The notes under the pieces are model-generated. The model worked only from the letters and a program-made list of their open reading frames with translations, was not told the DNA's origin and ran no database searches. The position numbers and the translations under genes are program-made. Below, one piece after another: positions 1-64,000 of a stretch of DNA of 64,000 nucleotides (the stretch's first letter is position 1; each line of letters starts with the position of its first letter). The DNA comes from Calothrix sp. PCC 7507 (GTDB lineage: Bacteria; Cyanobacteriota; Cyanobacteriia; Cyanobacteriales; Nostocaceae), in the NCBI RefSeq assembly GCF_000316575.1, contig NC_019682.1, forward strand, positions 1,178,001 to 1,242,000. Reading direction: 5' to 3'.

Positions 1-201
1 AATTTTTCCAGAGTTATTTATAAGATAAACGTCATTTAAATTACATAAACAAATTAAAAATAACTCTTTTGAACGAGTATTTGAATTATGCTGTACAGTA
101 CATATTTTTTACATAAAGAGAAGCAAATGCTACTGTATGGAATCGCACCTCATTCTTTAATCATCAATAACCTAAAAATTTGACAAAAAATCTCAAGAAA
201 A
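1..201. other. Upstream region of the class III aminotransferase gene
   Basis: AT-rich non-coding sequence. I see no RNA gene and no complete upstream gene. It presumably holds the promoter of the aminotransferase, but no clear -10/-35 pair or known operator could be assigned. Confidence 0.4.
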
Positions 202-1509
202 ATGTTGAGCATACCCGTAAATCTCAAATTACCCCGTGCGCCACGTTTAGTGACTTCCTTACCTGGAACTCATGCTCAAGCTATTATAGAACGCGATCGC
301 GCTGTCACTTCCCCTTCCTACACCCGTGATTATCCCTTGGTTGTAGCGCGGGGTGAGGGCTGTATGGTGGAAGATGTGGATGGTAACGTATTTCTGGATA
401 TGACGGCAGGTATTGCCGTTACCAACACCGGACACGCCCATCCAGAAGTCGTTGCAGCCATTCAAACCCAGTCGGCGCGTCTGTTACACATGTCAGGGAC
501 AGATTTTTATTATGAGTCAATGGTGGAATTGGCAGAAAAATTAGCCAGTCGCGCCCCCTTCCCTGATAGTGCAAAGGTATTTTTCACTAATTCTGGGGCG
601 GAATCTAATGAAGGGGCAATTAAACTAGCTAGATACTATACCAAACGCTCTCTAATTGTCGCCTGTTTGGGTGCATTCCACGGACGCACTTATGGCGCCA
701 TGTCTCTTACTGCTTCCAAAGTAGTGCAAAGAGCAAATTTTGGCCCCTTAGTTCCGGGGGTGACTCATATTCCCTACGGTACTCACGCCAGTCTAGATTA
801 CTTAGAAAAACAGTTATTCACTACAACCTTACCACCTCATGAAGTAGCGGCAATTGTCGTAGAGGCCATTCAAGGGGAAGGCGGCTACATAGTTCCTGAA
901 GATGGTTTTTTGCAGCGAATTCGAGAAATATGCGATCGCTATGGCATCCTGATGATAGTCGATGAAGTGCAATCTGGTATGGGACGCACCGGTCGCCTGT
1001 TTGCGATCGAGCATTGGGGCGTCATGCCAGATATCATTACTACAGCTAAAGGTATCGCCAGCGGCTTACCTTTGGGTGCTATCCTCGCCCGTCCTGAGTT
1101 AATGACTTGGCCTCCCGGTGCCCACGCTACCACATTTGGCGGCAATCCGGTTGCTTGCGTTGCCGGTATTACCACTCTCCGGCTTTTAGAAACTGGTTTG
1201 ATGGCTAATGCTTCCCAGATGGGAGAGTTATTACAAGCTGGTTTAACCCACTTGCATGAAAAATTCCCCAGGATGTCCCCGCCACGAGGTAAAGGTTTAA
1301 TGGTAGCGGTGGATTTAGTGGATGAAGCGGGTAATCTTGATCATAAATTACGCGATCGCATCATTCAAGCAGCCTTCTTACGGGGTTTATTGTTACTAGG
1401 TTGTGGTAAAGCCGCAATTCGTTTTTGCCCGCCTCTAGTTATCGACAGCAATCAAATTCAAATCGCCCTGCAAATTCTCACTGAGATATTCAGGACATTG
1501 CCAGAATAG
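202..1509 (+). CDS. Class III PLP-dependent aminotransferase (acetylornithine/GABA aminotransferase-like)
   Basis: A 435-residue protein with the whole fold-type I class III aminotransferase pattern: the glycine-rich cofactor segment TNSGAES (about 129-135), the GAFHGRT segment (about 157-163), the IVDEVQSGMGRTG segment with the cofactor-binding Asp near 254, and the Schiff-base Lys near 283 in TTAKGIASGLPLGA. The family transfers an omega-amino group (GABA, acetylornithine, lysine or similar) to 2-oxoglutarate, in the cytoplasm. The substrate cannot be read from sequence. The next gene encodes a 2-oxoadipate dioxygenase-like protein, so lysine or aminoadipate catabolism is a reasonable inference. 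The class assignment is firm and the substrate is open. Confidence 0.85.
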   Translation: MLSIPVNLKLPRAPRLVTSLPGTHAQAIIERDRAVTSPSYTRDYPLVVARGEGCMVEDVDGNVFLDMTAGIAVTNTGHAHPEVVAAIQTQSARLLHMSGTDFYYESMVELAEKLASRAPFPDSAKVFFTNSGAESNEGAIKLARYYTKRSLIVACLGAFHGRTYGAMSLTASKVVQRANFGPLVPGVTHIPYGTHASLDYLEKQLFTTTLPPHEVAAIVVEAIQGEGGYIVPEDGFLQRIREICDRYGILMIVDEVQSGMGRTGRLFAIEHWGVMPDIITTAKGIASGLPLGAILARPELMTWPPGAHATTFGGNPVACVAGITTLRLLETGLMANASQMGELLQAGLTHLHEKFPRMSPPRGKGLMVAVDLVDEAGNLDHKLRDRIIQAAFLRGLLLLGCGKAAIRFCPPLVIDSNQIQIALQILTEIFRTLPE

Positions 1510-1623
1510 AAATTACCATGCGATCGTGGTTAGGGGCAAACGGTTGTTTGCCCTCCAATTAGTAAAATTATTTTTATCAATCACTTTAAACGACTAGAGC
1601 ATAAGACAAATAACACATAACAA

Positions 1624-2607
1624 ATGACACCTCAAACAGCCCTCCATCTCTACTCATTACTTTGGCAAGAATATAGTGCCAGAGTCAGTTATGCCCGCAC
1701 CTACCAGCAAATGATTACCGCTGCAGGTGGGACAGTCGCCAATGACCACATTGCTTTTCGGTCTTTGCGTGTGTTAGTGGATACTCAACAAGGTCAGATT
1801 AACCTAGGGATTGAATACATTGGGCAACTTGCCGAAGCTTTAGGTTATGTAGTAGCCGGGGAATATACTTTTCCTGAAACACATCTCTACGCCCGTCACT
1901 ATCGTCATCCACAGCAAGAAGAATTCGACTTACCCAAGCTATTTATTAGTGAGTTAATTGTCGATGAATTACCAGCGAATACTGTCCAACTAATACAGCA
2001 AACAATAACTGCAAATCAATACCAATTAGCCTTTCCTCTTAACCATCTTTTCACAAAAGAGGAAAACTTAGAAAATACTATCCAACAACTGCAAAAAGTT
2101 TTCACCCGTCCTTGGCAACCACCACGACGTTCTATTGTAGAACAAGTAAATCAGGTCACTCAATATGGTGCTTGGGTACTATTACATGGTTATGCAGTTA
2201 ACCACTTCACAGGCTATGTTAACCGCCAGAACACATTAGAATACCCGGATATTGAAACTACCGTGCTTGGTTTGACTAATCTAGGCGTACCAATGAAAGC
2301 AGAAATAGAGGGTAATATTGCTTATGGTTTGCGTCAAACAGCCACTCAAGCCGTCACAGAAATGGTGACAGTACTAGATGATATTAATAGTGCAGAAATT
2401 CAGATTCCCTGGACTTATGCTTATTATGAAATTGCCCAGCGATATCCCGTAGAAATTGAACCAGGCAAGCATCTACTGTTTGATGCTTTTTTAGGAAAAA
2501 ATGCCCAGCAATTATTTGAAATGACTAGTACTAAAAGTTTGAAGTCTGAAGTCTGTACCTCTGCGGGGAAGCAAGCTACGCGTAGCGTCTCCGCAGGAGA
2601 AGTCTGA
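1624..2607 (+). CDS. DUF1338 family protein, 2-oxoadipate dioxygenase/decarboxylase (HglS)-like
   Basis: A 327-residue protein resembling the DUF1338/HglS family: an N-terminal NDHIAFRSL segment carrying the metal-binding His (about 42) and substrate-binding Arg (about 46), a second His in VNHFTGYVN, and the family's C-terminal aromatic segment IPWTYAYYE. Characterised HglS enzymes are Fe(II)-dependent and convert 2-oxoadipate to D-2-hydroxyglutarate in lysine degradation. The gene follows a class III aminotransferase by 114 bp and may be co-transcribed. The last ~19 residues are translated from an intergenic-type palindromic repeat, so the native C-terminus probably ended near residue 308. 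The family call is good; the exact activity is inferred. Confidence 0.75.
   Translation: MTPQTALHLYSLLWQEYSARVSYARTYQQMITAAGGTVANDHIAFRSLRVLVDTQQGQINLGIEYIGQLAEALGYVVAGEYTFPETHLYARHYRHPQQEEFDLPKLFISELIVDELPANTVQLIQQTITANQYQLAFPLNHLFTKEENLENTIQQLQKVFTRPWQPPRRSIVEQVNQVTQYGAWVLLHGYAVNHFTGYVNRQNTLEYPDIETTVLGLTNLGVPMKAEIEGNIAYGLRQTATQAVTEMVTVLDDINSAEIQIPWTYAYYEIAQRYPVEIEPGKHLLFDAFLGKNAQQLFEMTSTKSLKSEVCTSAGKQATRSVSAGEV
2559..2602. repeat. Palindromic interspersed repeat reading into the end of the DUF1338 gene
   Basis: The core GCTACGCGTAGC is a perfect palindrome, flanked by CTCTGCGGGG on the left and TCTCCGCAGGAG on the right. Sequences of the same type recur near 7755-7775 and 9885-9925. It supplies the final codons of the upstream CDS. 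Confidence 0.7.
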
Positions 2608-2721
2608 AAATTAAGAAACATATACAGTCAGCATTTCAGCATTTCATCATGGTTGCTTTATTTGTGTCGTGACTTACTATAGCAATCCCCTTTGAGTTTT
2701 GAAAAAATCTCAGTATTTGTA

Positions 2722-2748
2722 GGTGCGTTAGCGACAGCGTAACGCACC
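2722..2748. repeat. GGTGCGTTA...TAACGCACC hairpin repeat
   Basis: Inverted arms of GGTGCGTTA with a 9-base centre. A second copy with the same arms lies at 44840-44869. It could act as a transcription stop between the converging DUF1338 and pcxA genes, but it lacks a T-run and is more likely an interspersed repeat. Confidence 0.6.
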
Positions 2749-2773
2749 ATTATCAGAGATTTGGTACTTATAA

Positions 2774-4057
2774 TCATTCATTCATTTCTTTTAATGTAGC
2801 TAATGCTGAAGGCGATAACCGACTTAAATAACGGAATATCCAATATTTAACTATAGTATCTAAAATCACGGGAAATGTAGCGATAAATAAAAATATTACA
2901 CTTCTATTAGCTGATAGACCTAAATGTTCTCCCAATCCTTCTAGAAGAATCTCCCATCCATGTGGTGAGTGAAATCCGACAAATACATCAGTGAACAAAA
3001 TAATTAAAAAAGCCTTAGCACTGTCGCTTAGACCATAGACAACATTATCTATAAAAGATTTGACAATCACTATTTCCCTTTTGCTCATAAAAATAATTAT
3101 GCCAAAAGTAATCAGTGAAATGATATCCGCAAATATATTACTAATAGCGCTACTGCTTTTACGATTAAAATCCTCAGCTATCTCGATTGCTTTCTTTTTA
3201 ACTTTTTCTTCAATCGCCTCAACAGAAAGTTCTGGGGCTTGTTTCAATAAACTGGCAAATTTCAATCTTTCTTCAAAAGTTTTCAATTCCTGAAGTGCAT
3301 TTTCCTCCATTTCTGAATTGAGGAATATTTGGGTATTACTTTTGTTAATATTTCGTTCTACAATGGGATTTATTAATATTTGTTTAGAAAAATGTTGCGT
3401 TAACAGTGGAACGAGGATTAAAATTAAGAAAAATCTTAGAGCAGTTCTTGTTCTATTTCTAGAGATTCGGTAATTTCTAACAAAATTTTCTTCTGCCTGC
3501 GGTGTAAAATCTGCTTGAATTTTATTAAACGTGATTCCTAAAGACCGGGGTAGAAATCCAGTTTTTTGAGAAATAGATTGAGTTTTAATAATCTCTGTAT
3601 TCGATACATCTAATTTGTCATTTACTTTGCTAGTATTGGTTTGTAGTGGCTCAAAAACTGATACTAAGACATTGTTCTCAATTAATTCAAGTTTTAATGT
3701 ATATTTGGATATTACTTCATCAATAAATTGTAGTTTTTCTAAAACATCAGTGTCAGAAATATTGAGAATTGAATAACTTAGCTTAAATTCTGCTAGCCTC
3801 ACCTTGATAACAATTAAATTTTTATTTAGATATCCTTGCCAATAAGACATGACACTTACAGATTCAGCAGATATTTTTTGCCCAGCAAAGTGTTCTATTT
3901 CAATATTTTTAATTTTGTTAGCCGCCTCGTAGGCTTCTAAAATAGCTCTTTCTGGCGTATCTAAAAACCACCTGCTTGATCTTCGCAAATATTCCGCAAT
4001 TTTCTGACGCAGTAAACCTTTATTTTTAGTAAAAAATGAAGCTTTCATTGCAGACAT
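2774..4057 (-). CDS. pcxA: Proton extrusion protein PcxA (CemA/CotA family)
   Basis: The C-terminal half matches the CemA/PcxA family: four hydrophobic segments (around RTALRFFLILILVPLLTQHF, IISLITFGIIIFMS, AKAFLIILFTDVFVGF and SVIFLFIATFPVILDTIV) and the family-typical end SPSALATLKEMNE. The N-terminal half is soluble, as in other cyanobacterial members. PcxA is needed for light-induced proton release and supports inorganic carbon and nitrate uptake. The frame is open to 4186, but the first 43 residues do not look like the family, so I place the start at 4057 (MSAMKASFF; another ATG at 4048). A beta-carbonic anhydrase gene lies 185 bp upstream on the same strand, which fits a shared role in CO2/proton balance. 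Confidence 0.88.
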   Translation of the reverse strand: MSAMKASFFTKNKGLLRQKIAEYLRRSSRWFLDTPERAILEAYEAANKIKNIEIEHFAGQKISAESVSVMSYWQGYLNKNLIVIKVRLAEFKLSYSILNISDTDVLEKLQFIDEVISKYTLKLELIENNVLVSVFEPLQTNTSKVNDKLDVSNTEIIKTQSISQKTGFLPRSLGITFNKIQADFTPQAEENFVRNYRISRNRTRTALRFFLILILVPLLTQHFSKQILINPIVERNINKSNTQIFLNSEMEENALQELKTFEERLKFASLLKQAPELSVEAIEEKVKKKAIEIAEDFNRKSSSAISNIFADIISLITFGIIIFMSKREIVIVKSFIDNVVYGLSDSAKAFLIILFTDVFVGFHSPHGWEILLEGLGEHLGLSANRSVIFLFIATFPVILDTIVKYWIFRYLSRLSPSALATLKEMNE

Positions 4058-4242
4058 TTTGATTGTATTGCCTGATTTAACCGTAACTAATGAGTAATAT
4101 AGGAATCCTAAATGATTAATGAAGAATTTTACGTATCCGGGTTTTAGTAGACAATGCCCACTATGGATATTTCCAAAATCATCCATGTAGTCATATAGCT
4201 AATTGAGAAATTTAACTACCTATCGCTCATTTTCATAATTAC

Positions 4243-4917
4243 CTATTTTGAGTGTACACCTATTAAAGGATTAGGTACAGGAAAAGGGCGATTTTCCAAA
4301 ATTTTAAATTGACCTGCATCAGCATCATAAGCAAAGACTTCGCCAGTCTCAATTTCATAAATCCAGGCATGAAGAGTCAGCTTACGACTATGAAGCCGTG
4401 AACGAATTATGGGATAAGTTCCTAGGTTTTCTATCTGCGTCAAAACATTCTGCTCGATAGCAATTTTTAAAAGTTTATCGATGGGATAATCCTGATAGTT
4501 ATCTACAATCAAGCGGCGGGTAGGCTCTGCATATTGCTTTAACCATTCATAGACTAAAGGCATCTGTTGAGCAAGATTACCTATTTGCAACATTCCTTTC
4601 ATCGCTCCGCAATGAGAATGTCCACAGACAACAACATCATTAACTGATAAAGCTTGAATAGCATACTCAATGCCTGCACCCTCACTTTTATTAGCTGCAC
4701 CATAAGGAGGTATGATGTTACCAATATTCCGAATAACAAATAAGTCTCCTGGTAGGCTTTGAGTAATTAAAAAGGGGTCAATCCGTGAGTCGGAGCAAGT
4801 GATAAATAAAACTTCAGGAGTCTGTCCGTGAGACAAATGCTCAAACATCTCGCGGTGGTTAGTGAAATAGTTATCGTGAAACTCATTCAGTCCGTCAATT
4901 ATTCGTTTTATGGGCAC
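4243..4917 (-). CDS. Beta-class carbonic anhydrase
   Basis: A 224-residue protein with every zinc-site residue of beta-carbonic anhydrases: Cys41, Asp43 and Arg45 in the motif CSDSR, and His100 and Cys103 in GHSHCGAMKG. GNIIPPYG and HAWIYEIETGEV are also typical of cyanobacterial members. It interconverts CO2 and bicarbonate. There is no signal peptide, so it should be cytoplasmic or carboxysomal. The length is normal for the short cyanobacterial form. It lies directly upstream of pcxA on the same strand. Confidence 0.92.
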   Translation of the reverse strand: MPIKRIIDGLNEFHDNYFTNHREMFEHLSHGQTPEVLFITCSDSRIDPFLITQSLPGDLFVIRNIGNIIPPYGAANKSEGAGIEYAIQALSVNDVVVCGHSHCGAMKGMLQIGNLAQQMPLVYEWLKQYAEPTRRLIVDNYQDYPIDKLLKIAIEQNVLTQIENLGTYPIIRSRLHSRKLTLHAWIYEIETGEVFAYDADAGQFKILENRPFPVPNPLIGVHSK

Positions 4918-5385
4918 AGATAAATTCCTCTAACAAATATAGATTATTACTCTTACACTTCACAAGCTCTGGGCAAATTTACTGAAACTGAGGTAATCAG
5001 AATTCATTCCTAGCATTCTTAGAAAGAAAAAAGTACTGGTGGATTCAATATGTTAGATAAAATACATCTGGAATTTATCTCTATCTAACCCTGGCATTAA
5101 GTGACGGACAACAGAACTCTCAATCAGAGTAACCTATAAAAGTTAAAGTTTTATTAACTTTACCAATTTTTTGTAATTTAAGCTTATCAAGATAATGTGT
5201 CCATGCTATGTCAAGTGGGTGACATGAACATCAGTAAATCTTTTGAAATAAGATATTCAAGCTGACTTTCATGGCTTGCCATTTTTCGGTAGGATAGCTG
5301 CCATAACGATCAACTGGGAGCCTGGGCAATCTTGGGGGATCTTGATTACTAAATAGAAACTCAAACACTCATATATACCTGTTGT
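4918..5385. other. Divergent intergenic region between carbonic anhydrase and trpD
   Basis: A 468-bp stretch with no convincing gene. It must contain both divergent promoters. I found no clear riboswitch, attenuator-like Trp-rich leader peptide or operator in it. Confidence 0.5.
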
Positions 5386-6489
5386 ATGATACAATCGCCG
5401 ATCGCTTCACCAGAATCATCCCCTAGCTGGTATCTATTGTTGCAACAACTAATAGACGGACAATCTTTATCTCGTCATCAGGCTGTTGAATTGATGCAAG
5501 GATGGCTAACTGAATCTGTACCACTAGAATTATCCGGAGCGATTTTAACGGCGCTGAACTTCAAAGGTGTTTCGTCTGAAGAGTTGACTGGAATGGCTGA
5601 GGTATTACAGTCTCAATCATCTCTAGATAGGGTGAATGGGGTAATGTCGGTGGCGAAGGGCGGGGAGACGGGCGGGGAGACCCCGCCCCTACTGATTGAT
5701 ACTTGTGGTACTGGTGGGGATGGGTCATCAACTTTTAACATTTCTACAGCAGTTGCTTTTGTTGCGGCTGCCTATGGTGTGCCTGTCGCCAAGCATGGTA
5801 ATCGCTCGGCATCAAGTCTCACGGGAAGCGCGGATGTTTTGGAAGCTTTGGGGGTAAATCTGAGTGCTGCTAGTGAAAAGGTGCAAGCAGCAGTACAAGA
5901 GGTAGGGATCACTTTTTTGTTTGCCCCCGGTTGGCATCCTGCACTTAAAGCCGTTGCCCAATTGCGGCGCAATCTCAAGGTGCGGACGGTATTTAATCTA
6001 CTTGGCCCCTTGGTAAATCCTTTGTACCCTTCTGGACAGGTAGTAGGGCTATATACCCCTAAGCTATTAACGACTGTTGCCCAAACTTTACACAATTTAG
6101 GTAAGCAAAAGGCAATTGTTTTGCATGGGCGAGAAAGATTGGATGAAGCGGGGTTAGGGGATTTAACTGATTTGGCGGTGTTATCTGAGGGTGAAGTGCA
6201 GTTGACTACTGTAAATCCCCAAGAGGTGGGCTTGACGACTGCTCCCATACATGCACTGCGAGGTGGTGATGTCCAAGAAAACGCCGAAATTCTCAAGGCG
6301 GTACTGCAAGGTAAGGGTACGCCAGCACAACGGGATGCAGTGGTCTTAAATGCCTCATTAGCGCTGCAAGTAGCTGGTGCGATCCCACTCCTAGAACATG
6401 CTCAAGGGATTAAAGCTGCTAGGGAGATCCTAGATAGTGGCGCTCCTTGGGTAAAGTTGGAGCAGTTAGTCCGGTTCCTGGGGAATTGA
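5386..6489 (+). CDS. trpD: Anthranilate phosphoribosyltransferase TrpD
   Basis: A 367-residue enzyme that transfers the phosphoribosyl group of PRPP to anthranilate, the second step of tryptophan synthesis. The signature motifs are present: [17 protein letters not shown] (PRPP/Mg site), KHGNRS and [10 protein letters not shown]. As in many cyanobacteria it stands alone, away from other trp genes. Between the N-terminal helical domain and DTCGTGG there is a Gly/Glu-rich insertion encoded by a GC-rich tandem and inverted repeat (5658-5690), kept in frame. The 3' end overlaps the convergent aspartyl protease gene by 71 bp. Confidence 0.95.
5658..5690. repeat. GC-rich tandem repeat and hairpin inside trpD
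   Basis: Two copies of GGGCGGGGAGAC in tandem, followed by CCCGCCCC. The last copy and its complement form a hairpin (GGCGGGG-AGA-CCCCGCC). It resembles intergenic repeats of Nostoc-type genomes but sits inside a coding region in frame. Confidence 0.7.
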
Positions 6490-7456
6490 TTTCTGAATTT
6501 GATTGTGGGCGAAATTCGACGACGTTGCGTTTAATGGTGACATCATAGTTACCAAAAAAGTCATGACCGAGTAGTCCGGTTTCAAGTTCTGAGCCAGCGA
6601 TCGCTACTGGTACTTTATTCACTACTACCCCAGCAACTGCCATTGAATCAACATAGCCAATGGTAAATTCCACGGCTTTAGAACTGGCGGTATTAGCCTT
6701 AGCTTTCCCAACTGGCACTACTCCCAAAACGTTAGCCATGTTTTGGGTAATTACAGTGCCACTAGCTCCTGTATCGACAATCATCTCAAAATGCTGCTGA
6801 CCATTAAAGGTAACGTCGATAATTGGCGTACCACCGATGCGCCGTTTAATCGGAATGGAAAATACTTCTTGATCTTGGGTAGATAGTTCTGATGAGGGTG
6901 TAATGGGCTTTGGTGGTGACAGTCGTGTTTGTACAGGAGGACTGAGCCTTGGGGGATTTTGGGCTTGGGGGACAACAACTACTACCCTCTTTGGTTCTGT
7001 CTGTGTTGACAGTTGGGAGTTGCGAGTGGCTTTTTGCAAAGCATATTTGATCTGGCTCTGATATTCTGAGATTTTTATTTGAGCAACCGCAAAATTCGGA
7101 CTTTGTTGCTGCACTTTTCTCATCAGGGCGATCGCATCTTGAAACTGACTCACCACTAAACTCCAATCATCCGGGGATTGGGCAGATTGGCTGATACTCA
7201 GAGCGCTTGCGGCTTTGTCTAGTGCCAATTCAAAAGAATTTGGTTCAATATCCGAGAGTGGCCGTGGTTCAGGGCTGGATAATGGTGTTGTTGCTGCTTC
7301 GACAAGAGGCTCAGTCGGCAGATTGCCAATGGGCGTAGGCTGCTCATCGCCACGAGTCGTAGTAGTTTGTTTGACTTGACTACAGGCAACACCCAAAACC
7401 GCTAAGGCACTGGCTAGAACAATTAGGGTTGCACGGGCTAAAAAAGACTGAAGCAT
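6419..7456 (-). CDS. Retropepsin-like aspartyl protease, predicted lipoprotein
   Basis: A 345-residue protein. Residues 1-25 form a lipoprotein signal with lipobox LGVAC (Cys25), so it is probably exported and lipid-anchored. A low-complexity Pro/Thr-rich linker and a helical segment (about 75-145) follow. The C-terminal third (about 200-320) is a single retropepsin-type domain with the catalytic motif DTGA at 228-231, preceded by [15 protein letters not shown] and followed by a hydrophobic-hydrophobic-Gly region (GLLGHDFF). Such clan AA proteases act as dimers. Substrates are unknown. Its end overlaps the convergent trpD end by 71 bp. Confidence 0.8.
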
Positions 7457-7874
7457 AATTATTTCCGATTCTACCTGCCCAAGGGCTTGTCAATCTACTG
7501 CTGCCACTGATTCCGCAGAAAATTTTTCGCCTACTTAATAGCCTACTCAATATTTTAATTTTTAATTAATTAGCCTGAAAACTCGGAATTTCTGAACTCA
7601 TGGGATAATTGACGGTTACAGATAATTGGGGATTGGGGACTGGGGACTGGGGACTGGGGACTGGGGACTGGGGATTGGGGACTGGGGACTGGGGAAGAGT
7701 TTTACCTATATCCAATCCCATTGCTCCTTATACTCCCTTCCTTCTATTAACGGAGACGCTATGCGTAGCTTGTTTCCCATAGGGGTATGGTACCAAGGAA
7801 TAATTCCCCCTGCCCCCTGCCCCCTGCCCCCTGCTCCCCTGCCCCATGCCCCATTCCCTAAACATTTACCGCCT
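7457..7874. other. Divergent intergenic region / carA leader, repeat-rich
   Basis: This 418-bp stretch has no gene of its own. It contains a heptanucleotide tandem repeat (7628-7695), a palindromic repeat GACGCTATGCGTAGC near 7756, and a CCCCTG-type run (about 7807-7850). The carA frame stays open through most of it, which would give a false 83-residue N-terminal extension. Confidence 0.6.
7628..7695. repeat. Heptanucleotide tandem repeat (STRR), unit GGGGACT/GGGGATT
   Basis: Nine full 7-bp units plus a partial unit, at 7-bp steps from 7628. Short tandemly repeated repetitive sequences of this heptamer type are characteristic of heterocystous cyanobacteria. It lies in the leader of carA. Confidence 0.9.
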
Positions 7875-9041
7875 ATGCCCCTGTCTGACGCAATCCCTGC
7901 TCTACTTGTCTTGGCAGATGGAACCACTTATCGCGGTTGGTCTTTTGGTGCTACAGGTACCACAATCGGGGAAGTGGTTTTTAACACTGGTATGACTGGA
8001 TATCAAGAAGTGCTGACCGATCCCAGCTACCGTGGTCAGATCGTCGTTTTTACCTATCCTGAATTGGGGAATACTGGCGTCAATTCGGAAGATGAAGAAT
8101 CAACTAGACCACAAGTACAGGGTGCGATCGCTCGCAATATTTGTCATAAACCAAGTAACTGGCGATCGACACAATCCTTGCCTGACTACCTGAAACAACA
8201 CCAAGTACCAGGTATATACGGCATTGATACCCGTGCCCTCACCCGCAAAATTCGGACTGTTGGAGCTATCAACGGCGGCATTTCCACCTCCATTCTTGAT
8301 GAGGTGGAGTTGCTAGAGCGAGTACAGGCAGCTCCTAACATGACCGGATTAAATCTGGTAGGTGAAGTCACTACCCCAGATGTTTATGAATGGTCTGATC
8401 CCACAGCCCCAGCCTGGGAATTCAACCAAGACGGAGTAGCAAATGCAGCAGCATCTTTCACCGTTGTCGCCCTTGATTTCGGCGTTAAACGTAACATCTT
8501 GCGGCGCTTGGCAAGTTATGGATGCCGGATAATTGTCGTCCCTGCTCATACATCACCAGAGGAAATCCTCAGCTACAATCCAGATGGGATTTTCCTTTCT
8601 AACGGGCCTGGCGACCCAGCAGCCGTCACTGAAGGTATTGCAACTACCAAAGCATTGCTAGAAAGTCAAAAACCCATCTTTGGTATTTGTATGGGACACC
8701 AAATCTTAGGCCATGCCTTGGGGGCAGAAACCTATAAACTCAAGTTTGGTCATCGTGGTTTGAATCAGCCTGCAGGTTTACAACAGCGGATAGAAATTAC
8801 TAGCCAAAACCACAGTTTTGCGATCGACCCAGATTCTTTACCTGCAGCAGTTGTCGAAATTAGCCATCTGAACTTGAACGATCGCACCGTCGCCGGGGTA
8901 CGTCACAAGTCTCTGCCTATATTCTCGGTACAATATCACCCAGAAGCTAGTCCTGGTCCTCATGATGCTGATTACCTGTTTGCACAATTTGTCCAAGCAA
9001 TGCAAGCTGCAAAACAAACTGCAACCGCCGGGTTGAGGTAA
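7875..9041 (+). CDS. carA: Carbamoyl-phosphate synthase small (glutaminase) subunit CarA
   Basis: A 388-residue protein from the ATG at 7875. The N-terminal CPSase small-chain domain begins at [11 protein letters not shown], and the C-terminal class I glutamine amidotransferase domain carries the triad Cys272 ([10 protein letters not shown]), His355 and Glu357 ([12 protein letters not shown]). It hydrolyses glutamine and channels ammonia to CarB for arginine and pyrimidine synthesis. The frame is open upstream to 7626, but that part encodes repeat-derived Gly-Trp and Pro-rich peptide unlike the family, so I reject it as the start. A STAS gene follows by 112 bp. Confidence 0.95.
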
Positions 9042-9153
9042 AAATGGAGAATAGGGCATAGGGCATGGAAGGATGAGGGAGATGAAGAAGTAAAATCCCC
9101 AATCCCCCATACTCCAGCAGGTTGTAGACAACAAGCACCAAAACCATCTATAC

Positions 9154-9555
9154 TTGAGCGTTCACTTTCACCATGAGGAGGGAGTTATTGCTGAACCACT
9201 TAATCTAACCGTGAGCCTGAGGGGCACTCGTGAAGCCCGGGATAATTGTCAGCTATTCCGCCTCACAGGTTTGTTAGATGCCTTTTCTGAGCCGACATTT
9301 CGCAAGGTACTTGGTAGCAAGATTGATGAGGGTCCAAAGCACATTGTCCTGGATCTCTCACAAATCGACTTTGTTGATAGTTCCGGCTTGGGTGCTTTGG
9401 TACAACTAGCCAAGCAGGCTCAAACTGCCAATGGCACTTTACAAATTGTCACGAATGCCCGTGTCACTCAAACGGTCAAGCTTGTTCGCTTAGAGAAGTT
9501 TCTCTCCCTGCAACCAAACGTTGAAGCGGCTCTAGAAAACATCAAGTCATCTTGA
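9154..9555 (+). CDS. STAS-domain protein, anti-sigma factor antagonist-like
   Basis: A 133-residue maximum frame forming one STAS domain of the SpoIIAA/RsbV type. The motif FVDSSGLGAL contains the conserved Ser (about 76) that is phosphorylated by partner kinases in this family. Such proteins release sigma factors or other partners from anti-sigma kinases. The start is uncertain: the frame opens with TTG at 9154, but a strong Shine-Dalgarno GAGGAGGGA (9175-9183) stands just before an in-frame ATT at 9187, and a GTG occurs at 9211. The homologous part begins near AEPLNLTVSLRG, so a start at 9187 or 9211 is plausible. Confidence 0.8.
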   Translation: MSVHFHHEEGVIAEPLNLTVSLRGTREARDNCQLFRLTGLLDAFSEPTFRKVLGSKIDEGPKHIVLDLSQIDFVDSSGLGALVQLAKQAQTANGTLQIVTNARVTQTVKLVRLEKFLSLQPNVEAALENIKSS

Positions 9556-9580
9556 TTGCTTGACCGGAGAGATTCATTCA

Positions 9581-9606
9581 GCTATCCAATGTTTTACCTG
9601 GATAGC
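9581..9606 (+). terminator. Hairpin after the STAS gene, possible terminator
   Basis: Arms GCTATCCA and TGGATAGC, 8 bp each with a 10-nt loop, followed by TTAATTT. It sits 25 bp after the stop codon. The U-tract is weak, so this is a moderate call. Confidence 0.45.
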
Positions 9607-9622
9607 TTAATTTATAGAAACG

Positions 9623-9667
9623 CTGGCTTTTGTACCTCTCTCCTTGTGAAAGAAACACAAAAGCCAG
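9623..9667. repeat. 11-bp inverted repeat CTGGCTTTTGT...ACAAAAGCCAG
   Basis: Perfect 11-bp arms separated by 23 nt. There is no T-run after the right arm. It may be a structured 3' end of the upstream transcript or a decayed repeat. Confidence 0.55.
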
Positions 9668-10135
9668 TAGCTCTAAGCCCTTACTCGTCGAACAATTTTG
9701 GATTTTGGATTTTGGATTGATCCCGACCACACTTCTCTGTGAGAGGCTACGCTAACTGTAGGCTCAGTGACTACAAGAGTACTTGTCTCTGAGGATGTTA
9801 AATTTTTGGACTTCGTCGTGAGCGCTACTTCGACAATGCTCAGTACAAGTCAGTTGAACGATTCTGGATTTGTTCAGCCCACCCTTTGCTACGCAACGCT
9901 GAAGCGTAGCTTGCTTCTCCGGAGCAGTACCAAAAAAAATCTAAAATTGACACAGTCAATAATATAAATAATATTGCCCGTCCCCAATATCAACTCTTAA
10001 TCAAAAAGATAAAATTTAATCAGTAATCTTTGTTAGTGTTGATGATACTCAGTATCGTAGCGTAACTCAGTTAGGGTAAAATGATTATCCCAAAAGAAGT
10101 GTTCTCAATGTAGCCCGTGAAGGAATGATTAACTT

Positions 10136-10615
10136 GTGAAGTCGAAGGAGGAAGAGCTATTAGATGGACGAGATGAAGCCCCCAAAGATGATTCATCTTG
10201 GACTCAAGCACTTTTAGCAAGCACAGCGTATTTACCCCAACAGATATCTCAGTCACAATTACAACAAATTTCTCCTACAGCCTTGGCTTATATGGGGGAT
10301 GCAATCTATGAATTATATGTTAGAATGCATTATCTACTGCCATTGCAGCGACCAGACACCTACCATCGTCTGGTAGTGGCACAGGTAAGAGCAGAAAAAC
10401 AGGCGCTACATTTGCGATCGCTGACTCCTTATCTGAATAACAATGAACTAGAAATTGTCCGGCGAGGTCGCAACGCCAGCACAGGTCACCCTAAACGGGT
10501 CGATCCCCAGATTTATCAACAAGCAACTAGTCTAGAAACATTAATTGGCTATCTATATCTCAGTGATTTTCAGCGCTTAACCGAACTATTGCAAAAACTC
10601 CAATTAGAGAAGTAG
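10136..10615 (+). CDS. mrnC: Mini-ribonuclease III (MrnC)
   Basis: A 159-residue protein with a stand-alone RNase III catalytic domain and no double-stranded RNA binding domain. The motif AYMGDAIYELYVR provides the first acidic metal ligands, and TSLETLIGYLYL provides the second conserved Glu. Mini-III matures 23S rRNA in bacteria that have it. The start is GTG at 10136; an in-frame TAA lies just upstream, so no longer start exists. rlmB follows on the same strand, a common pairing of 23S rRNA maturation and modification genes. Confidence 0.9.
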   Translation: MKSKEEELLDGRDEAPKDDSSWTQALLASTAYLPQQISQSQLQQISPTALAYMGDAIYELYVRMHYLLPLQRPDTYHRLVVAQVRAEKQALHLRSLTPYLNNNELEIVRRGRNASTGHPKRVDPQIYQQATSLETLIGYLYLSDFQRLTELLQKLQLEK

Positions 10616-10710
10616 TGGGCAATCAATCTCACGCAAGCAAAATCAGTAAAGTGAGCTAAGTAAATTCATGGAGTTAGTGTGCCTACCCATAAGCTACACC
10701 AAAGATTTAT

Positions 10711-11679
10711 ATGATGAACAAACCAAGAAAAATCAAGACCGCTGGCGAACCAAATCGTGGGCAACCCGTAAAAATTAAAGGCAAGCGCGTCCTGGCTAAT
10801 CCCGTTCGCCATCCCAGACCTGGAGATGGAAACGCTCCATCTAGTAGTGGTTCACGCCAGCCTCGTCACATCTCTGTACCATCGCCATCTATCAAACCAA
10901 TAACCGAAGATAGCGATCTCATCTACGGTCGTCATCCAGTGTTGAGTGCTTTGGAAAGTCAGCGCGGTCTCAACCGGATCTGGATTACTACCCGTTTACG
11001 CTACGATCCCCGTTTTCACCATCTAATTCTGCAAGCAAAAGACAATGGCGCGGTCATTGATGAAGTCGAGCCAAAGCGCTTAGACCAAATCACCGACGGG
11101 GCTAATCACCAAGGTATAGCAGCCCAAATCTCCCCTTACACCTACATTGAATTACATGATCTGATTGCACAGGCAAAATCCCTTGCAGATCCCGTAATAG
11201 TCGTGGCTGACGGCATCACCGATCCCCACAACTTAGGTGCAATTATTCGCACTGCTGAAGCCATAGGCGCTCAAGGATTAGTGATCCCCCAAAGAAGGGC
11301 AGCAGGGATTACTTCCACCGTCGTCAAAGTAGCAGCAGGTGCTTTAGAAAACTTCCCCGTGGCCAGAGTCATTAATCTCAGCCGCGCCTTGGAAGAATTA
11401 AAAGATGCTGGCTTTTGGATTTATGGTACCGCCGTCACTGGTAGTGAACCCCTGCATACAGTGAATTTCAGTGGCCCTATCGTTTTGGTAGTTGGCTCAG
11501 AAGGAGAGGGGTTAAGTATGTTAACACAACGATCTTGCGACGTTTTGGTATCAATTCCTTTGTTAGGCAAAACCCCCAGCCTCAATGCCTCGGTAGCATC
11601 AGGTATGGCGCTTTATGAAGTGTATCGCCAACGGTCGTTAAACACACTGTATCTAGATAAGTTACAAAAACCTCTTTGA
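10711..11679 (+). CDS. rlmB: 23S rRNA 2'-O-ribose methyltransferase RlmB/TrmH (SpoU family)
   Basis: A 322-residue protein. A basic, low-complexity N-terminus (about 1-65) precedes a SpoU substrate-binding domain ([12 protein letters not shown] onward) and a C-terminal knotted SPOUT methyltransferase domain. The three family motifs are clear: [28 protein letters not shown] and [17 protein letters not shown]. Members 2'-O-methylate guanosine in 23S rRNA (G2251 in E. coli) using SAM. The gene lies 95 bp downstream of mrnC on the same strand. Confidence 0.92.
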
Positions 11680-11773
11680 AAAATCAGAGTAAAAGAGTAT
11701 AAAGAAATGTAAAGGAAAAAACCGCAAAACACCGTTTAATATCCACTACCTTTTTGATAAAACGGCAAATACC

Positions 11774-12076
11774 ATGAAAACTATTTGGGATAACCTCAAA
11801 GAAACGCTCATTAATACAGCCAATAATGTTGGCTTGGCTTGGTGGGTAGAGATTGTGACACAGACTCCCCGTTGCACATACTACTTCGGGCCATTTCTGA
11901 ATTCTGCAGAAGCCAAAATCGCACTCAAAGGCTATATAGAAGATTTAGAGTTGGAAGGTGCACAGGGAATAGCAGTAAACATTAAGCGTTGCAAACCAGG
12001 TTCTCTAACAATTGCCGAAGACTTGGGGGAAAAGATTGACCGTAAAGTAAAGCCTGCCTTTAGCGGTCAGATTTAA
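11774..12076 (+). CDS. DUF1816 domain protein (cyanobacteria-specific)
   Basis: A 100-residue protein with the DUF1816 pattern: GLAWWVEIVTQTPRCTYYFGPF and a following alpha/beta segment in which a short helix (SAEAKIALKGYIEDLELEGA) precedes INIKRCKPGSLTI-like sequence. Function is unknown; the family is restricted to cyanobacteria and distantly resembles small phycobilisome linker domains. It has no signal peptide. Confidence 0.8.
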   Translation: MKTIWDNLKETLINTANNVGLAWWVEIVTQTPRCTYYFGPFLNSAEAKIALKGYIEDLELEGAQGIAVNIKRCKPGSLTIAEDLGEKIDRKVKPAFSGQI

Positions 12077-12212
12077 GTGAGGCAAAAGTCAATAATCTCA
12101 GGTTTTTTGACTATTGACCTGAGACTATTGACTATCAATTAAGTTAAGTGGGTGTAAATAATTAGGCATTAGGCAATACGGCAGTTATCGCTTGAGTCCA
12201 ATACACTCATAA

Positions 12213-12233
12213 GGTCACGGCACTGCCGTGACC
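12213..12233. repeat. GGTCACGGCA-C-TGCCGTGACC palindromic repeat
   Basis: Perfect 10-bp arms around one base. A related GGCACTGCCGTGCC core occurs at about 57600-57613 inside another repeat. This is an interspersed cyanobacterial palindrome. Confidence 0.7.
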
Positions 12234-12271
12234 CTACAAGTGACGATATAATTTTGTATTGCATCCAACTG

Positions 12272-12305
12272 AAAACCCCTATAGGCAATCTTGCTATAGG
12301 GTTTT
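12272..12305. terminator. Hairpin between convergent DUF1816 and hydrolase genes
   Basis: Arms AAAACCCCTATAG and CTATAGGGTTTT (one bulged base) with an ~9-nt loop. The A-run on one side and T-run on the other give a bidirectional intrinsic terminator, and it lies exactly between two converging genes. Confidence 0.75.
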
Positions 12306-12338
12306 AGCCTATTTTATTTTTCTGAAAATAGTTTGATT

Positions 12339-13196
12339 TTATTGTGCCGACTGACTTATTTGTGGATGTTCTGCCAGCCAGCGGTCAATGTCGTTTAGTA
12401 CCTGTTGCGGAATTTCCCACGGGAAAAGATGGGCTGTATCAGGGTAGCACTGCCACTGGCAATTTTTGAGATTTCGAGCTGTTTCTAGACTGGAATCAGG
12501 TGTAATATGGCGGTCTTGGGCAGCAGCAAGTACTAGACTGGGGCACTCAATCTGCCGGAGGTCTGCAACTCGATTGTACCCAGCTTGTAATGCTTGAGAG
12601 AGGGCACGAGTCGCCGCAGGAGATGTTTGTAAATAGGCTGATACGGCTTCTTGGGCAATATATCGGTAAGCAGTGGGTGTATGCTGTTGAATTAAGTAGC
12701 GAAATAGCGATCGCTTACCAAAAGTCTCAATATTCCACTGCCAACTCGGTTTAATCCAATTCAATAACGCTGCAATACCAGTATAAAGGTTATCCTGCCA
12801 AGTAATCGCCGGATGATTTCCACGGGGTCTAGCTGCTGTCGCCACCAAAATCAGTCCAGTGACCCGCTGTGGTAAGCGTAATGCTAATTCCATTGCCAGA
12901 ATGCCACCAAGTGACCATCCCAATACTAGACATTTTTCAATCTGAAAACGGTCTAAAAGAGCTTCTAAGTCATTCAAATGGTCATTCATCTCAAAATTAC
13001 CATTAAAATGACTTTTGCCATATCCACGTAAATCAGGGGCAAAAGTTTGGTAACGTTTTGATAAGTGATTGGTAAAGACAGAAAGATTACGACCAGAACC
13101 AGGATGACCGTGTAAGCCAAGAATAGGAAACCCTTGACCTTGGACGTAGACATTAAGACGTGTAGCACCAGTGGTATAACTATGGCGATCGCCCAT
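12339..13196 (-). CDS. Alpha/beta hydrolase
   Basis: A 285-residue alpha/beta hydrolase. The oxyanion region is GLHGHPGSG, the nucleophile elbow is GWSLGG (Ser95), the acid is in AAAQDRHITP and the catalytic His is in PDTAHLFPWE. No signal peptide is present. It resembles BioH/haloalkane-type esterases, but the substrate is not deducible. It is followed downstream by the terminator at 12272-12305. Confidence 0.85.
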   Translation of the reverse strand: MGDRHSYTTGATRLNVYVQGQGFPILGLHGHPGSGRNLSVFTNHLSKRYQTFAPDLRGYGKSHFNGNFEMNDHLNDLEALLDRFQIEKCLVLGWSLGGILAMELALRLPQRVTGLILVATAARPRGNHPAITWQDNLYTGIAALLNWIKPSWQWNIETFGKRSLFRYLIQQHTPTAYRYIAQEAVSAYLQTSPAATRALSQALQAGYNRVADLRQIECPSLVLAAAQDRHITPDSSLETARNLKNCQWQCYPDTAHLFPWEIPQQVLNDIDRWLAEHPQISQSAQ

Positions 13197-13226
13197 GACT
13201 CACCGTTCTCCTGTCTACTGAACAAT

Positions 13227-13254
13227 TGTTGACTGTTGACTGTTGACTGTTGAC
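13227..13254. repeat. Heptanucleotide tandem repeat, unit TGTTGAC
   Basis: Four perfect 7-bp units between the hydrolase gene and the first CAP-domain gene. Related CTTGACT-type heptamers occur near 41340 and 43150. Confidence 0.85.
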
Positions 13255-13260
13255 AAATGA

Positions 13261-13917
13261 CTAATTCCCAATTACCGTCAAAAACCAATGTTCCGTATAT
13301 CCTCCCGCATAGGTAATCACGCACATTTGCCTATATGTAGCATGAATACCAAAAGCCACGCCTGTGACTTTAAAAACCGGGTTGAACAGGTTGTGTCTAT
13401 GACCCCGTGACGGCACCCCATCATCAATAATTAGCTGCATGATGATATCCTGGGCTGTGTGAGAACCGTAGCTGATGTTTTCACCTGCGGTTATTTGCCA
13501 ATCACCATAACGGCTGATGCGAGTAGCAGGATCGCTACCATCGCTACCATTGTGACCTGTTTTACCTTTTTGTCCTTGGTCTTTGACGTGATCTTTAGCG
13601 CCTAAAGACATACCCGGAGATACAGTCAATGCTCCCACAGGACGGGTTGACTTCAGAAATGCGATCGCCTCTTCAACTGCGTTTACCCCTTCTTGCGTTT
13701 GCAGATAAACGCGATCGGAGATTTTGACTTTTGACCCTTGAAAACGTTGTTTCCAGTTTTCTAAAATAGGCAGATATGCGGCTGGGTCTGTCCGCACCTT
13801 GTTCATTTCTGCTATTACTTGTTGTTCCAAAGACGAGAGGGTATTTTCTTGTACTAAGTCACGATTAGCTGTTTGCAGCATTTCTGACCAAAATGTCCGC
13901 AACCCCATCCTATCCAT
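13261..13917 (-). CDS. CAP (SCP/PR1) domain protein without an obvious signal peptide
   Basis: About 218 residues and mostly one CAP domain: [46 protein letters not shown] and [19 protein letters not shown]. These include the conserved His/Glu residues of the domain cavity. I place the start at the ATG at 13917, which follows a GAGG Shine-Dalgarno; a GTG at 13929 is also possible. Homologues are usually secreted, yet no hydrophobic leader is visible, unlike the paralogue at 14153-14860. It may have lost its leader, or it may act inside the cell. Function is unknown. Confidence 0.75.
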
Positions 13918-14152
13918 TAATAACCTCACAAGTTAGAAGCAACCAGTCCATATATGTATAGCTTCCAGAGATGAGTAGAGGTTTTCGGGAAGTGTCCAAG
14001 ATTTTAGATAAAATTTCATACTTCTCATTTCATCCTTCATTCTGACTTCACTCCCCATCTCCAACCCGACTAAGGGACTTCCTAATCAGTCGCTTTGGTG
14101 AGCAGAGGAAGCCGAGGAAGCAGGAATTGAGTAATTTAATTTTTGGAAGTCC

Positions 14153-14860
14153 CTAAATCGATTTTTCTCTATATCCTCCAGCATAAGTAATCACACAGAT
14201 AGTTCTATAGGATTTATGAGTCCCATAAGCAACACCAGTAACTTTAAAAGCGCCGTTAAAAATATTCTTTCGATGACCGCGATCGCGCACTCCATCATCA
14301 ATAATTAACTGCATAACAATATCTTGGGCAGTGTTAGGACCGTAGCTAATGTTTTCACCTGTGGTGATTTGCCATTGACCATAACGATTAATGCGCTTAT
14401 CGGAGTAGCTACCATCACTACCTTTGTGACCTGTTGCACCTTTTATCCCTTGGTCTTTGACATGATCCTTCGCACCCAAAGACATACCCTTAGATGCACT
14501 CAACGCTCCCAAAGGACGGGCTGATTTGAGAAATGCGATCGCTTCATCAACTGCTTTGGCACCTTCCTGAGTCACTAAATAAGTATTATTAGCGATTTTG
14601 ACTTGATTACCCTGAAAGCGCTTTTTATAGCTTTCCATAATCGGGAGGTATGCTCTAGGATTTGTCCGCACCTTATTTGTTTCATCAATCACCTGTTGTT
14701 CTAAGGGTGAGAGGTAACTTGCTTTTGTCAACAAAGTCCCATCAGTTTTGGGAACTACAACGGGAATAGATTTTTCTACCGATGACTTAGGAAACTGTGG
14801 AACAGAACAGCTGGCTATCAGGGTAATGGGCAAAAATCCCCAAAATCCAATGCGGTACAT
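14153..14860 (-). CDS. CAP (SCP/PR1) domain lipoprotein
   Basis: A 235-residue protein. The N-terminus [18 protein letters not shown] is a lipoprotein signal with lipobox LIASC (Cys18), so it should be exported and lipidated. The CAP domain (about 50-230) closely resembles that of the downstream neighbour, with the same [16 protein letters not shown] and GHRKNIFN blocks. The two genes are tandem paralogues on the same strand. CAP proteins bind lipids or have protease-like roles in various organisms; the role here is unknown. Confidence 0.82.
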
Positions 14861-15289
14861 GAATTACCTTACAATTTGGTCGTTAGAGATTATAGCAATT
14901 TGAAAAAAGACAGAACTTACGCATTGACAGGAATCTGACTATGTGCGTTCAAGCCCACTCTTTGTTCAAGATGTTCCAGTAAATTGGGTGTAGATGGGTG
15001 TAACAAAACCGTGAATTCTGATGGCTAGCTCAATTTATTGGTGAAATTTGCCAAAATTTCAGCATAATTAACCTAATCTTAAGCATTATCACGTAGTTAA
15101 AAGCCTTATTTTATTCCTTGAGGCTGATGATTTTAGGTATTCCACATTTTGGAATTGTTTGCCTGTTGATTCAACATCCAATTTTCAAGACTGGCATATC
15201 AACTGCATACCAAGTGACCATAAAGCGATGAAGAACCGACCAAATTTGTGCTTCTTTTATCCGTTTGTAGTATGGAGACACGCATGAAC
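14861..15289. other. Intergenic region between CAP gene and porin gene
   Basis: A 429-bp stretch with no convincing gene or known RNA motif. It contains the promoter of the CAP gene and the 3' flank of the porin gene. A GAACTTACGCATTGAC stretch near 14912 looks like an interspersed cyanobacterial repeat. Confidence 0.45.
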
Positions 15290-17104
15290 TTAGAAACGGA
15301 AAGTAGTACGGAGAACGCCTGTATAGATAGTGTCATTATTGTTGTTATTTTCCGGGTTCAAGATCACAATCAACCCTGGTGTAATTGAGAGATTGTTATT
15401 AACTTGATAGCGATACAGAGCCTCGATATGGAAGGAAGTATCACTATCTTGACGACGGGCTGTAGTGGGAGAAATCACAGAGGGGCCAAAATCATTACTT
15501 GTCACCTTGGGTGGTTGACCAAGTATGATTCCTCCCAAGTTCCCTTTTTTACCCAAATCAGGGAAGGCTAGAGTTATAGCCCAATTCCAAATATCAGCCC
15601 GATCGCCACTGTTGACTGTGTTTGTGACTGGATTTGTCCCAGAACTATTTTCGGCGATCGCTTGAGTATATCCCACCCAACCGCCAACAGTAATTTGGGG
15701 ATGGACACGATAGCTGGCTTCTAGTCCATAGTGGTTAGCAGAAGTATTGATAGGGGTAGTAGCGCTAGAGTTAAAGGGATTGTTCGCAAATCCACTTCCA
15801 TAAGACCCAGAAACCACAACATCACCATCATTATTAGCACCCCTAAGGTAAGAATGGGCATAAGTCAAACCCAGAGTAAAATCCTTGTTAGGTTGAAATG
15901 TTAATTGTGCTAAAGCGCCATAAGTACCATCAAATAAACCCTTACCAGCACTAGGATCGCTACCTCTGCGAGCCAGATAACCCCCAGATAAAGTGACTGC
16001 ATCGCTGAACTTGAAAACAGCACTCACCCCAGAACCTGTATTGCTTCCAGAAGAGGTATTACTGGCGCGGTAGATGGGAGAAAAGCGACCAAACCGAGAA
16101 AGCGATCCAATAGGTGTGGAGGATAACAAAGGGTTGATGGTGTTGAAGTTGTCGTAGAATTCCCCACCAATCGCATCCACAATCACATTGAGTTTTTCAC
16201 CCACTGGGAAGCGATAATATAACTTGCCCAGTTGGACACTATTATCAGCACTATTCGTCGTATCCCAGGATGTACGGGTCATGTTTGTCCCCGTAACGTT
16301 CCCACTAAAAGCAGTAGTATTGTTTGCTTCTAAGCGGGTAAATAGCTGATCTTTACCAGTGAAGCTAGTAATCAGGTTGAGGCGGATGCGATCGCTAAAA
16401 ATTGTATTATTTTGCAAACCCGAACCCGATGCGCCAAATGCTGCATTTCTAGCCGCATTTCTAGCCGCCGGAGTCGTAGCAGCATTAATAGTCCGCCACT
16501 GGTCAGAGTTTAGCGCGCGATCGCCACCGAAGACACTCCCCAGACCGAAAATTACCTCTGCATTCAACTTTGTAGTAGTGGAAAATTGTTGACTTTCTAG
16601 AATTGCCGTCCGACCTTCTAACCCATCTAACCGTCCCCGTACTTCTACTAAACCATCGGCATACTCTTGTTGCAATTTTTGCAGAGTTTCTAAGTCTTGC
16701 TTATTGACTAAGTCTGCAGTGCTAGTCGCAATCAGTTCGTTAACCCTATTCAAACAAGCATTTAAACCAGCTGCGAATTCATAGCGAGTCAACGCCCGAT
16801 TACCCCGGAAACTGCTATCTGGGTATCCCGCAATACAACCATAACGCTCCACCAGAGATTGCAGCGCTTGGAAAGCCCAATCTGTTGGTTGCACATCAGA
16901 TAGTTGCGAGACAGAAGTTACTTGATCCATCACCAAGTTTGGATCTTCGTGGCTTTGATCTTTTTCTAAAGTCAGCTGGGTATTAGCTGGTAATTCCTGA
17001 ATATTGCCTTCTAATGGAGCAGCAGATCCAGTTTTAGCTGTAATCACACTAGCAGCTAGCACTATCGGCACTATCCACAACGAATTCCGTAACAGAATAG
17101 ACAT
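15290..17104 (-). CDS. SLH-OprB family outer-membrane porin
   Basis: A 604-residue protein with an N-terminal signal peptide. An SLH domain follows (about 63-125: VTSVSQLSDVQPTDWAFQAL...YGCIAGYPD...LTRYEFAAGLNACL), then a coiled coil (about 130-175), and a long C-terminal OprB-like beta-barrel ending in phenylalanine (TTFRF), typical of outer-membrane proteins. Cyanobacterial SLH-OprB proteins are the major porins and have been implicated in uptake of inorganic ions including iron. A paralogue lies at 18503-20245, with modA between them. The upstream region shared with modA carries repeated ACCA-N7-TGGT palindromes. Confidence 0.9.
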   Translation of the reverse strand: MSILLRNSLWIVPIVLAASVITAKTGSAAPLEGNIQELPANTQLTLEKDQSHEDPNLVMDQVTSVSQLSDVQPTDWAFQALQSLVERYGCIAGYPDSSFRGNRALTRYEFAAGLNACLNRVNELIATSTADLVNKQDLETLQKLQQEYADGLVEVRGRLDGLEGRTAILESQQFSTTTKLNAEVIFGLGSVFGGDRALNSDQWRTINAATTPAARNAARNAAFGASGSGLQNNTIFSDRIRLNLITSFTGKDQLFTRLEANNTTAFSGNVTGTNMTRTSWDTTNSADNSVQLGKLYYRFPVGEKLNVIVDAIGGEFYDNFNTINPLLSSTPIGSLSRFGRFSPIYRASNTSSGSNTGSGVSAVFKFSDAVTLSGGYLARRGSDPSAGKGLFDGTYGALAQLTFQPNKDFTLGLTYAHSYLRGANNDGDVVVSGSYGSGFANNPFNSSATTPINTSANHYGLEASYRVHPQITVGGWVGYTQAIAENSSGTNPVTNTVNSGDRADIWNWAITLAFPDLGKKGNLGGIILGQPPKVTSNDFGPSVISPTTARRQDSDTSFHIEALYRYQVNNNLSITPGLIVILNPENNNNNDTIYTGVLRTTFRF

Positions 17105-17131
17105 TTACCTCACACCTCGGAGCATAACTAT

Positions 17132-17146
17132 ACCATTTATATTGGT
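17132..17146. promoter_or_regulatory. ACCA-N7-TGGT palindrome, site 1
   Basis: ACCATTTATATTGGT, within the larger palindrome ATACCA...TGGTAT (17130-17148), 28 bp upstream of the porin start. It is a candidate operator and nearly identical to site 2. Confidence 0.55.
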
Positions 17147-17173
17147 ATAATCTTGATTGTTAGAATTATTACC

Positions 17174-17188
17174 ACCAATTATATTGGT
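17174..17188. promoter_or_regulatory. ACCA-N7-TGGT palindrome, site 2
   Basis: ACCAATTATATTGGT. It differs from site 1 at one position and lies 42 bp from it centre to centre, or about four helical turns. Confidence 0.55.
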
Positions 17189-17276
17189 AAAATGTAGCGA
17201 AAGTTACGCATTTGCAAAACAGAAAAATGCCGGAATTCAGCATTTTCCCCGTCTTGTGACTTAGGAGGTAGTAATA

Positions 17277-17372
17277 GTGCTAGATGAACCCACGCAACGG
17301 TTATCTCAGGATCTCTGTTTTGCTGTGCTGAGACTGGTTGCAGGACTCTTCCAGCATCTGATGCTCTTGTAG
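17277..17372 (+). CDS. Small open frame with strong RBS, possible truncated membrane-protein remnant
   Basis: GTG start six bases after TAGGAGGTAG, then 31 codons to TAG. The peptide (LDEPTQRLSQDLCFAVLRL near its start) recalls the beginning of DoxX-type membrane proteins, after which the frame ends. It may be the 5' remnant of a lost gene, or a leader peptide. The resemblance is from memory only, so confidence is low. Confidence 0.3.
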   Translation: MLDEPTQRLSQDLCFAVLRLVAGLFQHLMLL

Positions 17373-17419
17373 TGATGCGAGAAATACAATCCATCTTTGT
17401 TTTTTCTGGGCATAATTCA

Positions 17420-17466
17420 ACCAATTTACTTGGTATATTCTAGTTATCTTGGTATGATTCTACCAA
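17420..17466. promoter_or_regulatory. ACCA-N7-TGGT site 3 and adjoining everted palindrome upstream of modA
   Basis: ACCAATTTACTTGGT at 17420-17434 matches sites 1 and 2. TTGGTA-TGATTC-TACCAA at 17449-17466 uses the same half-sites in the opposite arrangement. Both lie 43-89 bp upstream of the modA start. Confidence 0.5.
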
Positions 17467-17508
17467 CCGTTATTTCTCCGAAACAAATTCTCTGCGTGCA
17501 GTTATCTT

Positions 17509-18303
17509 ATGAACAGAAGACGAATTCTGGCCTTGATTGGTACAGCAGTTGCTGGTTTACTAATAGCTACCGCCTTACCAAGCATTAACCCCTCTCCGGT
17601 AACAGCGCAGTCAAACTCTACCCTGCTGGTATCCGCAGCGGCCAGCTTGAAAGAAGCACTGGATGAGATTAAGCCTCTTTACCAACAAAGTAAACCAACT
17701 ACCAACATCAATTATAACTTTGGCGCTTCTGGTGCTTTGCAGCAACAAATTGAGCAGGGCGCACCTGCAGACATCTTTATCTCAGCTGCAAAAAGACAAG
17801 TGGACGCTTTGGAAGAAAAAGGGTTGTTGCTAGGGGGGACTCGTGCAATCATTGCCAAGAATCGTTTAGTGTTGATTGTCCCCAAGGATGTTGTAGGTGT
17901 CACCAGCTTCTTTAATCTCAAAGATGCCAAAATCAAGAAAATTGCGATCGGTGAACCCAGAAGCGTACCCGCAGGACAATATGCAGAGCAAGTTCTGCAG
18001 AAGTTGGGCATTTTGTCAGATGTTAAGTCAAAACTTGTCTACGCTAACAACGTCCGTCAGGTACTTGCATCTGTAGAAAGTGGTAACGCTGATGCAGGTT
18101 TAGTTTATGTTACTGATGCCAAAATCTCTAACAAGGTGAAAGTTGTAGTGGCGGCTGATGAAAAATACCACTCGGCAATTATCTATCCGGTAGCAGTGCT
18201 TAAAAGCAGTAAAAACGCTGATGCAGCTAAAGATTTTGTCCAGTTTTTATCTAGCAGTCAAGCTAAAGCTGTGTTGAAAAAATATGGCTTTATTTTACCT
18301 TAG
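17509..18303 (+). CDS. modA: Molybdate ABC transporter substrate-binding protein ModA
   Basis: A 264-residue protein with an N-terminal signal (RRRILALIGTAVAGLLIATAL). The ModA pattern follows: LLVSAAASLKEALDEI, NYNFGASGALQQQIEQGAPADIFISA, SVPAGQYAEQVL and NADAGLVYVTDA. These segments contribute the Ser, Tyr and backbone contacts to the bound oxyanion. It delivers molybdate or tungstate to a ModBC permease. No modB/modC follows in this window, so the gene is an orphan here. It is flanked by two porins and, before the element inserted, lay close to a molybdopterin oxidoreductase gene. Confidence 0.92.
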   Translation: MNRRRILALIGTAVAGLLIATALPSINPSPVTAQSNSTLLVSAAASLKEALDEIKPLYQQSKPTTNINYNFGASGALQQQIEQGAPADIFISAAKRQVDALEEKGLLLGGTRAIIAKNRLVLIVPKDVVGVTSFFNLKDAKIKKIAIGEPRSVPAGQYAEQVLQKLGILSDVKSKLVYANNVRQVLASVESGNADAGLVYVTDAKISNKVKVVVAADEKYHSAIIYPVAVLKSSKNADAAKDFVQFLSSSQAKAVLKKYGFILP

Positions 18304-18502
18304 TACGGTTGATTTAACTTGCCGTAGCAGAGCCTAAATTACCCCAAAATATTCAGCCAAATTTTTTCACCTTGGTGAATAGGTAATTGCCGCAATTTAA
18401 CCCCTGAATGAGTTTAGGGGATAGATTCGATTGTCTCAAGAATGGGTTGATATTACCCCAATAACTCAAAACTGATTAATTAGTGGTGTGAGGAGAAAAA
18501 TA

Positions 18503-20245
18503 ATGTTTCAAAGTTTGTGGAGATATCTGAATTTTTCACCAGCCTTGGCGTGGACGATTCTATTGTCTCTTAATCCCACACTTGCTGGCGAAATCCCTGG
18601 AACAGTAGCTGAAAATGGGATTTCCCCCGCATCCACTTTAGAACAGATTCGCCAATATAGACTCTCACAAATTCCCAACAGTAAAACCAAAGAACAAGTT
18701 ACCTCAGTTTCCCAACTATCAGACGTACAACCGACTGACTGGGCATACCAAGCTCTACAATCTCTAGTAGAACGCTATGGGTGCATAGCAGGATATCCCA
18801 ACGCTACTTTTCAAGGAAACCGCGCCCTTACTCGCTATGAATTTGCTGCAGGATTAAATGCTTGCTTGGATAGAGTCAATGAGTTGATTGCATCTGCTAC
18901 TGCTGATTTAGCTGCAAAAGCAGATTTAGCTACCCTACAAAAGTTGCAAGAGGAATTTGCAGCGGAACTCGCCACCTTACGCGGTCGCGTAGATGCATTA
19001 GAAGCCCGTACAAATACCCTAGAAAAGCAACAATTTTCCACAACCACCAAATTGAGTGGTGAGGCAATTTTTGGTGTGAGTGGCGCGACTGGAACAGGCG
19101 CAGCGAAAGATCCTGTTGTTTTTCAAGAACGAGTCCGCCTGAATTTTGATACTAGCTTCACTGGTAAAGACCTGTTAAGAACTCGTCTACAAGCTGGAAA
19201 TTCTCTAATTTTACTATTTAGGGCACAACCCAACGGCACACGTAGTGCCCAAGGTAACTTAGCTTTGAATGAAGGGCGCTTTACCTACGATGGTCGTCCT
19301 AACACTACTGATAATAGTGTGGCGTTGGATTTACTCTCCTATAGTTTCCCGATTGGGGATAGTGCAAATGTGCATTTGTTTGCTAATCGTGGTACTCATT
19401 TTCAATATGCGGACACGGTTAACCCTTTCTTGGAAGACAAGGATGGGGGTAATGGTTCCCTCTCCCGCTTTGGTCAACGCAACCCTATCTACAACATTGA
19501 TGCTAATGGTACTGATGGTAGTAGTGGTGCGGGAATTGGACTAAATTATAAGTTTGGTAATGCTTTGCGGTTAGACTTGGGTTATATTGCCAATGAAGCT
19601 AATGATCCTTCGACTGGGGGAGGATTTTTTAATGGTAATTATTCAGCTTTGGCTCAAATTGTCGCTCAACCGATGCAGGGATTAAAGCTAGGATTTACCT
19701 ATGTTAATGGCTATGACAATATTGATCCTCCACAATTGCGGGCGAATGTGGGTAGTGGTTCGAGGTTAGGTAATTTGTTTAGTGGTTCGCTGCGGTTGCA
19801 ACCGGCGATCGCTCCCTTTTATCCTGGAACCAGAGATTATCCCATTGTGAGTAATTCCTACGGCTTTCAAGCTTCCTATCAAATCAGCCCTTCTCTAGTG
19901 GTTGGTGGCTGGGTGGGACTGACGAAGGCGCGGTTGATTGGCTTTGCTGATGCAGAGATTTGGAATTATGCTGTGACTCTCGCTTTTCCTGATTTGGGTA
20001 GTAAAGGTAGCTTGGGCGGGATTATTGTGGGTTCTGAACCGACGTTGAAGGGTTTAAGTCGCGGTGGGAGTCAACTCGCTCTTTTAGATAAAGAAGATGC
20101 GCTGCATATCGAGGGCTTTTATCGATATCGACTGAGTGATCATATTTCGATTACTCCTGGCGCGATTTGGTTACCTAATCCTAATCAAAGTAAAGACACC
20201 GATGATATTTTTATTTATACCCTCCGGACGACCTTTACTTTTTAG
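18503..20245 (+). CDS. SLH-OprB family outer-membrane porin (second copy)
   Basis: A 580-residue protein from the ATG at 18503, eight bases after an AGGAG ribosome binding site; the GTG at 18488 lies upstream of that site and is unlikely. It has a signal peptide, an SLH domain (about 65-130, nearly the same blocks as the porin at 15290-17104), a coiled coil (about 135-175) and a C-terminal OprB-like barrel ending in TTFTF. The gene follows modA by 199 bp. Before insertion of the element, its downstream neighbour would have been the molybdopterin oxidoreductase gene. Confidence 0.9.
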   Translation: MFQSLWRYLNFSPALAWTILLSLNPTLAGEIPGTVAENGISPASTLEQIRQYRLSQIPNSKTKEQVTSVSQLSDVQPTDWAYQALQSLVERYGCIAGYPNATFQGNRALTRYEFAAGLNACLDRVNELIASATADLAAKADLATLQKLQEEFAAELATLRGRVDALEARTNTLEKQQFSTTTKLSGEAIFGVSGATGTGAAKDPVVFQERVRLNFDTSFTGKDLLRTRLQAGNSLILLFRAQPNGTRSAQGNLALNEGRFTYDGRPNTTDNSVALDLLSYSFPIGDSANVHLFANRGTHFQYADTVNPFLEDKDGGNGSLSRFGQRNPIYNIDANGTDGSSGAGIGLNYKFGNALRLDLGYIANEANDPSTGGGFFNGNYSALAQIVAQPMQGLKLGFTYVNGYDNIDPPQLRANVGSGSRLGNLFSGSLRLQPAIAPFYPGTRDYPIVSNSYGFQASYQISPSLVVGGWVGLTKARLIGFADAEIWNYAVTLAFPDLGSKGSLGGIIVGSEPTLKGLSRGGSQLALLDKEDALHIEGFYRYRLSDHISITPGAIWLPNPNQSKDTDDIFIYTLRTTFTF

Positions 20246-20502
20246 GTAGTGGTCTGTCCCAAAAGTTGTGAGAGGTTCTTGGTGTTCAGATCCCCGACTT
20301 CTTATACCATTTCACTTTAATAATGAATGATACAGGGCTTGAAGACGCAAAAATTATCGTCAAAATTGTGTACTTACCCTAAATTTTCATCTCGTTAACC
20401 CTTGCAATTTTACCTGTAATGGGGAATGAAACAGCCCTGCCCCGCTCCCTGCGCTCTAAATGATAAGTCTTTAACATGACATGATATTAACCCTCTGTAA
20501 TA
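20246..20502. other. Chromosomal left flank of the element; native upstream region of the molybdoenzyme gene
   Basis: A 257-bp non-coding stretch between the porin stop and the left direct repeat. By comparing the two ends, this is the original upstream (promoter-side) sequence of the gene now found intact at 38382. Confidence 0.6.
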
Positions 20503-20660
20503 CTACTCATTTGCGACTCAAAGCGATAGCCTTGAAAGACAAACGCTTACTTACTTCAATTGGCTATGCTGCCTAAACCAACCAAATTTTGGACACCTGC
20601 AAACTGGGCTAGCTGGAAGCCCTTCGGTATTGGCGAACAGTACCCGAATAATTATTGGGA
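20503..20660. repeat. attL: left 158-bp direct repeat
   Basis: Matches 38319-38476 at an offset of 17,816 bp with one substitution. Sequence identity ends at ATTATTGGGA; the element continues with TGTTTGAAAC and the chromosome copy with GGTATTTCGC. Confidence 0.95.
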
Positions 20661-20667
20661 TGTTTGA
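20566..20667 (+). pseudogene. Truncated 5' copy of the molybdopterin oxidoreductase gene
   Basis: ATG at 20566 followed by 31 codons identical to the start of the gene at 38382, then two element-derived codons and TGA at 20665. It is the 5' stub left with the native upstream region when the element inserted. Confidence 0.9.
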
Positions 20668-20713
20668 AACAACCACGTAACATCAGGGTTCTTAGCACAT
20701 AGATAACAATTCG

Positions 20714-20798
20714 CTACTCAAATGCTACTCAAACGAAAACTTTTTGTCATAAGTTTTAGCGATCGCACGCGGTCATAGCGCTACTCAATTACTACTCA
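20714..20798. promoter_or_regulatory. Two pairs of CTACTCA sites, candidate recombinase arm sites (left end)
   Basis: CTACTCA at 20714, 20725, 20781 and 20792: two pairs, each with exactly 11 bp between starts. The direct repeats hold the same pair spacing: 20503 with the variant CGACTCA at 20514, and 38319 with 38330. One-turn-spaced pairs at both element ends fit arm-type binding sites of a tyrosine recombinase or excisionase. Confidence 0.6.
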
Positions 20799-20831
20799 TT
20801 GCAGAGGTTGCTAGAGTGAATCCCCAGTGAG

Positions 20832-21131
20832 TTAATCCCGCTCGGTAGTGCGCTTGCCCTGGATTAAATAAGCTTCAATCCGGAGCAACTCCCGGTCAAC
20901 GATATCAAATCTTTCTTCCATATCTTTGAACCCGTGAGCAAGTCCGTCCCCTATTTGTTTTTGATTATTTCGGAGATGCTGAAAATCACGCTGTTCAGCG
21001 TAATCCTGTTTTGCATCCTGTGCTGCGGCTTGCTTGTCATGATCAATCTTATTGATCCACCAAACAAACCAACCCGATACCGAGCAACCGAAGGCCAAGA
21101 TAAAACTGGCTACACTAGGATCGAATTTCAT
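20832..21131 (-). CDS. Small membrane protein with coiled coil (holin-like candidate)
   Basis: 99 residues: one hydrophobic segment near the N-terminus (about 8-26, VASFILAFGCSVSGWFVWWI) followed by a charged helical region (about 30-90). It is last in the reverse operon, and its ATG overlaps the previous stop (4 bp). Size and topology resemble phage holins or Rz-type spanins, but no family signature is visible. Confidence 0.55.
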   Translation of the reverse strand: MKFDPSVASFILAFGCSVSGWFVWWINKIDHDKQAAAQDAKQDYAEQRDFQHLRNNQKQIGDGLAHGFKDMEERFDIVDRELLRIEAYLIQGKRTTERD

Positions 21132-21499
21132 ACATTCAACTGCATTTTAAAATCTTCATCAAAAGCGAAAGGCATGTGATTCTGAGTAGCAATTTGATTC
21201 CACTCATTTAAATCATTGACGGTCAAGTCGGCTGTAGCATCAACAACAATATTCCAAATAGTTTTAAGTAAAGCCAAATCAGAGTCTGTAATTGATGGCT
21301 TTAACTCTAAACGAGTGATGGCAATTTCCAACCGACTTCTAGCAATTTGATTATTAGTAGTAAAAGCCAAACGATTGTAGCTTTGGCTAATCATCATCTG
21401 AGTGATAAATCCCGATACATTAGAAGGAGTGGGGAAATTAGCATCAACCTGCGTTACTTCTACTAATTCCCCATTTCGATAAGTTCTTATAACTTCCAT
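21128..21499 (-). CDS. Hypothetical protein of the element operon
   Basis: 123 residues from the ATG at 21499, two bases after the upstream stop; the frame is open to 21619, but that would overlap the preceding gene by 119 bp. The N-terminus is beta-rich (MEVIRTYRNGELVEVTQVD) and the rest helical. Similar small proteins follow tail genes in some phages, but I do not recognise it. Confidence 0.6.
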   Translation of the reverse strand: MEVIRTYRNGELVEVTQVDANFPTPSNVSGFITQMMISQSYNRLAFTTNNQIARSRLEIAITRLELKPSITDSDLALLKTIWNIVVDATADLTVNDLNEWNQIATQNHMPFAFDEDFKMQLNV

Positions 21500-21500
21500 G

Positions 21501-22070
21501 CTAAACAACCCTAAACCAGAATATTGGGGAGTTACTTCTAGGCGACAAATTACTGACTGGTGCATTACTGGGCAAGGCGCCATAAGTTGCGCTTGACTGT
21601 TGGTAGGAATAAGCGCCACTGGCAGTGCTTGGACTTGTTTGACCTATTAAGAAATAAGTCCCGTAAGCATTGCCCATTGTTACTAGTGATGGTGGATTAT
21701 TGGTATTGATAGCTAAAAAATACCATCCAGCACTTAAAGTGGTGTTTAAAGTTGCTTGAACTGTTCCAGAAACACTAGTGTCAATTTCGCCTACATCTAC
21801 AATAAGATTTTCTGGTTGCCCATTATGTGAAGAATACAATCCCACCCGAATTTTGGAGCCAGTCGTATCAGCACCAACTCGAAACGCAATTCTATCAATA
21901 GTAATGGATTGTGCAACACAGAAAGGAATGTAAATTAAAGTGTCCGTTGCCGTCCCGTTAGAATTAGTCGCGGTGGTGCCAATGTGAGGACTGTGCAAGT
22001 AATATTTGCCGCTACGATATCCAGGGTGACAGCTCACGTTTATGAAGATATCGCTATTAAAAAGCGGCAT
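21501..22070 (-). CDS. Predicted virion/tail-fibre-like beta-sandwich protein
   Basis: 189 residues. The central part (about 45-130) has the alternating pattern IDRIAFRVG...KIRVGLYSSHNGQPENLIVDVGEID...LSAGWYFLAINT that is common in phage tail-fibre and baseplate proteins. The end is Ser/Asn-rich. It has no signal peptide. This is the strongest hint that the reverse operon encodes virion components. The specific function is unknown. Confidence 0.6.
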   Translation of the reverse strand: MPLFNSDIFINVSCHPGYRSGKYYLHSPHIGTTATNSNGTATDTLIYIPFCVAQSITIDRIAFRVGADTTGSKIRVGLYSSHNGQPENLIVDVGEIDTSVSGTVQATLNTTLSAGWYFLAINTNNPPSLVTMGNAYGTYFLIGQTSPSTASGAYSYQQSSATYGALPSNAPVSNLSPRSNSPIFWFRVV

Positions 22071-22071
22071 A

Positions 22072-22383
22072 TCACGTTAATTCCCTTATCAAAGCATTGC
22101 CATTAGCAGCATCCCAGATCCCGCTAATAGCACCAGTGAATTTGTATGGCACTTCAAAATAGCCTCCAGCCGATAACTTAGCAGTAAAAGCACTTGTAGA
22201 AGCAGAAGACCCAAATTCAATATATAAATTTGCGGTGCTATTATTCCAGATAGTTGCACCTTGCCTATTACTATTAGCCGAAAGCAAGCTTCCGGAACTA
22301 GTTGAAGCAGAGACAGTAGTAGGTGTTGAGGTACTGCTGCTAGAGGTAGTAACTGTTACGGATGGCGGATTATATAAACCCAT
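22072..22383 (-). CDS. Small Ser/Thr-rich element protein, paralogue of the upstream gene
   Basis: 103 residues from the ATG at 22383 (a longer frame to 22416 would overlap the previous gene). A Ser/Thr-rich N-terminus precedes a compact domain with the motif NSNRQGATIWNNSTANLYIEF, shared with its upstream neighbour (NTNRQYAAFQNNSLYDVTLIL). Such small beta domains are often phage decoration or fibre-associated proteins. The role is not established. Confidence 0.55.
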   Translation of the reverse strand: MGLYNPPSVTVTTSSSSTSTPTTVSASTSSGSLLSANSNRQGATIWNNSTANLYIEFGSSASTSAFTAKLSAGGYFEVPYKFTGAISGIWDAANGNALIRELT

Positions 22384-22385
22384 AA

Positions 22386-22700
22386 TTAACCACACTCCAC
22401 AAAAATTAATTTGCAATTATTTGCAGAAATAGCAGACACCCTTCCGACATAAAGGTTCATCTGATTAATTTCGTAACTTCCTCTAGGTTTTAAAACAATT
22501 CCCTTTCCGATACCACCTTTGGATTTATCACCCAAAATCAAAGTGACATCATAAAGGGAATTGTTCTGAAAAGCTGCATATTGCCTGTTGGTATTCGCAT
22601 TCAGAACCGTGTCGCCGGTATTAGCTGTCAAATCCTTATCCCCATGAGTGCAATTGCTAAATTTAGCAACTTCAGCCGAATTAGAGGAATTATTAATCAT
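22386..22700 (-). CDS. Small element protein with the NxNRQ-NNS beta domain
   Basis: 104 residues. The core LNANTNRQYAAFQNNS, then a Gly-rich turn, then GSYEINQMNLYVGRVSAIS matches the neighbour at 22072-22383, so the two are tandem paralogues. No known family is assigned. The gene sits in the tightly packed reverse operon. Confidence 0.55.
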   Translation of the reverse strand: MINNSSNSAEVAKFSNCTHGDKDLTANTGDTVLNANTNRQYAAFQNNSLYDVTLILGDKSKGGIGKGIVLKPRGSYEINQMNLYVGRVSAISANNCKLIFVECG

Positions 22701-22702
22701 AA

Positions 22703-23041
22703 TTAATCAGTGGGGTCATCAAGATTGTCAACGAACAAAGCAGTGTCAACTTTTACGCGCACTGTAAACTCAAATTCTGGTGCTTCAGGTGTGCCTGTTA
22801 TTTGCTGGGATGCAAATTGAATTGGCGGTAAATTCGCATTAATCCTAGCCGCATTTACTTGGTCAGTAAGTGCTGATAGGGCTTGTAATAATTTAACAAT
22901 CCCTTTAACACAAGAAGTATTGAGGGTTAAATTTTCAGCCGTTGCTAAGTTGAAATTCAATTTCAATTGGTTGTTACCAACAAACTCAATTGAACCCGCT
23001 GCTAGTTTTTCTGCTAAAGCTGAATAGCTAAGTGTGGTCAT
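22703..23041 (-). CDS. Hypothetical protein of the element operon
   Basis: 112 residues, acidic, with a central helix (about 40-68, VKGIVKLLQALSALTDQVNA) and beta-rich ends. It starts inside the end of the upstream gene (4-bp overlap), indicating translational coupling. Not recognised. Confidence 0.6.
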   Translation of the reverse strand: MTTLSYSALAEKLAAGSIEFVGNNQLKLNFNLATAENLTLNTSCVKGIVKLLQALSALTDQVNAARINANLPPIQFASQQITGTPEAPEFEFTVRVKVDTALFVDNLDDPTD

Positions 23042-23541
23042 AAATTATCAATTTTGAATTCAATAGTTTCTAGTTTGGCTCTCACCGCATTCACAAGGTC
23101 TTCAGTGGTGTCAGTCTCTGTACCCCTGTACTCCCAAACCGCTAGCGTCACCTGCTCAATCCACGGCAAAGCTTCAAATCGCAAACGATAATCGCTAGTG
23201 AGTTTGGGAAATATCACCAACTCAATGGCATTGAGTTTAATCAAGCGGCGAGTACCGTCTATTTCGGTAGTGGGAACTTGTCCCAATCCCTCAAAAACCA
23301 CGGTGTCATCAATGTGAATGCCACTGATTTGTTGGTAGAAGTAGCCGGCTCGAACCCAACTGGGCTTGGCATTCAGCCAGGAAGCTCCGACTAAAAAAAC
23401 GTGCTTGTCGGTTAGATAAGGAAGTTCAACCGGGTCGAGTAAGGGCGCTCTGATTCTGCGGTTTTGCGGATTCCCCATCAGTTTTTGAAAATAGGTCAAC
23501 TCCCAAGCCCCAAGAGCAGTTAAATCAAGACTTAAAGTCAT
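23038..23541 (-). CDS. Hypothetical protein of the element operon
   Basis: 167 residues, beta-rich with many aromatic residues, no signal peptide or membrane segment. It overlaps both neighbours by 4 bp. Composition and context suggest a structural or assembly protein, but no motif supports a named function. Confidence 0.6.
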   Translation of the reverse strand: MTLSLDLTALGAWELTYFQKLMGNPQNRRIRAPLLDPVELPYLTDKHVFLVGASWLNAKPSWVRAGYFYQQISGIHIDDTVVFEGLGQVPTTEIDGTRRLIKLNAIELVIFPKLTSDYRLRFEALPWIEQVTLAVWEYRGTETDTTEDLVNAVRAKLETIEFKIDNL

Positions 23542-23747
23542 ACCTCAACCAGTTCCCAATCCTCAGCAAGTTCAAACACGTCGAATTCTTGCTCATCCAA
23601 GAAATCTAGAAAAGTATCTGGGGCAATTTTGCCCTGAAGAAAGTCGCGGGTCATATAAGCCCGCGACATCATCAGATTAATTTCTTCCTCGAAATCTAGA
23701 TCCGATTGCCCTGGATACCAAATAGCAGGAGTAGAAAGATTAAGCAT
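23538..23747 (-). CDS. Small acidic protein of the element operon
   Basis: 69 residues, strongly acidic (FEEEINLM, FLDFLDEQEFDVFELAEDWELVEV). Its ATG shares a base with the upstream stop. Possibly a small chaperone-like or adaptor protein of the assembly pathway. Not recognised. Confidence 0.5.
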   Translation of the reverse strand: MLNLSTPAIWYPGQSDLDFEEEINLMMSRAYMTRDFLQGKIAPDTFLDFLDEQEFDVFELAEDWELVEV

Positions 23748-24286
23748 TAGCCGCTGGAGCTAAGAGGATATAATTCAGCTTCAAACCAAACGCGGCCATA
23801 ACCACCGCCTAAGCTTGGCTTAATGGCAGTGAATATCGCCTTAACCCTAGTATCAAGCGCTGCAGGAGTTTCAGCAGTCACAGGAGCGGAATAATTATAC
23901 TGTGAGTTGCTGTCCCGCGTACCCTTGCCATACCGAACATAAGGGCGATTAGAGCCTTTAGCCCGAACGACAGCAGGAGAGCTATCAGCCACCATCGCTC
24001 GAACTTGAGCCGGTCTAAATCCCCTCGGTTCGCTGGGGTCTGTTCCTTGTGCTGCTAGTCCTAGAGCGGCGATTCCCCCAAAAAACTGTATCCCGGAACT
24101 GGATGCTTGAATTGTAAAAGCAGAGTCAGTTGCTGCTAGAGGAGAAAGAACAGCATATTTAACTGCTATTTTGGGGCGGCGTTGAGTAGCTGCTCCTTCT
24201 TCTCGGAGAGGTGGATTATAAGCTTCTCTTGCCTTGGCATAAGCTAAATCTCGCTCAATTTGTCGTGCGCTTTTGCGTCTTCCCAT
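23747..24286 (-). CDS. Hypothetical basic protein of the element operon
   Basis: 179 residues. The N-terminus is basic and helical (MGRRKSARQIERDLAYAKAR) and the rest is Ala/Gly/Pro-rich with low predicted order. A 118-bp gap separates it from the upstream gene, the largest within the operon. Not recognised. Confidence 0.55.
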   Translation of the reverse strand: MGRRKSARQIERDLAYAKAREAYNPPLREEGAATQRRPKIAVKYAVLSPLAATDSAFTIQASSSGIQFFGGIAALGLAAQGTDPSEPRGFRPAQVRAMVADSSPAVVRAKGSNRPYVRYGKGTRDSNSQYNYSAPVTAETPAALDTRVKAIFTAIKPSLGGGYGRVWFEAELYPLSSSG

Positions 24287-24404
24287 ACGGAGATACTTTT
24301 AAGTGTTTATTGTTGCCTACAATCCAGTTTTAGCAAGCATTACAGGTTGTTATTCCCAGCCGGATAACATAATGTTGTCCGTTAAATTTTTGGCACGATT
24401 TGCT

Positions 24405-25223
24405 TTATACCCGCTCGATAACACTTCTTAAACGACTTCCAGACACAGCTACCAAATTTATGGGATTTTGTTTGCCCCAAATGAGTAGCTGTGCAAATCT
24501 GAACTTTACGTCTGTAACTCTTCTACGAGCGAATTTTTTTACTTGTCTTCCGTAAACTCTGTGTGTACCTGGATTTGCGGGGTAAATGCGGTCATTGTCG
24601 ATGTATTGCAGGTAATCGCGGTCAAAGGGGTGGTTTTGGATATCAAGGACTGCTCTAACGATCCGTTCGCCTTCAGTTTTATTCGTAACTAGTAACTTCA
24701 ACTCGTATCCACGTTCTTTGTCCGAGTAGGTGCATTTGAAATGACCTTTATTCCATATAAATAGAGGAGTAGCAAAGACATTTTTTATGGTTCTAGCTAG
24801 TGATTCTGCATTGGTTCTGCTAATAGTTTCGGAGCTTTCATTCATCAGTCTGAATGTGATTTCAGCCTCAACTTGAGGCGTACCATCACTATGAAGATTG
24901 AAATTATAAGGCTCTAAAAAATAAAGTTTGACCTGCGGTTTAAAGGTGCGCTCTGATTGAATTTCATACCAAGGAATGCCATAAACAGGGCGCTGTAATG
25001 CTTGAGCATGACCACAGGTAATCTCAAATAACCACATCCTCATTAGAGTCATGGTTGAGGTGTCGTCATCTTTCATCAAACAAGAATGCTTGAGTCTGGG
25101 CTTAGGATTGCTAACATCATCATCTGGTTGATTTTTAAAGTAAGCTCGAACCGCTTTATTATGTTCGAGCCTGACTATATCTTGGAGATTCTCCCATTCG
25201 TCAAACCCTTCTGGTAAAGGCAT
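24405..25223 (-). CDS. Hypothetical protein of the element operon
   Basis: 272 residues without signal peptide or membrane segment. It has mixed alpha/beta composition with a repeated aromatic pattern (LYFLEPYNFNLHSDGTP, VEAEITFRLMNES). Its start overlaps the end of the 918-residue gene by one base. Not recognised; possibly virion-associated from context. Confidence 0.6.
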   Translation of the reverse strand: MPLPEGFDEWENLQDIVRLEHNKAVRAYFKNQPDDDVSNPKPRLKHSCLMKDDDTSTMTLMRMWLFEITCGHAQALQRPVYGIPWYEIQSERTFKPQVKLYFLEPYNFNLHSDGTPQVEAEITFRLMNESSETISRTNAESLARTIKNVFATPLFIWNKGHFKCTYSDKERGYELKLLVTNKTEGERIVRAVLDIQNHPFDRDYLQYIDNDRIYPANPGTHRVYGRQVKKFARRRVTDVKFRFAQLLIWGKQNPINLVAVSGSRLRSVIERV

Positions 25224-27979
25224 TATTCATCCGCCTCCTTATCTTCATCCGCGATAGCTAAACCAGTAGCACTAACTAATTTGGAAGCATCAAACCCAGC
25301 TTTAACTTGTGTTGCTTCTGGTGGTGTAGTGCCTTGCTTGCCATCTGGCTCTTGACCCAATGCTTTGAGAAATTCGGCTTTTTGGGTTCCAATCTGAGTA
25401 ACTGTATCTTGAACGCTTAAAACTTCGGAAGCAACGCTATCAATTTGACTCACCACATTTTCAGTTGTTTCTAAAGCAGTAAAGAATTTATTTTGAAAGT
25501 TAGGTGTAGGATTCATCCAACGATAAGCCTTTTCGCTAACCTCACCCCATTTGCGTAGGGCATTACCAATTACAGCAATCCACGAACCAACGACTTCTAA
25601 AGCACTCAAAATTGAATAGCCAATTGATTGAATTGAATTTAATAAATTAGCAGCAGCTTGATAAATTCGATTCCATTTTTTATACTCAGCCTTGATACTT
25701 CCCCATTCACTCTCACCGATTACAGTTTTAGCCAAGCTATCAAATTGACTACCAAGGATTTGACCAATATCTAATGGGCTTCCCTCTGCGTCTTTGATGC
25801 CAATAGCAGCCAAAACATTTGATAATGCACTGGTTAATGTTTGTCCCAGGTTGGCTGAAAGCATGTAGGCATTATGCAAAGTTTGCCACCAAATAAGAAT
25901 ATTTAAGGCTCTATCTAGATGCATCCATTGAGCTACTCTAGTTAATTTACCACCTATACCACCGGGAAGCTGTTCGCCAAGCTTGTTATTAATAATGTCT
26001 AATTTGCCGTTTAATCCCGCAGTTCCTACTAGGTCTAAGCCGTTGAATGCGGCATTCAATGCATCAAGCTTGTTGCTATTTTGATTCGCCTGATTCTGTA
26101 CATCGTTTATGGGTTTGCCTAGGCATCCATTGGGCTGGGAGATGTCGCAAACTGCGCCTTTTATCGGCTCTTTAATATCATTTCTGAAATCGTTATCTTT
26201 ACCCAGTGTTTTTGGTAGTTGCTGTAATAACAACGTAATAATTGCGAGCTGATTTCCTTGCTCTAATACCTTTCTTGCCAGATCATCGTAATCCTTGCCT
26301 GTTGGCGTAGACGTAGTAGTATCTTTTGGAATGGGATGTAGAGAACTTGTAGGAATTGGCTTGAGGGCATCCGCTACTGGTTCTTGCCGCTGTGGCTGCG
26401 GCGTTGTCGCTGGCCCATAAATTTTGTAACTATCAGGGCTAGTTACTTGCACATAAGAGCCACTGCTGAGGTTTATTATGCTGCCAGGTATTGCTTGATT
26501 CCTGGTGAAATCATTGCCATCAGTGAATTCTGAAGATGTTGTATTACCGCTGAATCCAGGTAATTTTGTTGGCTCAATTTCTGGGAGATTACCACCAAGG
26601 TTACTTGGAGTGTAGAAGGGATTAGGATTAATCCGAGGAGCAAGGTAGCCGCCAGGTATTTGGAAGTCATTTGTGGGTCTGGGCGTGGCGTTCTCTGGTG
26701 TGCCGGCACTAACGCTGTTATTGGGCAGTGGACTTGTCTGACTGCCGCCAGGAGTGCCACGGCTAACGTAGCTTTCGCTATTAGCCGGATGTGCAACTGA
26801 TTCTGGTGAGCGAAAATCTGTAGGAATTGGGATTGATGTCGGGTTCCCACCATAATCAATTTGCCCATCTTGCCTATTCACGAAAATAATTTTTAGGTTT
26901 CGTGCTTGTGTCCCTAGATATATGCTTCCAAAGCTGTTGACAACATATTGATCAGTACCATCTTCATTAGTTCCAACGATAACTGACCCAGCACCGTGTT
27001 GAGGCGTATCGTCGGTTATATAAATGGCTTTGATTGGCCCTCTGATATTTTGATTTAAAGGGTTGGAATAATCTGTAATTTGCCCATTACTGTTTCTAAT
27101 TTCAAACGTTAATTGAACTGAATAAAGCACGCCTACGCTTTGACCGCCAAAAAATGGATGACTCACTACTGGCTCAACAGGTCTGGCTGCTTCAGAAGTG
27201 GGATGACTTAAGCTCCAAACATAATCAGCAATCCCACCGCCAATTGCACCACCAATCATCCCGCCGACAATTGTCCCGACTGGGCCAAAGGCACTGCCAA
27301 CAGTCGCACCGAGAAGGCTACCACCAAGACTTCCGGCAGCACCAAACCCGGCTTGTGCTGGGGACTGCCCGTGAAATACGCGATTACCAAAATCTAGGGC
27401 AACCATTGCCGCCGGGATTACGGGAAACTTTCCAGCCGCAATAGGTAAAGACCTCGGTGTTGATTTTGGTAGGCTAACTTCCGCTGGGATAGCTTCTTGC
27501 AGCCCGACCCCATTCCACTCAGTAATAGGATTTAACTTGGCGCTACCTCTGGCACCACTATTGGCTGGGGTAACTGGCGGTTTAGCGCTGCTAGGTTTTG
27601 GTTGGCTATCAATAGTAGATTTTGGCATCTCATACTGATATTCATAGCTTTTAGAGCGAACAAAACCTTCCTCTACAGATGGTGTCTTGTAGCTAGAAAG
27701 TGCTTGATTTCTTGCTACTTGCTTTTCTCTTAAAAGTAGTTCTTGCTGTTGTTGCGCCTGATATTGCTCGTTAACAATTTGAGCGTTACGTGCTACTTCA
27801 TCCTGGTAACTTTGTTTAAGAGCGCGTTCGTACTTCTCTTTTGCTACTGGATTAGATAGCGGATCTCGTGGCAATGGGATATTGAGCGGGGTAGCGGTGG
27901 AAGGTCTATCCAAAATTGCACCGGCTAGCTCAATATCCGCGTAATCTAAGGATCTGAATTGGTCAGCCGATGCAGACAT
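25223..27979 (-). CDS. Large element protein with glycine-zipper region (tape-measure- or injection-protein-like candidate)
   Basis: 918 residues. A Gln/Lys-rich helical segment (about 45-98), a disordered Pro/Ser region, then a Gly/Ala zipper at 210-251 (GSLGGSLLGATVGSAFGPVG and onward) of the sort that inserts in membranes. A beta-rich domain follows (about 280-380), a long low-complexity linker (about 390-560) and a helical C-terminal third. The length, glycine zipper and helical tail recall tape-measure or ejection proteins, but no diagnostic motif is present and the surrounding genes do not identify a tail module. It is the second gene of the reverse operon. Confidence 0.65.
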   Translation of the reverse strand: MSASADQFRSLDYADIELAGAILDRPSTATPLNIPLPRDPLSNPVAKEKYERALKQSYQDEVARNAQIVNEQYQAQQQQELLLREKQVARNQALSSYKTPSVEEGFVRSKSYEYQYEMPKSTIDSQPKPSSAKPPVTPANSGARGSAKLNPITEWNGVGLQEAIPAEVSLPKSTPRSLPIAAGKFPVIPAAMVALDFGNRVFHGQSPAQAGFGAAGSLGGSLLGATVGSAFGPVGTIVGGMIGGAIGGGIADYVWSLSHPTSEAARPVEPVVSHPFFGGQSVGVLYSVQLTFEIRNSNGQITDYSNPLNQNIRGPIKAIYITDDTPQHGAGSVIVGTNEDGTDQYVVNSFGSIYLGTQARNLKIIFVNRQDGQIDYGGNPTSIPIPTDFRSPESVAHPANSESYVSRGTPGGSQTSPLPNNSVSAGTPENATPRPTNDFQIPGGYLAPRINPNPFYTPSNLGGNLPEIEPTKLPGFSGNTTSSEFTDGNDFTRNQAIPGSIINLSSGSYVQVTSPDSYKIYGPATTPQPQRQEPVADALKPIPTSSLHPIPKDTTTSTPTGKDYDDLARKVLEQGNQLAIITLLLQQLPKTLGKDNDFRNDIKEPIKGAVCDISQPNGCLGKPINDVQNQANQNSNKLDALNAAFNGLDLVGTAGLNGKLDIINNKLGEQLPGGIGGKLTRVAQWMHLDRALNILIWWQTLHNAYMLSANLGQTLTSALSNVLAAIGIKDAEGSPLDIGQILGSQFDSLAKTVIGESEWGSIKAEYKKWNRIYQAAANLLNSIQSIGYSILSALEVVGSWIAVIGNALRKWGEVSEKAYRWMNPTPNFQNKFFTALETTENVVSQIDSVASEVLSVQDTVTQIGTQKAEFLKALGQEPDGKQGTTPPEATQVKAGFDASKLVSATGLAIADEDKEADE

Positions 27980-27981
27980 AA

Positions 27982-28284
27982 TTAATTGGCTTTAAAGTTT
28001 GCGGGAATAGCTGTAGAAGAGAGTTCCTGTACAAATGTCCACGGTTTCCCAGAGGCATTATTGTAAGTTGGATCAACTGCAAGGCTGACTCTGATTAATT
28101 CGCGGGTTTTTGAGTCGGCAGGCACCCAAAAACGCCCCCATTGGGCCGCTCTCTCGGTGTAACCCGTCCCTTCAATTACAACCAAAGTCGGGTTTAGGTT
28201 GAAAAGTATTGCCCCTGTCCAGGAATGCAGTTTTTCTACTGTATTAATCGCGGAGGGAATATCTGTAGTAGTGAAACTCGACAT
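27982..28284 (-). CDS. First gene of the reverse element operon, hypothetical
   Basis: 100 residues from the ATG at 28284 (the frame is open to 28377, but the upstream part is not protein-like). The sequence has a helix near VEKLHSWTGAILF followed by beta-rich segments. The stop is 2 bp from the next start, so it is coupled to the 918-residue gene. Not recognised. Confidence 0.55.
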   Translation of the reverse strand: MSSFTTTDIPSAINTVEKLHSWTGAILFNLNPTLVVIEGTGYTERAAQWGRFWVPADSKTRELIRVSLAVDPTYNNASGKPWTFVQELSSTAIPANFKAN

Positions 28285-28653
28285 GATTTTTGAAGATTTT
28301 AAACAGTATCTTTTCTTTGTATTTGTTATTGAGAGTAATGTAAATCTTCCAGTTTTATGTAAAAGCAGAACAATCACCTACTCTAAAAGTCCGACTGGCT
28401 CTATTTTACAGATGTCAGCAGTAAGTTACGAAGTAAAATATACCTGTTTAGCCCGGTTGAGTACTTAAACAAGAATATTGCATCTGAATGTATGCGTGCA
28501 AATGTCAGTATTTGCCCTAATTGTTAATTATTGTTAATTTTGCCGATCGCCTTTATCTCCAGCCCACTGGTTATAGTGTGACTAGAAATATTTCATTCGC
28601 ATTTTGGCGATCGCATCCTGTCTGGCAGCATGTTAGCGATCGCCTTTTTGTTG
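28285..28653. other. Intergenic region upstream of the reverse element operon
   Basis: A 369-bp stretch between the primase-helicase stop and the reverse operon. It contains HIP1 sites at about 28547, 28607 and 28636 and a duplicated AATTGTTAATTATTGTTAAT stretch near 28519. It probably holds the operon promoter. Short forward open frames here look non-coding. Confidence 0.5.
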
Positions 28654-31251
28654 TCACAGTGCTTTTAACTGATCAGGCTGGTAGCCTTTGCCCTTATTGC
28701 CCAGAGGTGGCGCGCCAGGTTTAAATGATGACCTCAGCCAAATATCGCCATCTTCACTAATAGAACTGATCAACAAGGTTTGTCCCTGGTGCTGTCCTTT
28801 TAAAACCAACACTGATTGACCAACTCTGAATTTAGGCATGGGAGGTAAGATGTGAGTCTCAGGAAGTTCAGAAAGCTCACTCAACTTGACCCTGTCCTGA
28901 TCTAATGGATAGGGAAGAAGTACCTCAGCTTCAGATTTGCTCTTAATAATTTTGCTGACCTTTACCTTTGACTTGAGGCGATCGCACCAATAAACTTTCC
29001 CCACTTCAACCTTTGTAGGTACAGAGTTGGTTTTCTGGGGTACATCGTCCTCGATGCGTTGTTGAGTCTTTTTTGAATTCTCTACAAAAAGTTGATTTTC
29101 CCTTGGATCACCTTGGATCACTTGGATCACGTCCTCTGAAACCCTTGCTATTGGCGGATTTTTTTGATCCAAGGGAAGTGATCCAAGGGGGAGAGAAAAA
29201 ACCTCCCTTGGATCACTTTTTACCTCTTCCCTTGGATCACTCTGTATCTCTTGCTGTACAGCAGTTTCAGGACTTGCTGATCCAAATGATCCAAGGTGAT
29301 CCAAGGCAAAATCATTTTTTACAGAATTATTTTTTTCTGTTTTACATACCCATCCCCGAGCTCCTCTTTTTCCGTATTCACGTCCGTGTTCCCAACCAAG
29401 CCGCCGCATAATACCCGATATTCTCTTATTACTGGAAATATCCTGGTGCGATAGGTCTATGGACAACAAGTTGTAAAGACTTTGTGTCGTTACAAAGTGT
29501 TTGACTCCAATGAATTCCTCAATAACTTCCATCCACGGATCGATAACCTGGAATTCTCGGTTGCGATCGGCCCGTTGCGCTTCCTGTTCATCCGTCAGCA
29601 TGTAGGGATAGCCAGATTTGAACAATGCATTAGCTGCAGCCCAGATTTTATCCCTGTAGACCTGCACCGTCTCGACTGGAATTTTGGCTTTTGATACTGG
29701 GATAATCCAAAATCTCCTGTCACCACTGGGGTCATTGAGAATCTCGGTTTGGTTGGTAGTCCCCACAAAAACAAACCCGCGCTTGTAATCAATTGGCACT
29801 CGGTCGTAGGGAGTTCTGAAGGTTTCTTCTTTCTTGGCAAGGAATCGTTTCAGTTCCTCTACGTCCTTCCGCTTGTAAACCGTCTCGAATTCTCCCCACT
29901 CCAGACACCAGAATCGGTGCATCTTCATTTTTTCATCTTTATCATTGTCATTTCCCAAGTCATCAGAGAAGCAGTCTTCACCGTAGAGCGTTCGCCAAAA
30001 CGTAGATTTCCTAATCCCTTGATCACCGTAGAGAATCAGGGCACAGTCCATCCAACAGCCGGGGTGACGGGCACGGGCGACGGAAGCAACTAAGAAATTC
30101 TTGAAGTAGGTAGTGTGTAGCGGGTCAGTAGTTCCGAAAAACTCGTAAGCCAAATTATCTAAATAATCGCCAGTGATATCAGGGAATTTTTGCTCAACAT
30201 CATCCAGGTACTCAACCACTGGGGAATAGCTGTTAGCTTTCGCTATGCGTTCGATGATGGTAAAGGCATCATCTTTAGCAATATCCACGTCAAACTCTAA
30301 AGCCAGAATGAGCTTGATGTGGTTCATGTCCAGGGGCGCGCCGTGGTACTCGATCGCCTTTTTTAAGGTGTTGTAACGTAGGCTGTCTCCCCAAACTTTA
30401 TTCACCAGGTTGAATCTGCTAGCCATTCTAGATTTAAAAACCTCTTCTAGTTCTTCCAGTTTTTTTGATGATTCTTCCTTCCACTCTTCAAAGGTTAGGG
30501 CATTAGTTACTAACTCTTTAAAGGCATCCTCACCATGTAGGGCAATGTAATCATCCATGCCCTTGGCATCCCCATCAGGAAGCTGCATTACCATTACCTT
30601 GCTTCCTTTGGCTGCTAGTTCTCTCGCTAGTCCAAGTAAGCCATCCTGTACAGGACGTTTATGTAAAATATCGTTGTCAAAACAGACGTAAAATGTTCTA
30701 CCTAGTTTGGCAAATAATTCTAGGTTGCGGTGTAAACGCCCTTTCTTTCTGCAAGTACTCACCCCAGGAAGGCTGATTGTAGGAAGTCCGATAGATAAAC
30801 CGGCACCTGCTTTTTTAGCCCCTTCAGTGATGATTATAGGCTGAAGAATATCTTGATAGATGTTAAGCCAGTAATCTTCTATTCCTGTATTCAAAAATAG
30901 AGGTGCTGTATCATAATCTTTCGCACCTTCATACTTTAATGGCTTACCATCCTCCCCTATTCTTGGTGTGTCTGGTTTTACCTGAACGCCCTCTAGGGTA
31001 GACTCTCCGGTTAGTGGGCTGACTCCAGTGACACACCAAGCTGGTACTAATTCATTAGAGTGTTTCCACCTACGCCTATTGTTACGATTGAGGATTTTAT
31101 CAACTTCTCTTGAGTCGTGAACTGACTTTAAAACTAGCTTGATAATGACATCACTGACTGCGCTTTTCTTCCATTCTTCCCAATGATGGATATCAATATA
31201 TTCGGGAATGTGGTTATCGGCTTGGGTTGGGGAAATTAATGTTTGTATCAT
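28654..31251 (-). CDS. DUF3854/VirE-type primase-helicase of the element
   Basis: 865 residues. The N-terminal part (about 60-250) fits the DUF3854 toprim-like primase: ITEGAKKAGAG with Glu143, and VCFDNDI with Asp192/Asp194. The middle (about 375-560) is a VirE/virulence-associated E helicase: Walker A GDQGIRKST (409-417), and FVGTTNQTEILNDPSGDRRFW. Such proteins start replication of phages and satellites. Between about 650 and 720 the sequence is built from a DNA repeat (29101-29306) read in several frames. The C-terminus (about 740-865) has small beta domains (VGKVYWCDRLKSKVKVSKI; FRVGQSVLVLKGQHQGQTL), possibly KOW/SH3-like. This is the replication protein of the element. Confidence 0.85.
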   Translation of the reverse strand: MIQTLISPTQADNHIPEYIDIHHWEEWKKSAVSDVIIKLVLKSVHDSREVDKILNRNNRRRWKHSNELVPAWCVTGVSPLTGESTLEGVQVKPDTPRIGEDGKPLKYEGAKDYDTAPLFLNTGIEDYWLNIYQDILQPIIITEGAKKAGAGLSIGLPTISLPGVSTCRKKGRLHRNLELFAKLGRTFYVCFDNDILHKRPVQDGLLGLARELAAKGSKVMVMQLPDGDAKGMDDYIALHGEDAFKELVTNALTFEEWKEESSKKLEELEEVFKSRMASRFNLVNKVWGDSLRYNTLKKAIEYHGAPLDMNHIKLILALEFDVDIAKDDAFTIIERIAKANSYSPVVEYLDDVEQKFPDITGDYLDNLAYEFFGTTDPLHTTYFKNFLVASVARARHPGCWMDCALILYGDQGIRKSTFWRTLYGEDCFSDDLGNDNDKDEKMKMHRFWCLEWGEFETVYKRKDVEELKRFLAKKEETFRTPYDRVPIDYKRGFVFVGTTNQTEILNDPSGDRRFWIIPVSKAKIPVETVQVYRDKIWAAANALFKSGYPYMLTDEQEAQRADRNREFQVIDPWMEVIEEFIGVKHFVTTQSLYNLLSIDLSHQDISSNKRISGIMRRLGWEHGREYGKRGARGWVCKTEKNNSVKNDFALDHLGSFGSASPETAVQQEIQSDPREEVKSDPREVFSLPLGSLPLDQKNPPIARVSEDVIQVIQGDPRENQLFVENSKKTQQRIEDDVPQKTNSVPTKVEVGKVYWCDRLKSKVKVSKIIKSKSEAEVLLPYPLDQDRVKLSELSELPETHILPPMPKFRVGQSVLVLKGQHQGQTLLISSISEDGDIWLRSSFKPGAPPLGNKGKGYQPDQLKAL
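29101..29306. repeat. Iteron-like cluster of CCTTGGATCA repeats inside the primase-helicase gene
   Basis: Ten copies of TTGGATCA or its complement TGATCCAA in 206 bp: direct at 29103, 29113, 29122, 29208 and 29232; inverted at 29165, 29179, 29278, 29287 and 29297. Most extend to the 10-mer CCTTGGATCA. On the coding strand the copies are read in different frames (DPRE, LGS, LDH, VIQ), so the constraint is on DNA rather than protein. It is a candidate replication origin or regulator-binding array. Confidence 0.75.
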
Positions 31252-31378
31252 TACTATTTCCCCTGTCTTGATAGTAAAATAGAGCCAAGTACTGCTACTT
31301 CTATCTCCACATTACTCTGAGGTAGAGTTGGTGTTACTGAAAAATTATTCATTATTTTTCGTTCGATAAAGGTGAATG

Positions 31379-31404
31379 GGTAGCCCTTGCTACCTGTTTT
31401 TTTT
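31379..31404 (+). terminator. Forward-strand intrinsic terminator in the primase-helicase leader
   Basis: Hairpin GGTAGC-CCTT-GCTACC followed by TG and eight Ts. It terminates forward-strand transcripts, yet the genes on both sides here are on the reverse strand, so it may end an antisense RNA. Confidence 0.55.
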
Positions 31405-31422
31405 GGGTATGACATCAAGTTA

Positions 31423-31686
31423 TTAACCATCTCTTTTTTGTGACTTCAATGTTTGCGCTCGTGACTTGATCTGAGTAATTGTTTCGGGGTACATCTGAAA
31501 AACTCTTGGCATGTTTTTAATGATGTCAGCCGCTAGGTATGTGGATTGAATGCGGTCTAATTCAGGGTCGATGTCTTCAAGAAATGATATTAATTCACTC
31601 ACTTCTAAGGACAGCCGCATTGTCACTGCTTCTAACTCCGGAGATGAGGTTATGTTTTGTCTTTTGAGTTTTCTATTGTTGGTCAT
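31423..31686 (-). CDS. Hypothetical element protein
   Basis: 87 residues from the ATG at 31686. Basic N-terminus (MTNNRKLKRQN), then a helical region (LEAVTMRLSLEVSELISFLE). It may be a small DNA-binding or accessory replication protein, by position before the primase-helicase. Not recognised. Confidence 0.5.
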   Translation of the reverse strand: MTNNRKLKRQNITSSPELEAVTMRLSLEVSELISFLEDIDPELDRIQSTYLAADIIKNMPRVFQMYPETITQIKSRAQTLKSQKRDG

Positions 31687-31772
31687 TGGGTGTTGGGGAA
31701 TAAACAAAATAATGGCGGCGGGCAACCTTGGATTGGTCAGCCGCCGCCAAACTTCACTGAATTGAATGAAGG

Positions 31773-32138
31773 TTAACGTCCTCTGTCGCGTTCCAAGTCG
31801 TAAATTACTTTTTCTAGATACCAGTTGTCAGACTTGCCAGGGTTGTTCTGTCGCTGTTGCCTGAGTAAGCGCTTGCCAGTTGCTACATCACCCCGTAGCA
31901 GTGTCATTAATTGACTTTGCAGTTCCCGGTTTTTGGGGTCAGTGCGATAGGAATGAGATACTTTGCTTTTTGGCTTGTGTTCTGGAGGTCGATTGTCTCC
32001 TGGGTTTGTCAAGTTGAATTGCAAAAACCTAGTAACATTCGCTGGCAATATCCGCAAAATCAGATGAATAGCAATAGCGACAACGGCAATGACAATGCAT
32101 GGGAGAAATGTGAGGAAGACTATTGTTAAGGTATCCAT
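31773..32138 (-). CDS. Small single-pass membrane protein
   Basis: 121 residues. The first ~33 residues form one hydrophobic segment (MDTLTIVFLTFLPCIVIAVV onward). The C-terminal half is soluble and helical (ELQSQLMTLLRGDVATGKRL...DNWYLEKVIYDLERDR), a pattern I associate with uncharacterised cyanobacterial proteins. Function is unknown. Confidence 0.55.
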   Translation of the reverse strand: MDTLTIVFLTFLPCIVIAVVAIAIHLILRILPANVTRFLQFNLTNPGDNRPPEHKPKSKVSHSYRTDPKNRELQSQLMTLLRGDVATGKRLLRQQRQNNPGKSDNWYLEKVIYDLERDRGR

Positions 32139-32352
32139 AGGATGAGATGGTGATGCTACTCATCCAACATGCGGTTTTCCCTTTGATCTAGGCATCAGGG
32201 AATTTCCGCATTTTTAATTAAAGTCTTCTGTCGGGTGAATTTAGCTCTAACCATTGCTTTGCTTTCTTGGTGGTGGTCAGTGGGAAAACTTAGGGAAGGC
32301 GGATCGAGTTGGCGCTTGATCCGCCATGTTGTGTATCGAAAGAGAAAACGAA

Positions 32353-32700
32353 ATGAGCAGTTTTGATTTAAATGAGGAAGATGTTGTAATGACGGAGGTT
32401 TCTACTGGCTTTGGCTTTGGAACTCACAAAATATTGAAATTTAGCGAACTGAGAACATATTTCTTGAACTGGGTAAAAGAGATGGAGAGAAAAGGCGCTA
32501 TTGAAGCTCACTGGTTTAAGGAAGGTGGTCTCAAGTGCCAAGTTTTACCTGTCGATGGAGGTGGATGGCATAAGGGTCAATTGCGATTTCGGATGGAGTT
32601 CATCCCAGATGACCCAGAGTCTTTTTTTAAAAATGCCTCTGCTAAAGAAGAGACACCGCATTCTCCCCTAGCTGACTTGCGTTCTAATTTAGACATCTAA
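32353..32700 (+). CDS. KGK-domain-like hypothetical protein
   Basis: 115 residues from the ATG at 32353 (an upstream ATG at 32326 is possible). The sequence begins MSSFDLNEEDVVMTEVSTG and continues with a WHKGQLRFRMEFIPDD segment that resembles the cyanobacterial KGK family, whose function is unknown. The gene is followed by a hairpin terminator and converges with the regulator pair at 32777-33111. Confidence 0.5.
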   Translation: MSSFDLNEEDVVMTEVSTGFGFGTHKILKFSELRTYFLNWVKEMERKGAIEAHWFKEGGLKCQVLPVDGGGWHKGQLRFRMEFIPDDPESFFKNASAKEETPHSPLADLRSNLDI

Positions 32701-32741
32701 CCCACATCCTGCACATGTGATAGCCTCATAAGCAATCGCAT

Positions 32742-32778
32742 AAAAAAGCCGTCCTACCTGTAAAGGTGAGGACGGCTT
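32742..32778 (-). terminator. Intrinsic terminator for the regulator pair (bidirectional stem)
   Basis: Stem AAGCCGTCCT / AGGACGGCTT (32746-32755 and 32769-32778), with six A residues at 32742-32747 giving a U-run for reverse-strand transcripts. It lies between converging genes. Confidence 0.75.
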
Positions 32779-32935
32779 ACACGCTAGCTTCAAGTTTTTT
32801 GCTTAATTCCTGTTTTAGCTCTTCAATCTCACTGATTTTTGACTCTAGACGTTCTATTTCGTTTTCGATCTGTTGCTTCTCTTCTTTTTTTCTAGCCACC
32901 TGAATACGGCAATCATCAATCAGGTGGTCAAGCAT
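32777..32935 (-). CDS. Small coiled-coil protein coupled to the RHH regulator
   Basis: 52 residues from the ATG at 32935, which overlaps the end of the RHH gene by 16 bp. The sequence is almost entirely heptad coiled coil (ARKKEEKQQIENEIERLESK onward). It may modulate or dimerise with the RHH protein. The frame is open further upstream but there it is a shadow of the RHH gene. Confidence 0.5.
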   Translation of the reverse strand: MLDHLIDDCRIQVARKKEEKQQIENEIERLESKISEIEELKQELSKKLEASV

Positions 32936-33111
32936 TCCCCCAGTAACTGCTGTTCCGCAACTGAAGACACTTGATCTCTCGCTAATTGCTCTACCAGCTC
33001 GCTCTTGCTGACTCCGAGCGCTTTGGCCTTCGCTTCCAATTTCTCCACACCCTCTGGGGAGAGAGTTAACGTTAGGTCTTTCTTCCTCTGCCCATGCAGT
33101 GGCTTTCTCAT
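32920..33111 (-). CDS. Ribbon-helix-helix (CopG-type) regulator
   Basis: 63 residues: basic N-terminus, then a beta strand LTLTLSPEG and helices VEKLEAKAKALGVSKSELV, which is the RHH pattern (strand, helix A, GVSKSELV helix B). RHH proteins bind DNA as dimers and commonly autoregulate. A palindrome TTGTACC-AG-GGTACAA lies 84 bp upstream, between this gene and the forward operon starting at 33375, and is the obvious operator candidate. It is coupled to the small coiled-coil gene. Confidence 0.7.
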   Translation of the reverse strand: MRKPLHGQRKKDLTLTLSPEGVEKLEAKAKALGVSKSELVEQLARDQVSSVAEQQLLGECLTT

Positions 33112-33194
33112 TCTTTCTACCCGTGTACTTCATTTTTATTGTACCCCTGCACTATCTTTACATTTAACCCTGGCAGTATTAGACTATCCTTTAG

Positions 33195-33210
33195 TTGTAC
33201 CAGGGTACAA
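33195..33210. promoter_or_regulatory. TTGTACC-AG-GGTACAA palindrome, candidate RHH operator
   Basis: Perfect 7-bp arms around AG, in the divergent region between the RHH gene and the forward operon. A half-site TTGTACC recurs at 33139-33145, close to the RHH start. Confidence 0.55.
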
Positions 33211-33374
33211 TTATTTTGACAACCTTCTACTTAACCCCAAACCATGCAGAGATAGCAGCCTGCAAGCCCAAAGACCTGCTAGGGGAAAAATTCATCACCG
33301 CCAAACACCCGTAAGTCGTCGCGCCGCCGGGTCAACGGCAACCGCACAAAACCATCATTAACAGGAGAAAAAAC

Positions 33375-33596
33375 TTGACCAACCTAGCCCAAGACCTGCA
33401 AGCCCTGGAAGCGCACATCCTCCAAATCATCAAGTCCCCCGAATGGATCGCCATAATTGCGGCGGGAATTTATAGTCCCGAAATAACTCTAGGGGATGCA
33501 CTCCAAGCTGCAAGAGAAGCCGTAGCAGCCCATGATCTGTATCTAGAAATTAGCTTCCATTGCAGTAAACAATACTCAGAATTCAATGCCCAGTAA
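33375..33596 (+). CDS. Hypothetical element protein, first gene of the forward operon
   Basis: 73 residues. The start is TTG at 33375, supported by an AGGAG ribosome binding site 9-14 bases upstream. The protein is helical (NLAQDLQALEAHILQIIKS) and acidic overall. It overlaps the next gene by 11 bp. Not recognised. Confidence 0.55.
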   Translation: MTNLAQDLQALEAHILQIIKSPEWIAIIAAGIYSPEITLGDALQAAREAVAAHDLYLEISFHCSKQYSEFNAQ

Positions 33597-33855
33597 ATTT
33601 GTCCGCTTGATTCTCGACTCGGAAAACGAACTAGTCATCAATCTCGAAACTGTTTGCAGTGTTCACAAAATAGGTTCTCACGTTGTCGTTCAATTCATTG
33701 AAGACAGCGGTAATCTCCCATTTACCGGAGATGTAGCCGATTCATTGTGGAACTACTTCGCCAGCCATTCAATTACCATCCACCGCGCTGCACACAGTGA
33801 CAAAAACGCTGAAGCTCTTGAACAGCAAGACTTCAGCGCAAATCGCAACTCGTAA
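33586..33855 (+). CDS. Hypothetical element protein
   Basis: 89 residues with a beta-rich core (KFVRLILDSENELVINLETV and SHVVVQFIED). Translationally coupled to the preceding gene (11-bp overlap). Not recognised. Confidence 0.55.
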   Translation: MPSKFVRLILDSENELVINLETVCSVHKIGSHVVVQFIEDSGNLPFTGDVADSLWNYFASHSITIHRAAHSDKNAEALEQQDFSANRNS

Positions 33856-33888
33856 TTAGACCATCAATACAACCACTAACAAGCCATT

Positions 33889-34254
33889 ATGACCGATCAA
33901 CAGACCACCAATGGCATCACTGCCAACGCCCGATCAAACTTCACCAGTAGCCGGAAAGGACGTAAAAAGGAGTGGAAAGACTTGACTATTGATCCACTAT
34001 CGGAAGGATATGACAGCTATCAAGCTGACTATGTAGTCGGCAAAGCCCCAATTACTTGGGCATTACTTGAAGCCGGTCAATTATTTTCCCGTTCCAAGAC
34101 TGGGAAGAATTTACACGTCAAGCTCAACGATGGTCGAGCCATCTGCTTAGATACCCGTCAGCCGATTGAAATCAAGCCGTCAATCCGAAACTCTTTGCAA
34201 ATTTGGGTTGTGACTAATTTCAACAGTACTTCTGCAAATAAAGACGATTTATAA
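33889..34254 (+). CDS. Hypothetical element protein
   Basis: 121 residues with a disordered N-terminus (MTDQQTTNGITANARSNFTS), then a basic stretch RKGRKKEW and a folded C-terminal half. Possibly nucleic-acid binding by charge only. Not recognised. Confidence 0.55.
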   Translation: MTDQQTTNGITANARSNFTSSRKGRKKEWKDLTIDPLSEGYDSYQADYVVGKAPITWALLEAGQLFSRSKTGKNLHVKLNDGRAICLDTRQPIEIKPSIRNSLQIWVVTNFNSTSANKDDL

Positions 34255-34325
34255 GTGGCGACCCATCAGCAAGATGTACTATCGCCACGGCGTAACAGAA
34301 ACAATCAAATCACGCTAAAAAGATT

Positions 34326-34535
34326 ATGACAGAAGACATCGATAAATCCTACGTCCAGCGACAAATTGACCGCGCCAGATCCACAGACAATCAAGAAATC
34401 AAAAACAATTGTCTCTACCGCGCCGGCACCCAGATGGAAGTAATTGAATGCAACGGCAACGCCAATTTGACAGATGAACAACAGCAGACCGTTTTGACTG
34501 CAGCTAAAAACTTACTAGGTGATAGTTATGAGTAA
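34326..34535 (+). CDS. Hypothetical element protein
   Basis: 69 residues, charged and helical (DKSYVQRQIDRARSTDNQEI). The stop overlaps the ATG of the next gene. First of a chain of four to five overlapping short genes running to the P-loop ATPase. Confidence 0.5.
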   Translation: MTEDIDKSYVQRQIDRARSTDNQEIKNNCLYRAGTQMEVIECNGNANLTDEQQQTVLTAAKNLLGDSYE

Positions 34536-34683
34536 TCCTTTAAACCCTGAGTTTTGGCTATCACTAGGAATTACGCCCGTCGTGATTGACCCTGACGACT
34601 CCGAGAGTGTTGAGCAAGGACTGGAACAAATTACTCAGATAATACGAAATGTCGCTGACGAGTTGGAGGGTGAAGATGAGTGA
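34528..34683 (+). CDS. Short acidic element protein
   Basis: 51 codons from the ATG at 34528 (overlapping the previous stop) to TGA at 34681-34683. The peptide begins MSNPLNPEFWLSLGITPVVI and is very acidic. It is kept because it fits exactly into the overlapping gene chain. Confidence 0.5.
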   Translation: MSNPLNPEFWLSLGITPVVIDPDDSESVEQGLEQITQIIRNVADELEGEDE

Positions 34684-34873
34684 GGAATTGTGCAAAGCAT
34701 ACACTCAAGCCCTGATCGCTGATGGTGTGCCCCAGGAGATTGCCGAGAAAGCCGCTCAAGTGATTGCTAATGATCGTCCAGGGGAACCCAATTTGGGGCG
34801 ATCGCCTGAAGATCAGCAAGCTGTACTGGATGCTTGGGAAGCTTCTCAGTCAAAGGAGGTAGCAGATGAATAA
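34676..34873 (+). CDS. Short helical element protein
   Basis: 65 residues from the ATG at 34676, which overlaps the previous stop by 8 bp. The sequence MSEELCKAYTQALIADGVPQ with EIAEKAAQVIANDRP resembles a small helical domain. Not recognised. Confidence 0.5.
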   Translation: MSEELCKAYTQALIADGVPQEIAEKAAQVIANDRPGEPNLGRSPEDQQAVLDAWEASQSKEVADE

Positions 34874-34988
34874 TCAGCTAATCATCCTCATCCTGACCAT
34901 TGCATCCTTAAGTTTGGCGATCGCCGCACTCTGGAAACAGCAAGAGCGCCCTTTTTACCTAAGAATTGAGGTGCAGTATGGCAAATGA
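34866..34988 (+). CDS. Very short single-pass membrane protein
   Basis: 40 codons from the ATG at 34866 to TGA at 34986-34988, overlapping both neighbours. The first 23 residues are hydrophobic (MNNQLIILILTIASLSLAIA). It is a plausible small membrane protein of the transfer or lysis machinery; real because of the precise overlaps. Confidence 0.45.
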   Translation: MNNQLIILILTIASLSLAIAALWKQQERPFYLRIEVQYGK

Positions 34989-35208
34989 ACGAAAAATTTT
35001 AACCACAAGAGAGTTGGCTGCCGAAATAAGCAAACTCAGTGAAAAGGCAAAGGACTTACAGGCTGAAATTGAATCTATATACAATCAAATTCCTTCTCCT
35101 GCCGATGACGATGACGAATGGGAGTATTACGCTTTTCGACTTCAAATGTGTTCTCAGTCTTTGGCGGTTGCAGTATCTCAACTGATAGCAGCGGAGGTTT
35201 CTTGTTAA
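34978..35208 (+). CDS. Hypothetical coiled-coil element protein
   Basis: 76 residues from the ATG at 34978. It has an N-terminal helix/coiled coil (TRELAAEISKLSEKAKDLQA) and an acidic middle. Its TAA overlaps the ATG of the P-loop ATPase (TAATG), so the two are translationally coupled. Confidence 0.5.
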   Translation: MANERKILTTRELAAEISKLSEKAKDLQAEIESIYNQIPSPADDDDEWEYYAFRLQMCSQSLAVAVSQLIAAEVSC

Positions 35209-36416
35209 TGGCAAATGATTTAATTGAGTTGAAAGTTGCTACACCTCCCAAAGCAACCACCGCGAACACCTGGGTAGAGATGCGACTACCCAGTACTAAA
35301 ACCTTACTTCGCTACTGTGGTTGGGGATTGGGACGAATTGCCTTCAGCTGCACCCTGTTCTCAGTTCACGTCACCAGAGGCACGTTGAAATTCGGCGTTG
35401 TGTTCTGCGATTACCTGGAGCGTGGCATTAAGCATCTGGTTAAGGTGTATGATGCCCTACCTTATGCTGGAGTCTCCATGAGTCAGGTAATTGAAGCCAG
35501 TGCCACTGTTATCAATGAACCACTGGATGTTATCACCGACGTTATCACCGCCATTGAAGGTAAGCAGGTGATGATTATTGGCGAAATGGGTACAGGGAAA
35601 AGTACCTTAGCCCAATACCTTGCTTACACCGTGGGAGGCTCGGTCAAAGTTTACGAGTGTGAAGGTACTCCAGAAGACTGGCAAGGACTTGAGGTGATTG
35701 GGAAGGGAGAAAACTGGACAGCAATTGAGTCAGAGATGTCTGCGGACTTGGAGGACTTGAGCAACCAACTCAAAATTCGCAACGAAAAAGGGGATGCAGC
35801 ATTAGTCGGCACGGAACGAGTCATCATTGCTGAAGAGTATCCCGAACTGGCTTCTAAGGTGGCGTCATCGGATGAATGGCTGGAGCGCCACGCTAGGAGG
35901 GGTAGAAAAGCGCGGCGCTTCACAATTTTACTCTCTCAATATGACCGGGTAGCTGCTTGGGGACTGGAGGGTAAGAGCGACTTAGCCGATGCTTTCTACC
36001 GTATTAGATTGGGCAAGAAAGCGCTGGCTCACGCCAAAAGCCTGAAAAATGAAGCGCTGATCAACTGGCTCAACCTCGACAAGTCTCACTGTTTACTTGA
36101 CGATCAGCCTCTCAAACTCCCACCATACCGCGAGATGAAAGCCGTAACCCTGCGCGGTAGTACAACAGTACTTCAACCATTACCGAACAACCAGATCATG
36201 GATGAAAAACGCCATGAAAAACCGCTGAAAAGCGCTCAGGAAGCCGATTCTGAGGAAAATTGTTCAGACTCGGATCGGCTACTTTGGCGGCTAATTCAGC
36301 GACTGGGTGCAAATAAAAGCGACAGTTCAGTTGTAACAGAGGTGTTGGGTTTTACTGGCCGGCGCTACGCCGAAGGCGTGGCACTCCTAGAGAAGTTGCG
36401 GAAGCAGTTTGAGTGA
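35208..36416 (+). CDS. P-loop ATPase (HerA/FtsK/VirD4-like) of the element
   Basis: 402 residues from the ATG at 35208. Walker A is GEMGTGKST (125-133) and a Walker B-like RVIIAEE lies at about 204-210, followed by RHARRGRKARRFTILLSQYD, which resembles the motif region of FtsK/HerA-like DNA pumps. The C-terminal tail has a helical domain (about 350-400). Similar proteins occur on cyanobacterial plasmids. It could be a DNA translocase for packaging or transfer; neither a relaxase nor a terminase is present to decide which. Confidence 0.7.
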   Translation: MANDLIELKVATPPKATTANTWVEMRLPSTKTLLRYCGWGLGRIAFSCTLFSVHVTRGTLKFGVVFCDYLERGIKHLVKVYDALPYAGVSMSQVIEASATVINEPLDVITDVITAIEGKQVMIIGEMGTGKSTLAQYLAYTVGGSVKVYECEGTPEDWQGLEVIGKGENWTAIESEMSADLEDLSNQLKIRNEKGDAALVGTERVIIAEEYPELASKVASSDEWLERHARRGRKARRFTILLSQYDRVAAWGLEGKSDLADAFYRIRLGKKALAHAKSLKNEALINWLNLDKSHCLLDDQPLKLPPYREMKAVTLRGSTTVLQPLPNNQIMDEKRHEKPLKSAQEADSEENCSDSDRLLWRLIQRLGANKSDSSVVTEVLGFTGRRYAEGVALLEKLRKQFE

Positions 36417-36505
36417 TTTTTAAAAGCGATCGCATTACGCGGGTGCGATCGCCCCTCATTCCATCTACCCGGTAATAAAAATATCACATTAGGTTTTACC
36501 AATGC

Positions 36506-36808
36506 ATGGAAATCGAAACTGATTATCAAGCCTTAATTTTTCAAGGACTCGGACAAAAACAGCTACTGGCAATTATTGAATTAGTTGCAAGACAGATAAC
36601 TGAGCCTGATTATTATGCTCATTATGTAGCGGAAGAAATGCAACATTTGCCTGTTCGTCTGCCTCAGATTGCCTACTGTTACTGCGATACGTTGAATGAA
36701 GAGATAGATAAAATACTTTTTCTTCAACGATTGATTAATGTCTTAGCCAATGAAGCCGTAACAGGTAAATTACGTCCCAAAGATTTTAATGATGAATATG
36801 ACCCCTAA
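36506..36808 (+). CDS. Hypothetical element protein
   Basis: 100 residues, helical, acidic, with an aromatic-rich middle (ITEPDYYAHYVAEEMQHLPV). Its end overlaps the next gene by 20 bp. Not recognised. Confidence 0.5.
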   Translation: MEIETDYQALIFQGLGQKQLLAIIELVARQITEPDYYAHYVAEEMQHLPVRLPQIAYCYCDTLNEEIDKILFLQRLINVLANEAVTGKLRPKDFNDEYDP

Positions 36809-37097
36809 TAATAGCAAACCTACAAATTGTCCAAAATGTTCATCTGATAATTTGCAAGAAAACAAACCTTACGGTTATTGGGAGTGCCTAGATTGTGGGC
36901 AATATTGGGCACTGGATGCTGATGATCCAGACTATGAGGAAATGCTTTCAAATGAAGAAGTCCAAGCAAGGCTTTTCGAGAGATTCGTGGAACGGGATCG
37001 AGCGACTCAATGCGCTAATTGTGACGGCGGTGGGTTGATTGTGTTTTACGGTGAAACTAGATCCTGTCCTAAGTGCAATGGGACAGGATCTATTTGA
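36789..37097 (+). CDS. Zinc-finger protein with two CxxC pairs and a DnaJ-like CxxCxGxG block
   Basis: 102 residues. Cys14, 17, 33 and 36 form one zinc ribbon (CPKC...CLDC). The C-terminus has CANCDGGG and CPKCNGTG, resembling the DnaJ-type zinc domain. The gene overlaps the start of the integrase gene by 20 bp. It is a candidate excisionase or transcription factor, by position only. Confidence 0.6.
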   Translation: MMNMTPNNSKPTNCPKCSSDNLQENKPYGYWECLDCGQYWALDADDPDYEEMLSNEEVQARLFERFVERDRATQCANCDGGGLIVFYGETRSCPKCNGTGSI

Positions 37098-38313
37098 TAT
37101 GGATGATGATAAATGGATCGCCGTTGATAAGCGGTCTAATAAATTAATTATTCGCTTCCGGGTCAGTGGCTACCGGAAGCAATTTTTTGTAGCTACTCGG
37201 TTGAAGGATACTAAGCGCAATCGGGAAATTGTCAGGAGCAGGCGTGACGCGATCGCCACAGATATCTCACTAGGGCGGTTTGATGCCACCCTGGAGAGTT
37301 ATCAGTTTCGTGCGAGTGCGATCGCCCCCGCGGCGCTCGCCCCCGCGGCGCTTGTACGTGAAAAGCCTCAAGCCAAGTATCAATATAACTTACAGCAACT
37401 CTGGGAACGCTACACCGACTTTCAGAGTTGCCAATTAGAAAAAACGACTATTCTTACCGAATATCGTGCGATCGCCAACCTCATAAATCAATTACCGACG
37501 CGATCGCTAGAAGATGCCTCCAAAATCAGGGAATGGGTACTAGGAAATCGCAGCCATTATGTTTCTTGGAATTTATTGAACTGTCTTAATCGCTGCTGTA
37601 CATGGGCTAGTGAGTCTGACCTAATCCCTGAGAATCCATTTCAGAAACTCAAAATTCAAAAGCCTAAGAAAAGTAGTGACGATGATGATCACCGAGCTTT
37701 TACTCTTGAGCAGAGGGATTTGATCATTGAAGCGTTTGAACAAGATTCTCTACACTCTCACTACTCATCCTTGGTGAAATTTCTATTTTGGAGTGGTTGC
37801 AGACCTGGGGAAGCGTTCGCCCTGACCTGGGGAGATATTAGCGACGACTGTTGTCGCATAACTATCAGCAAGTCATGCAACGGGCACAGAGTCAAAAAAG
37901 GAACAAAGAATGGGAAGAAGCGAGTTTTCCCCTGTCAAGTTGGGTCAAGGTTGCAGCAGATGTTGTTAAGCGATCGCCCAAGATCGTACAACTCTAGTGA
38001 TTTAATTTTTTTGAGTAAAGCTGGACGGCCTATCAACAGCGGGATAATGTTTGCTTTCTGGAGTGAATGGCGTTCTGAAAATGTGTACAAGCGAAAAGTC
38101 TACAAGTACGCTGGCGTAGTGAAAAAGTTGTCAGAAGAAGGCAAAGTAATTTACTTGAAGCCTTACGCAACACGGCACACCTTCGCAACATGGGCAATTA
38201 GCAGTGGTATCACACCTGATAAGGTGGCGCTGTGGATTGGTGATACCGTCGAGACGGTTTTGAAGTATTACTGTCACCCAGAGATAGTTAATGCCGAGTG
38301 CCCGGATTTCTAA
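37078..38313 (+). CDS. int: Tyrosine recombinase (phage integrase)
   Basis: 411 residues from the ATG at 37078. N-terminal arm-binding/SAM-like region, then a catalytic domain (about 205-400). The first catalytic Arg is in SGCRPGEAFALTW (Arg242), a Lys-rich beta-hairpin follows, the second Arg is in PYATRHTFATW (Arg366) and the Tyr nucleophile is in VLKYYCHP (about 397-398). The usual His before the second Arg is Tyr, and GH is GD, substitutions known in some phage integrases. A tandem 15-bp duplication at 37323-37352 adds APAAL twice near residues 84-93. It ends 5 bp before the attR repeat, as expected for the element's own integrase. Confidence 0.92.
   Translation: MGQDLFDMDDDKWIAVDKRSNKLIIRFRVSGYRKQFFVATRLKDTKRNREIVRSRRDAIATDISLGRFDATLESYQFRASAIAPAALAPAALVREKPQAKYQYNLQQLWERYTDFQSCQLEKTTILTEYRAIANLINQLPTRSLEDASKIREWVLGNRSHYVSWNLLNCLNRCCTWASESDLIPENPFQKLKIQKPKKSSDDDDHRAFTLEQRDLIIEAFEQDSLHSHYSSLVKFLFWSGCRPGEAFALTWGDISDDCCRITISKSCNGHRVKKGTKNGKKRVFPCQVGSRLQQMLLSDRPRSYNSSDLIFLSKAGRPINSGIMFAFWSEWRSENVYKRKVYKYAGVVKKLSEEGKVIYLKPYATRHTFATWAISSGITPDKVALWIGDTVETVLKYYCHPEIVNAECPDF
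37323..37352. repeat. 15-bp in-frame tandem duplication inside the integrase gene
   Basis: Two perfect copies of CGCCCCCGCGGCGCT, encoding Ala-Pro-Ala-Ala-Leu twice in the linker before the catalytic domain. Confidence 0.85.
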
Positions 38314-38318
38314 CCTTG

Positions 38319-38476
38319 CTACTCATTTGCTACTCAAAGCGATAGCCTTGAAAGACAAACGCTTACTTACTTCAATTGGCTATGCTGCCTAAACCAACCA
38401 AATTTTGGACACCTGCAAACTGGGCTAGCTGGAAGCCCTTCGGTATTGGCGAACAGTACCCGAATAATTATTGGGA
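38319..38476. repeat. attR: right 158-bp direct repeat
   Basis: Second copy of the element repeat, containing the CTACTCA pair at 38319/38330 and the start of the molybdopterin oxidoreductase gene from ATG 38382. Confidence 0.95.
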
Positions 38477-40604
38477 GGTATTTCGCGCTATTTGGCGATC
38501 GCGTCAGCAGCTACCCTATGCGTGGAATATCCTGAATAAAGGTGTCTGTGATGGTTGTGCGCTGGGAACTACTGGAATGAAAGATTGGACACTTGACGGT
38601 ATCCATCTGTGCAATGTCAGGTTGCGGTTGTTGCAGATGAATACGATGTCAGCCCTTGATTCTAACTTGCTGGCTGATGTTTCTCAGTTGCAAGGTCAAA
38701 AAAGTTCCCAGTTGCGTGACTTGGGACGGCTTCCTTATCCAATGATGCGCCAACGTGGGGACAAGGGTTTTCGTCGTGTTAGCTGGGATGAAGCTTTAGA
38801 AGTAGTGAGCGATCGCATTCGCGCTACTACACCAGACCGTCTCAGCTTTTATATTACCAGTCGCGGCACTGTCAACGAAACTTACTACACCACTCAAAAA
38901 GCTGTCCGGGCGATGGGTAGTAATAATATTGATAATGCTGCCCGTATCTGTCATTCTCCCAGTACCGCAGGTTTAAAAGCCTCTCTCGGTGCGGGGGCTA
39001 CCACCTGTTCCTATAAAGACTGGATTGGCACAGATTTGTTAGTCTTTATTGGTTCTAATGTTGCCAATAATCAACCCGTCACCGTTAAGTACCTCCACTA
39101 CGCCAAAAAAGCTGGCACAAAAATTGTCGTCATTAACACTTACCGCGAGCCAGGGATGGAACGCTATTGGGTGCCCTCAATTGTGGAAAGTGCTATTTTT
39201 GGGACAAAGTTCGCCGAAGACTTCTTCCTGGTCAGCCTGGGTGGGGATATGGCATTTTTCAATGGCACTATCAAACAAATGATTGCTCACAATTGGGTAG
39301 ATCAGTCGTTTATTGATCGCCACACCGCAGGCTTTGAGGAACTCAAGGCATCATTAGCAAGCCAATCTTGGGAAGAATTAGAGAAGCTTTCTGGTGCTTC
39401 TCGTGATGATATGTATGCTTTTGCCAAAATGGTCGGCGAAGCCAAACGAGCGGTATTTGTCTGGAGTATGGGCATTACTCAGCATGAATGCGGCGAAGAC
39501 AATGTCCGCAGTATCATCAACTTAGCTCTTACCAAAGGTTTTGTTGGTCGGGAAGGCTGCGGTTTGATGCCAATTCGTGGTCACTCTGGGGTACAGGGAG
39601 GCGCAGAGATGGGCTGTTACGCTACAGTTTTTCCTGGTGGTAAACCCATCACTTTAGAGAGTGCAGCCCAGTTAAGCCAAGTGTGGGGCTTTGATGTGCC
39701 GAAAAGTCAAGGTTTAATTGCTCCAGAAATGATTGCAGCGGCGCATCGAGGACAATTAGATGTGTTGTTCTCCGTGGGGGGAAATTTCCTAGAAGTTTTA
39801 CCAGAACCGGATTATGTGGAAGGTGCTTTAAAACAAGTACCGTTGCGAGTACATATGGATATTGTTCTCTCTAGCCAGATGTTGGTGGAACCTGCTGATA
39901 CGGTGGTGGTGTTACCTGCGACGACTCGTTACGAAGTACCAGGGGGAGTAACTGAGACAAACACCGAACGCCGGGTAATTTTTAGCCCAGAAATTCCCGG
40001 GCCGCGCATTGGTGAGGCGCGTCCAGAATGGGAAGTTTTTTTGGAGTTGGCGAGACGAGTCAAACCAGATTTGGCAGAAAAGCTTAATTTCGTTGATACA
40101 TCCGCAATTCGTCAAGAAATTGCCCAAGTCGTCCCACAATATGCCGGGATTCAACACCTACAGCAGGCGGGAGATCAGTTTCAGTATGGTGGTTCCCATT
40201 TGTGTTTCGGTTGGAACTTCCCTACAGCGGATGGTAAGGCACATTTTGGCGTATTATTACCAACTCGGAGGGAATTACCAGATGGTTATTTTTTATTAGC
40301 CACCCGCCGGGGTAAGCAGTTTAATAGTATGGTGCAGGAACGCAAGGATGCAATTACTGGGGCTATCAGAGAGGCGGTGTTCATCAATGCTGCGGATGCG
40401 GCACAATTAGGATTAAAAGATGGCGATCGCATAATTCTTAAAAATGATTTAGGCGAGTTACCAGGACAAGTCTACATCGCGCCAATTCAGTCAAGAAATT
40501 TACAAGTACATTGGCCAGAAGGGAATGTATTACTTGATAAAAGTAAGCGCTCTTTGGAAGGTGTGCCAGATTACAACGCAGTAGTTCAGTTAGTAAAAGT
40601 TTGA
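38382..40604 (+). CDS. FdhF/YdeP-type molybdopterin oxidoreductase
   Basis: 740 residues from the ATG at 38382. The N-terminal CDGCALGTTGMKDWTLDG with Cys56/59 and the HLCNVRL Cys are typical of the FdhF/YdeP family of formate-dehydrogenase-like molybdoenzymes. The body has the molybdopterin dinucleotide-binding blocks (GCGLMPIRGHSGVQGGAEMG, TRRGKQFNSMV) of the DMSO reductase superfamily. Some members confer acid tolerance in E. coli, but the physiological substrate of the cyanobacterial protein is unknown. The first 31 codons lie in the attR repeat and no native promoter remains directly upstream. The start is ATG 38382; TTG 38376 is less likely. Confidence 0.88.
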   Translation: MLPKPTKFWTPANWASWKPFGIGEQYPNNYWEVFRAIWRSRQQLPYAWNILNKGVCDGCALGTTGMKDWTLDGIHLCNVRLRLLQMNTMSALDSNLLADVSQLQGQKSSQLRDLGRLPYPMMRQRGDKGFRRVSWDEALEVVSDRIRATTPDRLSFYITSRGTVNETYYTTQKAVRAMGSNNIDNAARICHSPSTAGLKASLGAGATTCSYKDWIGTDLLVFIGSNVANNQPVTVKYLHYAKKAGTKIVVINTYREPGMERYWVPSIVESAIFGTKFAEDFFLVSLGGDMAFFNGTIKQMIAHNWVDQSFIDRHTAGFEELKASLASQSWEELEKLSGASRDDMYAFAKMVGEAKRAVFVWSMGITQHECGEDNVRSIINLALTKGFVGREGCGLMPIRGHSGVQGGAEMGCYATVFPGGKPITLESAAQLSQVWGFDVPKSQGLIAPEMIAAAHRGQLDVLFSVGGNFLEVLPEPDYVEGALKQVPLRVHMDIVLSSQMLVEPADTVVVLPATTRYEVPGGVTETNTERRVIFSPEIPGPRIGEARPEWEVFLELARRVKPDLAEKLNFVDTSAIRQEIAQVVPQYAGIQHLQQAGDQFQYGGSHLCFGWNFPTADGKAHFGVLLPTRRELPDGYFLLATRRGKQFNSMVQERKDAITGAIREAVFINAADAAQLGLKDGDRIILKNDLGELPGQVYIAPIQSRNLQVHWPEGNVLLDKSKRSLEGVPDYNAVVQLVKV

Positions 40605-40656
40605 ATCAAGTTTCATCCAGCTACACTAAACTTATATCACTCAAACACTAGCTGCT

Positions 40657-40794
40657 ATGTCTATCGCTCAAAATTTACCTACCCCAGAAGAGGTTGCAGA
40701 GTGGGAAGCAGAACACGCCGAACAAGAAGCACAACGTGCTGAACGCCTAGCAGCAAAACTGCGAGAATTAGGGATAGATCCAGATAATCTATAA
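40657..40794 (+). CDS. Short helical protein, possible remnant of a Uma2-type endonuclease C-terminus
   Basis: 45 codons from the ATG at 40657 to TAA at 40792-40794. The charged helical sequence AEHAEQEAQRAERLAAKLRE followed by LGIDPDNL matches the C-terminal tail found on many cyanobacterial Uma2 (DUF820) proteins. It is either a small coiled-coil protein or a decayed fragment. It follows the molybdoenzyme by 52 bp. Confidence 0.5.
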   Translation: MSIAQNLPTPEEVAEWEAEHAEQEAQRAERLAAKLRELGIDPDNL

Positions 40795-40957
40795 AATCCC
40801 AATCTGAATTTTTGATAGAGAGCGATCGCAGTTGTATTTAAATTAACCAAAAGCCATATTTTATCGTCACAAATGGGATTATTTAAACTAAATTTTCTCC
40901 GGAAAATGCAAAATACAGCAGAATAGAACTCTATATTGAGTCTGTTGGCAAAAACTT

Positions 40958-41287
40958 ATGGAAATGCCCCAACGCGTATCAATTCGCTATAAAGAAAAAT
41001 CTTACAACACTAGTGAGATACGCCTGAAAACTTTGCGACTTGGGTTGCAGTTATGGGACGAACAAACTAAACCCAAGAAAACAGAATTGTATGAATTTAT
41101 ATCATCTTGTCTGAAACAGGTTGACCGCCAAGACCGTTTTATGTTCTCGCTACTATTCATAGAACTATCAGACATGATCCGCGATTCTGCCTTTGATAGG
41201 TCAATGAAAGAGGACTTGATTAAAACAGCCTTTCGGGAGTTTTCATTTGCCATAGCCGACTTTGAAGCACCGGCAAAAAATAATTAA
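40958..41287 (+). CDS. Hypothetical protein
   Basis: 109 residues, basic N-terminus (MEMPQRVSIRYKEKSYN), otherwise helical, without signal peptide. Heptamer repeats (about 41290-41320) follow the stop. Not recognised. Confidence 0.55.
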   Translation: MEMPQRVSIRYKEKSYNTSEIRLKTLRLGLQLWDEQTKPKKTELYEFISSCLKQVDRQDRFMFSLLFIELSDMIRDSAFDRSMKEDLIKTAFREFSFAIADFEAPAKNN

Positions 41288-41362
41288 TAGGGATTGGGGA
41301 TTGGGAATTGGGAACTGGGAGATGAGGGAATAACTTCTGACCTTGACTCTTGACTCTTGACA
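41287..41362. repeat. Heptanucleotide-type repeats between genes
   Basis: GGGATTG-type heptamers (about 41290-41320) followed by CTTGACT heptamers (about 41342-41362). The same kinds recur at about 43120-43200 and 7628-7695. Confidence 0.75.
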
Positions 41363-41378
41363 ACCCCACCTCCTTTTG

Positions 41379-43034
41379 TTATTTTTCCACAAACTCTTTC
41401 AACAATGCCTGTGCTTGAGGGGGAATCTCGGTAACTAAGCGAATGGGAAATGCTTTAGTGGAAGCCAATTGAGCATAATCTGGTGTCAGTAAGACAGCGT
41501 ATTTTTGAGCGTCTGGAGTTTGTTGTGCTGCAAATGCCAAAGTGATAGCCTTAACGTAGTTGCGAACATCAACTGCTTTGTCACCCACGACTTCACCACC
41601 AGAAAAGGGTGTATTTGGTTGTCCCGCCTGATCCATAGTGGTGCTGGGGTCTTTGACGCTGAGATGAGTACCGCCAAGGATACCAACTAGCCATTTAGGA
41701 GAGGGAATTTTCGCAAATGCAGCAATTTGTTCGGGTAAGGCGGGGGTGGTTTTATCTGCAGAACTTGCCAACATAAGAGTAGGTACTTGCACTTTTGTCA
41801 AGCCAGTTGCGCCAAAAATCAAAGAAGTTGTGGGACTAAGAGCGATCGCTTGCTTAACTCTGGTATCCCGCAGCTGATAGCTGTTTTCTGGTAGTTCTTG
41901 AGCGCTGCATTGGATAGTTTCCCCCAAACTCAACGTAGTCAAGTTACCTTTGCAAACCTGTTTGAGGCGTTCTAGTTGCAATTCGGCACCGGCTACCGCT
42001 AAGGCTGTACCGCCACCATAAGAATAACCCAACATCATCACGTTATTGGTGGCGAGTTTACCTTGCAAAGGGTTATTAGCTGTTTTATTGATTTTTTCTA
42101 GTTCATCAAGGACAAAACTCACATCTTTGGGACGATCTAAAACCTCTTGGGGTTTTAAAAGCCTAGTTTTATTTTTGAATGCTAAATCAGTATTTGTCCC
42201 ATTGCTACCAGGATGTTCTAAAGCCGCCACTACATAACCGTAGGATGCAAGATGTTCTGCTAGGTAGCGCAAGTCTGTACGGACTGAACTAAAGCCGTGG
42301 CTATAAACAATTATGGGTTTGTCTGGACTGATAGCATTTGACCAATAAACATCAACTGGAATTTTGCGAGTCCGCTTTTGGTCATTCAACTCCAAGTTGA
42401 GTACTTTTACTTCAGCGTTTCCGGGTTGGCTGGGATCGAAGGGGACGGTGATTTGAGGTTTTTGAGCGTCGAAAAAAGGAGCGATCGTCAGCATAAACCT
42501 TTGAGTCACCCAAAAACCCGAATTCAAAGTTTTGGCCACTGTAAATGCTTGCGGCAAATTAATTTCTAAGCGTTGACTCGGATATGAGGCGATAAAATTT
42601 AGAATAGAAAGACCCCCTGGTTTACTAGAACCCAAGACAAAACTTGCCCTCAATGCTTGAGTTCCAGCATCATCCTTGCGGACTAAAGCCGTAGAAAGGT
42701 CGCTCAGAATAGTTGTCCCAATCTGTGTATTGAGTAATCGACTCACCGTCACAACATTGAGAGGTATCCTCGTCCTCAGCATCCCTAAAAAGAAACTGCG
42801 TTGTGATTCAGATAATTTATTAGTGTAAAGGTCTAAACTCTCCGGAAATTTTCCAGTTTCAGCAGCAGTTTGCAAATCACTAACGGGGATATAATCTGCA
42901 AACGGACCGAAACGTACTACAACCGTATCAGCCGCTTGTGCAGAGGTATGTTTGCCACAAAACTGTGTGAGTGCAAGCGCACAAAACATACCTGTAATTA
43001 ACTTTAGACTTCTCCAGCTGCGTCCCATGAACAT
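41379..43034 (-). CDS. Exported alpha/beta hydrolase with N-terminal DUF1400 domain
   Basis: 551 residues. A signal peptide (to about residue 35), a DUF1400 domain (about 35-160; the SLDLYTNKLSESQRS and VSRLLNTQIGTTIL blocks), then a hydrolase domain with oxyanion segment SHGFSS and nucleophile elbow GYSYGG (Ser338). The acid and His are near MLASSADKTTPALPE and ILGGTHLS. This architecture is common in cyanobacteria and related to platelet-activating-factor acetylhydrolases. It probably acts on lipids or esters in the periplasm; the substrate is unknown. Confidence 0.85.
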   Translation of the reverse strand: MFMGRSWRSLKLITGMFCALALTQFCGKHTSAQAADTVVVRFGPFADYIPVSDLQTAAETGKFPESLDLYTNKLSESQRSFFLGMLRTRIPLNVVTVSRLLNTQIGTTILSDLSTALVRKDDAGTQALRASFVLGSSKPGGLSILNFIASYPSQRLEINLPQAFTVAKTLNSGFWVTQRFMLTIAPFFDAQKPQITVPFDPSQPGNAEVKVLNLELNDQKRTRKIPVDVYWSNAISPDKPIIVYSHGFSSVRTDLRYLAEHLASYGYVVAALEHPGSNGTNTDLAFKNKTRLLKPQEVLDRPKDVSFVLDELEKINKTANNPLQGKLATNNVMMLGYSYGGGTALAVAGAELQLERLKQVCKGNLTTLSLGETIQCSAQELPENSYQLRDTRVKQAIALSPTTSLIFGATGLTKVQVPTLMLASSADKTTPALPEQIAAFAKIPSPKWLVGILGGTHLSVKDPSTTMDQAGQPNTPFSGGEVVGDKAVDVRNYVKAITLAFAAQQTPDAQKYAVLLTPDYAQLASTKAFPIRLVTEIPPQAQALLKEFVEK

Positions 43035-43104
43035 CTTTCCGTAGAATGCTTAGGGGAATATAGCCGATATCCGTGTATTTTACTACCCTGTTTCATAAAA
43101 ATTT

Positions 43105-43205
43105 CAGCATGTTAGTGATTGGGGCAGGGGGCAGGGAGCAGGGAGCAGGGGGAATAACTCTTGACTCTTGACTTTTGACCCTTGACAAATGCCAAATGAC
43201 AAATT
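43105..43205. repeat. Heptamer-type repeats upstream of the hydrolase gene
   Basis: GGGGCAG/GGGAGCAG units (about 43122-43152) and CTTGAC(T/C) units (about 43158-43188). The region separates two reverse-strand genes. Confidence 0.7.
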
Positions 43206-44332
43206 CACAAATTCCCCCGAGAAGCCTGTTCACGCTCGATCGCTTCAAATAGAGCCTTGAAATTGCCATTACCAAACCCCTGCGCGCCTTTGCGTTGAAT
43301 GATTTCTATAAAAAACGTCGGTCGAGTTACTAACGGTTTAGTAAATATTTGTAAAAGATATCCCTCATCATCTCGATCAAGCAAAATTCTGAGTTCTTGT
43401 AAAGTATCAATATCTTCATCAATTACACCAATAGATTGTGGCAAATTATCATAATAAGCGTCTGGTGTTTCTAGAAATTCAATGCCGTTGTGACGCAATT
43501 GTTTTACTGTCTGAATAATGTCATTAGTTCTCAGGGCAATATGTTGTACACCGGGTCCATAATGAAAGTCTAAATACTCTTGAATTTGTGATTTACGATA
43601 ACCTTGTGCGGGTTCGTTAATGGGAAACTTAATTTGCCCAGTATTATTTTGCAAAACTTTTGACATTAGCGATGAATATTGAGTTGAAATATCATCACTA
43701 GTGAACTCTTGCTGCTGCTTAAAGTCCAACACTTTACGATAGAAATCAACCCATAGATCCATTTTTCCTAACTCGACACTCAAAACAATGTGGTCAATTG
43801 CCGTGAGATTAGTTGGTGCAGACTGAGGTAGATTTTGCATGTAACGATATTGTGGTGCAAACTCAGTATAGTGATTGCGTTGTATGAATGAATGATTTAA
43901 GTCTCCGCTGTAGCTAGCAATAGTTGCTTTCACAATACTGCCGTTTTCTCCTTCTAAAAGCGTTGGTGCTAATATTGGTCTAGCACCGCGTGCAACGGCG
44001 ATGTTGAAGCAAGCACGAGCATCATCAACAAGTAAAGCGATGTCGTGAACTCCGTCGCCATGCAATTTAACATATTCTGCAATTGGCCCATCTGGCGTTA
44101 GTGGAGAGGTCAAAACAAAGCGAATATTAGACTGTTCTAAGACAAACGAGCTGCGATCGCGCACACCGGTTTCGAGTCCAGCATAGGCGATCAGTCTAAA
44201 GCCAAAGAATCTGCAATAAAAATGAGCAGCTTGTTGAGCATTGCCGACATAAAATTCTACATAGTCAATTTTTTTGAGTTTGATTAAACTGTCATCTTGT
44301 AACTGGACTGATTCATTTTCTGTGATTTGCAT
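43205..44332 (-). CDS. hppD: 4-Hydroxyphenylpyruvate dioxygenase
   Basis: 375 residues from the ATG at 44332; a GTG at 44380 gives a longer form less like the family. Two vicinal oxygen chelate domains are visible: the N-terminal from IDYVEFYVGNAQQAAHFYCR, the C-terminal with the Fe(II) ligands in IDHIVLSV and VQHIALRT, and the C-terminal Glu in FFIEIIQRKGAQGFG. The enzyme turns 4-hydroxyphenylpyruvate into homogentisate, for tyrosine breakdown and tocopherol synthesis in cyanobacteria. Confidence 0.9.
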   Translation of the reverse strand: MQITENESVQLQDDSLIKLKKIDYVEFYVGNAQQAAHFYCRFFGFRLIAYAGLETGVRDRSSFVLEQSNIRFVLTSPLTPDGPIAEYVKLHGDGVHDIALLVDDARACFNIAVARGARPILAPTLLEGENGSIVKATIASYSGDLNHSFIQRNHYTEFAPQYRYMQNLPQSAPTNLTAIDHIVLSVELGKMDLWVDFYRKVLDFKQQQEFTSDDISTQYSSLMSKVLQNNTGQIKFPINEPAQGYRKSQIQEYLDFHYGPGVQHIALRTNDIIQTVKQLRHNGIEFLETPDAYYDNLPQSIGVIDEDIDTLQELRILLDRDDEGYLLQIFTKPLVTRPTFFIEIIQRKGAQGFGNGNFKALFEAIEREQASRGNL

Positions 44333-44380
44333 GGTTGTTTTTTCAATTTGACTAGATATCAATGTCTTAAGTTTCAGCAC

Positions 44381-45177
44381 ATCAGTTCCAGATGTTGGGA
44401 AGTATAAACTACAAATGATTTGACTGAAATATAAAATAAACTAAATTGCACATTTTGACGTTAAAATTGATATTATCTCTACCCTTTGGGAAACCGACGG
44501 CAGAGGGTCTATGTCTTTTGAAATACAAATGACCATATATAGGACTAGTATTTGATTTTTGAAATACATGCAGGCATTGCCCAACCTAATGAAGATTTTT
44601 CACAAATTATTTATGATTTCTATAGATATCCTCTGCGGTCAAAGACACTGTTAGTAGCTGGCTTCCCAGAAAAGGTAAACTTGTAAATATGCACATTTAA
44701 TCTGTCACAGCTGATTTTAATTTTCGACTTATTAAGAGTCGCAGTTTTGATACGGCTTTATTAATTTATGTAACATTTTTTCCCGGATTTGGGAATAATC
44801 CTAGAGATAGTTTGCGATCGCGCTGTGTCAGTCCAGTAGGGTGCGTTAGACGGAACGTCGTAACGCACCGAAAATCTCAGCTGGTGCGTTGCAATAAGGC
44901 ATAACACTACGAACAGAGGATTTGGGGCGATTAGATCATTTGTGTGTACACCGTAGCCATGTGACAGTAAGTCTGGAAAAATTCAACTATTTGGGTTATT
45001 AAAAATAGGCTTTTTCCAAAAACTGCATATCCCCCGAATGAGCCAGAAATATAGATCAATAAGCAGGAAAGCATCGCCACTATCGTGCTTTGGTGAGTCA
45101 AAGTGGGTTGGGTGTTATCATGGCTGCTTGCAGGAATATTTTGGGGAGCGATCGCCGCTAGAAGTGCCAGATTTTTA
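44381..45177. other. Intergenic region upstream of the caspase gene
   Basis: A ~800-bp stretch without a credible gene. It contains the hairpin GGTGCGTTA...TAACGCACC at 44840-44869, the same repeat as at 2722-2748, and ends in the promoter motif at 45178. A reverse frame at 44931-45188 is hydrophobic but starts at TTG inside that motif, so I do not call it. Confidence 0.5.
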
Positions 45178-45207
45178 CATACCCCCAAAAATCCTAGAAA
45201 TATAAAT
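45178..45207 (+). promoter_or_regulatory. Promoter-like motif P1 (CATACCCCC ... TATAAAT)
   Basis: CATACC at 45178-45183 and TATAAA at 45201-45206, 17 bp apart, in the spacing of a sigma-70-type promoter. The same arrangement occurs at 53811 and 57826. Confidence 0.6.
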
Positions 45208-45241
45208 AACTAGAAAATCTGAAACCATAACTAAAAATTCT

Positions 45242-47482
45242 ATGAAACGCCGTCATTTTCTGCAATTCACTGGTTCTACTCTGGCAACACTGGGTTTAAC
45301 TCAGTTGGACATTATACAACATGGGGATACGTATGCTAAAGTCCTGGCACAAAATACTGGACGTAAATTAGCCCTCTTAGTAGGTATTAACAAGTACGCA
45401 AATGGGATGAATCCGCTCTATGGTTGCGTTAATGATGTTTTATTACAAAAAAATTTATTAATCTACCGCTTTGGTTTTAATCCCAACGATATAAAAATCC
45501 TGATTGATGAACAAGCTACCCGTCAAGGTATCCTGACTGCATTTGAGCAACATCTGATTAATCAAGCCAAACCTGGGGATACAGTAGTATTTCATTTTTC
45601 CGGACATGGTTCCCAGGTTGTCGATCCCGATAAAGATAATCGTGATGGTTTGAATAGTACGCTGGTGCCAATCGATTCTGGTTACAATGCCTCTGGTGGT
45701 GTGGTGCAAGACATCATGGGACACACGCTGTTTTTACTTATGTATGCGTTGAAAACAGATAATGTCACCGTTGTTTTGGATAGCTGCCATTCGGGGGGTG
45801 CAAAACGAGGAAATTTTGTAGTTCGTTCCCGTGATGGTGGGAATAAATTTCAAGCCCTTCCCCAAGAATTTGCTTATCAAAAACAGTGGTTAAAAAGGTT
45901 AAATTTATCTCCCCAAGAATTTATTAAACTACGTCGTCAAGGTGTTGCCAAAGGTGTAGTCATTGCTTCAGCAAAACGCGATCAATATGCAGCAGATGCA
46001 CCTTTTAATGATTTTCATGCAGGTGCATTTACCTATATATTTACCCAATATCTTTGGCAACAAACAGCAAATCAATCAATCAATCGAGCATTTGTTGATG
46101 TTAATCGCAGTACAAAAATTTTGTCAAGCAATAGTGGCATTTTCCAAGAACCAGAAATAGAACTAAATAAGAAACAAAATTCTAATCCAGTAATTTACTT
46201 TACTCCTTTTAATACATCTTATGCTGAAGCAGTGGTGACACAAGTAAAGGGTGACAAAGTGGAATTGTGGCTGGGTGGAATCGATGCGCGATCGCTCGAA
46301 GCTTTTAACCAAGAAGCTGCTTTTAGTACGGTTAATACCAGCAGTCAAGAAACAGGAATTGTTAAGTTAGAATCGCGTCAGGGATTGATTGGGAAAGGTA
46401 AATTTATTGCTGGTGCAAGGGGAAATTCACCAATTAAGCTGGGGACACTTTTGCAAGAAAGAATTCGTGGTATCCCCAAAAATTTAACATTAAAAATTGG
46501 TTTGGACAATAGTTTTGATGGTGTTACTACTACCCAAGCGCAACAAGCTTTACAAGCTATCAATCGGGTTACTCCCTTAGCTTTGAGACAGCAAGAAGTG
46601 CAATATATTTTTGGTCTTATGACCGAAACTAGATATCGGCAATTACAGAAATTCGGGGTTATAAATTTACCTACTGTGAGTAGTTTGGGTTTATTTTTAC
46701 CCTCCCTCGACCAAATTGTGACGGATTCGTTTGGCGCAACCAATGAAACTGTGACTGATGCAGTCAAGCGTTTACAACCAAAATTTAAATCCCTCCTGGC
46801 AGCACGCATTGTTAAACAAATGCTAGGTAATAATAGTACATCACTATTAAAAGTTATAGCTTCGATGCAGCTTGCTGGAAGTCAAAAAATTATTAGCAAA
46901 GCTTTACCAACTCGCGGAATTACCAAACAAGCAAATGGGGATACAACTAAACCAAATAAACCAATTATTCAAGATGGCGAAATTCCTAAGTTACCAGTTG
47001 GTACACAAGTGAAATTTACAATTGAAAATCAAGAATTAGTACCTATTTATATCAGCGTTTTAGTCATTGATGCTGCAGGTGAAATGGCGATAATATTTCC
47101 CAATAACTGGACGGCTTCGGAAGATGCAGCATTACTACCAGCCAAAGATAAACGCATAATTCCTGGTAATGATGATGGCTTTAAACTAACTATCGGTAAA
47201 CCTTTGGGAATTACAGAAGCATTAATTATTAGCAGTACATCTCCACTGCGAAATTCCCTCAAAGCACTCAAAGAAATCGCGACTAGAGGGAAAATTACAC
47301 GCGGACCAATTGCAGCAAATAATGATGAATTTTTGGAGATCACCGATAAATTACTTGCAGACTTAGATGCTGGGACACGGGGAGGTATCACCGTGGAAGA
47401 TGTACAATTATCTGCGGGAGTGCGGGGTGTAGATGCAAAGAAACTTGCAACAATAGCGATCGCATTTGAAGTGGTTGGTTGA
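45242..47482 (+). CDS. Caspase-like (peptidase C14) protein with Tat-like signal
   Basis: 746 residues. The N-terminus (MKRRHFLQFTGSTLATLGLT) has a twin-arginine-type signal, so export is likely. The C14 caspase domain (about 40-290) has the catalytic His122 in HFSGHGSQV and Cys182 in VVLDSCHSGG. A long C-terminal region has a DUF4384-like segment (VKFTIENQELVPIYISVLVI...AIIFPNNW). Such proteins are widespread in filamentous cyanobacteria and are candidates for roles in cell death or peptide processing. It is the first gene after promoter motif P1. Confidence 0.9.
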   Translation: MKRRHFLQFTGSTLATLGLTQLDIIQHGDTYAKVLAQNTGRKLALLVGINKYANGMNPLYGCVNDVLLQKNLLIYRFGFNPNDIKILIDEQATRQGILTAFEQHLINQAKPGDTVVFHFSGHGSQVVDPDKDNRDGLNSTLVPIDSGYNASGGVVQDIMGHTLFLLMYALKTDNVTVVLDSCHSGGAKRGNFVVRSRDGGNKFQALPQEFAYQKQWLKRLNLSPQEFIKLRRQGVAKGVVIASAKRDQYAADAPFNDFHAGAFTYIFTQYLWQQTANQSINRAFVDVNRSTKILSSNSGIFQEPEIELNKKQNSNPVIYFTPFNTSYAEAVVTQVKGDKVELWLGGIDARSLEAFNQEAAFSTVNTSSQETGIVKLESRQGLIGKGKFIAGARGNSPIKLGTLLQERIRGIPKNLTLKIGLDNSFDGVTTTQAQQALQAINRVTPLALRQQEVQYIFGLMTETRYRQLQKFGVINLPTVSSLGLFLPSLDQIVTDSFGATNETVTDAVKRLQPKFKSLLAARIVKQMLGNNSTSLLKVIASMQLAGSQKIISKALPTRGITKQANGDTTKPNKPIIQDGEIPKLPVGTQVKFTIENQELVPIYISVLVIDAAGEMAIIFPNNWTASEDAALLPAKDKRIIPGNDDGFKLTIGKPLGITEALIISSTSPLRNSLKALKEIATRGKITRGPIAANNDEFLEITDKLLADLDAGTRGGITVEDVQLSAGVRGVDAKKLATIAIAFEVVG

Positions 47483-47581
47483 AGTTGAAAAAATGGTAGT
47501 TAAGTTACCTGTGCTACTCTATACCTACCTCGTCACTGACTGAGAGATAAACCAAGCCAATGATTGCAAGTAAATAGTGAA

Positions 47582-48994
47582 ATGACCAAGTTAAAATACT
47601 ACACCCTAGTAATTCTTAACAACGCAGGAAAACGCCAACTTAGAGAAATCGAAATTGCCAAGATTTTTTTTACAGATACTTTTGCTGATTTCAGCGTGAT
47701 AGAGGAGGTATCGGATACATTAATTCAAAAGCAATTACTAGAAACATATCAAAATAATTTAGGTAACTCTAGCTTATTCGCACAACGCTGTTTACTTTGT
47801 TTTATTTCTTGGCAAATCGAGCAAGTATGTTTATCTTTAGCACAAAAATTTGGCAATTTGCATGGTTTTAGTCGTCACGATTTATTACCTTATGTTCTTG
47901 ATGATGATGGTAGTTTACAAACATCAACTACTTATAAATGTTTTAGTAGAGAAATCTTAGAAACTTTTGATCCGGATAAAAGTAACTTAAATACTTGGAC
48001 AAATCGAAAAGTCAAACAGCACCGAGAAATAAACAAATTTTTATTGGAGTGCGGTTTATATTTTGTGACTGATTGGGCAATACTGAATGATACCAGACCA
48101 CAACAATTAAAAAATATTTTAGGTGAATTTCATTCACTGACAAATTCAGAAATTGCAGAAACTCAGAAATTGCTGGAAGCATATCACAAAATATATCGTA
48201 CCGAGAGATGCCGTCAACAGGCTGATAGTAAAACTAAAGGTAGATGTCATCCACCGACAATCCAACAATTAGAGGAAATGACTGAGATATTAAAAACAAA
48301 AGGAATTGATAGTATCTCGACAAAAACCATTATGCAAAAGTTACAAAGTCTTGCTGATAAGCTACGACAATATCGCATTCATGTTAGAAGTGGTTCATTA
48401 TTTACAGTATCTCTGGATGCAGAATTGAATGAAAATTTTACTTTTATAGAGCAAATTTATGACCCCAATTCCGAAAATATAATTATAGAAGCAGATACCA
48501 CGACAGAGTTTTTAGAAATATATCGCGCACAATTTTTAAATTGTCTTGATAATTCCTTGAATACTGTAATAGAATCAAGGGTGAAAAAACTACAAAATAA
48601 AGATACAGATAAAGCAAATAAATTTCTCACAGCGCTGCAATTATTCCACTGTCAAAGATTATCAATGGGTAATATCGCCAAACAATTAGGTTTACGTGCC
48701 CAAGATGCCGTAGCCCGCTTATTAAAGCTTAAGGAATTTCGCGCCGATGTACGACAAGAAATTTTAGTAAAATTGCAAGAGCAGGTAATCGAGCTAGCAC
48801 AAAAATATTCAACTCCAAAACAACTGAAAATTTTAGAAGCACAAATTAAAGAGGTGCTTGATGAACAAATTATTAATGTAATTTCTCAAGCCGAATTAGA
48901 AGCAGCAACTATGCAAAGTAATGTTACAATTAGTGAATTTTCTAAAAGGCTTTGCAGACTATTAAATGATAGGGTGAAAATCATAAATTCCTAG
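47582..48994 (+). CDS. Sigma-70-factor-like regulator of the CHAT/caspase cluster (putative)
   Basis: 470 residues from the ATG at 47582 (TTG at 47564 gives 6 more). Central segments FDPDKSNLNTWTNRKVKQHR and LYFVTDWAILNDT recall sigma region 2, and LSMGNIAKQLGLRAQDAVAR recalls a region-4 helix-turn-helix. Related cyanobacterial proteins are sometimes annotated as sigma-70 family and often precede DUF1822 genes. It may direct transcription from the CATACCCCC-type promoters, which is speculative. It is not an ordinary HTH regulator by length. Confidence 0.5.
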   Translation: MTKLKYYTLVILNNAGKRQLREIEIAKIFFTDTFADFSVIEEVSDTLIQKQLLETYQNNLGNSSLFAQRCLLCFISWQIEQVCLSLAQKFGNLHGFSRHDLLPYVLDDDGSLQTSTTYKCFSREILETFDPDKSNLNTWTNRKVKQHREINKFLLECGLYFVTDWAILNDTRPQQLKNILGEFHSLTNSEIAETQKLLEAYHKIYRTERCRQQADSKTKGRCHPPTIQQLEEMTEILKTKGIDSISTKTIMQKLQSLADKLRQYRIHVRSGSLFTVSLDAELNENFTFIEQIYDPNSENIIIEADTTTEFLEIYRAQFLNCLDNSLNTVIESRVKKLQNKDTDKANKFLTALQLFHCQRLSMGNIAKQLGLRAQDAVARLLKLKEFRADVRQEILVKLQEQVIELAQKYSTPKQLKILEAQIKEVLDEQIINVISQAELEAATMQSNVTISEFSKRLCRLLNDRVKIINS

Positions 48995-49123
48995 GGTATG
49001 TGATGCCCAACTAAAAACTTATAGCATCACGACGCACCAACAATAATTATTATGAGGCAAAAGCTCGATTTATAACTTTTATTTTATTCCCTGTTCCCCC
49101 TTCTCTCCTCTCATAAAATAATT

Positions 49124-50470
49124 ATGAGTAATATAACAATGTCACTTGAATTTGAACGATTACCAACTGAAGCCCTAAGTATCGAACCCAAAGACATCGA
49201 TCAAGCGATCGCATTGAGTAATCAAATTCCAGATGATTCCCGTCAATGGCAAACTTATCTGAATGGTTTAGCGTTATTCACCTTGAAAAAATGGTTAGAA
49301 GAACGGGATGATAATCTCACTGTTAATTGGCAAAAATCGACTATTTCTAAACCCGAACTAGCCAATGTATTTCCTATTGTGACTAATTTACAAGTTAGTC
49401 AATTCAGAATTTGCCTAATTACTGTTGGTAGTATATTTAGTGATGGAGTCTATTTATCACGATTAGCTGTCGATTTACCTGAATTTATTCCCCATTTTTA
49501 TGTACTTGTGGAAGTATTAGAAGAACAAGATTACGGGATTGTTATAGGAGTAATAGATTATCAAAAATTAAGGGAAAATATCACAGCTTCGTCCAATATA
49601 GATATTCAAGTAGATTGGACATATAAAATACCTTTAGATTGGTTTGAAAAAGACCCTAATAATTTATTACTATATTTACGTGCTTTGAAACCCGAAGCAA
49701 TTCCTTTACCTATATTACCAACAAATCGTCATGAACAATTAACAGCAATTGAAAATGAATTAGTCAGATTATTACCTCAGTTGCAGGCACCAGAAATCGA
49801 ACTTTGGCAAGTTTTAAATTGGGAACAGGGGAGTGTAGTTTTAACTGCTCCTGATTTACTTGATTGGGTATATAAATTACAAACTGATAATTTAGAAACA
49901 GCAGACTTAGGCTCCCGAGAAACATATTTATTAGATTTAATCAGATTAATAGCACAACCTGCCATAAATTTAGGACGGTGGTTGTGGGATGAATTAGATG
50001 AAATTGGAGAATCATTATCTTGGCAGCTATTAAATTTAACACCTGCAAGACAATTTCGCAGTCCAGTAGAAGAATTTGCAGTAATTAAATCACAATTACA
50101 AACCCAAGGTGTAGAAATTCCTATAGTTGCTAGGTGCGGACATCATAATTTTAACTTGGCTGGAAATCCGTTGAGAATATATGCTGTTGCGTGGAATTCA
50201 TCGACAAAAAATGACCCGGATACATGGAGTTTGTTGTTAATTTTAGGCGCACCTGCACCAAATAGTTTACCTCATAATTTGAAGTTTCGTTTGAGCGATC
50301 GCACTGGAATTTTGACACAACAGCAGCTAAATCCACAACAGTTTAATTCTTATCTGTTTACTGCTGTAGCTGGTACTTGGGATGAGAAGTTTATTGCCAG
50401 TGTGAGTATAGCAGAGGGTGTTGAGGTGACGTTACCGCCATTTGCATTTGATATTAGACAATCAGCTTGA
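49124..50470 (+). CDS. DUF1822 family protein
   Basis: 448 residues, no signal peptide. The start segment MSLEFERLPTEALSIEPKDI and the LNGLALFTLKKWLEER block match DUF1822, a family restricted to cyanobacteria and usually found beside CHASE2 and CHAT genes. Function is unknown. The gene is followed 21 bp later by the CHAT-CHASE2 gene. Confidence 0.8.
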   Translation: MSNITMSLEFERLPTEALSIEPKDIDQAIALSNQIPDDSRQWQTYLNGLALFTLKKWLEERDDNLTVNWQKSTISKPELANVFPIVTNLQVSQFRICLITVGSIFSDGVYLSRLAVDLPEFIPHFYVLVEVLEEQDYGIVIGVIDYQKLRENITASSNIDIQVDWTYKIPLDWFEKDPNNLLLYLRALKPEAIPLPILPTNRHEQLTAIENELVRLLPQLQAPEIELWQVLNWEQGSVVLTAPDLLDWVYKLQTDNLETADLGSRETYLLDLIRLIAQPAINLGRWLWDELDEIGESLSWQLLNLTPARQFRSPVEEFAVIKSQLQTQGVEIPIVARCGHHNFNLAGNPLRIYAVAWNSSTKNDPDTWSLLLILGAPAPNSLPHNLKFRLSDRTGILTQQQLNPQQFNSYLFTAVAGTWDEKFIASVSIAEGVEVTLPPFAFDIRQSA

Positions 50471-50491
50471 TAGAGGCAAGTAGACAGAATA

Positions 50492-52963
50492 ATGACTAAA
50501 TTTTATCTGCAAGTGCAACAAGTTGAGAACAAATGTTTATTTCAACTCTCGTGGAATCATAACCAAAAAATTACGGCAGAACTTCCCTATCCCGAAAATA
50601 TCATTTCTGACTATAAAACATGGCAGGGTATTTATCATAATTTTTACAGTCAAGAATTCCGGGGAAAAGTGATTAATACAGGTGTTGTTGCACCCCCTAT
50701 GGTGGATTGGCAAGCGCAATTAGTCCAAGCGGAAGCAAAACTGTTATATGAATTTCATCAATGGTTACGCGGTAAGGAGTTATATGATATTCGCTCAATT
50801 TTAACCGCAATTAATATTAATAATCAGGATGCGATTAATCAACAATTAAATAAGCTTAAAAATACCTCTACAGAATTTATTGCAGATATATTTATTAGTT
50901 GTAATACTCCCGAATTAACACGTTTGCCTTGGGAGTCATGGGAGATTAGTACACAATTTTCGACAACTAAGCTGCGTATTGCTCGTCAACCATTGAATAT
51001 CTATCAAAGTATAAAAAAAAGAAAGATAACTCCCCGTCAAGTAAGAGTTTTAGCTATTTTTGGTGATGATAGTGGGTTGAATTTTGCACAAGAGAAAAAA
51101 GCTATATTAGCACTACAAAAACTAATTAAAGTCGATTTTATTTCTTGGCAAGAAGGTAAAGATATTCAAGGATTTAAATACGAAATAGTTGAGAAGCTGA
51201 CAAGTAACCAGGGATGGGATATTTTATATTTTGCTGGTCACAGTCGGGAAACAGATTTAACGGGAGGACAAATATCGATCGCACCCAATGCCACAATTTC
51301 CTTGAGTGAAATTGAGAAACCATTAACTACCGCAATTGAGAAGGGATTACAGTTTGCTTTATTCAACTCCTGTGATGGATTAAGTATTGCGAATAAATTA
51401 ATAGAATTGGGTTTAAATCAAGTTGCTATTATGCGCGAACCGATACATAATCGTGTTGCCGAAGAGATTTTTATCCAGTTTTTAAACAATGTTTCCCAAT
51501 ATCAAGATGTCCATCAAGCATTATTAAGAGCTTGTGATTATCTCAAACTCGAAAAAAATCTTACCTATCCCAGTGCTTATTTAATTCCTTCCTTATTTCG
51601 CCATCCTTCATCACCTTTATTTCGGCTAGAACCCTTTGGATTTAAGCAATATATTAAAAGATTAACACCAACACCTTTAGAAGCAGTTACAATTTCAGCT
51701 TTAGCATTAATTAGTTTACAAATTCCCTTACAAGCTTGGTTATTAGAAAAACGGATTTTAGTCCAAGCAATGTATCGTAACATGACAAATCAAGTTGTTC
51801 CAAAAACGACTCCTCCGATACTTTTAGTGCAAATAGATAACGAATCAATAAACAAAGCTGGGATTTTAACTCCTCGACCAATAGACCGTGCATATATGGC
51901 ACAAATTATTGATAAACTGGTGGAATTAAAAGCGCCTGTTGTCGGTATCGATTACTTATTAGATAGACCCGATTTAAAACGCGATCGCACTCTCTCTAAA
52001 TCACTTCAAGCTGGATTCAACGATTCGTCGCAACCGACACGCTTCGTATTTGCCACAACCCGCGATTCCCAAGGTAAATGGTTAAAGGTGCATCCACAAA
52101 TTGCCAGCCCTAACTGGAGTTTGGCTGGAGAAATTGAAATTTTACCTGGGTGGTATATGCAACTATTGCCGAGTCATAAATCAAACCCAAAACCCAGATC
52201 TTTTGCTTATCTTTTAGCTGTTTCTCAACAGTTACGGCAACTTTCTAATTCATTGCCACCGCAACTAACAAGCAAACAAGATTTGTGGAATTATATTAAT
52301 AATACAGCATTGACATCAACGCGATACTCCGCAAGATCGCAACTACAACCATTAACAGCATTTAGTTACAACCTACATCAAATGTGGTTACATCCGATCA
52401 TAGACTTTTCTATTCCTCCCCAACAGATATATCAAACCATCCCTGCGTGGAAATTATTAGAACATCAAACCATTTCCAGTTTGCCACAAAAATTACAGCA
52501 GCAAATCGTCATCGTCGCACCAGGAGGTTACGAAGAAGCGGGAACTGGACAAGACAACGAGGATAATTTCAAGTTACCTGCTGCAATGGGTTATTGGCGA
52601 CATCAAGATAACCCAGATAATACTCGTGGGGTACTCACAGGTGGCGAAATTCACGCCTATATGACCCATCACTACCTCAATAATAGGATGATTATTCCAA
52701 TTCCCGATTTGTGGGCGATCGCTTTAGCTATATTACTAGGTAAATTTATATCAGAATATCTCATGAATAATCCGGAACAAAGGCGACAATTGGTGATTCT
52801 ATTAAGTGTGGGTTCTACAGCTTATACACTAATTAGCCTAGAACTTTACATCTCATCAGCCGCAATTCTTGTACCTTGGTTGTTGCCAACAACAACTTTT
52901 TGGTTATACATTTTGCGTTGTATTTTTAAGTTTAAGCAAGCAAAAATATTCACTGAAAAGTGA
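50492..52963 (+). CDS. CHAT-CHASE2 membrane protein
   Basis: 823 residues. The N-terminal half is a CHAT (caspase-like) peptidase domain: His250 in ILYFAGHSRE and Cys294 in FALFNSCDGLS keep both catalytic residues. A hydrophobic segment (about 405-425) anchors the following extracytoplasmic CHASE2 sensor domain (about 430-720; PPILLVQIDNESINKAG; VVGIDYLLDRPDL). Three membrane helices close the protein. It probably couples sensing outside the membrane to a cytoplasmic peptidase. Neighbours DUF1822 and DUF928 are its usual companions. Confidence 0.88.
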   Translation: MTKFYLQVQQVENKCLFQLSWNHNQKITAELPYPENIISDYKTWQGIYHNFYSQEFRGKVINTGVVAPPMVDWQAQLVQAEAKLLYEFHQWLRGKELYDIRSILTAININNQDAINQQLNKLKNTSTEFIADIFISCNTPELTRLPWESWEISTQFSTTKLRIARQPLNIYQSIKKRKITPRQVRVLAIFGDDSGLNFAQEKKAILALQKLIKVDFISWQEGKDIQGFKYEIVEKLTSNQGWDILYFAGHSRETDLTGGQISIAPNATISLSEIEKPLTTAIEKGLQFALFNSCDGLSIANKLIELGLNQVAIMREPIHNRVAEEIFIQFLNNVSQYQDVHQALLRACDYLKLEKNLTYPSAYLIPSLFRHPSSPLFRLEPFGFKQYIKRLTPTPLEAVTISALALISLQIPLQAWLLEKRILVQAMYRNMTNQVVPKTTPPILLVQIDNESINKAGILTPRPIDRAYMAQIIDKLVELKAPVVGIDYLLDRPDLKRDRTLSKSLQAGFNDSSQPTRFVFATTRDSQGKWLKVHPQIASPNWSLAGEIEILPGWYMQLLPSHKSNPKPRSFAYLLAVSQQLRQLSNSLPPQLTSKQDLWNYINNTALTSTRYSARSQLQPLTAFSYNLHQMWLHPIIDFSIPPQQIYQTIPAWKLLEHQTISSLPQKLQQQIVIVAPGGYEEAGTGQDNEDNFKLPAAMGYWRHQDNPDNTRGVLTGGEIHAYMTHHYLNNRMIIPIPDLWAIALAILLGKFISEYLMNNPEQRRQLVILLSVGSTAYTLISLELYISSAAILVPWLLPTTTFWLYILRCIFKFKQAKIFTEK

Positions 52964-52986
52964 TAATCAAGAAAAAAACTTAATCT

Positions 52987-53712
52987 ATGAATAAAATTAT
53001 ATTTATATTACGTATTTCCACATTATCATTTACAGTTTTTATTAGTTTATTCTCCTTCCTCATTCAACCCAGTTATTCTCAAGAAAATTCACCCAAACCC
53101 AATTTTTGGAATAAAATTTTTCAACCAGCACGCGACCCAGAACCTCCTATAAAACCACGTAAAGGTGGTTCTCGTCCTGGACAAACACTTTGTCTAATTT
53201 CTCCCGATGTACCTACTAAAACCAGAATTATTTGGACTACTAAACCCTTATTTATTTGGAAAAATGGAGAAGTTCCAAAAGGTAATAGAGTTGCAAAACT
53301 GGAAGAGGTTAAAAAAATTGCCGTGGGACTTCTCAATAGTCAAGAATATTTCAAAGCTCAAATCGTCACAGGGAAACAAAGCATAAGTTATCAAGGTGAA
53401 CCCTTAGAACCCGGTCAAACTTATAAATGGTTAATCTTTTTAAATCAAGAAAGTGCTTCCCCAGCGATATTTGTTCCCTTTCAAATTATGGAAACACCCC
53501 AAAGAAACCGCATCACCACTGAGTTAAAGCTTTTGGAAAGATTGCATAACCATAAAGATACAGATGCAGAAAACATCGCGTTAGTAAAAGCCAAATATTT
53601 TGCTGATAAAGGACTGTGGTCGGATGCATTACAGCAAGCATATTCTGTTCCTAAACCCTCATCAGAATTGTCTCAGATAATCAAAGATTTACCAAATCAG
53701 TTATGTGATTAA
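52987..53712 (+). CDS. DUF928 family exported protein
   Basis: 241 residues. Signal peptide (about 1-30), Pro-rich segment, then the DUF928 domain (LCLISPDVPTKTRIIWTTKPLFIWKN; the LEPGQTYKWLIFLNQ block). Family function is unknown, and members accompany CHAT/CHASE2 genes. It is the last gene before a strong terminator. Confidence 0.82.
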   Translation: MNKIIFILRISTLSFTVFISLFSFLIQPSYSQENSPKPNFWNKIFQPARDPEPPIKPRKGGSRPGQTLCLISPDVPTKTRIIWTTKPLFIWKNGEVPKGNRVAKLEEVKKIAVGLLNSQEYFKAQIVTGKQSISYQGEPLEPGQTYKWLIFLNQESASPAIFVPFQIMETPQRNRITTELKLLERLHNHKDTDAENIALVKAKYFADKGLWSDALQQAYSVPKPSSELSQIIKDLPNQLCD

Positions 53713-53725
53713 AAGATAACAGTAG

Positions 53726-53752
53726 AGTCTTAGCGCTGCTAAGACTTTTTTA
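53726..53752 (+). terminator. Intrinsic terminator closing the caspase-DUF928 unit
   Basis: Perfect 9-bp stem AGTCTTAGC/GCTAAGACT with loop GCT, followed by a T-run. It separates the DUF928 gene from the CHAT genes. Confidence 0.9.
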
Positions 53753-53810
53753 TTTGTGAAGTTTATTTATACAACACCATTTTTTTAATTAAATCATTTT
53801 CCTAAAATTG

Positions 53811-53841
53811 CATACCCCCATCTTGACTGAGAAATATAAAT
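53811..53841 (+). promoter_or_regulatory. Promoter-like motif P2 (CATACCCCC ... TATAAAT)
   Basis: CATACC at 53811-53816 and TATAAA at 53835-53840, 18 bp apart. Matches P1 over CATACCCCC and GAAATATAAATAA. Confidence 0.6.
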
Positions 53842-53973
53842 AATTAACAGTCCAGAAGGAAATCATAAATATAGTGGTTCTCTGTCTGATGCAATACGAT
53901 CAAGGGCGGGAAAACCCAGCCCCTACAGGCTTTGCAATTTAAAACTGTACCTCACTGCTCTGAAACCCGCTAT

Positions 53974-54783
53974 ATGTACAAGTCGAAAATGATATTTCCT
54001 CACCAGATTTATCGAGTAACTTCATTTGTCTTATCCATCTCTATCTTGAGTCTATTTTCATCTAACTTGACTACTGCACTAGATAAACCTTCAATATCTA
54101 GAAAAAATAGTTATTTATTTACTCAGATTGAAAGACTCAATAGTCAACAATTATCTAACTCTGCCAGGATTGCTCACAACTTTAAGGATGACGAATTATT
54201 AATAGTGGGAAACCCGACTGTACCTCGATTACCAGGAGAAAAAACACCGCAATTATTACCAATCCCTGGTGCGGAGGAAGAAGCTAAAGCTATTGCCAAG
54301 ATATTCAAAACTCAAGCGATTACGGGTAACGCTGCGACAGAAACGGCAATTTTGCGAAAAATCACTCAAGCAAAAATTATACACTTAGCAGCCCATGTTA
54401 TTGAGTTGAATAACTCGAATGCGATCGCCCTCGCTCCCTCTGATCGAGATGACGGCTGGCTCTCATCTGCAGACATCCAGAAACTGCACCTTAAAGCTGA
54501 TTTGGTGGTTTTAAGGGCTGGTAAAACAGCCTTGGGAAAAATTACTGGTGATGGGGTAATGGGGCTTTCCCGTGCTTTTATGGTGGCTGGCGCAGAAAGT
54601 GTAATTGCTTCTCTCTGGGAAGTTGATGATATGGCAATGTCATTTTTAATGACTAATTTTTATAAAAATTTAAGTAAAAATCCGGATAAGGCTGATGCAT
54701 TACGCAAAGCTATCTTGGAAACGATGAAAAAGTACCCAAATCCTGAAGATTGGGCCGGTTTTATATCGATTGGTTTGTTGTAA
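53974..54783 (+). CDS. Exported CHAT-domain protein lacking the catalytic cysteine
   Basis: 269 residues from the ATG at 53974 (other in-frame starts at 53932 and 53989). A signal-anchor segment (VTSFVLSISILSLF) precedes one CHAT domain. The His is kept (IIHLAAHVIEL, about His141), but the Cys block reads VVLRAGKTALG where the neighbour has VVLSACDTGRG, so Cys is Gly (about 183) and surrounding residues are changed too. It is probably catalytically dead. The rest of the domain (GDGVMGLSRAFMVAGAESVI) stays conserved, so it could be an inhibitor, receptor or partner of the active paralogue downstream. Confidence 0.85.
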   Translation: MYKSKMIFPHQIYRVTSFVLSISILSLFSSNLTTALDKPSISRKNSYLFTQIERLNSQQLSNSARIAHNFKDDELLIVGNPTVPRLPGEKTPQLLPIPGAEEEAKAIAKIFKTQAITGNAATETAILRKITQAKIIHLAAHVIELNNSNAIALAPSDRDDGWLSSADIQKLHLKADLVVLRAGKTALGKITGDGVMGLSRAFMVAGAESVIASLWEVDDMAMSFLMTNFYKNLSKNPDKADALRKAILETMKKYPNPEDWAGFISIGLL

Positions 54784-54797
54784 TGGAGGTTATAATC

Positions 54798-57488
54798 ATG
54801 CGTTTTTCTCAAGTTGGGCTGAGTGCCTTTATTTGTCTGTTGGCTGTTTCTTCAACTTCTTTGGGTTCTAGTTTATTAACGATATTTACTACATCACAGG
54901 TGTTGGCACAGACAGTAGATACACGTAAAACCGAAGCTGATAGATTATTTGATCAAGGTCTGGAACGTTATAAAATGGGTCAACGGGAGGGAGCATTGAA
55001 ATTATGGCAGCAAGCGCTGCAAATATACCGCAACATTAAAGACCGTAAAGCAGAGGTGATATCACTGGGAAATATGGGTCGCACATACCTTGATTTAGAT
55101 GACTATCTTCAAGCTATTGACCACTATCAACAAAGTTTAGCCATAGCACGAGAAATTAAAGACCGTCGCAGTGAGCGAGGTGCGCTAGGAAATCTCGGTA
55201 CTGCTTATTTCTCCTTAGGAAAGTATCCTCAAGCCATTGAATATCAACAGCAAAGTTTGGCTTTAGCCCGAGAAACAAAAGACCGTCAAGGTGAAATTTA
55301 TGCACTGCTAAACCTTGGCAATGCTTACGGTATATCTGGAAATTCTCTGCAAGCGATTGATTACTATCAGCAAGGTTTGGCTGCGATCCGAGAAACAAAA
55401 GACCGTGAAAGCGAGGGCAAATTACTGGGAAATCTCGGTCTTGTTTACAATAGTTTGGGGGACTATCCTCAAGCCATTGAGAAGCTTCAACAAAGTCTGG
55501 CGATCGCCAAAGAAATTAAAAACCGTCAAGATCAGTCTTATGTGCTAGGAAATCTGGGTATGACCTATCGGAAGTTGGGAGACTACCCCAAAGCGATTGA
55601 GTATCACCAGCAAAGTTTGGCTTTAGCCAGAGAAGTCAAAGATCGTAATGCTGAGAATAAATCACTGGGAAGCCTTGGTACTGTCTACAATATCTTGGGT
55701 AATTACCCGAAAGCTATTGATTATTATCAACAAAGTGTGGTTATTGCCAAAGCAATTAAAGATCGTAATAGTGAAGGTGAATCACTTGGAGGTCTCGGTA
55801 ATGTCTACACTTATTTAGGGAACTACGCTAAAGCAATCGATTACCATCAGCAAAGTTTGGTTGTCGCTAGAGAAATTAAAGACCGTGAAAGTGAGAGTAA
55901 GGCACTCAACAATCTCGGTATTGCCTACAAAGAATTGGGAAACTACCCAAAAGCAATTGAGTACCAACAACAAAGCTTGAAAATTGCCCGAGAAATTAAA
56001 GACCGTGAAGGTGAGGGAAATTCACTGAATAATTTAGGATTGTCTTTGTACAAACAAGGTAATCTTCCTTTAGCCGAGAGGAACCTATTTGAAGGCATAA
56101 AAATTAAAGAATCTCTGCGTAGTCGAGAACTAAAAGATAGCGAAAAGGTCTTAATTTTTGAAACGCAACGTGGTACTTACAACACTTTACAACAAGTGCT
56201 TACTGCTCAAAATAAAACCAATACGGCGTTAGAAATATCGGAACGCGGACGTGCAAGGGCTTTTGTCGAATTACTAGCTTCCCGCATCTCTGCTAACCCC
56301 AATTCCCAATCTCCCACATCACCAAATATTGACCAAATTAAACAAATTGCCAAGTCACAAAATACTACTCTCGTTCAATATTCGATTATTTATGATCAGT
56401 TCAAAATCGCAGAAAAACAAGAAGTTAAAGAATCAGAATTATATATTTGGGTCATTAAATCCACAGGTGAAGTCACCTTCCGTAAAGCTGATTTAAAACC
56501 ACTGTGGCAAAAAGAAAACACAACCTTAAATGACCTCGTAACCACTAGTCGGGAATCTATCGGTGCAAGGGGAACAGCTTTTCGTGGCATTAATGTAGTT
56601 TATAACCCTGATGCGCCTAAAGCTACCAATCGTCTCAAACGTCTCCACGAATTATTAATCAATCCTATCGCCGACTTACTCCCTAAAAATCCTCAAGATA
56701 GAGTTACTTTTATTCCCCAAAGTAGCTTATTTCTTGTTCCCTTCCCCGCGCTCCAAGGTGCAGATGGTAAATATTTAATTGAAAAACATACCATTCTCAC
56801 ATCCCCATCAATTCAGGTTTTAGATTTAACCCGCAAACAGAAAAAACGCATCGGTAACAAACCCATCCAGGGAAATAATATGCTGATTGTCGGCAATCCC
56901 ACTATGCCTGCTGTCTCGCCCAAAATTGGGGAAGCACCGCAACAATTAACACCATTACCCGGTGCAGAACGAGAAGCAAAAGCGATCGCTAACTTATTCA
57001 AAACCCAATCTCTCATCGGTGAGAGAGCTACGGAAACCGAAGTCACACAACGCTTATCCCAAGCTCAATTTATCCACCTAGCAACCCACGGTTTGTTTGA
57101 TAATATCCAAGGATTAAATAGTAGTATTGCCCTAGCACCAGGTAACAAAAGCGATGGGTTGCTGACTGCGGGGGAAATCCTGGATTTAAAACTGAATGCG
57201 GAATTGGTCGTATTAAGTGCTTGTGATACCGGAAGGGGAAGTATTTCTGGAGATGGGGTAATTGGTTTATCTCGCTCCCTCATTAGTGCGGGGGTTCCCA
57301 GTGTCTTAGTTTCATTGTGGTCAGTTCCAGATGCGCCAACAGCATTGTTAATGACGGAGTTCTATCAAAATATCAGTAAAAGCCCTGATAAAGCCCAAGC
57401 ACTGCGACAGGCGATGTTGACGACGATGAAACAGCATCCAAATCCTGTTGATTGGGGGGCTTTTACCTTGATTGGGGAAGCGGAGTAA
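54798..57488 (+). CDS. TPR-CHAT protein (tetratricopeptide repeats with CHAT peptidase)
   Basis: 896 residues from the ATG at 54798, nine bases after a GGAGG ribosome binding site. Signal peptide (about 1-38), then about ten TPR units of 40 residues (LGNLG..Y..LG.Y..AI.YYQQSL.IA.EIKDR), a helical linker and a C-terminal CHAT domain. The catalytic residues are present: His764 in FIHLATHGLF and Cys809 in VVLSACDTGRG. The repeats also give a 120-bp period in DNA. This architecture is typical of cyanobacterial CHAT proteases; substrates are unknown. It follows its probably inactive paralogue by 14 bp, so the two are likely co-transcribed. Confidence 0.92.
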   Translation: MRFSQVGLSAFICLLAVSSTSLGSSLLTIFTTSQVLAQTVDTRKTEADRLFDQGLERYKMGQREGALKLWQQALQIYRNIKDRKAEVISLGNMGRTYLDLDDYLQAIDHYQQSLAIAREIKDRRSERGALGNLGTAYFSLGKYPQAIEYQQQSLALARETKDRQGEIYALLNLGNAYGISGNSLQAIDYYQQGLAAIRETKDRESEGKLLGNLGLVYNSLGDYPQAIEKLQQSLAIAKEIKNRQDQSYVLGNLGMTYRKLGDYPKAIEYHQQSLALAREVKDRNAENKSLGSLGTVYNILGNYPKAIDYYQQSVVIAKAIKDRNSEGESLGGLGNVYTYLGNYAKAIDYHQQSLVVAREIKDRESESKALNNLGIAYKELGNYPKAIEYQQQSLKIAREIKDREGEGNSLNNLGLSLYKQGNLPLAERNLFEGIKIKESLRSRELKDSEKVLIFETQRGTYNTLQQVLTAQNKTNTALEISERGRARAFVELLASRISANPNSQSPTSPNIDQIKQIAKSQNTTLVQYSIIYDQFKIAEKQEVKESELYIWVIKSTGEVTFRKADLKPLWQKENTTLNDLVTTSRESIGARGTAFRGINVVYNPDAPKATNRLKRLHELLINPIADLLPKNPQDRVTFIPQSSLFLVPFPALQGADGKYLIEKHTILTSPSIQVLDLTRKQKKRIGNKPIQGNNMLIVGNPTMPAVSPKIGEAPQQLTPLPGAEREAKAIANLFKTQSLIGERATETEVTQRLSQAQFIHLATHGLFDNIQGLNSSIALAPGNKSDGLLTAGEILDLKLNAELVVLSACDTGRGSISGDGVIGLSRSLISAGVPSVLVSLWSVPDAPTALLMTEFYQNISKSPDKAQALRQAMLTTMKQHPNPVDWGAFTLIGEAE

Positions 57489-57508
57489 GTCAACAAAGAG
57501 GAAAGGGA

Positions 57509-57710
57509 GCAGGGAGCAGGGGGAGAACCTAGGCTGTTGACTTTGTACGAAATTAGCTAAAAATTATCATGCAATTTTTGTGTTTACCGTAGGGGCATCG
57601 GCACTGCCGTGCCCTGATGATAAGGTTAACTACGACGATAATTTTGTCTGATGCATTTTGGGCTAAAAACCCTCAGAATCAACAGCCTAGGTTCTCCCCC
57701 TGCGCCCTGC
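57509..57710. mobile_element. MITE-like element A with 32-bp terminal inverted repeats
   Basis: Left arm 57509-57540 and right arm 57679-57710 match at 31 of 32 positions in inverted orientation, with the inner ends reading CCTAGGCTGTTGA. The core includes ATCATGCAATTTTTGTGT and a GGCACTGCCGTGCC palindrome. A related element is at 63037-63258. Confidence 0.75.
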
Positions 57711-57825
57711 ACAAGAGCCTCTTCGGTCACTTGGGATCTTCTATTTAAGATACAAAGGTCGGGAAAACCCCGACCTTAATTGTATTGCATTCAACCGAGA
57801 ACCGCTGTATGTAACAGCATTTTTG

Positions 57826-57856
57826 CATACCCCCCACAGTCGCCAGAAGTATAAAA
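57826..57856 (+). promoter_or_regulatory. Promoter-like motif P3 (CATACCCCCC ... TATAAAA)
   Basis: CATACC at 57826-57831 and TATAAA at 57850-57855, 18 bp apart, with one extra C compared with P1 and P2. It lies 71 bp upstream of the HTH gene start. Confidence 0.55.
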
Positions 57857-57926
57857 AATTAGAAACCAGAGATAAATCATTATTCAAGATTCCATATCCC
57901 AGAGGGAATCAACAGCTGATACCGTG

Positions 57927-58538
57927 ATGTCACAAAATTTTGAGCAACCCGAAGTTAACACCCTAAGTATTGTCAAAGGTAAGTACCTAACAGCATTCCA
58001 GCGTAAACTGCTACAAAACAAACTGCAAGAGAATTTGTCTGAGTCTTATCGTCAGCGAATTAAAATTATGCTGCTGGTGGATGAAGGCAAAACCCAAACG
58101 GAAATATGCCAAATATTAGGTTGTTGTCCCGCAACTGTCAGACATTGGATGCACATTGCTCGGACTGGAATGGCGCACCAATGGCAGGATTGTCCCTTGG
58201 GTCGTCCCAAAGCAATTAATCAGGAATATCTAGAACGCTTGCAAGAACTGCTTTCCCAAAGTCCCCGCGACTATGGCTATGGGTTTAGACGCTGGACAAT
58301 TAGCTGGTTGAGAAAGCACTTAGCGAAAGAATTGGGAATTGAAGTTAGCGATCGCCACCTGAAGCGAGTCCTCAAACAGATGGGATTATCGACAATCCCC
58401 AAACCCAATCTATCTGGGAGTGAAAATACAGAGAAATCCCCAGGAACAACAATCTTAATTTCTGACCTCACTTCCGAAAATTCACTGAATCATCCCGAAT
58501 TTTTTCTTTTTCACTCAAATACATATCTAGAGATTTAG
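57927..58538 (+). CDS. Helix-turn-helix protein upstream of the peptide exporter
   Basis: 203 residues from the ATG at 57927 (GTG at 57924 gives one more). The middle carries a homeodomain-like HTH (EGKTQTEICQILGCCPATVR), then a winged-helix region (YGFRRWTISWLRKHLAKELG) as in the DNA-binding part of IS630-type transposases. There is no transposase DDE catalytic domain. Its position 6 bp before the ABC exporter suggests it regulates that unit. Function not proven. Confidence 0.7.
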   Translation: MSQNFEQPEVNTLSIVKGKYLTAFQRKLLQNKLQENLSESYRQRIKIMLLVDEGKTQTEICQILGCCPATVRHWMHIARTGMAHQWQDCPLGRPKAINQEYLERLQELLSQSPRDYGYGFRRWTISWLRKHLAKELGIEVSDRHLKRVLKQMGLSTIPKPNLSGSENTEKSPGTTILISDLTSENSLNHPEFFLFHSNTYLEI

Positions 58539-58544
58539 GATCTA

Positions 58545-61241
58545 ATGGCGCAATATTTATCAGAATCGCTGTCTTTGCAGCAATTAACTACTGCATTAGG
58601 TTATTCTTTCTCCTCAGAAGACTTGCAGCACTGCCTTAAACAAGCAAAATTTCTTACTCCCAAGGTGGGGAAATTCTGGCAAGGTACGGACGTTGAACCA
58701 GGCATTTATATTGTACTTGCAGGCAAAGTCAGATTGCTAGATGACACGGGTGAACTGATAACAACCTTAGAGGTGGGAGCATCATTTGGTGAATTTACCT
58801 TGTTTAAGGAGGCTGGTTTTAAACCTTATGCTGCAAGAGCTAGTGTAAATTTACACCTTGCATTTCTTCCCATTGAAGTGCTATCGCCATTGATAGCTAA
58901 GTATCCGCAAATTAACGAGTACTTACACACACAAGCACGAACGCGAAATTCCCTATTCGTAAAGTCGGATACCACCAACCCATCTCCCCTAATTCCTCCA
59001 CCAGCAGCACCCAAGCCAGAGAAAAAGGTAAGCAAAGCTTACTTTCCCAACCCCACACAACAGGTAGGACATTTATGGCAGCGCGTGACGAAAAGGTATC
59101 CATTTGTTGCCCAACAAAGTGCGTCCGACTGCGGAGCAGCTTGTTTAGTGATGGTATCTCGATATTGGGGAAAACACTTTAGTATCAACCGCGTCCGCGA
59201 TATTGCCAATGTCAATCGTAATGGTGCATCTCTGCGGGGATTGTCAGCAGCAGCGGAAAGTATCGGATTTAACACTAGACCAGTAAAAGCCAGTCTCGAC
59301 CAGCTAGCAAAGCAAAAACTACCTGCGATCGTTCATTGGGAGGGAAAGCATTATATTGTTGTCTATAAAATTACCAAGAAACATGTAATAGTTGCAGACC
59401 CAGCGATTGGTCAACGTACCCTAACTCATCGGGTATTTCAAGCAGATTGGACTGGATATGCACTGCTACTACAACCCACAGTTTTTTTCAAAGAAGCCAA
59501 ACAAACTAGCACTCCATTCTGGCAATTTTTTGAGTTAATCAAACCTCATAGCTTGGTGATGATGGAGGTATTTATTGCTTCCATTTTCATCCAAATATTT
59601 GGATTAATCACGCCCTTATTTACACAGTTAATTTTAGATAGAGTAGTAGTTCAACGTTCGGAATTAACTTTAACAGCAGTTGGGTTAGGATTGCTAATTT
59701 TTAGTCTGTTTCGAGTTGCCATGACTGGGTTGCGGCAATATCTTCTCGACCATACAGCAAATCGAATAGACGTTGCTTTAATTATTGGCTTTATTCGCCA
59801 TACTTTACTTCTACCCTTGAACTTTTTTGAATCTCGTTATGTCGGAGATATCATCTCTCGACTGCAAGAAAATAGGAAAATTCAACGTTTTCTCTCTGGG
59901 GAAGCATTATCTATTCTTTTAGATTTAATCACCGTATTTATCTATCTAGGATTAATGTTTTGGTACAGTTGGAAAATGGCATTATTGTCATTGGTAATTA
60001 TACCACCTTTTGCATTATTAGCACTAATTGCTACACCATTTTTACAGAAAATTTCGCGGGAAATATTTAACGCCGCAGCCAAAGAAAGCAGTTACTTGAT
60101 TGAAGTTCTTTCTGGTGTGCGAACAGTCAAGGCTACAGCAGTAGAACAGACGGTCCGATGGCATTGGGAAGAGTTATTAAATAAAGAAGTAAAAACCAAC
60201 TTTTCTGGTCAAATTATTGGCAATCGGCTACAAATATTTAGTAACACTATTGAAGCTATAATTACAACTGCTTTGCTGTGGTTTGGTGCGTGGTTAGTAA
60301 TTCAAAATCAACTTACTATTGGACAATTAGTAGCATTTAATATGTTGCTAGGAAATATTATTAGACCCTTCCAACGTTTAACAGTCTTATGGAACGAATT
60401 ACAGGAAGTCATGATTGCTGTTGAACGTATTAATGATGTCTTAGATGCGGAGGCTGAAGAAGATTTACAACATCAAGTCAGGCAATCACTACCTTCCCTT
60501 AAGGGTGAAATTTGCTTTGAAAACGTGACATTTCGCTATCATCCCGAAAGCGATGTGAATATTATTGAAAATCTCACTTTTGTAATCAAACCTGGACAAA
60601 TGGTAGCACTAGTTGGCCGTAGTGGTTCGGGTAAAACAACAATTTCTAAATTAGTTTTAGGTTTGTATTCTCCCACCGAAGGCAAAATCTTAATTGATGG
60701 ACAAGATATTAGCAGTATATCTCTACGTTCTCTACGCCAACAGATAGGAGTAGTTGACCAAGATACCTTTTTATTTGGTGGCACAATTCGAGAAAATATT
60801 AGTTTAGGATACTCCACTGCCACCTTAGAACAAATAATTGAAGCAGCACAATTAGCAGGTGCAGATGATTTTATTAAAAAGTTGCCAATGGGTTATGAAA
60901 CTCAGATTGGAGAAGGTGGGGGAATGCTATCTGGAGGACAGAGACAAAGAATAGCGATCGCTAGGGCTTTATTAAGCAATCCCAAGTTACTAATTTTAGA
61001 TGAGGCTACCTCTCATCTAGACACAGAATCAGAGAGAATAATTCAAAATAATTTCAACACAATTTTGAGAGGGAGAACTACATTAGTTATAGCTCATCGT
61101 CTCTCTACAGTCAGGAAAGCTGATTTAATTTTAGTACTAGATCAAGGTGTATTAATTGAGCAGGGAAATCATGAAGAATTAATGGTAAAAGGCGGACATT
61201 ATTATTATCTCAACCAGCAGCAGTTAGATAACGCTACATGA
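58545..61241 (+). CDS. Peptidase C39-ABC exporter with N-terminal cNMP-binding-like domain (HetC/bacteriocin exporter type)
   Basis: 898 residues. Domains in order: a cyclic-nucleotide-binding-like domain (about 30-135; GIYIVLAGKVRLLDDTGELI), a C39 peptidase domain with Cys196 (QQSASDCGAAC), His269 (WEGKHYIVVYK) and Asp285 (VIVADPAIG), an ABC transmembrane domain (about 320-600) and a nucleotide-binding domain with Walker A GRSGSGKTT, signature LSGGQRQRIAIARAL and Walker B LLILDEATSHLD. This class cleaves Gly-Gly-type leaders and exports the peptide. The same architecture as cyanobacterial HetC. An HlyD-type adaptor and a PPIase follow. Confidence 0.92.
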   Translation: MAQYLSESLSLQQLTTALGYSFSSEDLQHCLKQAKFLTPKVGKFWQGTDVEPGIYIVLAGKVRLLDDTGELITTLEVGASFGEFTLFKEAGFKPYAARASVNLHLAFLPIEVLSPLIAKYPQINEYLHTQARTRNSLFVKSDTTNPSPLIPPPAAPKPEKKVSKAYFPNPTQQVGHLWQRVTKRYPFVAQQSASDCGAACLVMVSRYWGKHFSINRVRDIANVNRNGASLRGLSAAAESIGFNTRPVKASLDQLAKQKLPAIVHWEGKHYIVVYKITKKHVIVADPAIGQRTLTHRVFQADWTGYALLLQPTVFFKEAKQTSTPFWQFFELIKPHSLVMMEVFIASIFIQIFGLITPLFTQLILDRVVVQRSELTLTAVGLGLLIFSLFRVAMTGLRQYLLDHTANRIDVALIIGFIRHTLLLPLNFFESRYVGDIISRLQENRKIQRFLSGEALSILLDLITVFIYLGLMFWYSWKMALLSLVIIPPFALLALIATPFLQKISREIFNAAAKESSYLIEVLSGVRTVKATAVEQTVRWHWEELLNKEVKTNFSGQIIGNRLQIFSNTIEAIITTALLWFGAWLVIQNQLTIGQLVAFNMLLGNIIRPFQRLTVLWNELQEVMIAVERINDVLDAEAEEDLQHQVRQSLPSLKGEICFENVTFRYHPESDVNIIENLTFVIKPGQMVALVGRSGSGKTTISKLVLGLYSPTEGKILIDGQDISSISLRSLRQQIGVVDQDTFLFGGTIRENISLGYSTATLEQIIEAAQLAGADDFIKKLPMGYETQIGEGGGMLSGGQRQRIAIARALLSNPKLLILDEATSHLDTESERIIQNNFNTILRGRTTLVIAHRLSTVRKADLILVLDQGVLIEQGNHEELMVKGGHYYYLNQQQLDNAT

Positions 61242-61321
61242 GTAAATTGCAATACCGCGAGCGAAAAAAATAAGGCAATTTCAATAAATTATAACTCCTA
61301 ATCTAAAATCCAAAATATGTT

Positions 61322-62842
61322 ATGCCTAATTCATTAAATCATTCTATGCAAATGCCATATAGAAATGACAGTATTACAACTAATATTTCTCCAGAACAAA
61401 TAAATACATTGCCTGAGGATTGGTCTGACGCAAGCAAGGAATTACTTGATAGCTTGCCCCAAGTTTGGACAAGGGGAATACTATATTTTTTATTTATTTT
61501 TGTTTCAGTCACATTACCTTGGGCAATGCTATCAAAAGTAGATGAAACTGGTACAGCTAGAGGACGACTGGAACCCAAAGGTAAAACCACCAAATTAGAT
61601 AGTGCAGTTGCAGGAACTGTGGCAGCTATTCCCGTAAAAGAAGGAGAATTAGTCAAGCCAGGGGAGCCAGTATTCATATTAGATTCAGAATTGCTCCAGG
61701 CAGAATTACGCCAGGGGAAAGATAAATTAGAAGGGCAATTTAACAGGCAATCGCAATTACATATATTAAAAAATCAGCTAGTAGTAGCTCTAGCAACTCA
61801 GCGCCAGCAAAATCAAGCCCAAGAGTTAGAAAAACAGTCAAAAATTGAACAAGCACAACAAAACTTTCTGGCTCTCAGAAATTCCTATGAAATCCAAAAA
61901 GAAGAAAAGCAAACACAAGTTAATCAAGCACAGCAAACTATTGAACAAACTCAAACGGCAAATAAGTTATTAGAAAATAGTTTAGAGAGTGCCCAAAGAG
62001 AGGTAGAACGGTACAGCAAACTTCAACAAAAAGGTGCTATAGCAGAAATTAATGTCGTTGAAAAGCAAGATATAGCCAAAGATAGACAGAAATTATACGA
62101 GCAAAGTAGGTCAGATATCAAACAAGCCCATCTACGTTTAGCAGAGCAAGAAAGCAGCTATCAGCGTACAATTCGTCAAGCCAAAGCAGAAATTGAACAA
62201 GCTTATTTGCGTTTAAAAGAACAGCAACGAAGTTATCAAACCTTAACTCATTCTGGAAAACTGGCTGTACTCAAAAGCGAGGAGCAATTAAAGAATCTAG
62301 AAACAGAAATGACAATATTACAATCAGATATTGCTCAAACTAAGAGTCAAATAAATAGCTTGCAGTTGCAATCACAGCAACGAGTGATAAAATCTCCCAT
62401 TGCAGGTAGAGTTTTTCAGCTACCAATCCAACGCCCCGGTTCTGTTGTCCAAGCTGGTACAAGAGTAGCAGAAATTGCTCCCGAAGGTTCGCCGTTAATT
62501 ATCCGCGCCCAAATGGCAACTACAGAAAGCGGTTCTTTACGCAAAGGCTTACCAGTCAAACTCAAATTTGATGCCTATCCATTTCAAGAGTATGGAATTA
62601 TTGAAGGGGAATTATTAGAGATTTCTCCTACGACATCAGAAGTCGATACGCCGAATGGAAAATTTGCTGCATATAACTTAGAAATTTTCCTGAAGAATGA
62701 TTGTATTCCTAGTAAAGATAAATGTATTCCTTTACGCCCTGGCGATACAGCAACAGCAGAAGTAATTGTGCGCCAGCGACGGATTATTGATTTTCTACTC
62801 GACCCTTTTAAAAAGTTGCAAGAGGGAGATTTGAAGCTTTAG
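61322..62842 (+). CDS. HlyD-family membrane fusion protein
   Basis: 506 residues. One transmembrane segment (about 52-72), a split biotinyl-lipoyl-like domain (VAGTVAAIPVKEGELVKPGE; IKSPIAGRVFQL), a long coiled coil (about 140-360) and a C-terminal beta-barrel-like region. It bridges the ABC exporter and an outer-membrane channel in type I-like secretion. Located 80 bp downstream of the exporter gene on the same strand. Confidence 0.9.
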   Translation: MPNSLNHSMQMPYRNDSITTNISPEQINTLPEDWSDASKELLDSLPQVWTRGILYFLFIFVSVTLPWAMLSKVDETGTARGRLEPKGKTTKLDSAVAGTVAAIPVKEGELVKPGEPVFILDSELLQAELRQGKDKLEGQFNRQSQLHILKNQLVVALATQRQQNQAQELEKQSKIEQAQQNFLALRNSYEIQKEEKQTQVNQAQQTIEQTQTANKLLENSLESAQREVERYSKLQQKGAIAEINVVEKQDIAKDRQKLYEQSRSDIKQAHLRLAEQESSYQRTIRQAKAEIEQAYLRLKEQQRSYQTLTHSGKLAVLKSEEQLKNLETEMTILQSDIAQTKSQINSLQLQSQQRVIKSPIAGRVFQLPIQRPGSVVQAGTRVAEIAPEGSPLIIRAQMATTESGSLRKGLPVKLKFDAYPFQEYGIIEGELLEISPTTSEVDTPNGKFAAYNLEIFLKNDCIPSKDKCIPLRPGDTATAEVIVRQRRIIDFLLDPFKKLQEGDLKL

Positions 62843-63367
62843 CAAATATTTGAATAGTCATCTCTCAGACGGGATATGAATTGGGTGCAGCCACTTTTGG
62901 ATGAAACATAATTATTTAGTGCCTGAAGCCTCATTATGGGAATCAGATTTGATTATTGAAAAAATCTGAGTATCTGTAAGGGAGCCACCCTTGTGAGAGG
63001 AGTGGCATTGGGCAATGCCCACCAAAATCCTGATATGGTGGACATTGCCTAGGGTGTTGACTTTGATGGAATTTCACGGTTTTTGTTCATACAACTTTTG
63101 TGTCATTGCGAGCGAAGCGAAGCAATCGCAAAGACTGGGATTGCTTCGTCGTTCCTCCTCTCTGCGAGACGCTGCGCGAACGCAATGACTACACAAATTT
63201 TGCATGAATTTTTATCATCTAAAAAGGCACAGAGTCAACAGCCTAGGCATTGTCCACCCTACTGCGTGTATTTCAAAAATCAACCTAACAAAGCTGAGAA
63301 TTTCGTATAGATAAAAATTGAAATAGCCTATTTCTGACAACTCATTGTACAACTTATAAAAAGTATC
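62843..63367. other. Intergenic region between HlyD and PPIase genes, with MITE-like element B
   Basis: A 525-bp stretch. The only structure is the inverted-repeat element at 63037-63258 with a nested CATTGCGAG...CGCAATGAC repeat. The translated frame CERSEAIA here is a repeat by-product. No convincing double-glycine precursor peptide gene was seen. Confidence 0.6.
63037..63258. mobile_element. MITE-like element B with nested repeat
   Basis: Arms 63037-63065 and 63230-63258 match 26 of 29 positions in inverted orientation (CCTAGG and TGTTGACT cores as in element A). Inside lies a second palindromic unit (about 63102-63190: CATTGCGAG ... CGCAATGAC). Shared inner sequence TTTGTGT next to the nested unit shows it is a related element carrying a different insert. 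Confidence 0.65.
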
Positions 63368-64000
63368 ATGTCAAAATCTATTCACGTTACCAACGAAGAA
63401 ATTCTTGAACAAATCAAACTATCCTGCAAAATTCCAGATATAGTTGAAGGTATTTTAATTCGCAAGATAATTGAAAATGCTGCTGCGGAGGCGGGTATCA
63501 AAATTGAGACAGAAGAGCTTCAGAAAACAGCAGACATTCTCCGCTTGGCTAACAAACTTAATAGCGCTACCGATACTTGGCAATGGCTCGAACAACATGG
63601 ACTTTCTCTAGATAAATTTGAAAAAATTGTCCAAAACACAGTTTTATCCAGAAAATTAGCAAATCATCTTTTTGGCAATAAAGTTGAACAGTATTTTTAT
63701 GAAAATCAACTTCATTTTATGAGTGCAGTTATCTATGAAATTGTCTTGGATGACGAAGATTTGGTGCTAGAACTCTATTATGCAGTTAAGGAAGAAGAAA
63801 TGAGCTTCTATGATGCGGCTCGCCAATATATTCAGGATATAGATTTACGCCGAAAAAGGGGATATTTGGGTGTAGTGCATCGCCAGCACTTAAAACCAGA
63901 GATTTCTACTGCTGTTTTTGCTGCTAAACCTCCACAGCTATTGAAACCTATTATCACTTCAAAAGGTGTTCATTTGATTTTTGTAGAAGAAATTATTCAA
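63368..64000 (+). CDS. Parvulin-type (PpiC) peptidyl-prolyl isomerase, partial at the window end
   Basis: 211 codons from the ATG at 63368 to the window edge, no stop. An N-terminal helical region (about 1-110) precedes a PpiC domain (about 118-208: IYEIVLDDEDLVLELYYAVK, RRKRGYLGVVHRQHLKPEIS, PIITSKGVHLIFVEEI). It probably assists folding or maturation of the exported product of the upstream C39-ABC/HlyD system, where PPIases of this kind commonly occur in cyanobacteria. Confidence 0.85.
   Translation, partial: MSKSIHVTNEEILEQIKLSCKIPDIVEGILIRKIIENAAAEAGIKIETEELQKTADILRLANKLNSATDTWQWLEQHGLSLDKFEKIVQNTVLSRKLANHLFGNKVEQYFYENQLHFMSAVIYEIVLDDEDLVLELYYAVKEEEMSFYDAARQYIQDIDLRRKRGYLGVVHRQHLKPEISTAVFAAKPPQLLKPIITSKGVHLIFVEEIIQ

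Follow-up and report, generated by a model that had tools for sequence, protein, structure and literature searches.

Does a mobile element that enters the 5' end of a protein-coding gene cut the gene off from its expression, or does it supply the gene with a new beginning? Elements entering tRNA 3' ends rebuild the gene without altering its control; elements in protein-coding 5' ends exchange the gene leader at each insertion. The 64-kb stretch of DNA analyzed here (the window) raises this question with an element of 17.8 kb (~18 kb), located between two direct repeats within the 5' end of a gene for an FdhF/YdeP-type molybdopterin oxidoreductase. Our results argue strongly that this is an integrative element of Nostoc-like cyanobacteria, whose tyrosine integrase very probably recombines attP with codons 20-32 of the gene, which goes on in frame with a leader and an N-terminus brought by the element. 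Occupied, empty, and apparently decayed sites are found in one bacterial family, which makes it testable how such insertions affect the control of a gene over long periods.

Boundaries and gene content of the element

A repeat search of positions 20000-39000 disclosed a single family of direct repeats, 20503-20663 and 38319-38479, with 161 nt and 99% identity. Because the two copies differ at repeat positions 13 and 159 only, the repeat proper is 158 nt long with one mismatch (position 13), and judging from this length a chance origin of the match is excluded. A search of the organism's own genome with the left copy (E ≤ 0.001) returned only the two known copies and no third. The left copy (attL, 20503-20660, forward strand) contains the displaced host leader and the gene 5' end; from 20566 it reads 33 codons, followed by TGA at 20665-20667, leaving a stub at 20566-20667. 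The right copy (attR, 38319-38476, forward strand) holds the element's copy of the leader and the first 31-32 codons, and its ATG at 38382 opens a 740-aa frame (38382-40604, forward strand) that is intact across the right repeat and matches TIGR01701 with 667 bits against a cut-off of 582. The target is therefore neither dusA nor dusB but a member of the FdhF/YdeP family, and ARAGORN revealed no tRNA in the window. An earlier sequence-only reading had described a mobile element bounded by 158-bp direct repeats in a protein-coding 5' end instead of a tRNA, with the gene start rebuilt in frame by the right copy and the original upstream region moved to the far end with a 33-codon stub, and all of this was borne out.

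With ≤1 mismatch allowed, the 64 kb contain four copies of the motif CTACTCN3TNCTACTC, compared with 0.02 expected, and all of them are at the two element ends. Putative arm-type sites of the integrase are located at 20714-20730 and 20781-20797 at the left end and at 38319-38335 at the right end, the latter directly 3' of the integrase stop (all forward strand). The displaced left leader of the window also carries the motif, with one mismatch, which suggests that the target site was occupied once before by such an element.

Besides a tyrosine integrase and a VapE-type helicase, this integrative element carries cargo whose function is unknown. The integrase (37099-38313, forward strand; PF00589 and Arm-DNA-bind_2), for which homology to relatives starts near the ATG at 37099, runs in the same direction as the target gene and ends 5 bp upstream of the right repeat, 68 nt upstream of the target-gene ATG. 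Profile matches identified a VapE-like helicase with DUF3854 (primase/helicase; 28654-31251, reverse strand) and a P-loop ATPase with weak AAA matches (35118-36416, forward strand), and a KGK-domain protein is also encoded. According to reading frames and profile searches, a reverse cargo operon (20832-28377, reverse strand) encodes proteins without known function. A Nostocales strain has homologues of one of these, a 272-aa protein (24405-25223), on two of its plasmids (62% and 39%), the closer one on the larger plasmid, pHT582-1, where the neighbor genes are alike in size and order. The cargo is therefore plausibly plasmid-like.

Among the ten element proteins searched against PHROGs there were no capsid genes; the P-loop ATPase gave a weak terminase match (E 0.067) and a 918-aa protein a weak tail-lysin match (E 3e-4). 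The 918-aa protein, the sole element protein used in a search of 50,697 phage records, had no match there. Pfam recognized no relaxase and no mating or conjugation genes among 18 element proteins (18 of 22 frames), and defense models applied to ten element proteins gave a single weak match, mad8.

Crossover site in occupied and uninterrupted relatives

Relatives were sought in 217 genomes of the same family, 118 of which had a match to the gene start. Seven genomes with partial matches only (G003, G074, G200, G109, G114, G031, and G093) were dropped, leaving 111 loci including the window's own. In G017 and G008 the start codon could not be placed; these two were counted as motif-less and left out of the gene tree and the upstream searches, which cover 109 loci. 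A complete integrase adjoins the target gene in 5 of the 109 upstream regions searched. The native neighbors of the window are seldom found there: within up to 1.5 kb, modA was present in 1 of 109 upstream regions, and the OprB porin and a second porin in none. modA was matched in 207 of the 217 genomes and lies far from the target gene in the five compared by eye (G107, G087, G033, G211, and G213). Left-flank synteny at the target locus is thus weak across relatives, a point against the integration model.

Besides the window, four genomes (G059, G149, G036, and G173) contain a short second copy of the gene start with the same end point, and G109 has a stub only. The copies are 19.6 kb apart in G059 and 18.3 kb apart in G149 (a metagenome-assembled genome), each pair on one contig, and they lie on two contigs in G036, taken as Dendronalium phyllosphericum CENA369. 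We compared the left and right copies in four occupied sites, namely the window, G059, G149, and G036. The identical run begins at gene nt 1, 58, 46, and 38 and ends at nt 95, 100, 98, and 100, respectively, so that the interval common to all four is gene nt 58-95, or codons 20-32. In the window, this crossover interval is located at 20623-20660 in attL and at 38439-38476 in attR (forward strand). Upstream of it the copies differ in codons, with synonymous to other differences of 8:3 in G059, 5:1 in G149, and 1:1 in G036, and the window copies show no codon difference before codon 32. A crossover inside the gene at nt 58-95 means that the element brings a leader and its own version of codons 1 to ~32. 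In G036, the host leader at the stub and the element leader before the gene are unlike each other; together with the element-specific codons, this indicates that integration exchanges leader and N-terminus. The G036 coding copies differ at just 2 of the first 100 nt although their leaders are unlike, a near-identity that is not predicted by simple transfer from another lineage.

The sequence-only reading had predicted attB-like and attP junctions in related genomes, and both forms were found in G173, taken as Nostoc sp. LEGE 12450. Its contig C41 (23,801 bp) has the order integrase, arm motifs, 5' copy, stop, and left end, as expected of attP once the element ends join, and the stretch over the 5' copy and the left end is 86% identical to attL of G059 and 80% to attL of G149. 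In the same genome, the target gene is continuous across the insertion site. The simplest reading is that C41 represents a free circle or plasmid; a search for overlap between the contig ends found none, and a tandem copy or an assembly product could instead account for it.

These forms fit a mechanism in which the element has an attP that begins with the integrase end and two arm-type sites and continues with a leader and the element-specific codons 1 to ~32. The integrase would recombine this attP with codons 20-32 of the gene. After integration, the host leader and 5' end are left at the opposite end of the element as the 33-codon stub, whereas the gene carries on in frame with the leader and N-terminus from the element. 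Expression would then probably be driven from the element-supplied leader. The repeats, the crossover interval, attL, attR, the attP-like and uninterrupted forms, and the in-frame rebuilding are seen in the sequences themselves; the integrase binding sites, the promoter, expression of the gene, and present activity of the element are inferred.

Leaders, arm motifs, and the promoter question

A double GCTACT motif (≤2 mismatches of 12, within 130 nt) follows the integrase stop in 29 of the 30 integrase loci examined, and this criterion was reached by 6 of 600 composition shuffles. Of the 24 integrase loci without this gene start downstream, 23 likewise had the motif following the stop. A 22-nt form of the motif stands 56-75 nt before the gene in 64 of 111 loci (≤6 mismatches, where the best of 50 shuffles per locus had 6 to 9), and the other 47 loci have ≥8 mismatches. 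A complete integrase is present in 5 of the 64 motif-bearing loci as far as sequence is available; 59 are without one, four of these having <1250 bp of upstream sequence. Within 25 nt before the motif, 40 of these 59 loci retain an integrase 3'-end signature (≤3 mismatches of 12), or 45 of all 64, versus 14 of 943 control windows farther upstream; motif and signature counts are not independent, because the genomes share ancestry. Matches to a truncated integrase end were obtained in G176, G192, and G057 (E 2e-23 to 3e-6), with weak ones in G035, G191, and G033 (E 0.004 to 0.02). A quick gene tree (109 rows, codons 34 on) requires at least 12 changes of leader type (motif-, integrase-, and block-only-bearing versus the rest), with an uncertain root, an aberrantly long G028 branch, and G052 (shifted motif, 8 mismatches) put by hand in the motif-bearing class.

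In 59 of 111 loci the leader bears the motif but no complete integrase is present, and such leaders seem to be decayed right ends of lost elements. A broader reading, to which we give an even chance, is that repeated gain and loss of elements permanently swapped the leader of a single redox gene throughout the family, probably along with its promoter and N-terminus. The "native" leader of about half of the loci would then be a decayed right end, with an integrase-site motif beside a kept promoter-like block, and the att site would act as a cassette port for promoters.

The right repeat holds 63 nt before the ATG, and 33 nt upstream of the ATG is the block TAGCCT (38343-38348, forward strand), a candidate -10 element on account of its conservation in relatives. 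A sequence match places TAGCCT in the displaced leader as well (20527-20532, forward strand). Leader columns from the second arm end through TAGCCT are mostly 90-100% identical (exceptions 66 and 75%), and the later leader is mostly 40-70% identical. An alignment anchored on TAGCCT gave an inflated 98-99%, and the count was repeated with the arm motif as anchor: in 53 of the 59 loci that lack a complete integrase, TAGCCT recurs without mismatch at the same distance from the motif. Anywhere in the last 120 nt, it is found in 56 of these 59 loci versus 7 of the 47 motif-less ones. This conservation suggests that the element-borne leader has a promoter or other leader function. Speaking against this, a consensus scan found no sigma-70 site on the forward strand in the right repeat; a weak sigma-70-like site (9 of 12) lies at 20476-20504, in a region with 2 sites found versus 1.7 by chance, and it is lost to the gene because it is almost wholly left of the left repeat. 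Since the element supplies its own copy of the gene start, leader included, the gene probably still works. Most likely it is still expressed, and the promoter probably lies in the leader that the element brought.

The sequence-only reading held that the gene must rely on read-through from the element and likened the locus to the excision elements of heterocyst-forming cyanobacteria. We regard a promoterless gene that depends on read-through from the integrase, and that programmed excision restores as in heterocyst interruption elements, as very unlikely. The displaced native leader, the weak promoter-like site left behind with it, the negative forward-strand sigma-70 scan of the right repeat, and the co-directional integrase ending shortly before the ATG agree with that idea, as does SpyCIM1, which in the 5' end of mutL blocks transcription until excised (PMC4689407). 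Against it, the repeat includes a leader block kept in relatives and the gene is rebuilt in frame, not broken. Same-direction xis genes lie towards the element start as described in PMC4874684, whereas here the integrase is at the element end, and no FdhF-type gene is listed among the 22 ortholog groups of that source. Read-through is possible, then, but not required, given the 63-nt leader with its kept block and a similar element that brings a promoter (PMC8409611). Developmental excision has no support, and the tempting idea that this locus is a DNA switch thrown during development is thereby corrected.

Two other explanations bear on how the repeats and leaders arose. Duplication without site-specific recombination, either as a segmental duplication of the gene 5' end or as an assembly artefact, would suit the 99% identity of the window copies; it is scarcely credible given the same architecture in G059 and G149 (one contig each) and G036 (two contigs), the divergence of their copies before the crossover interval is reached, and the attP form in G173. 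The possibility that the GCTACTC-motif leader is the host's own regulatory DNA, adopted by the integrase, and that motif-bearing relatives were never occupied, is unlikely as well, though less so. Five of the 109 tree loci have a TAGCCT-like block but no arm motif, the exact block is found in the seven motif-less loci mentioned above, an element-free origin of the block is possible for some loci (e.g., G001 and G107), and the integrase 3'-end signature is missing from 19 of the 59 loci carrying the motif without a complete integrase. The double motif nevertheless follows the integrase stop at loci where this gene start is absent, the signature is far more frequent in the 59 loci than in control windows, and truncated integrase ends match in several relatives, in some of them weakly. 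Integration with exchange of the gene start remains our preferred reading.

Comparison with known elements

The element has its own tyrosine integrase beside the att site, a crossover in the 5' coding part of a conserved gene, and an in-frame replacement of the 5' sequence, which places it with the 5'-end-replacing type known from dusA and prfC. SXT is conjugative and far larger than the element described here. The closest likeness is to the dusA-associated genomic islands and IMEVchUSA3, where an integrase-borne element hits a conserved 5' coding stretch, displaces the original 5' end, and supplies a new N-terminus (PMC4482086, PMC8409611). The target gene and the host group are different, as dusA islands are described in Proteobacteria (PMC4482086). 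In IMEVchUSA3, the new promoter was demonstrated by reporter fusion and is weaker than the native one (PMC8409611); in our case, the promoter is predicted from sequence, and the decayed right ends in many relatives suggest a lasting leader replacement. The SXT integrative conjugative element at prfC similarly has a 5'-end target and provides a new promoter and N-terminus (PMC8409611); in our element the promoter is a candidate. Unlike SXT, no conjugation gene was recognized among the 18 element proteins given to Pfam.

SpyCI islands, which are phage-like, also reside in a 5' end, that of mutL, and growth-state-dependent excision is reported for them (PMC3430984, PMC4689407). One SpyCI variant has a downstream gene driven by a promoter that lies in the region of the integrase pseudogene (PMC3430984). 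The heterocyst interruption elements of nifD, fdxN, and hupL share with our element a recombinase of their own, direct repeats, and insertion into a coding gene in heterocyst-forming cyanobacteria (PMC4874684). They differ in breaking the gene until excised, whereas our element rebuilds its target and has a long repeat, and PMC4874684 does not list this gene in its table. The mechanism resembles that of the dusA islands and SXT, with a new 5' end supplied, at a target for which term searches of the literature found no description of insertion in cyanobacteria.

The integrase profile matched 35 distant loci in IMG/VR (best-segment identity at most 32%) and 16 loci in named genome contigs, a set that may lack the record of the window itself; in plasmid records the integrase had matches in 6 (identity at most 32%). 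Other target sites of the integrase family were considered as further cases of a long 5' duplication, which was not seen: the only second match in G123 and in G056 (upstream of hisG) is 28 nt of arm motif, G116 has no second copy, and G158 shows one partial match (80 nt at 75%). At the site occupied in the window, many relatives carry a related element or an apparent remnant of one.

Sequences flanking the left end

Directly to the left of the 17.8-kb integrative element lie a gene for a modA-type molybdate-binding protein and an OprB porin (17509-20245), placing the pair close to a molybdenum enzyme, the FdhF/YdeP family oxidoreductase whose 5' end the element occupies. A modA gene was located within 1.5 kb upstream of this target gene in 1 of 109 upstream regions. 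The intergenic stretch of approximately 107 bp at 20334-20441, upstream of the element's left repeat, is a dispersed repeat: at least three further copies, with identities of 97, 96, and 80%, lie elsewhere in the same genome, and less similar ones occur in relatives.

A locus with the stub only

At one locus (L102, contig C81 of G109), the stub, a short displaced 5' copy of the target gene, was present together with the element's left end, and no match to the rest of the gene was found in the G109 assembly.

Integrase and VapE genes

Integrase relatives with 64% identity were positioned upstream of a hisG-like gene, identified by eye, in G123 and G056 (L067 and L068), and a search for a 5' gene duplication at these two loci found none. 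In G123, a second copy of the inferred integrase arm motif appeared ~19.5 kb from the relative's site. The window integrase is about six residues longer (APAALAPAAL) than four aligned relatives, owing to a repeated GC-rich stretch at 37310-37360 in its gene. Within the 3' part of the VapE-like helicase gene, an inverted repeat (29087-29320; 43-nt arms, 91% complementary) contains many TGATCCAAGG-like units.
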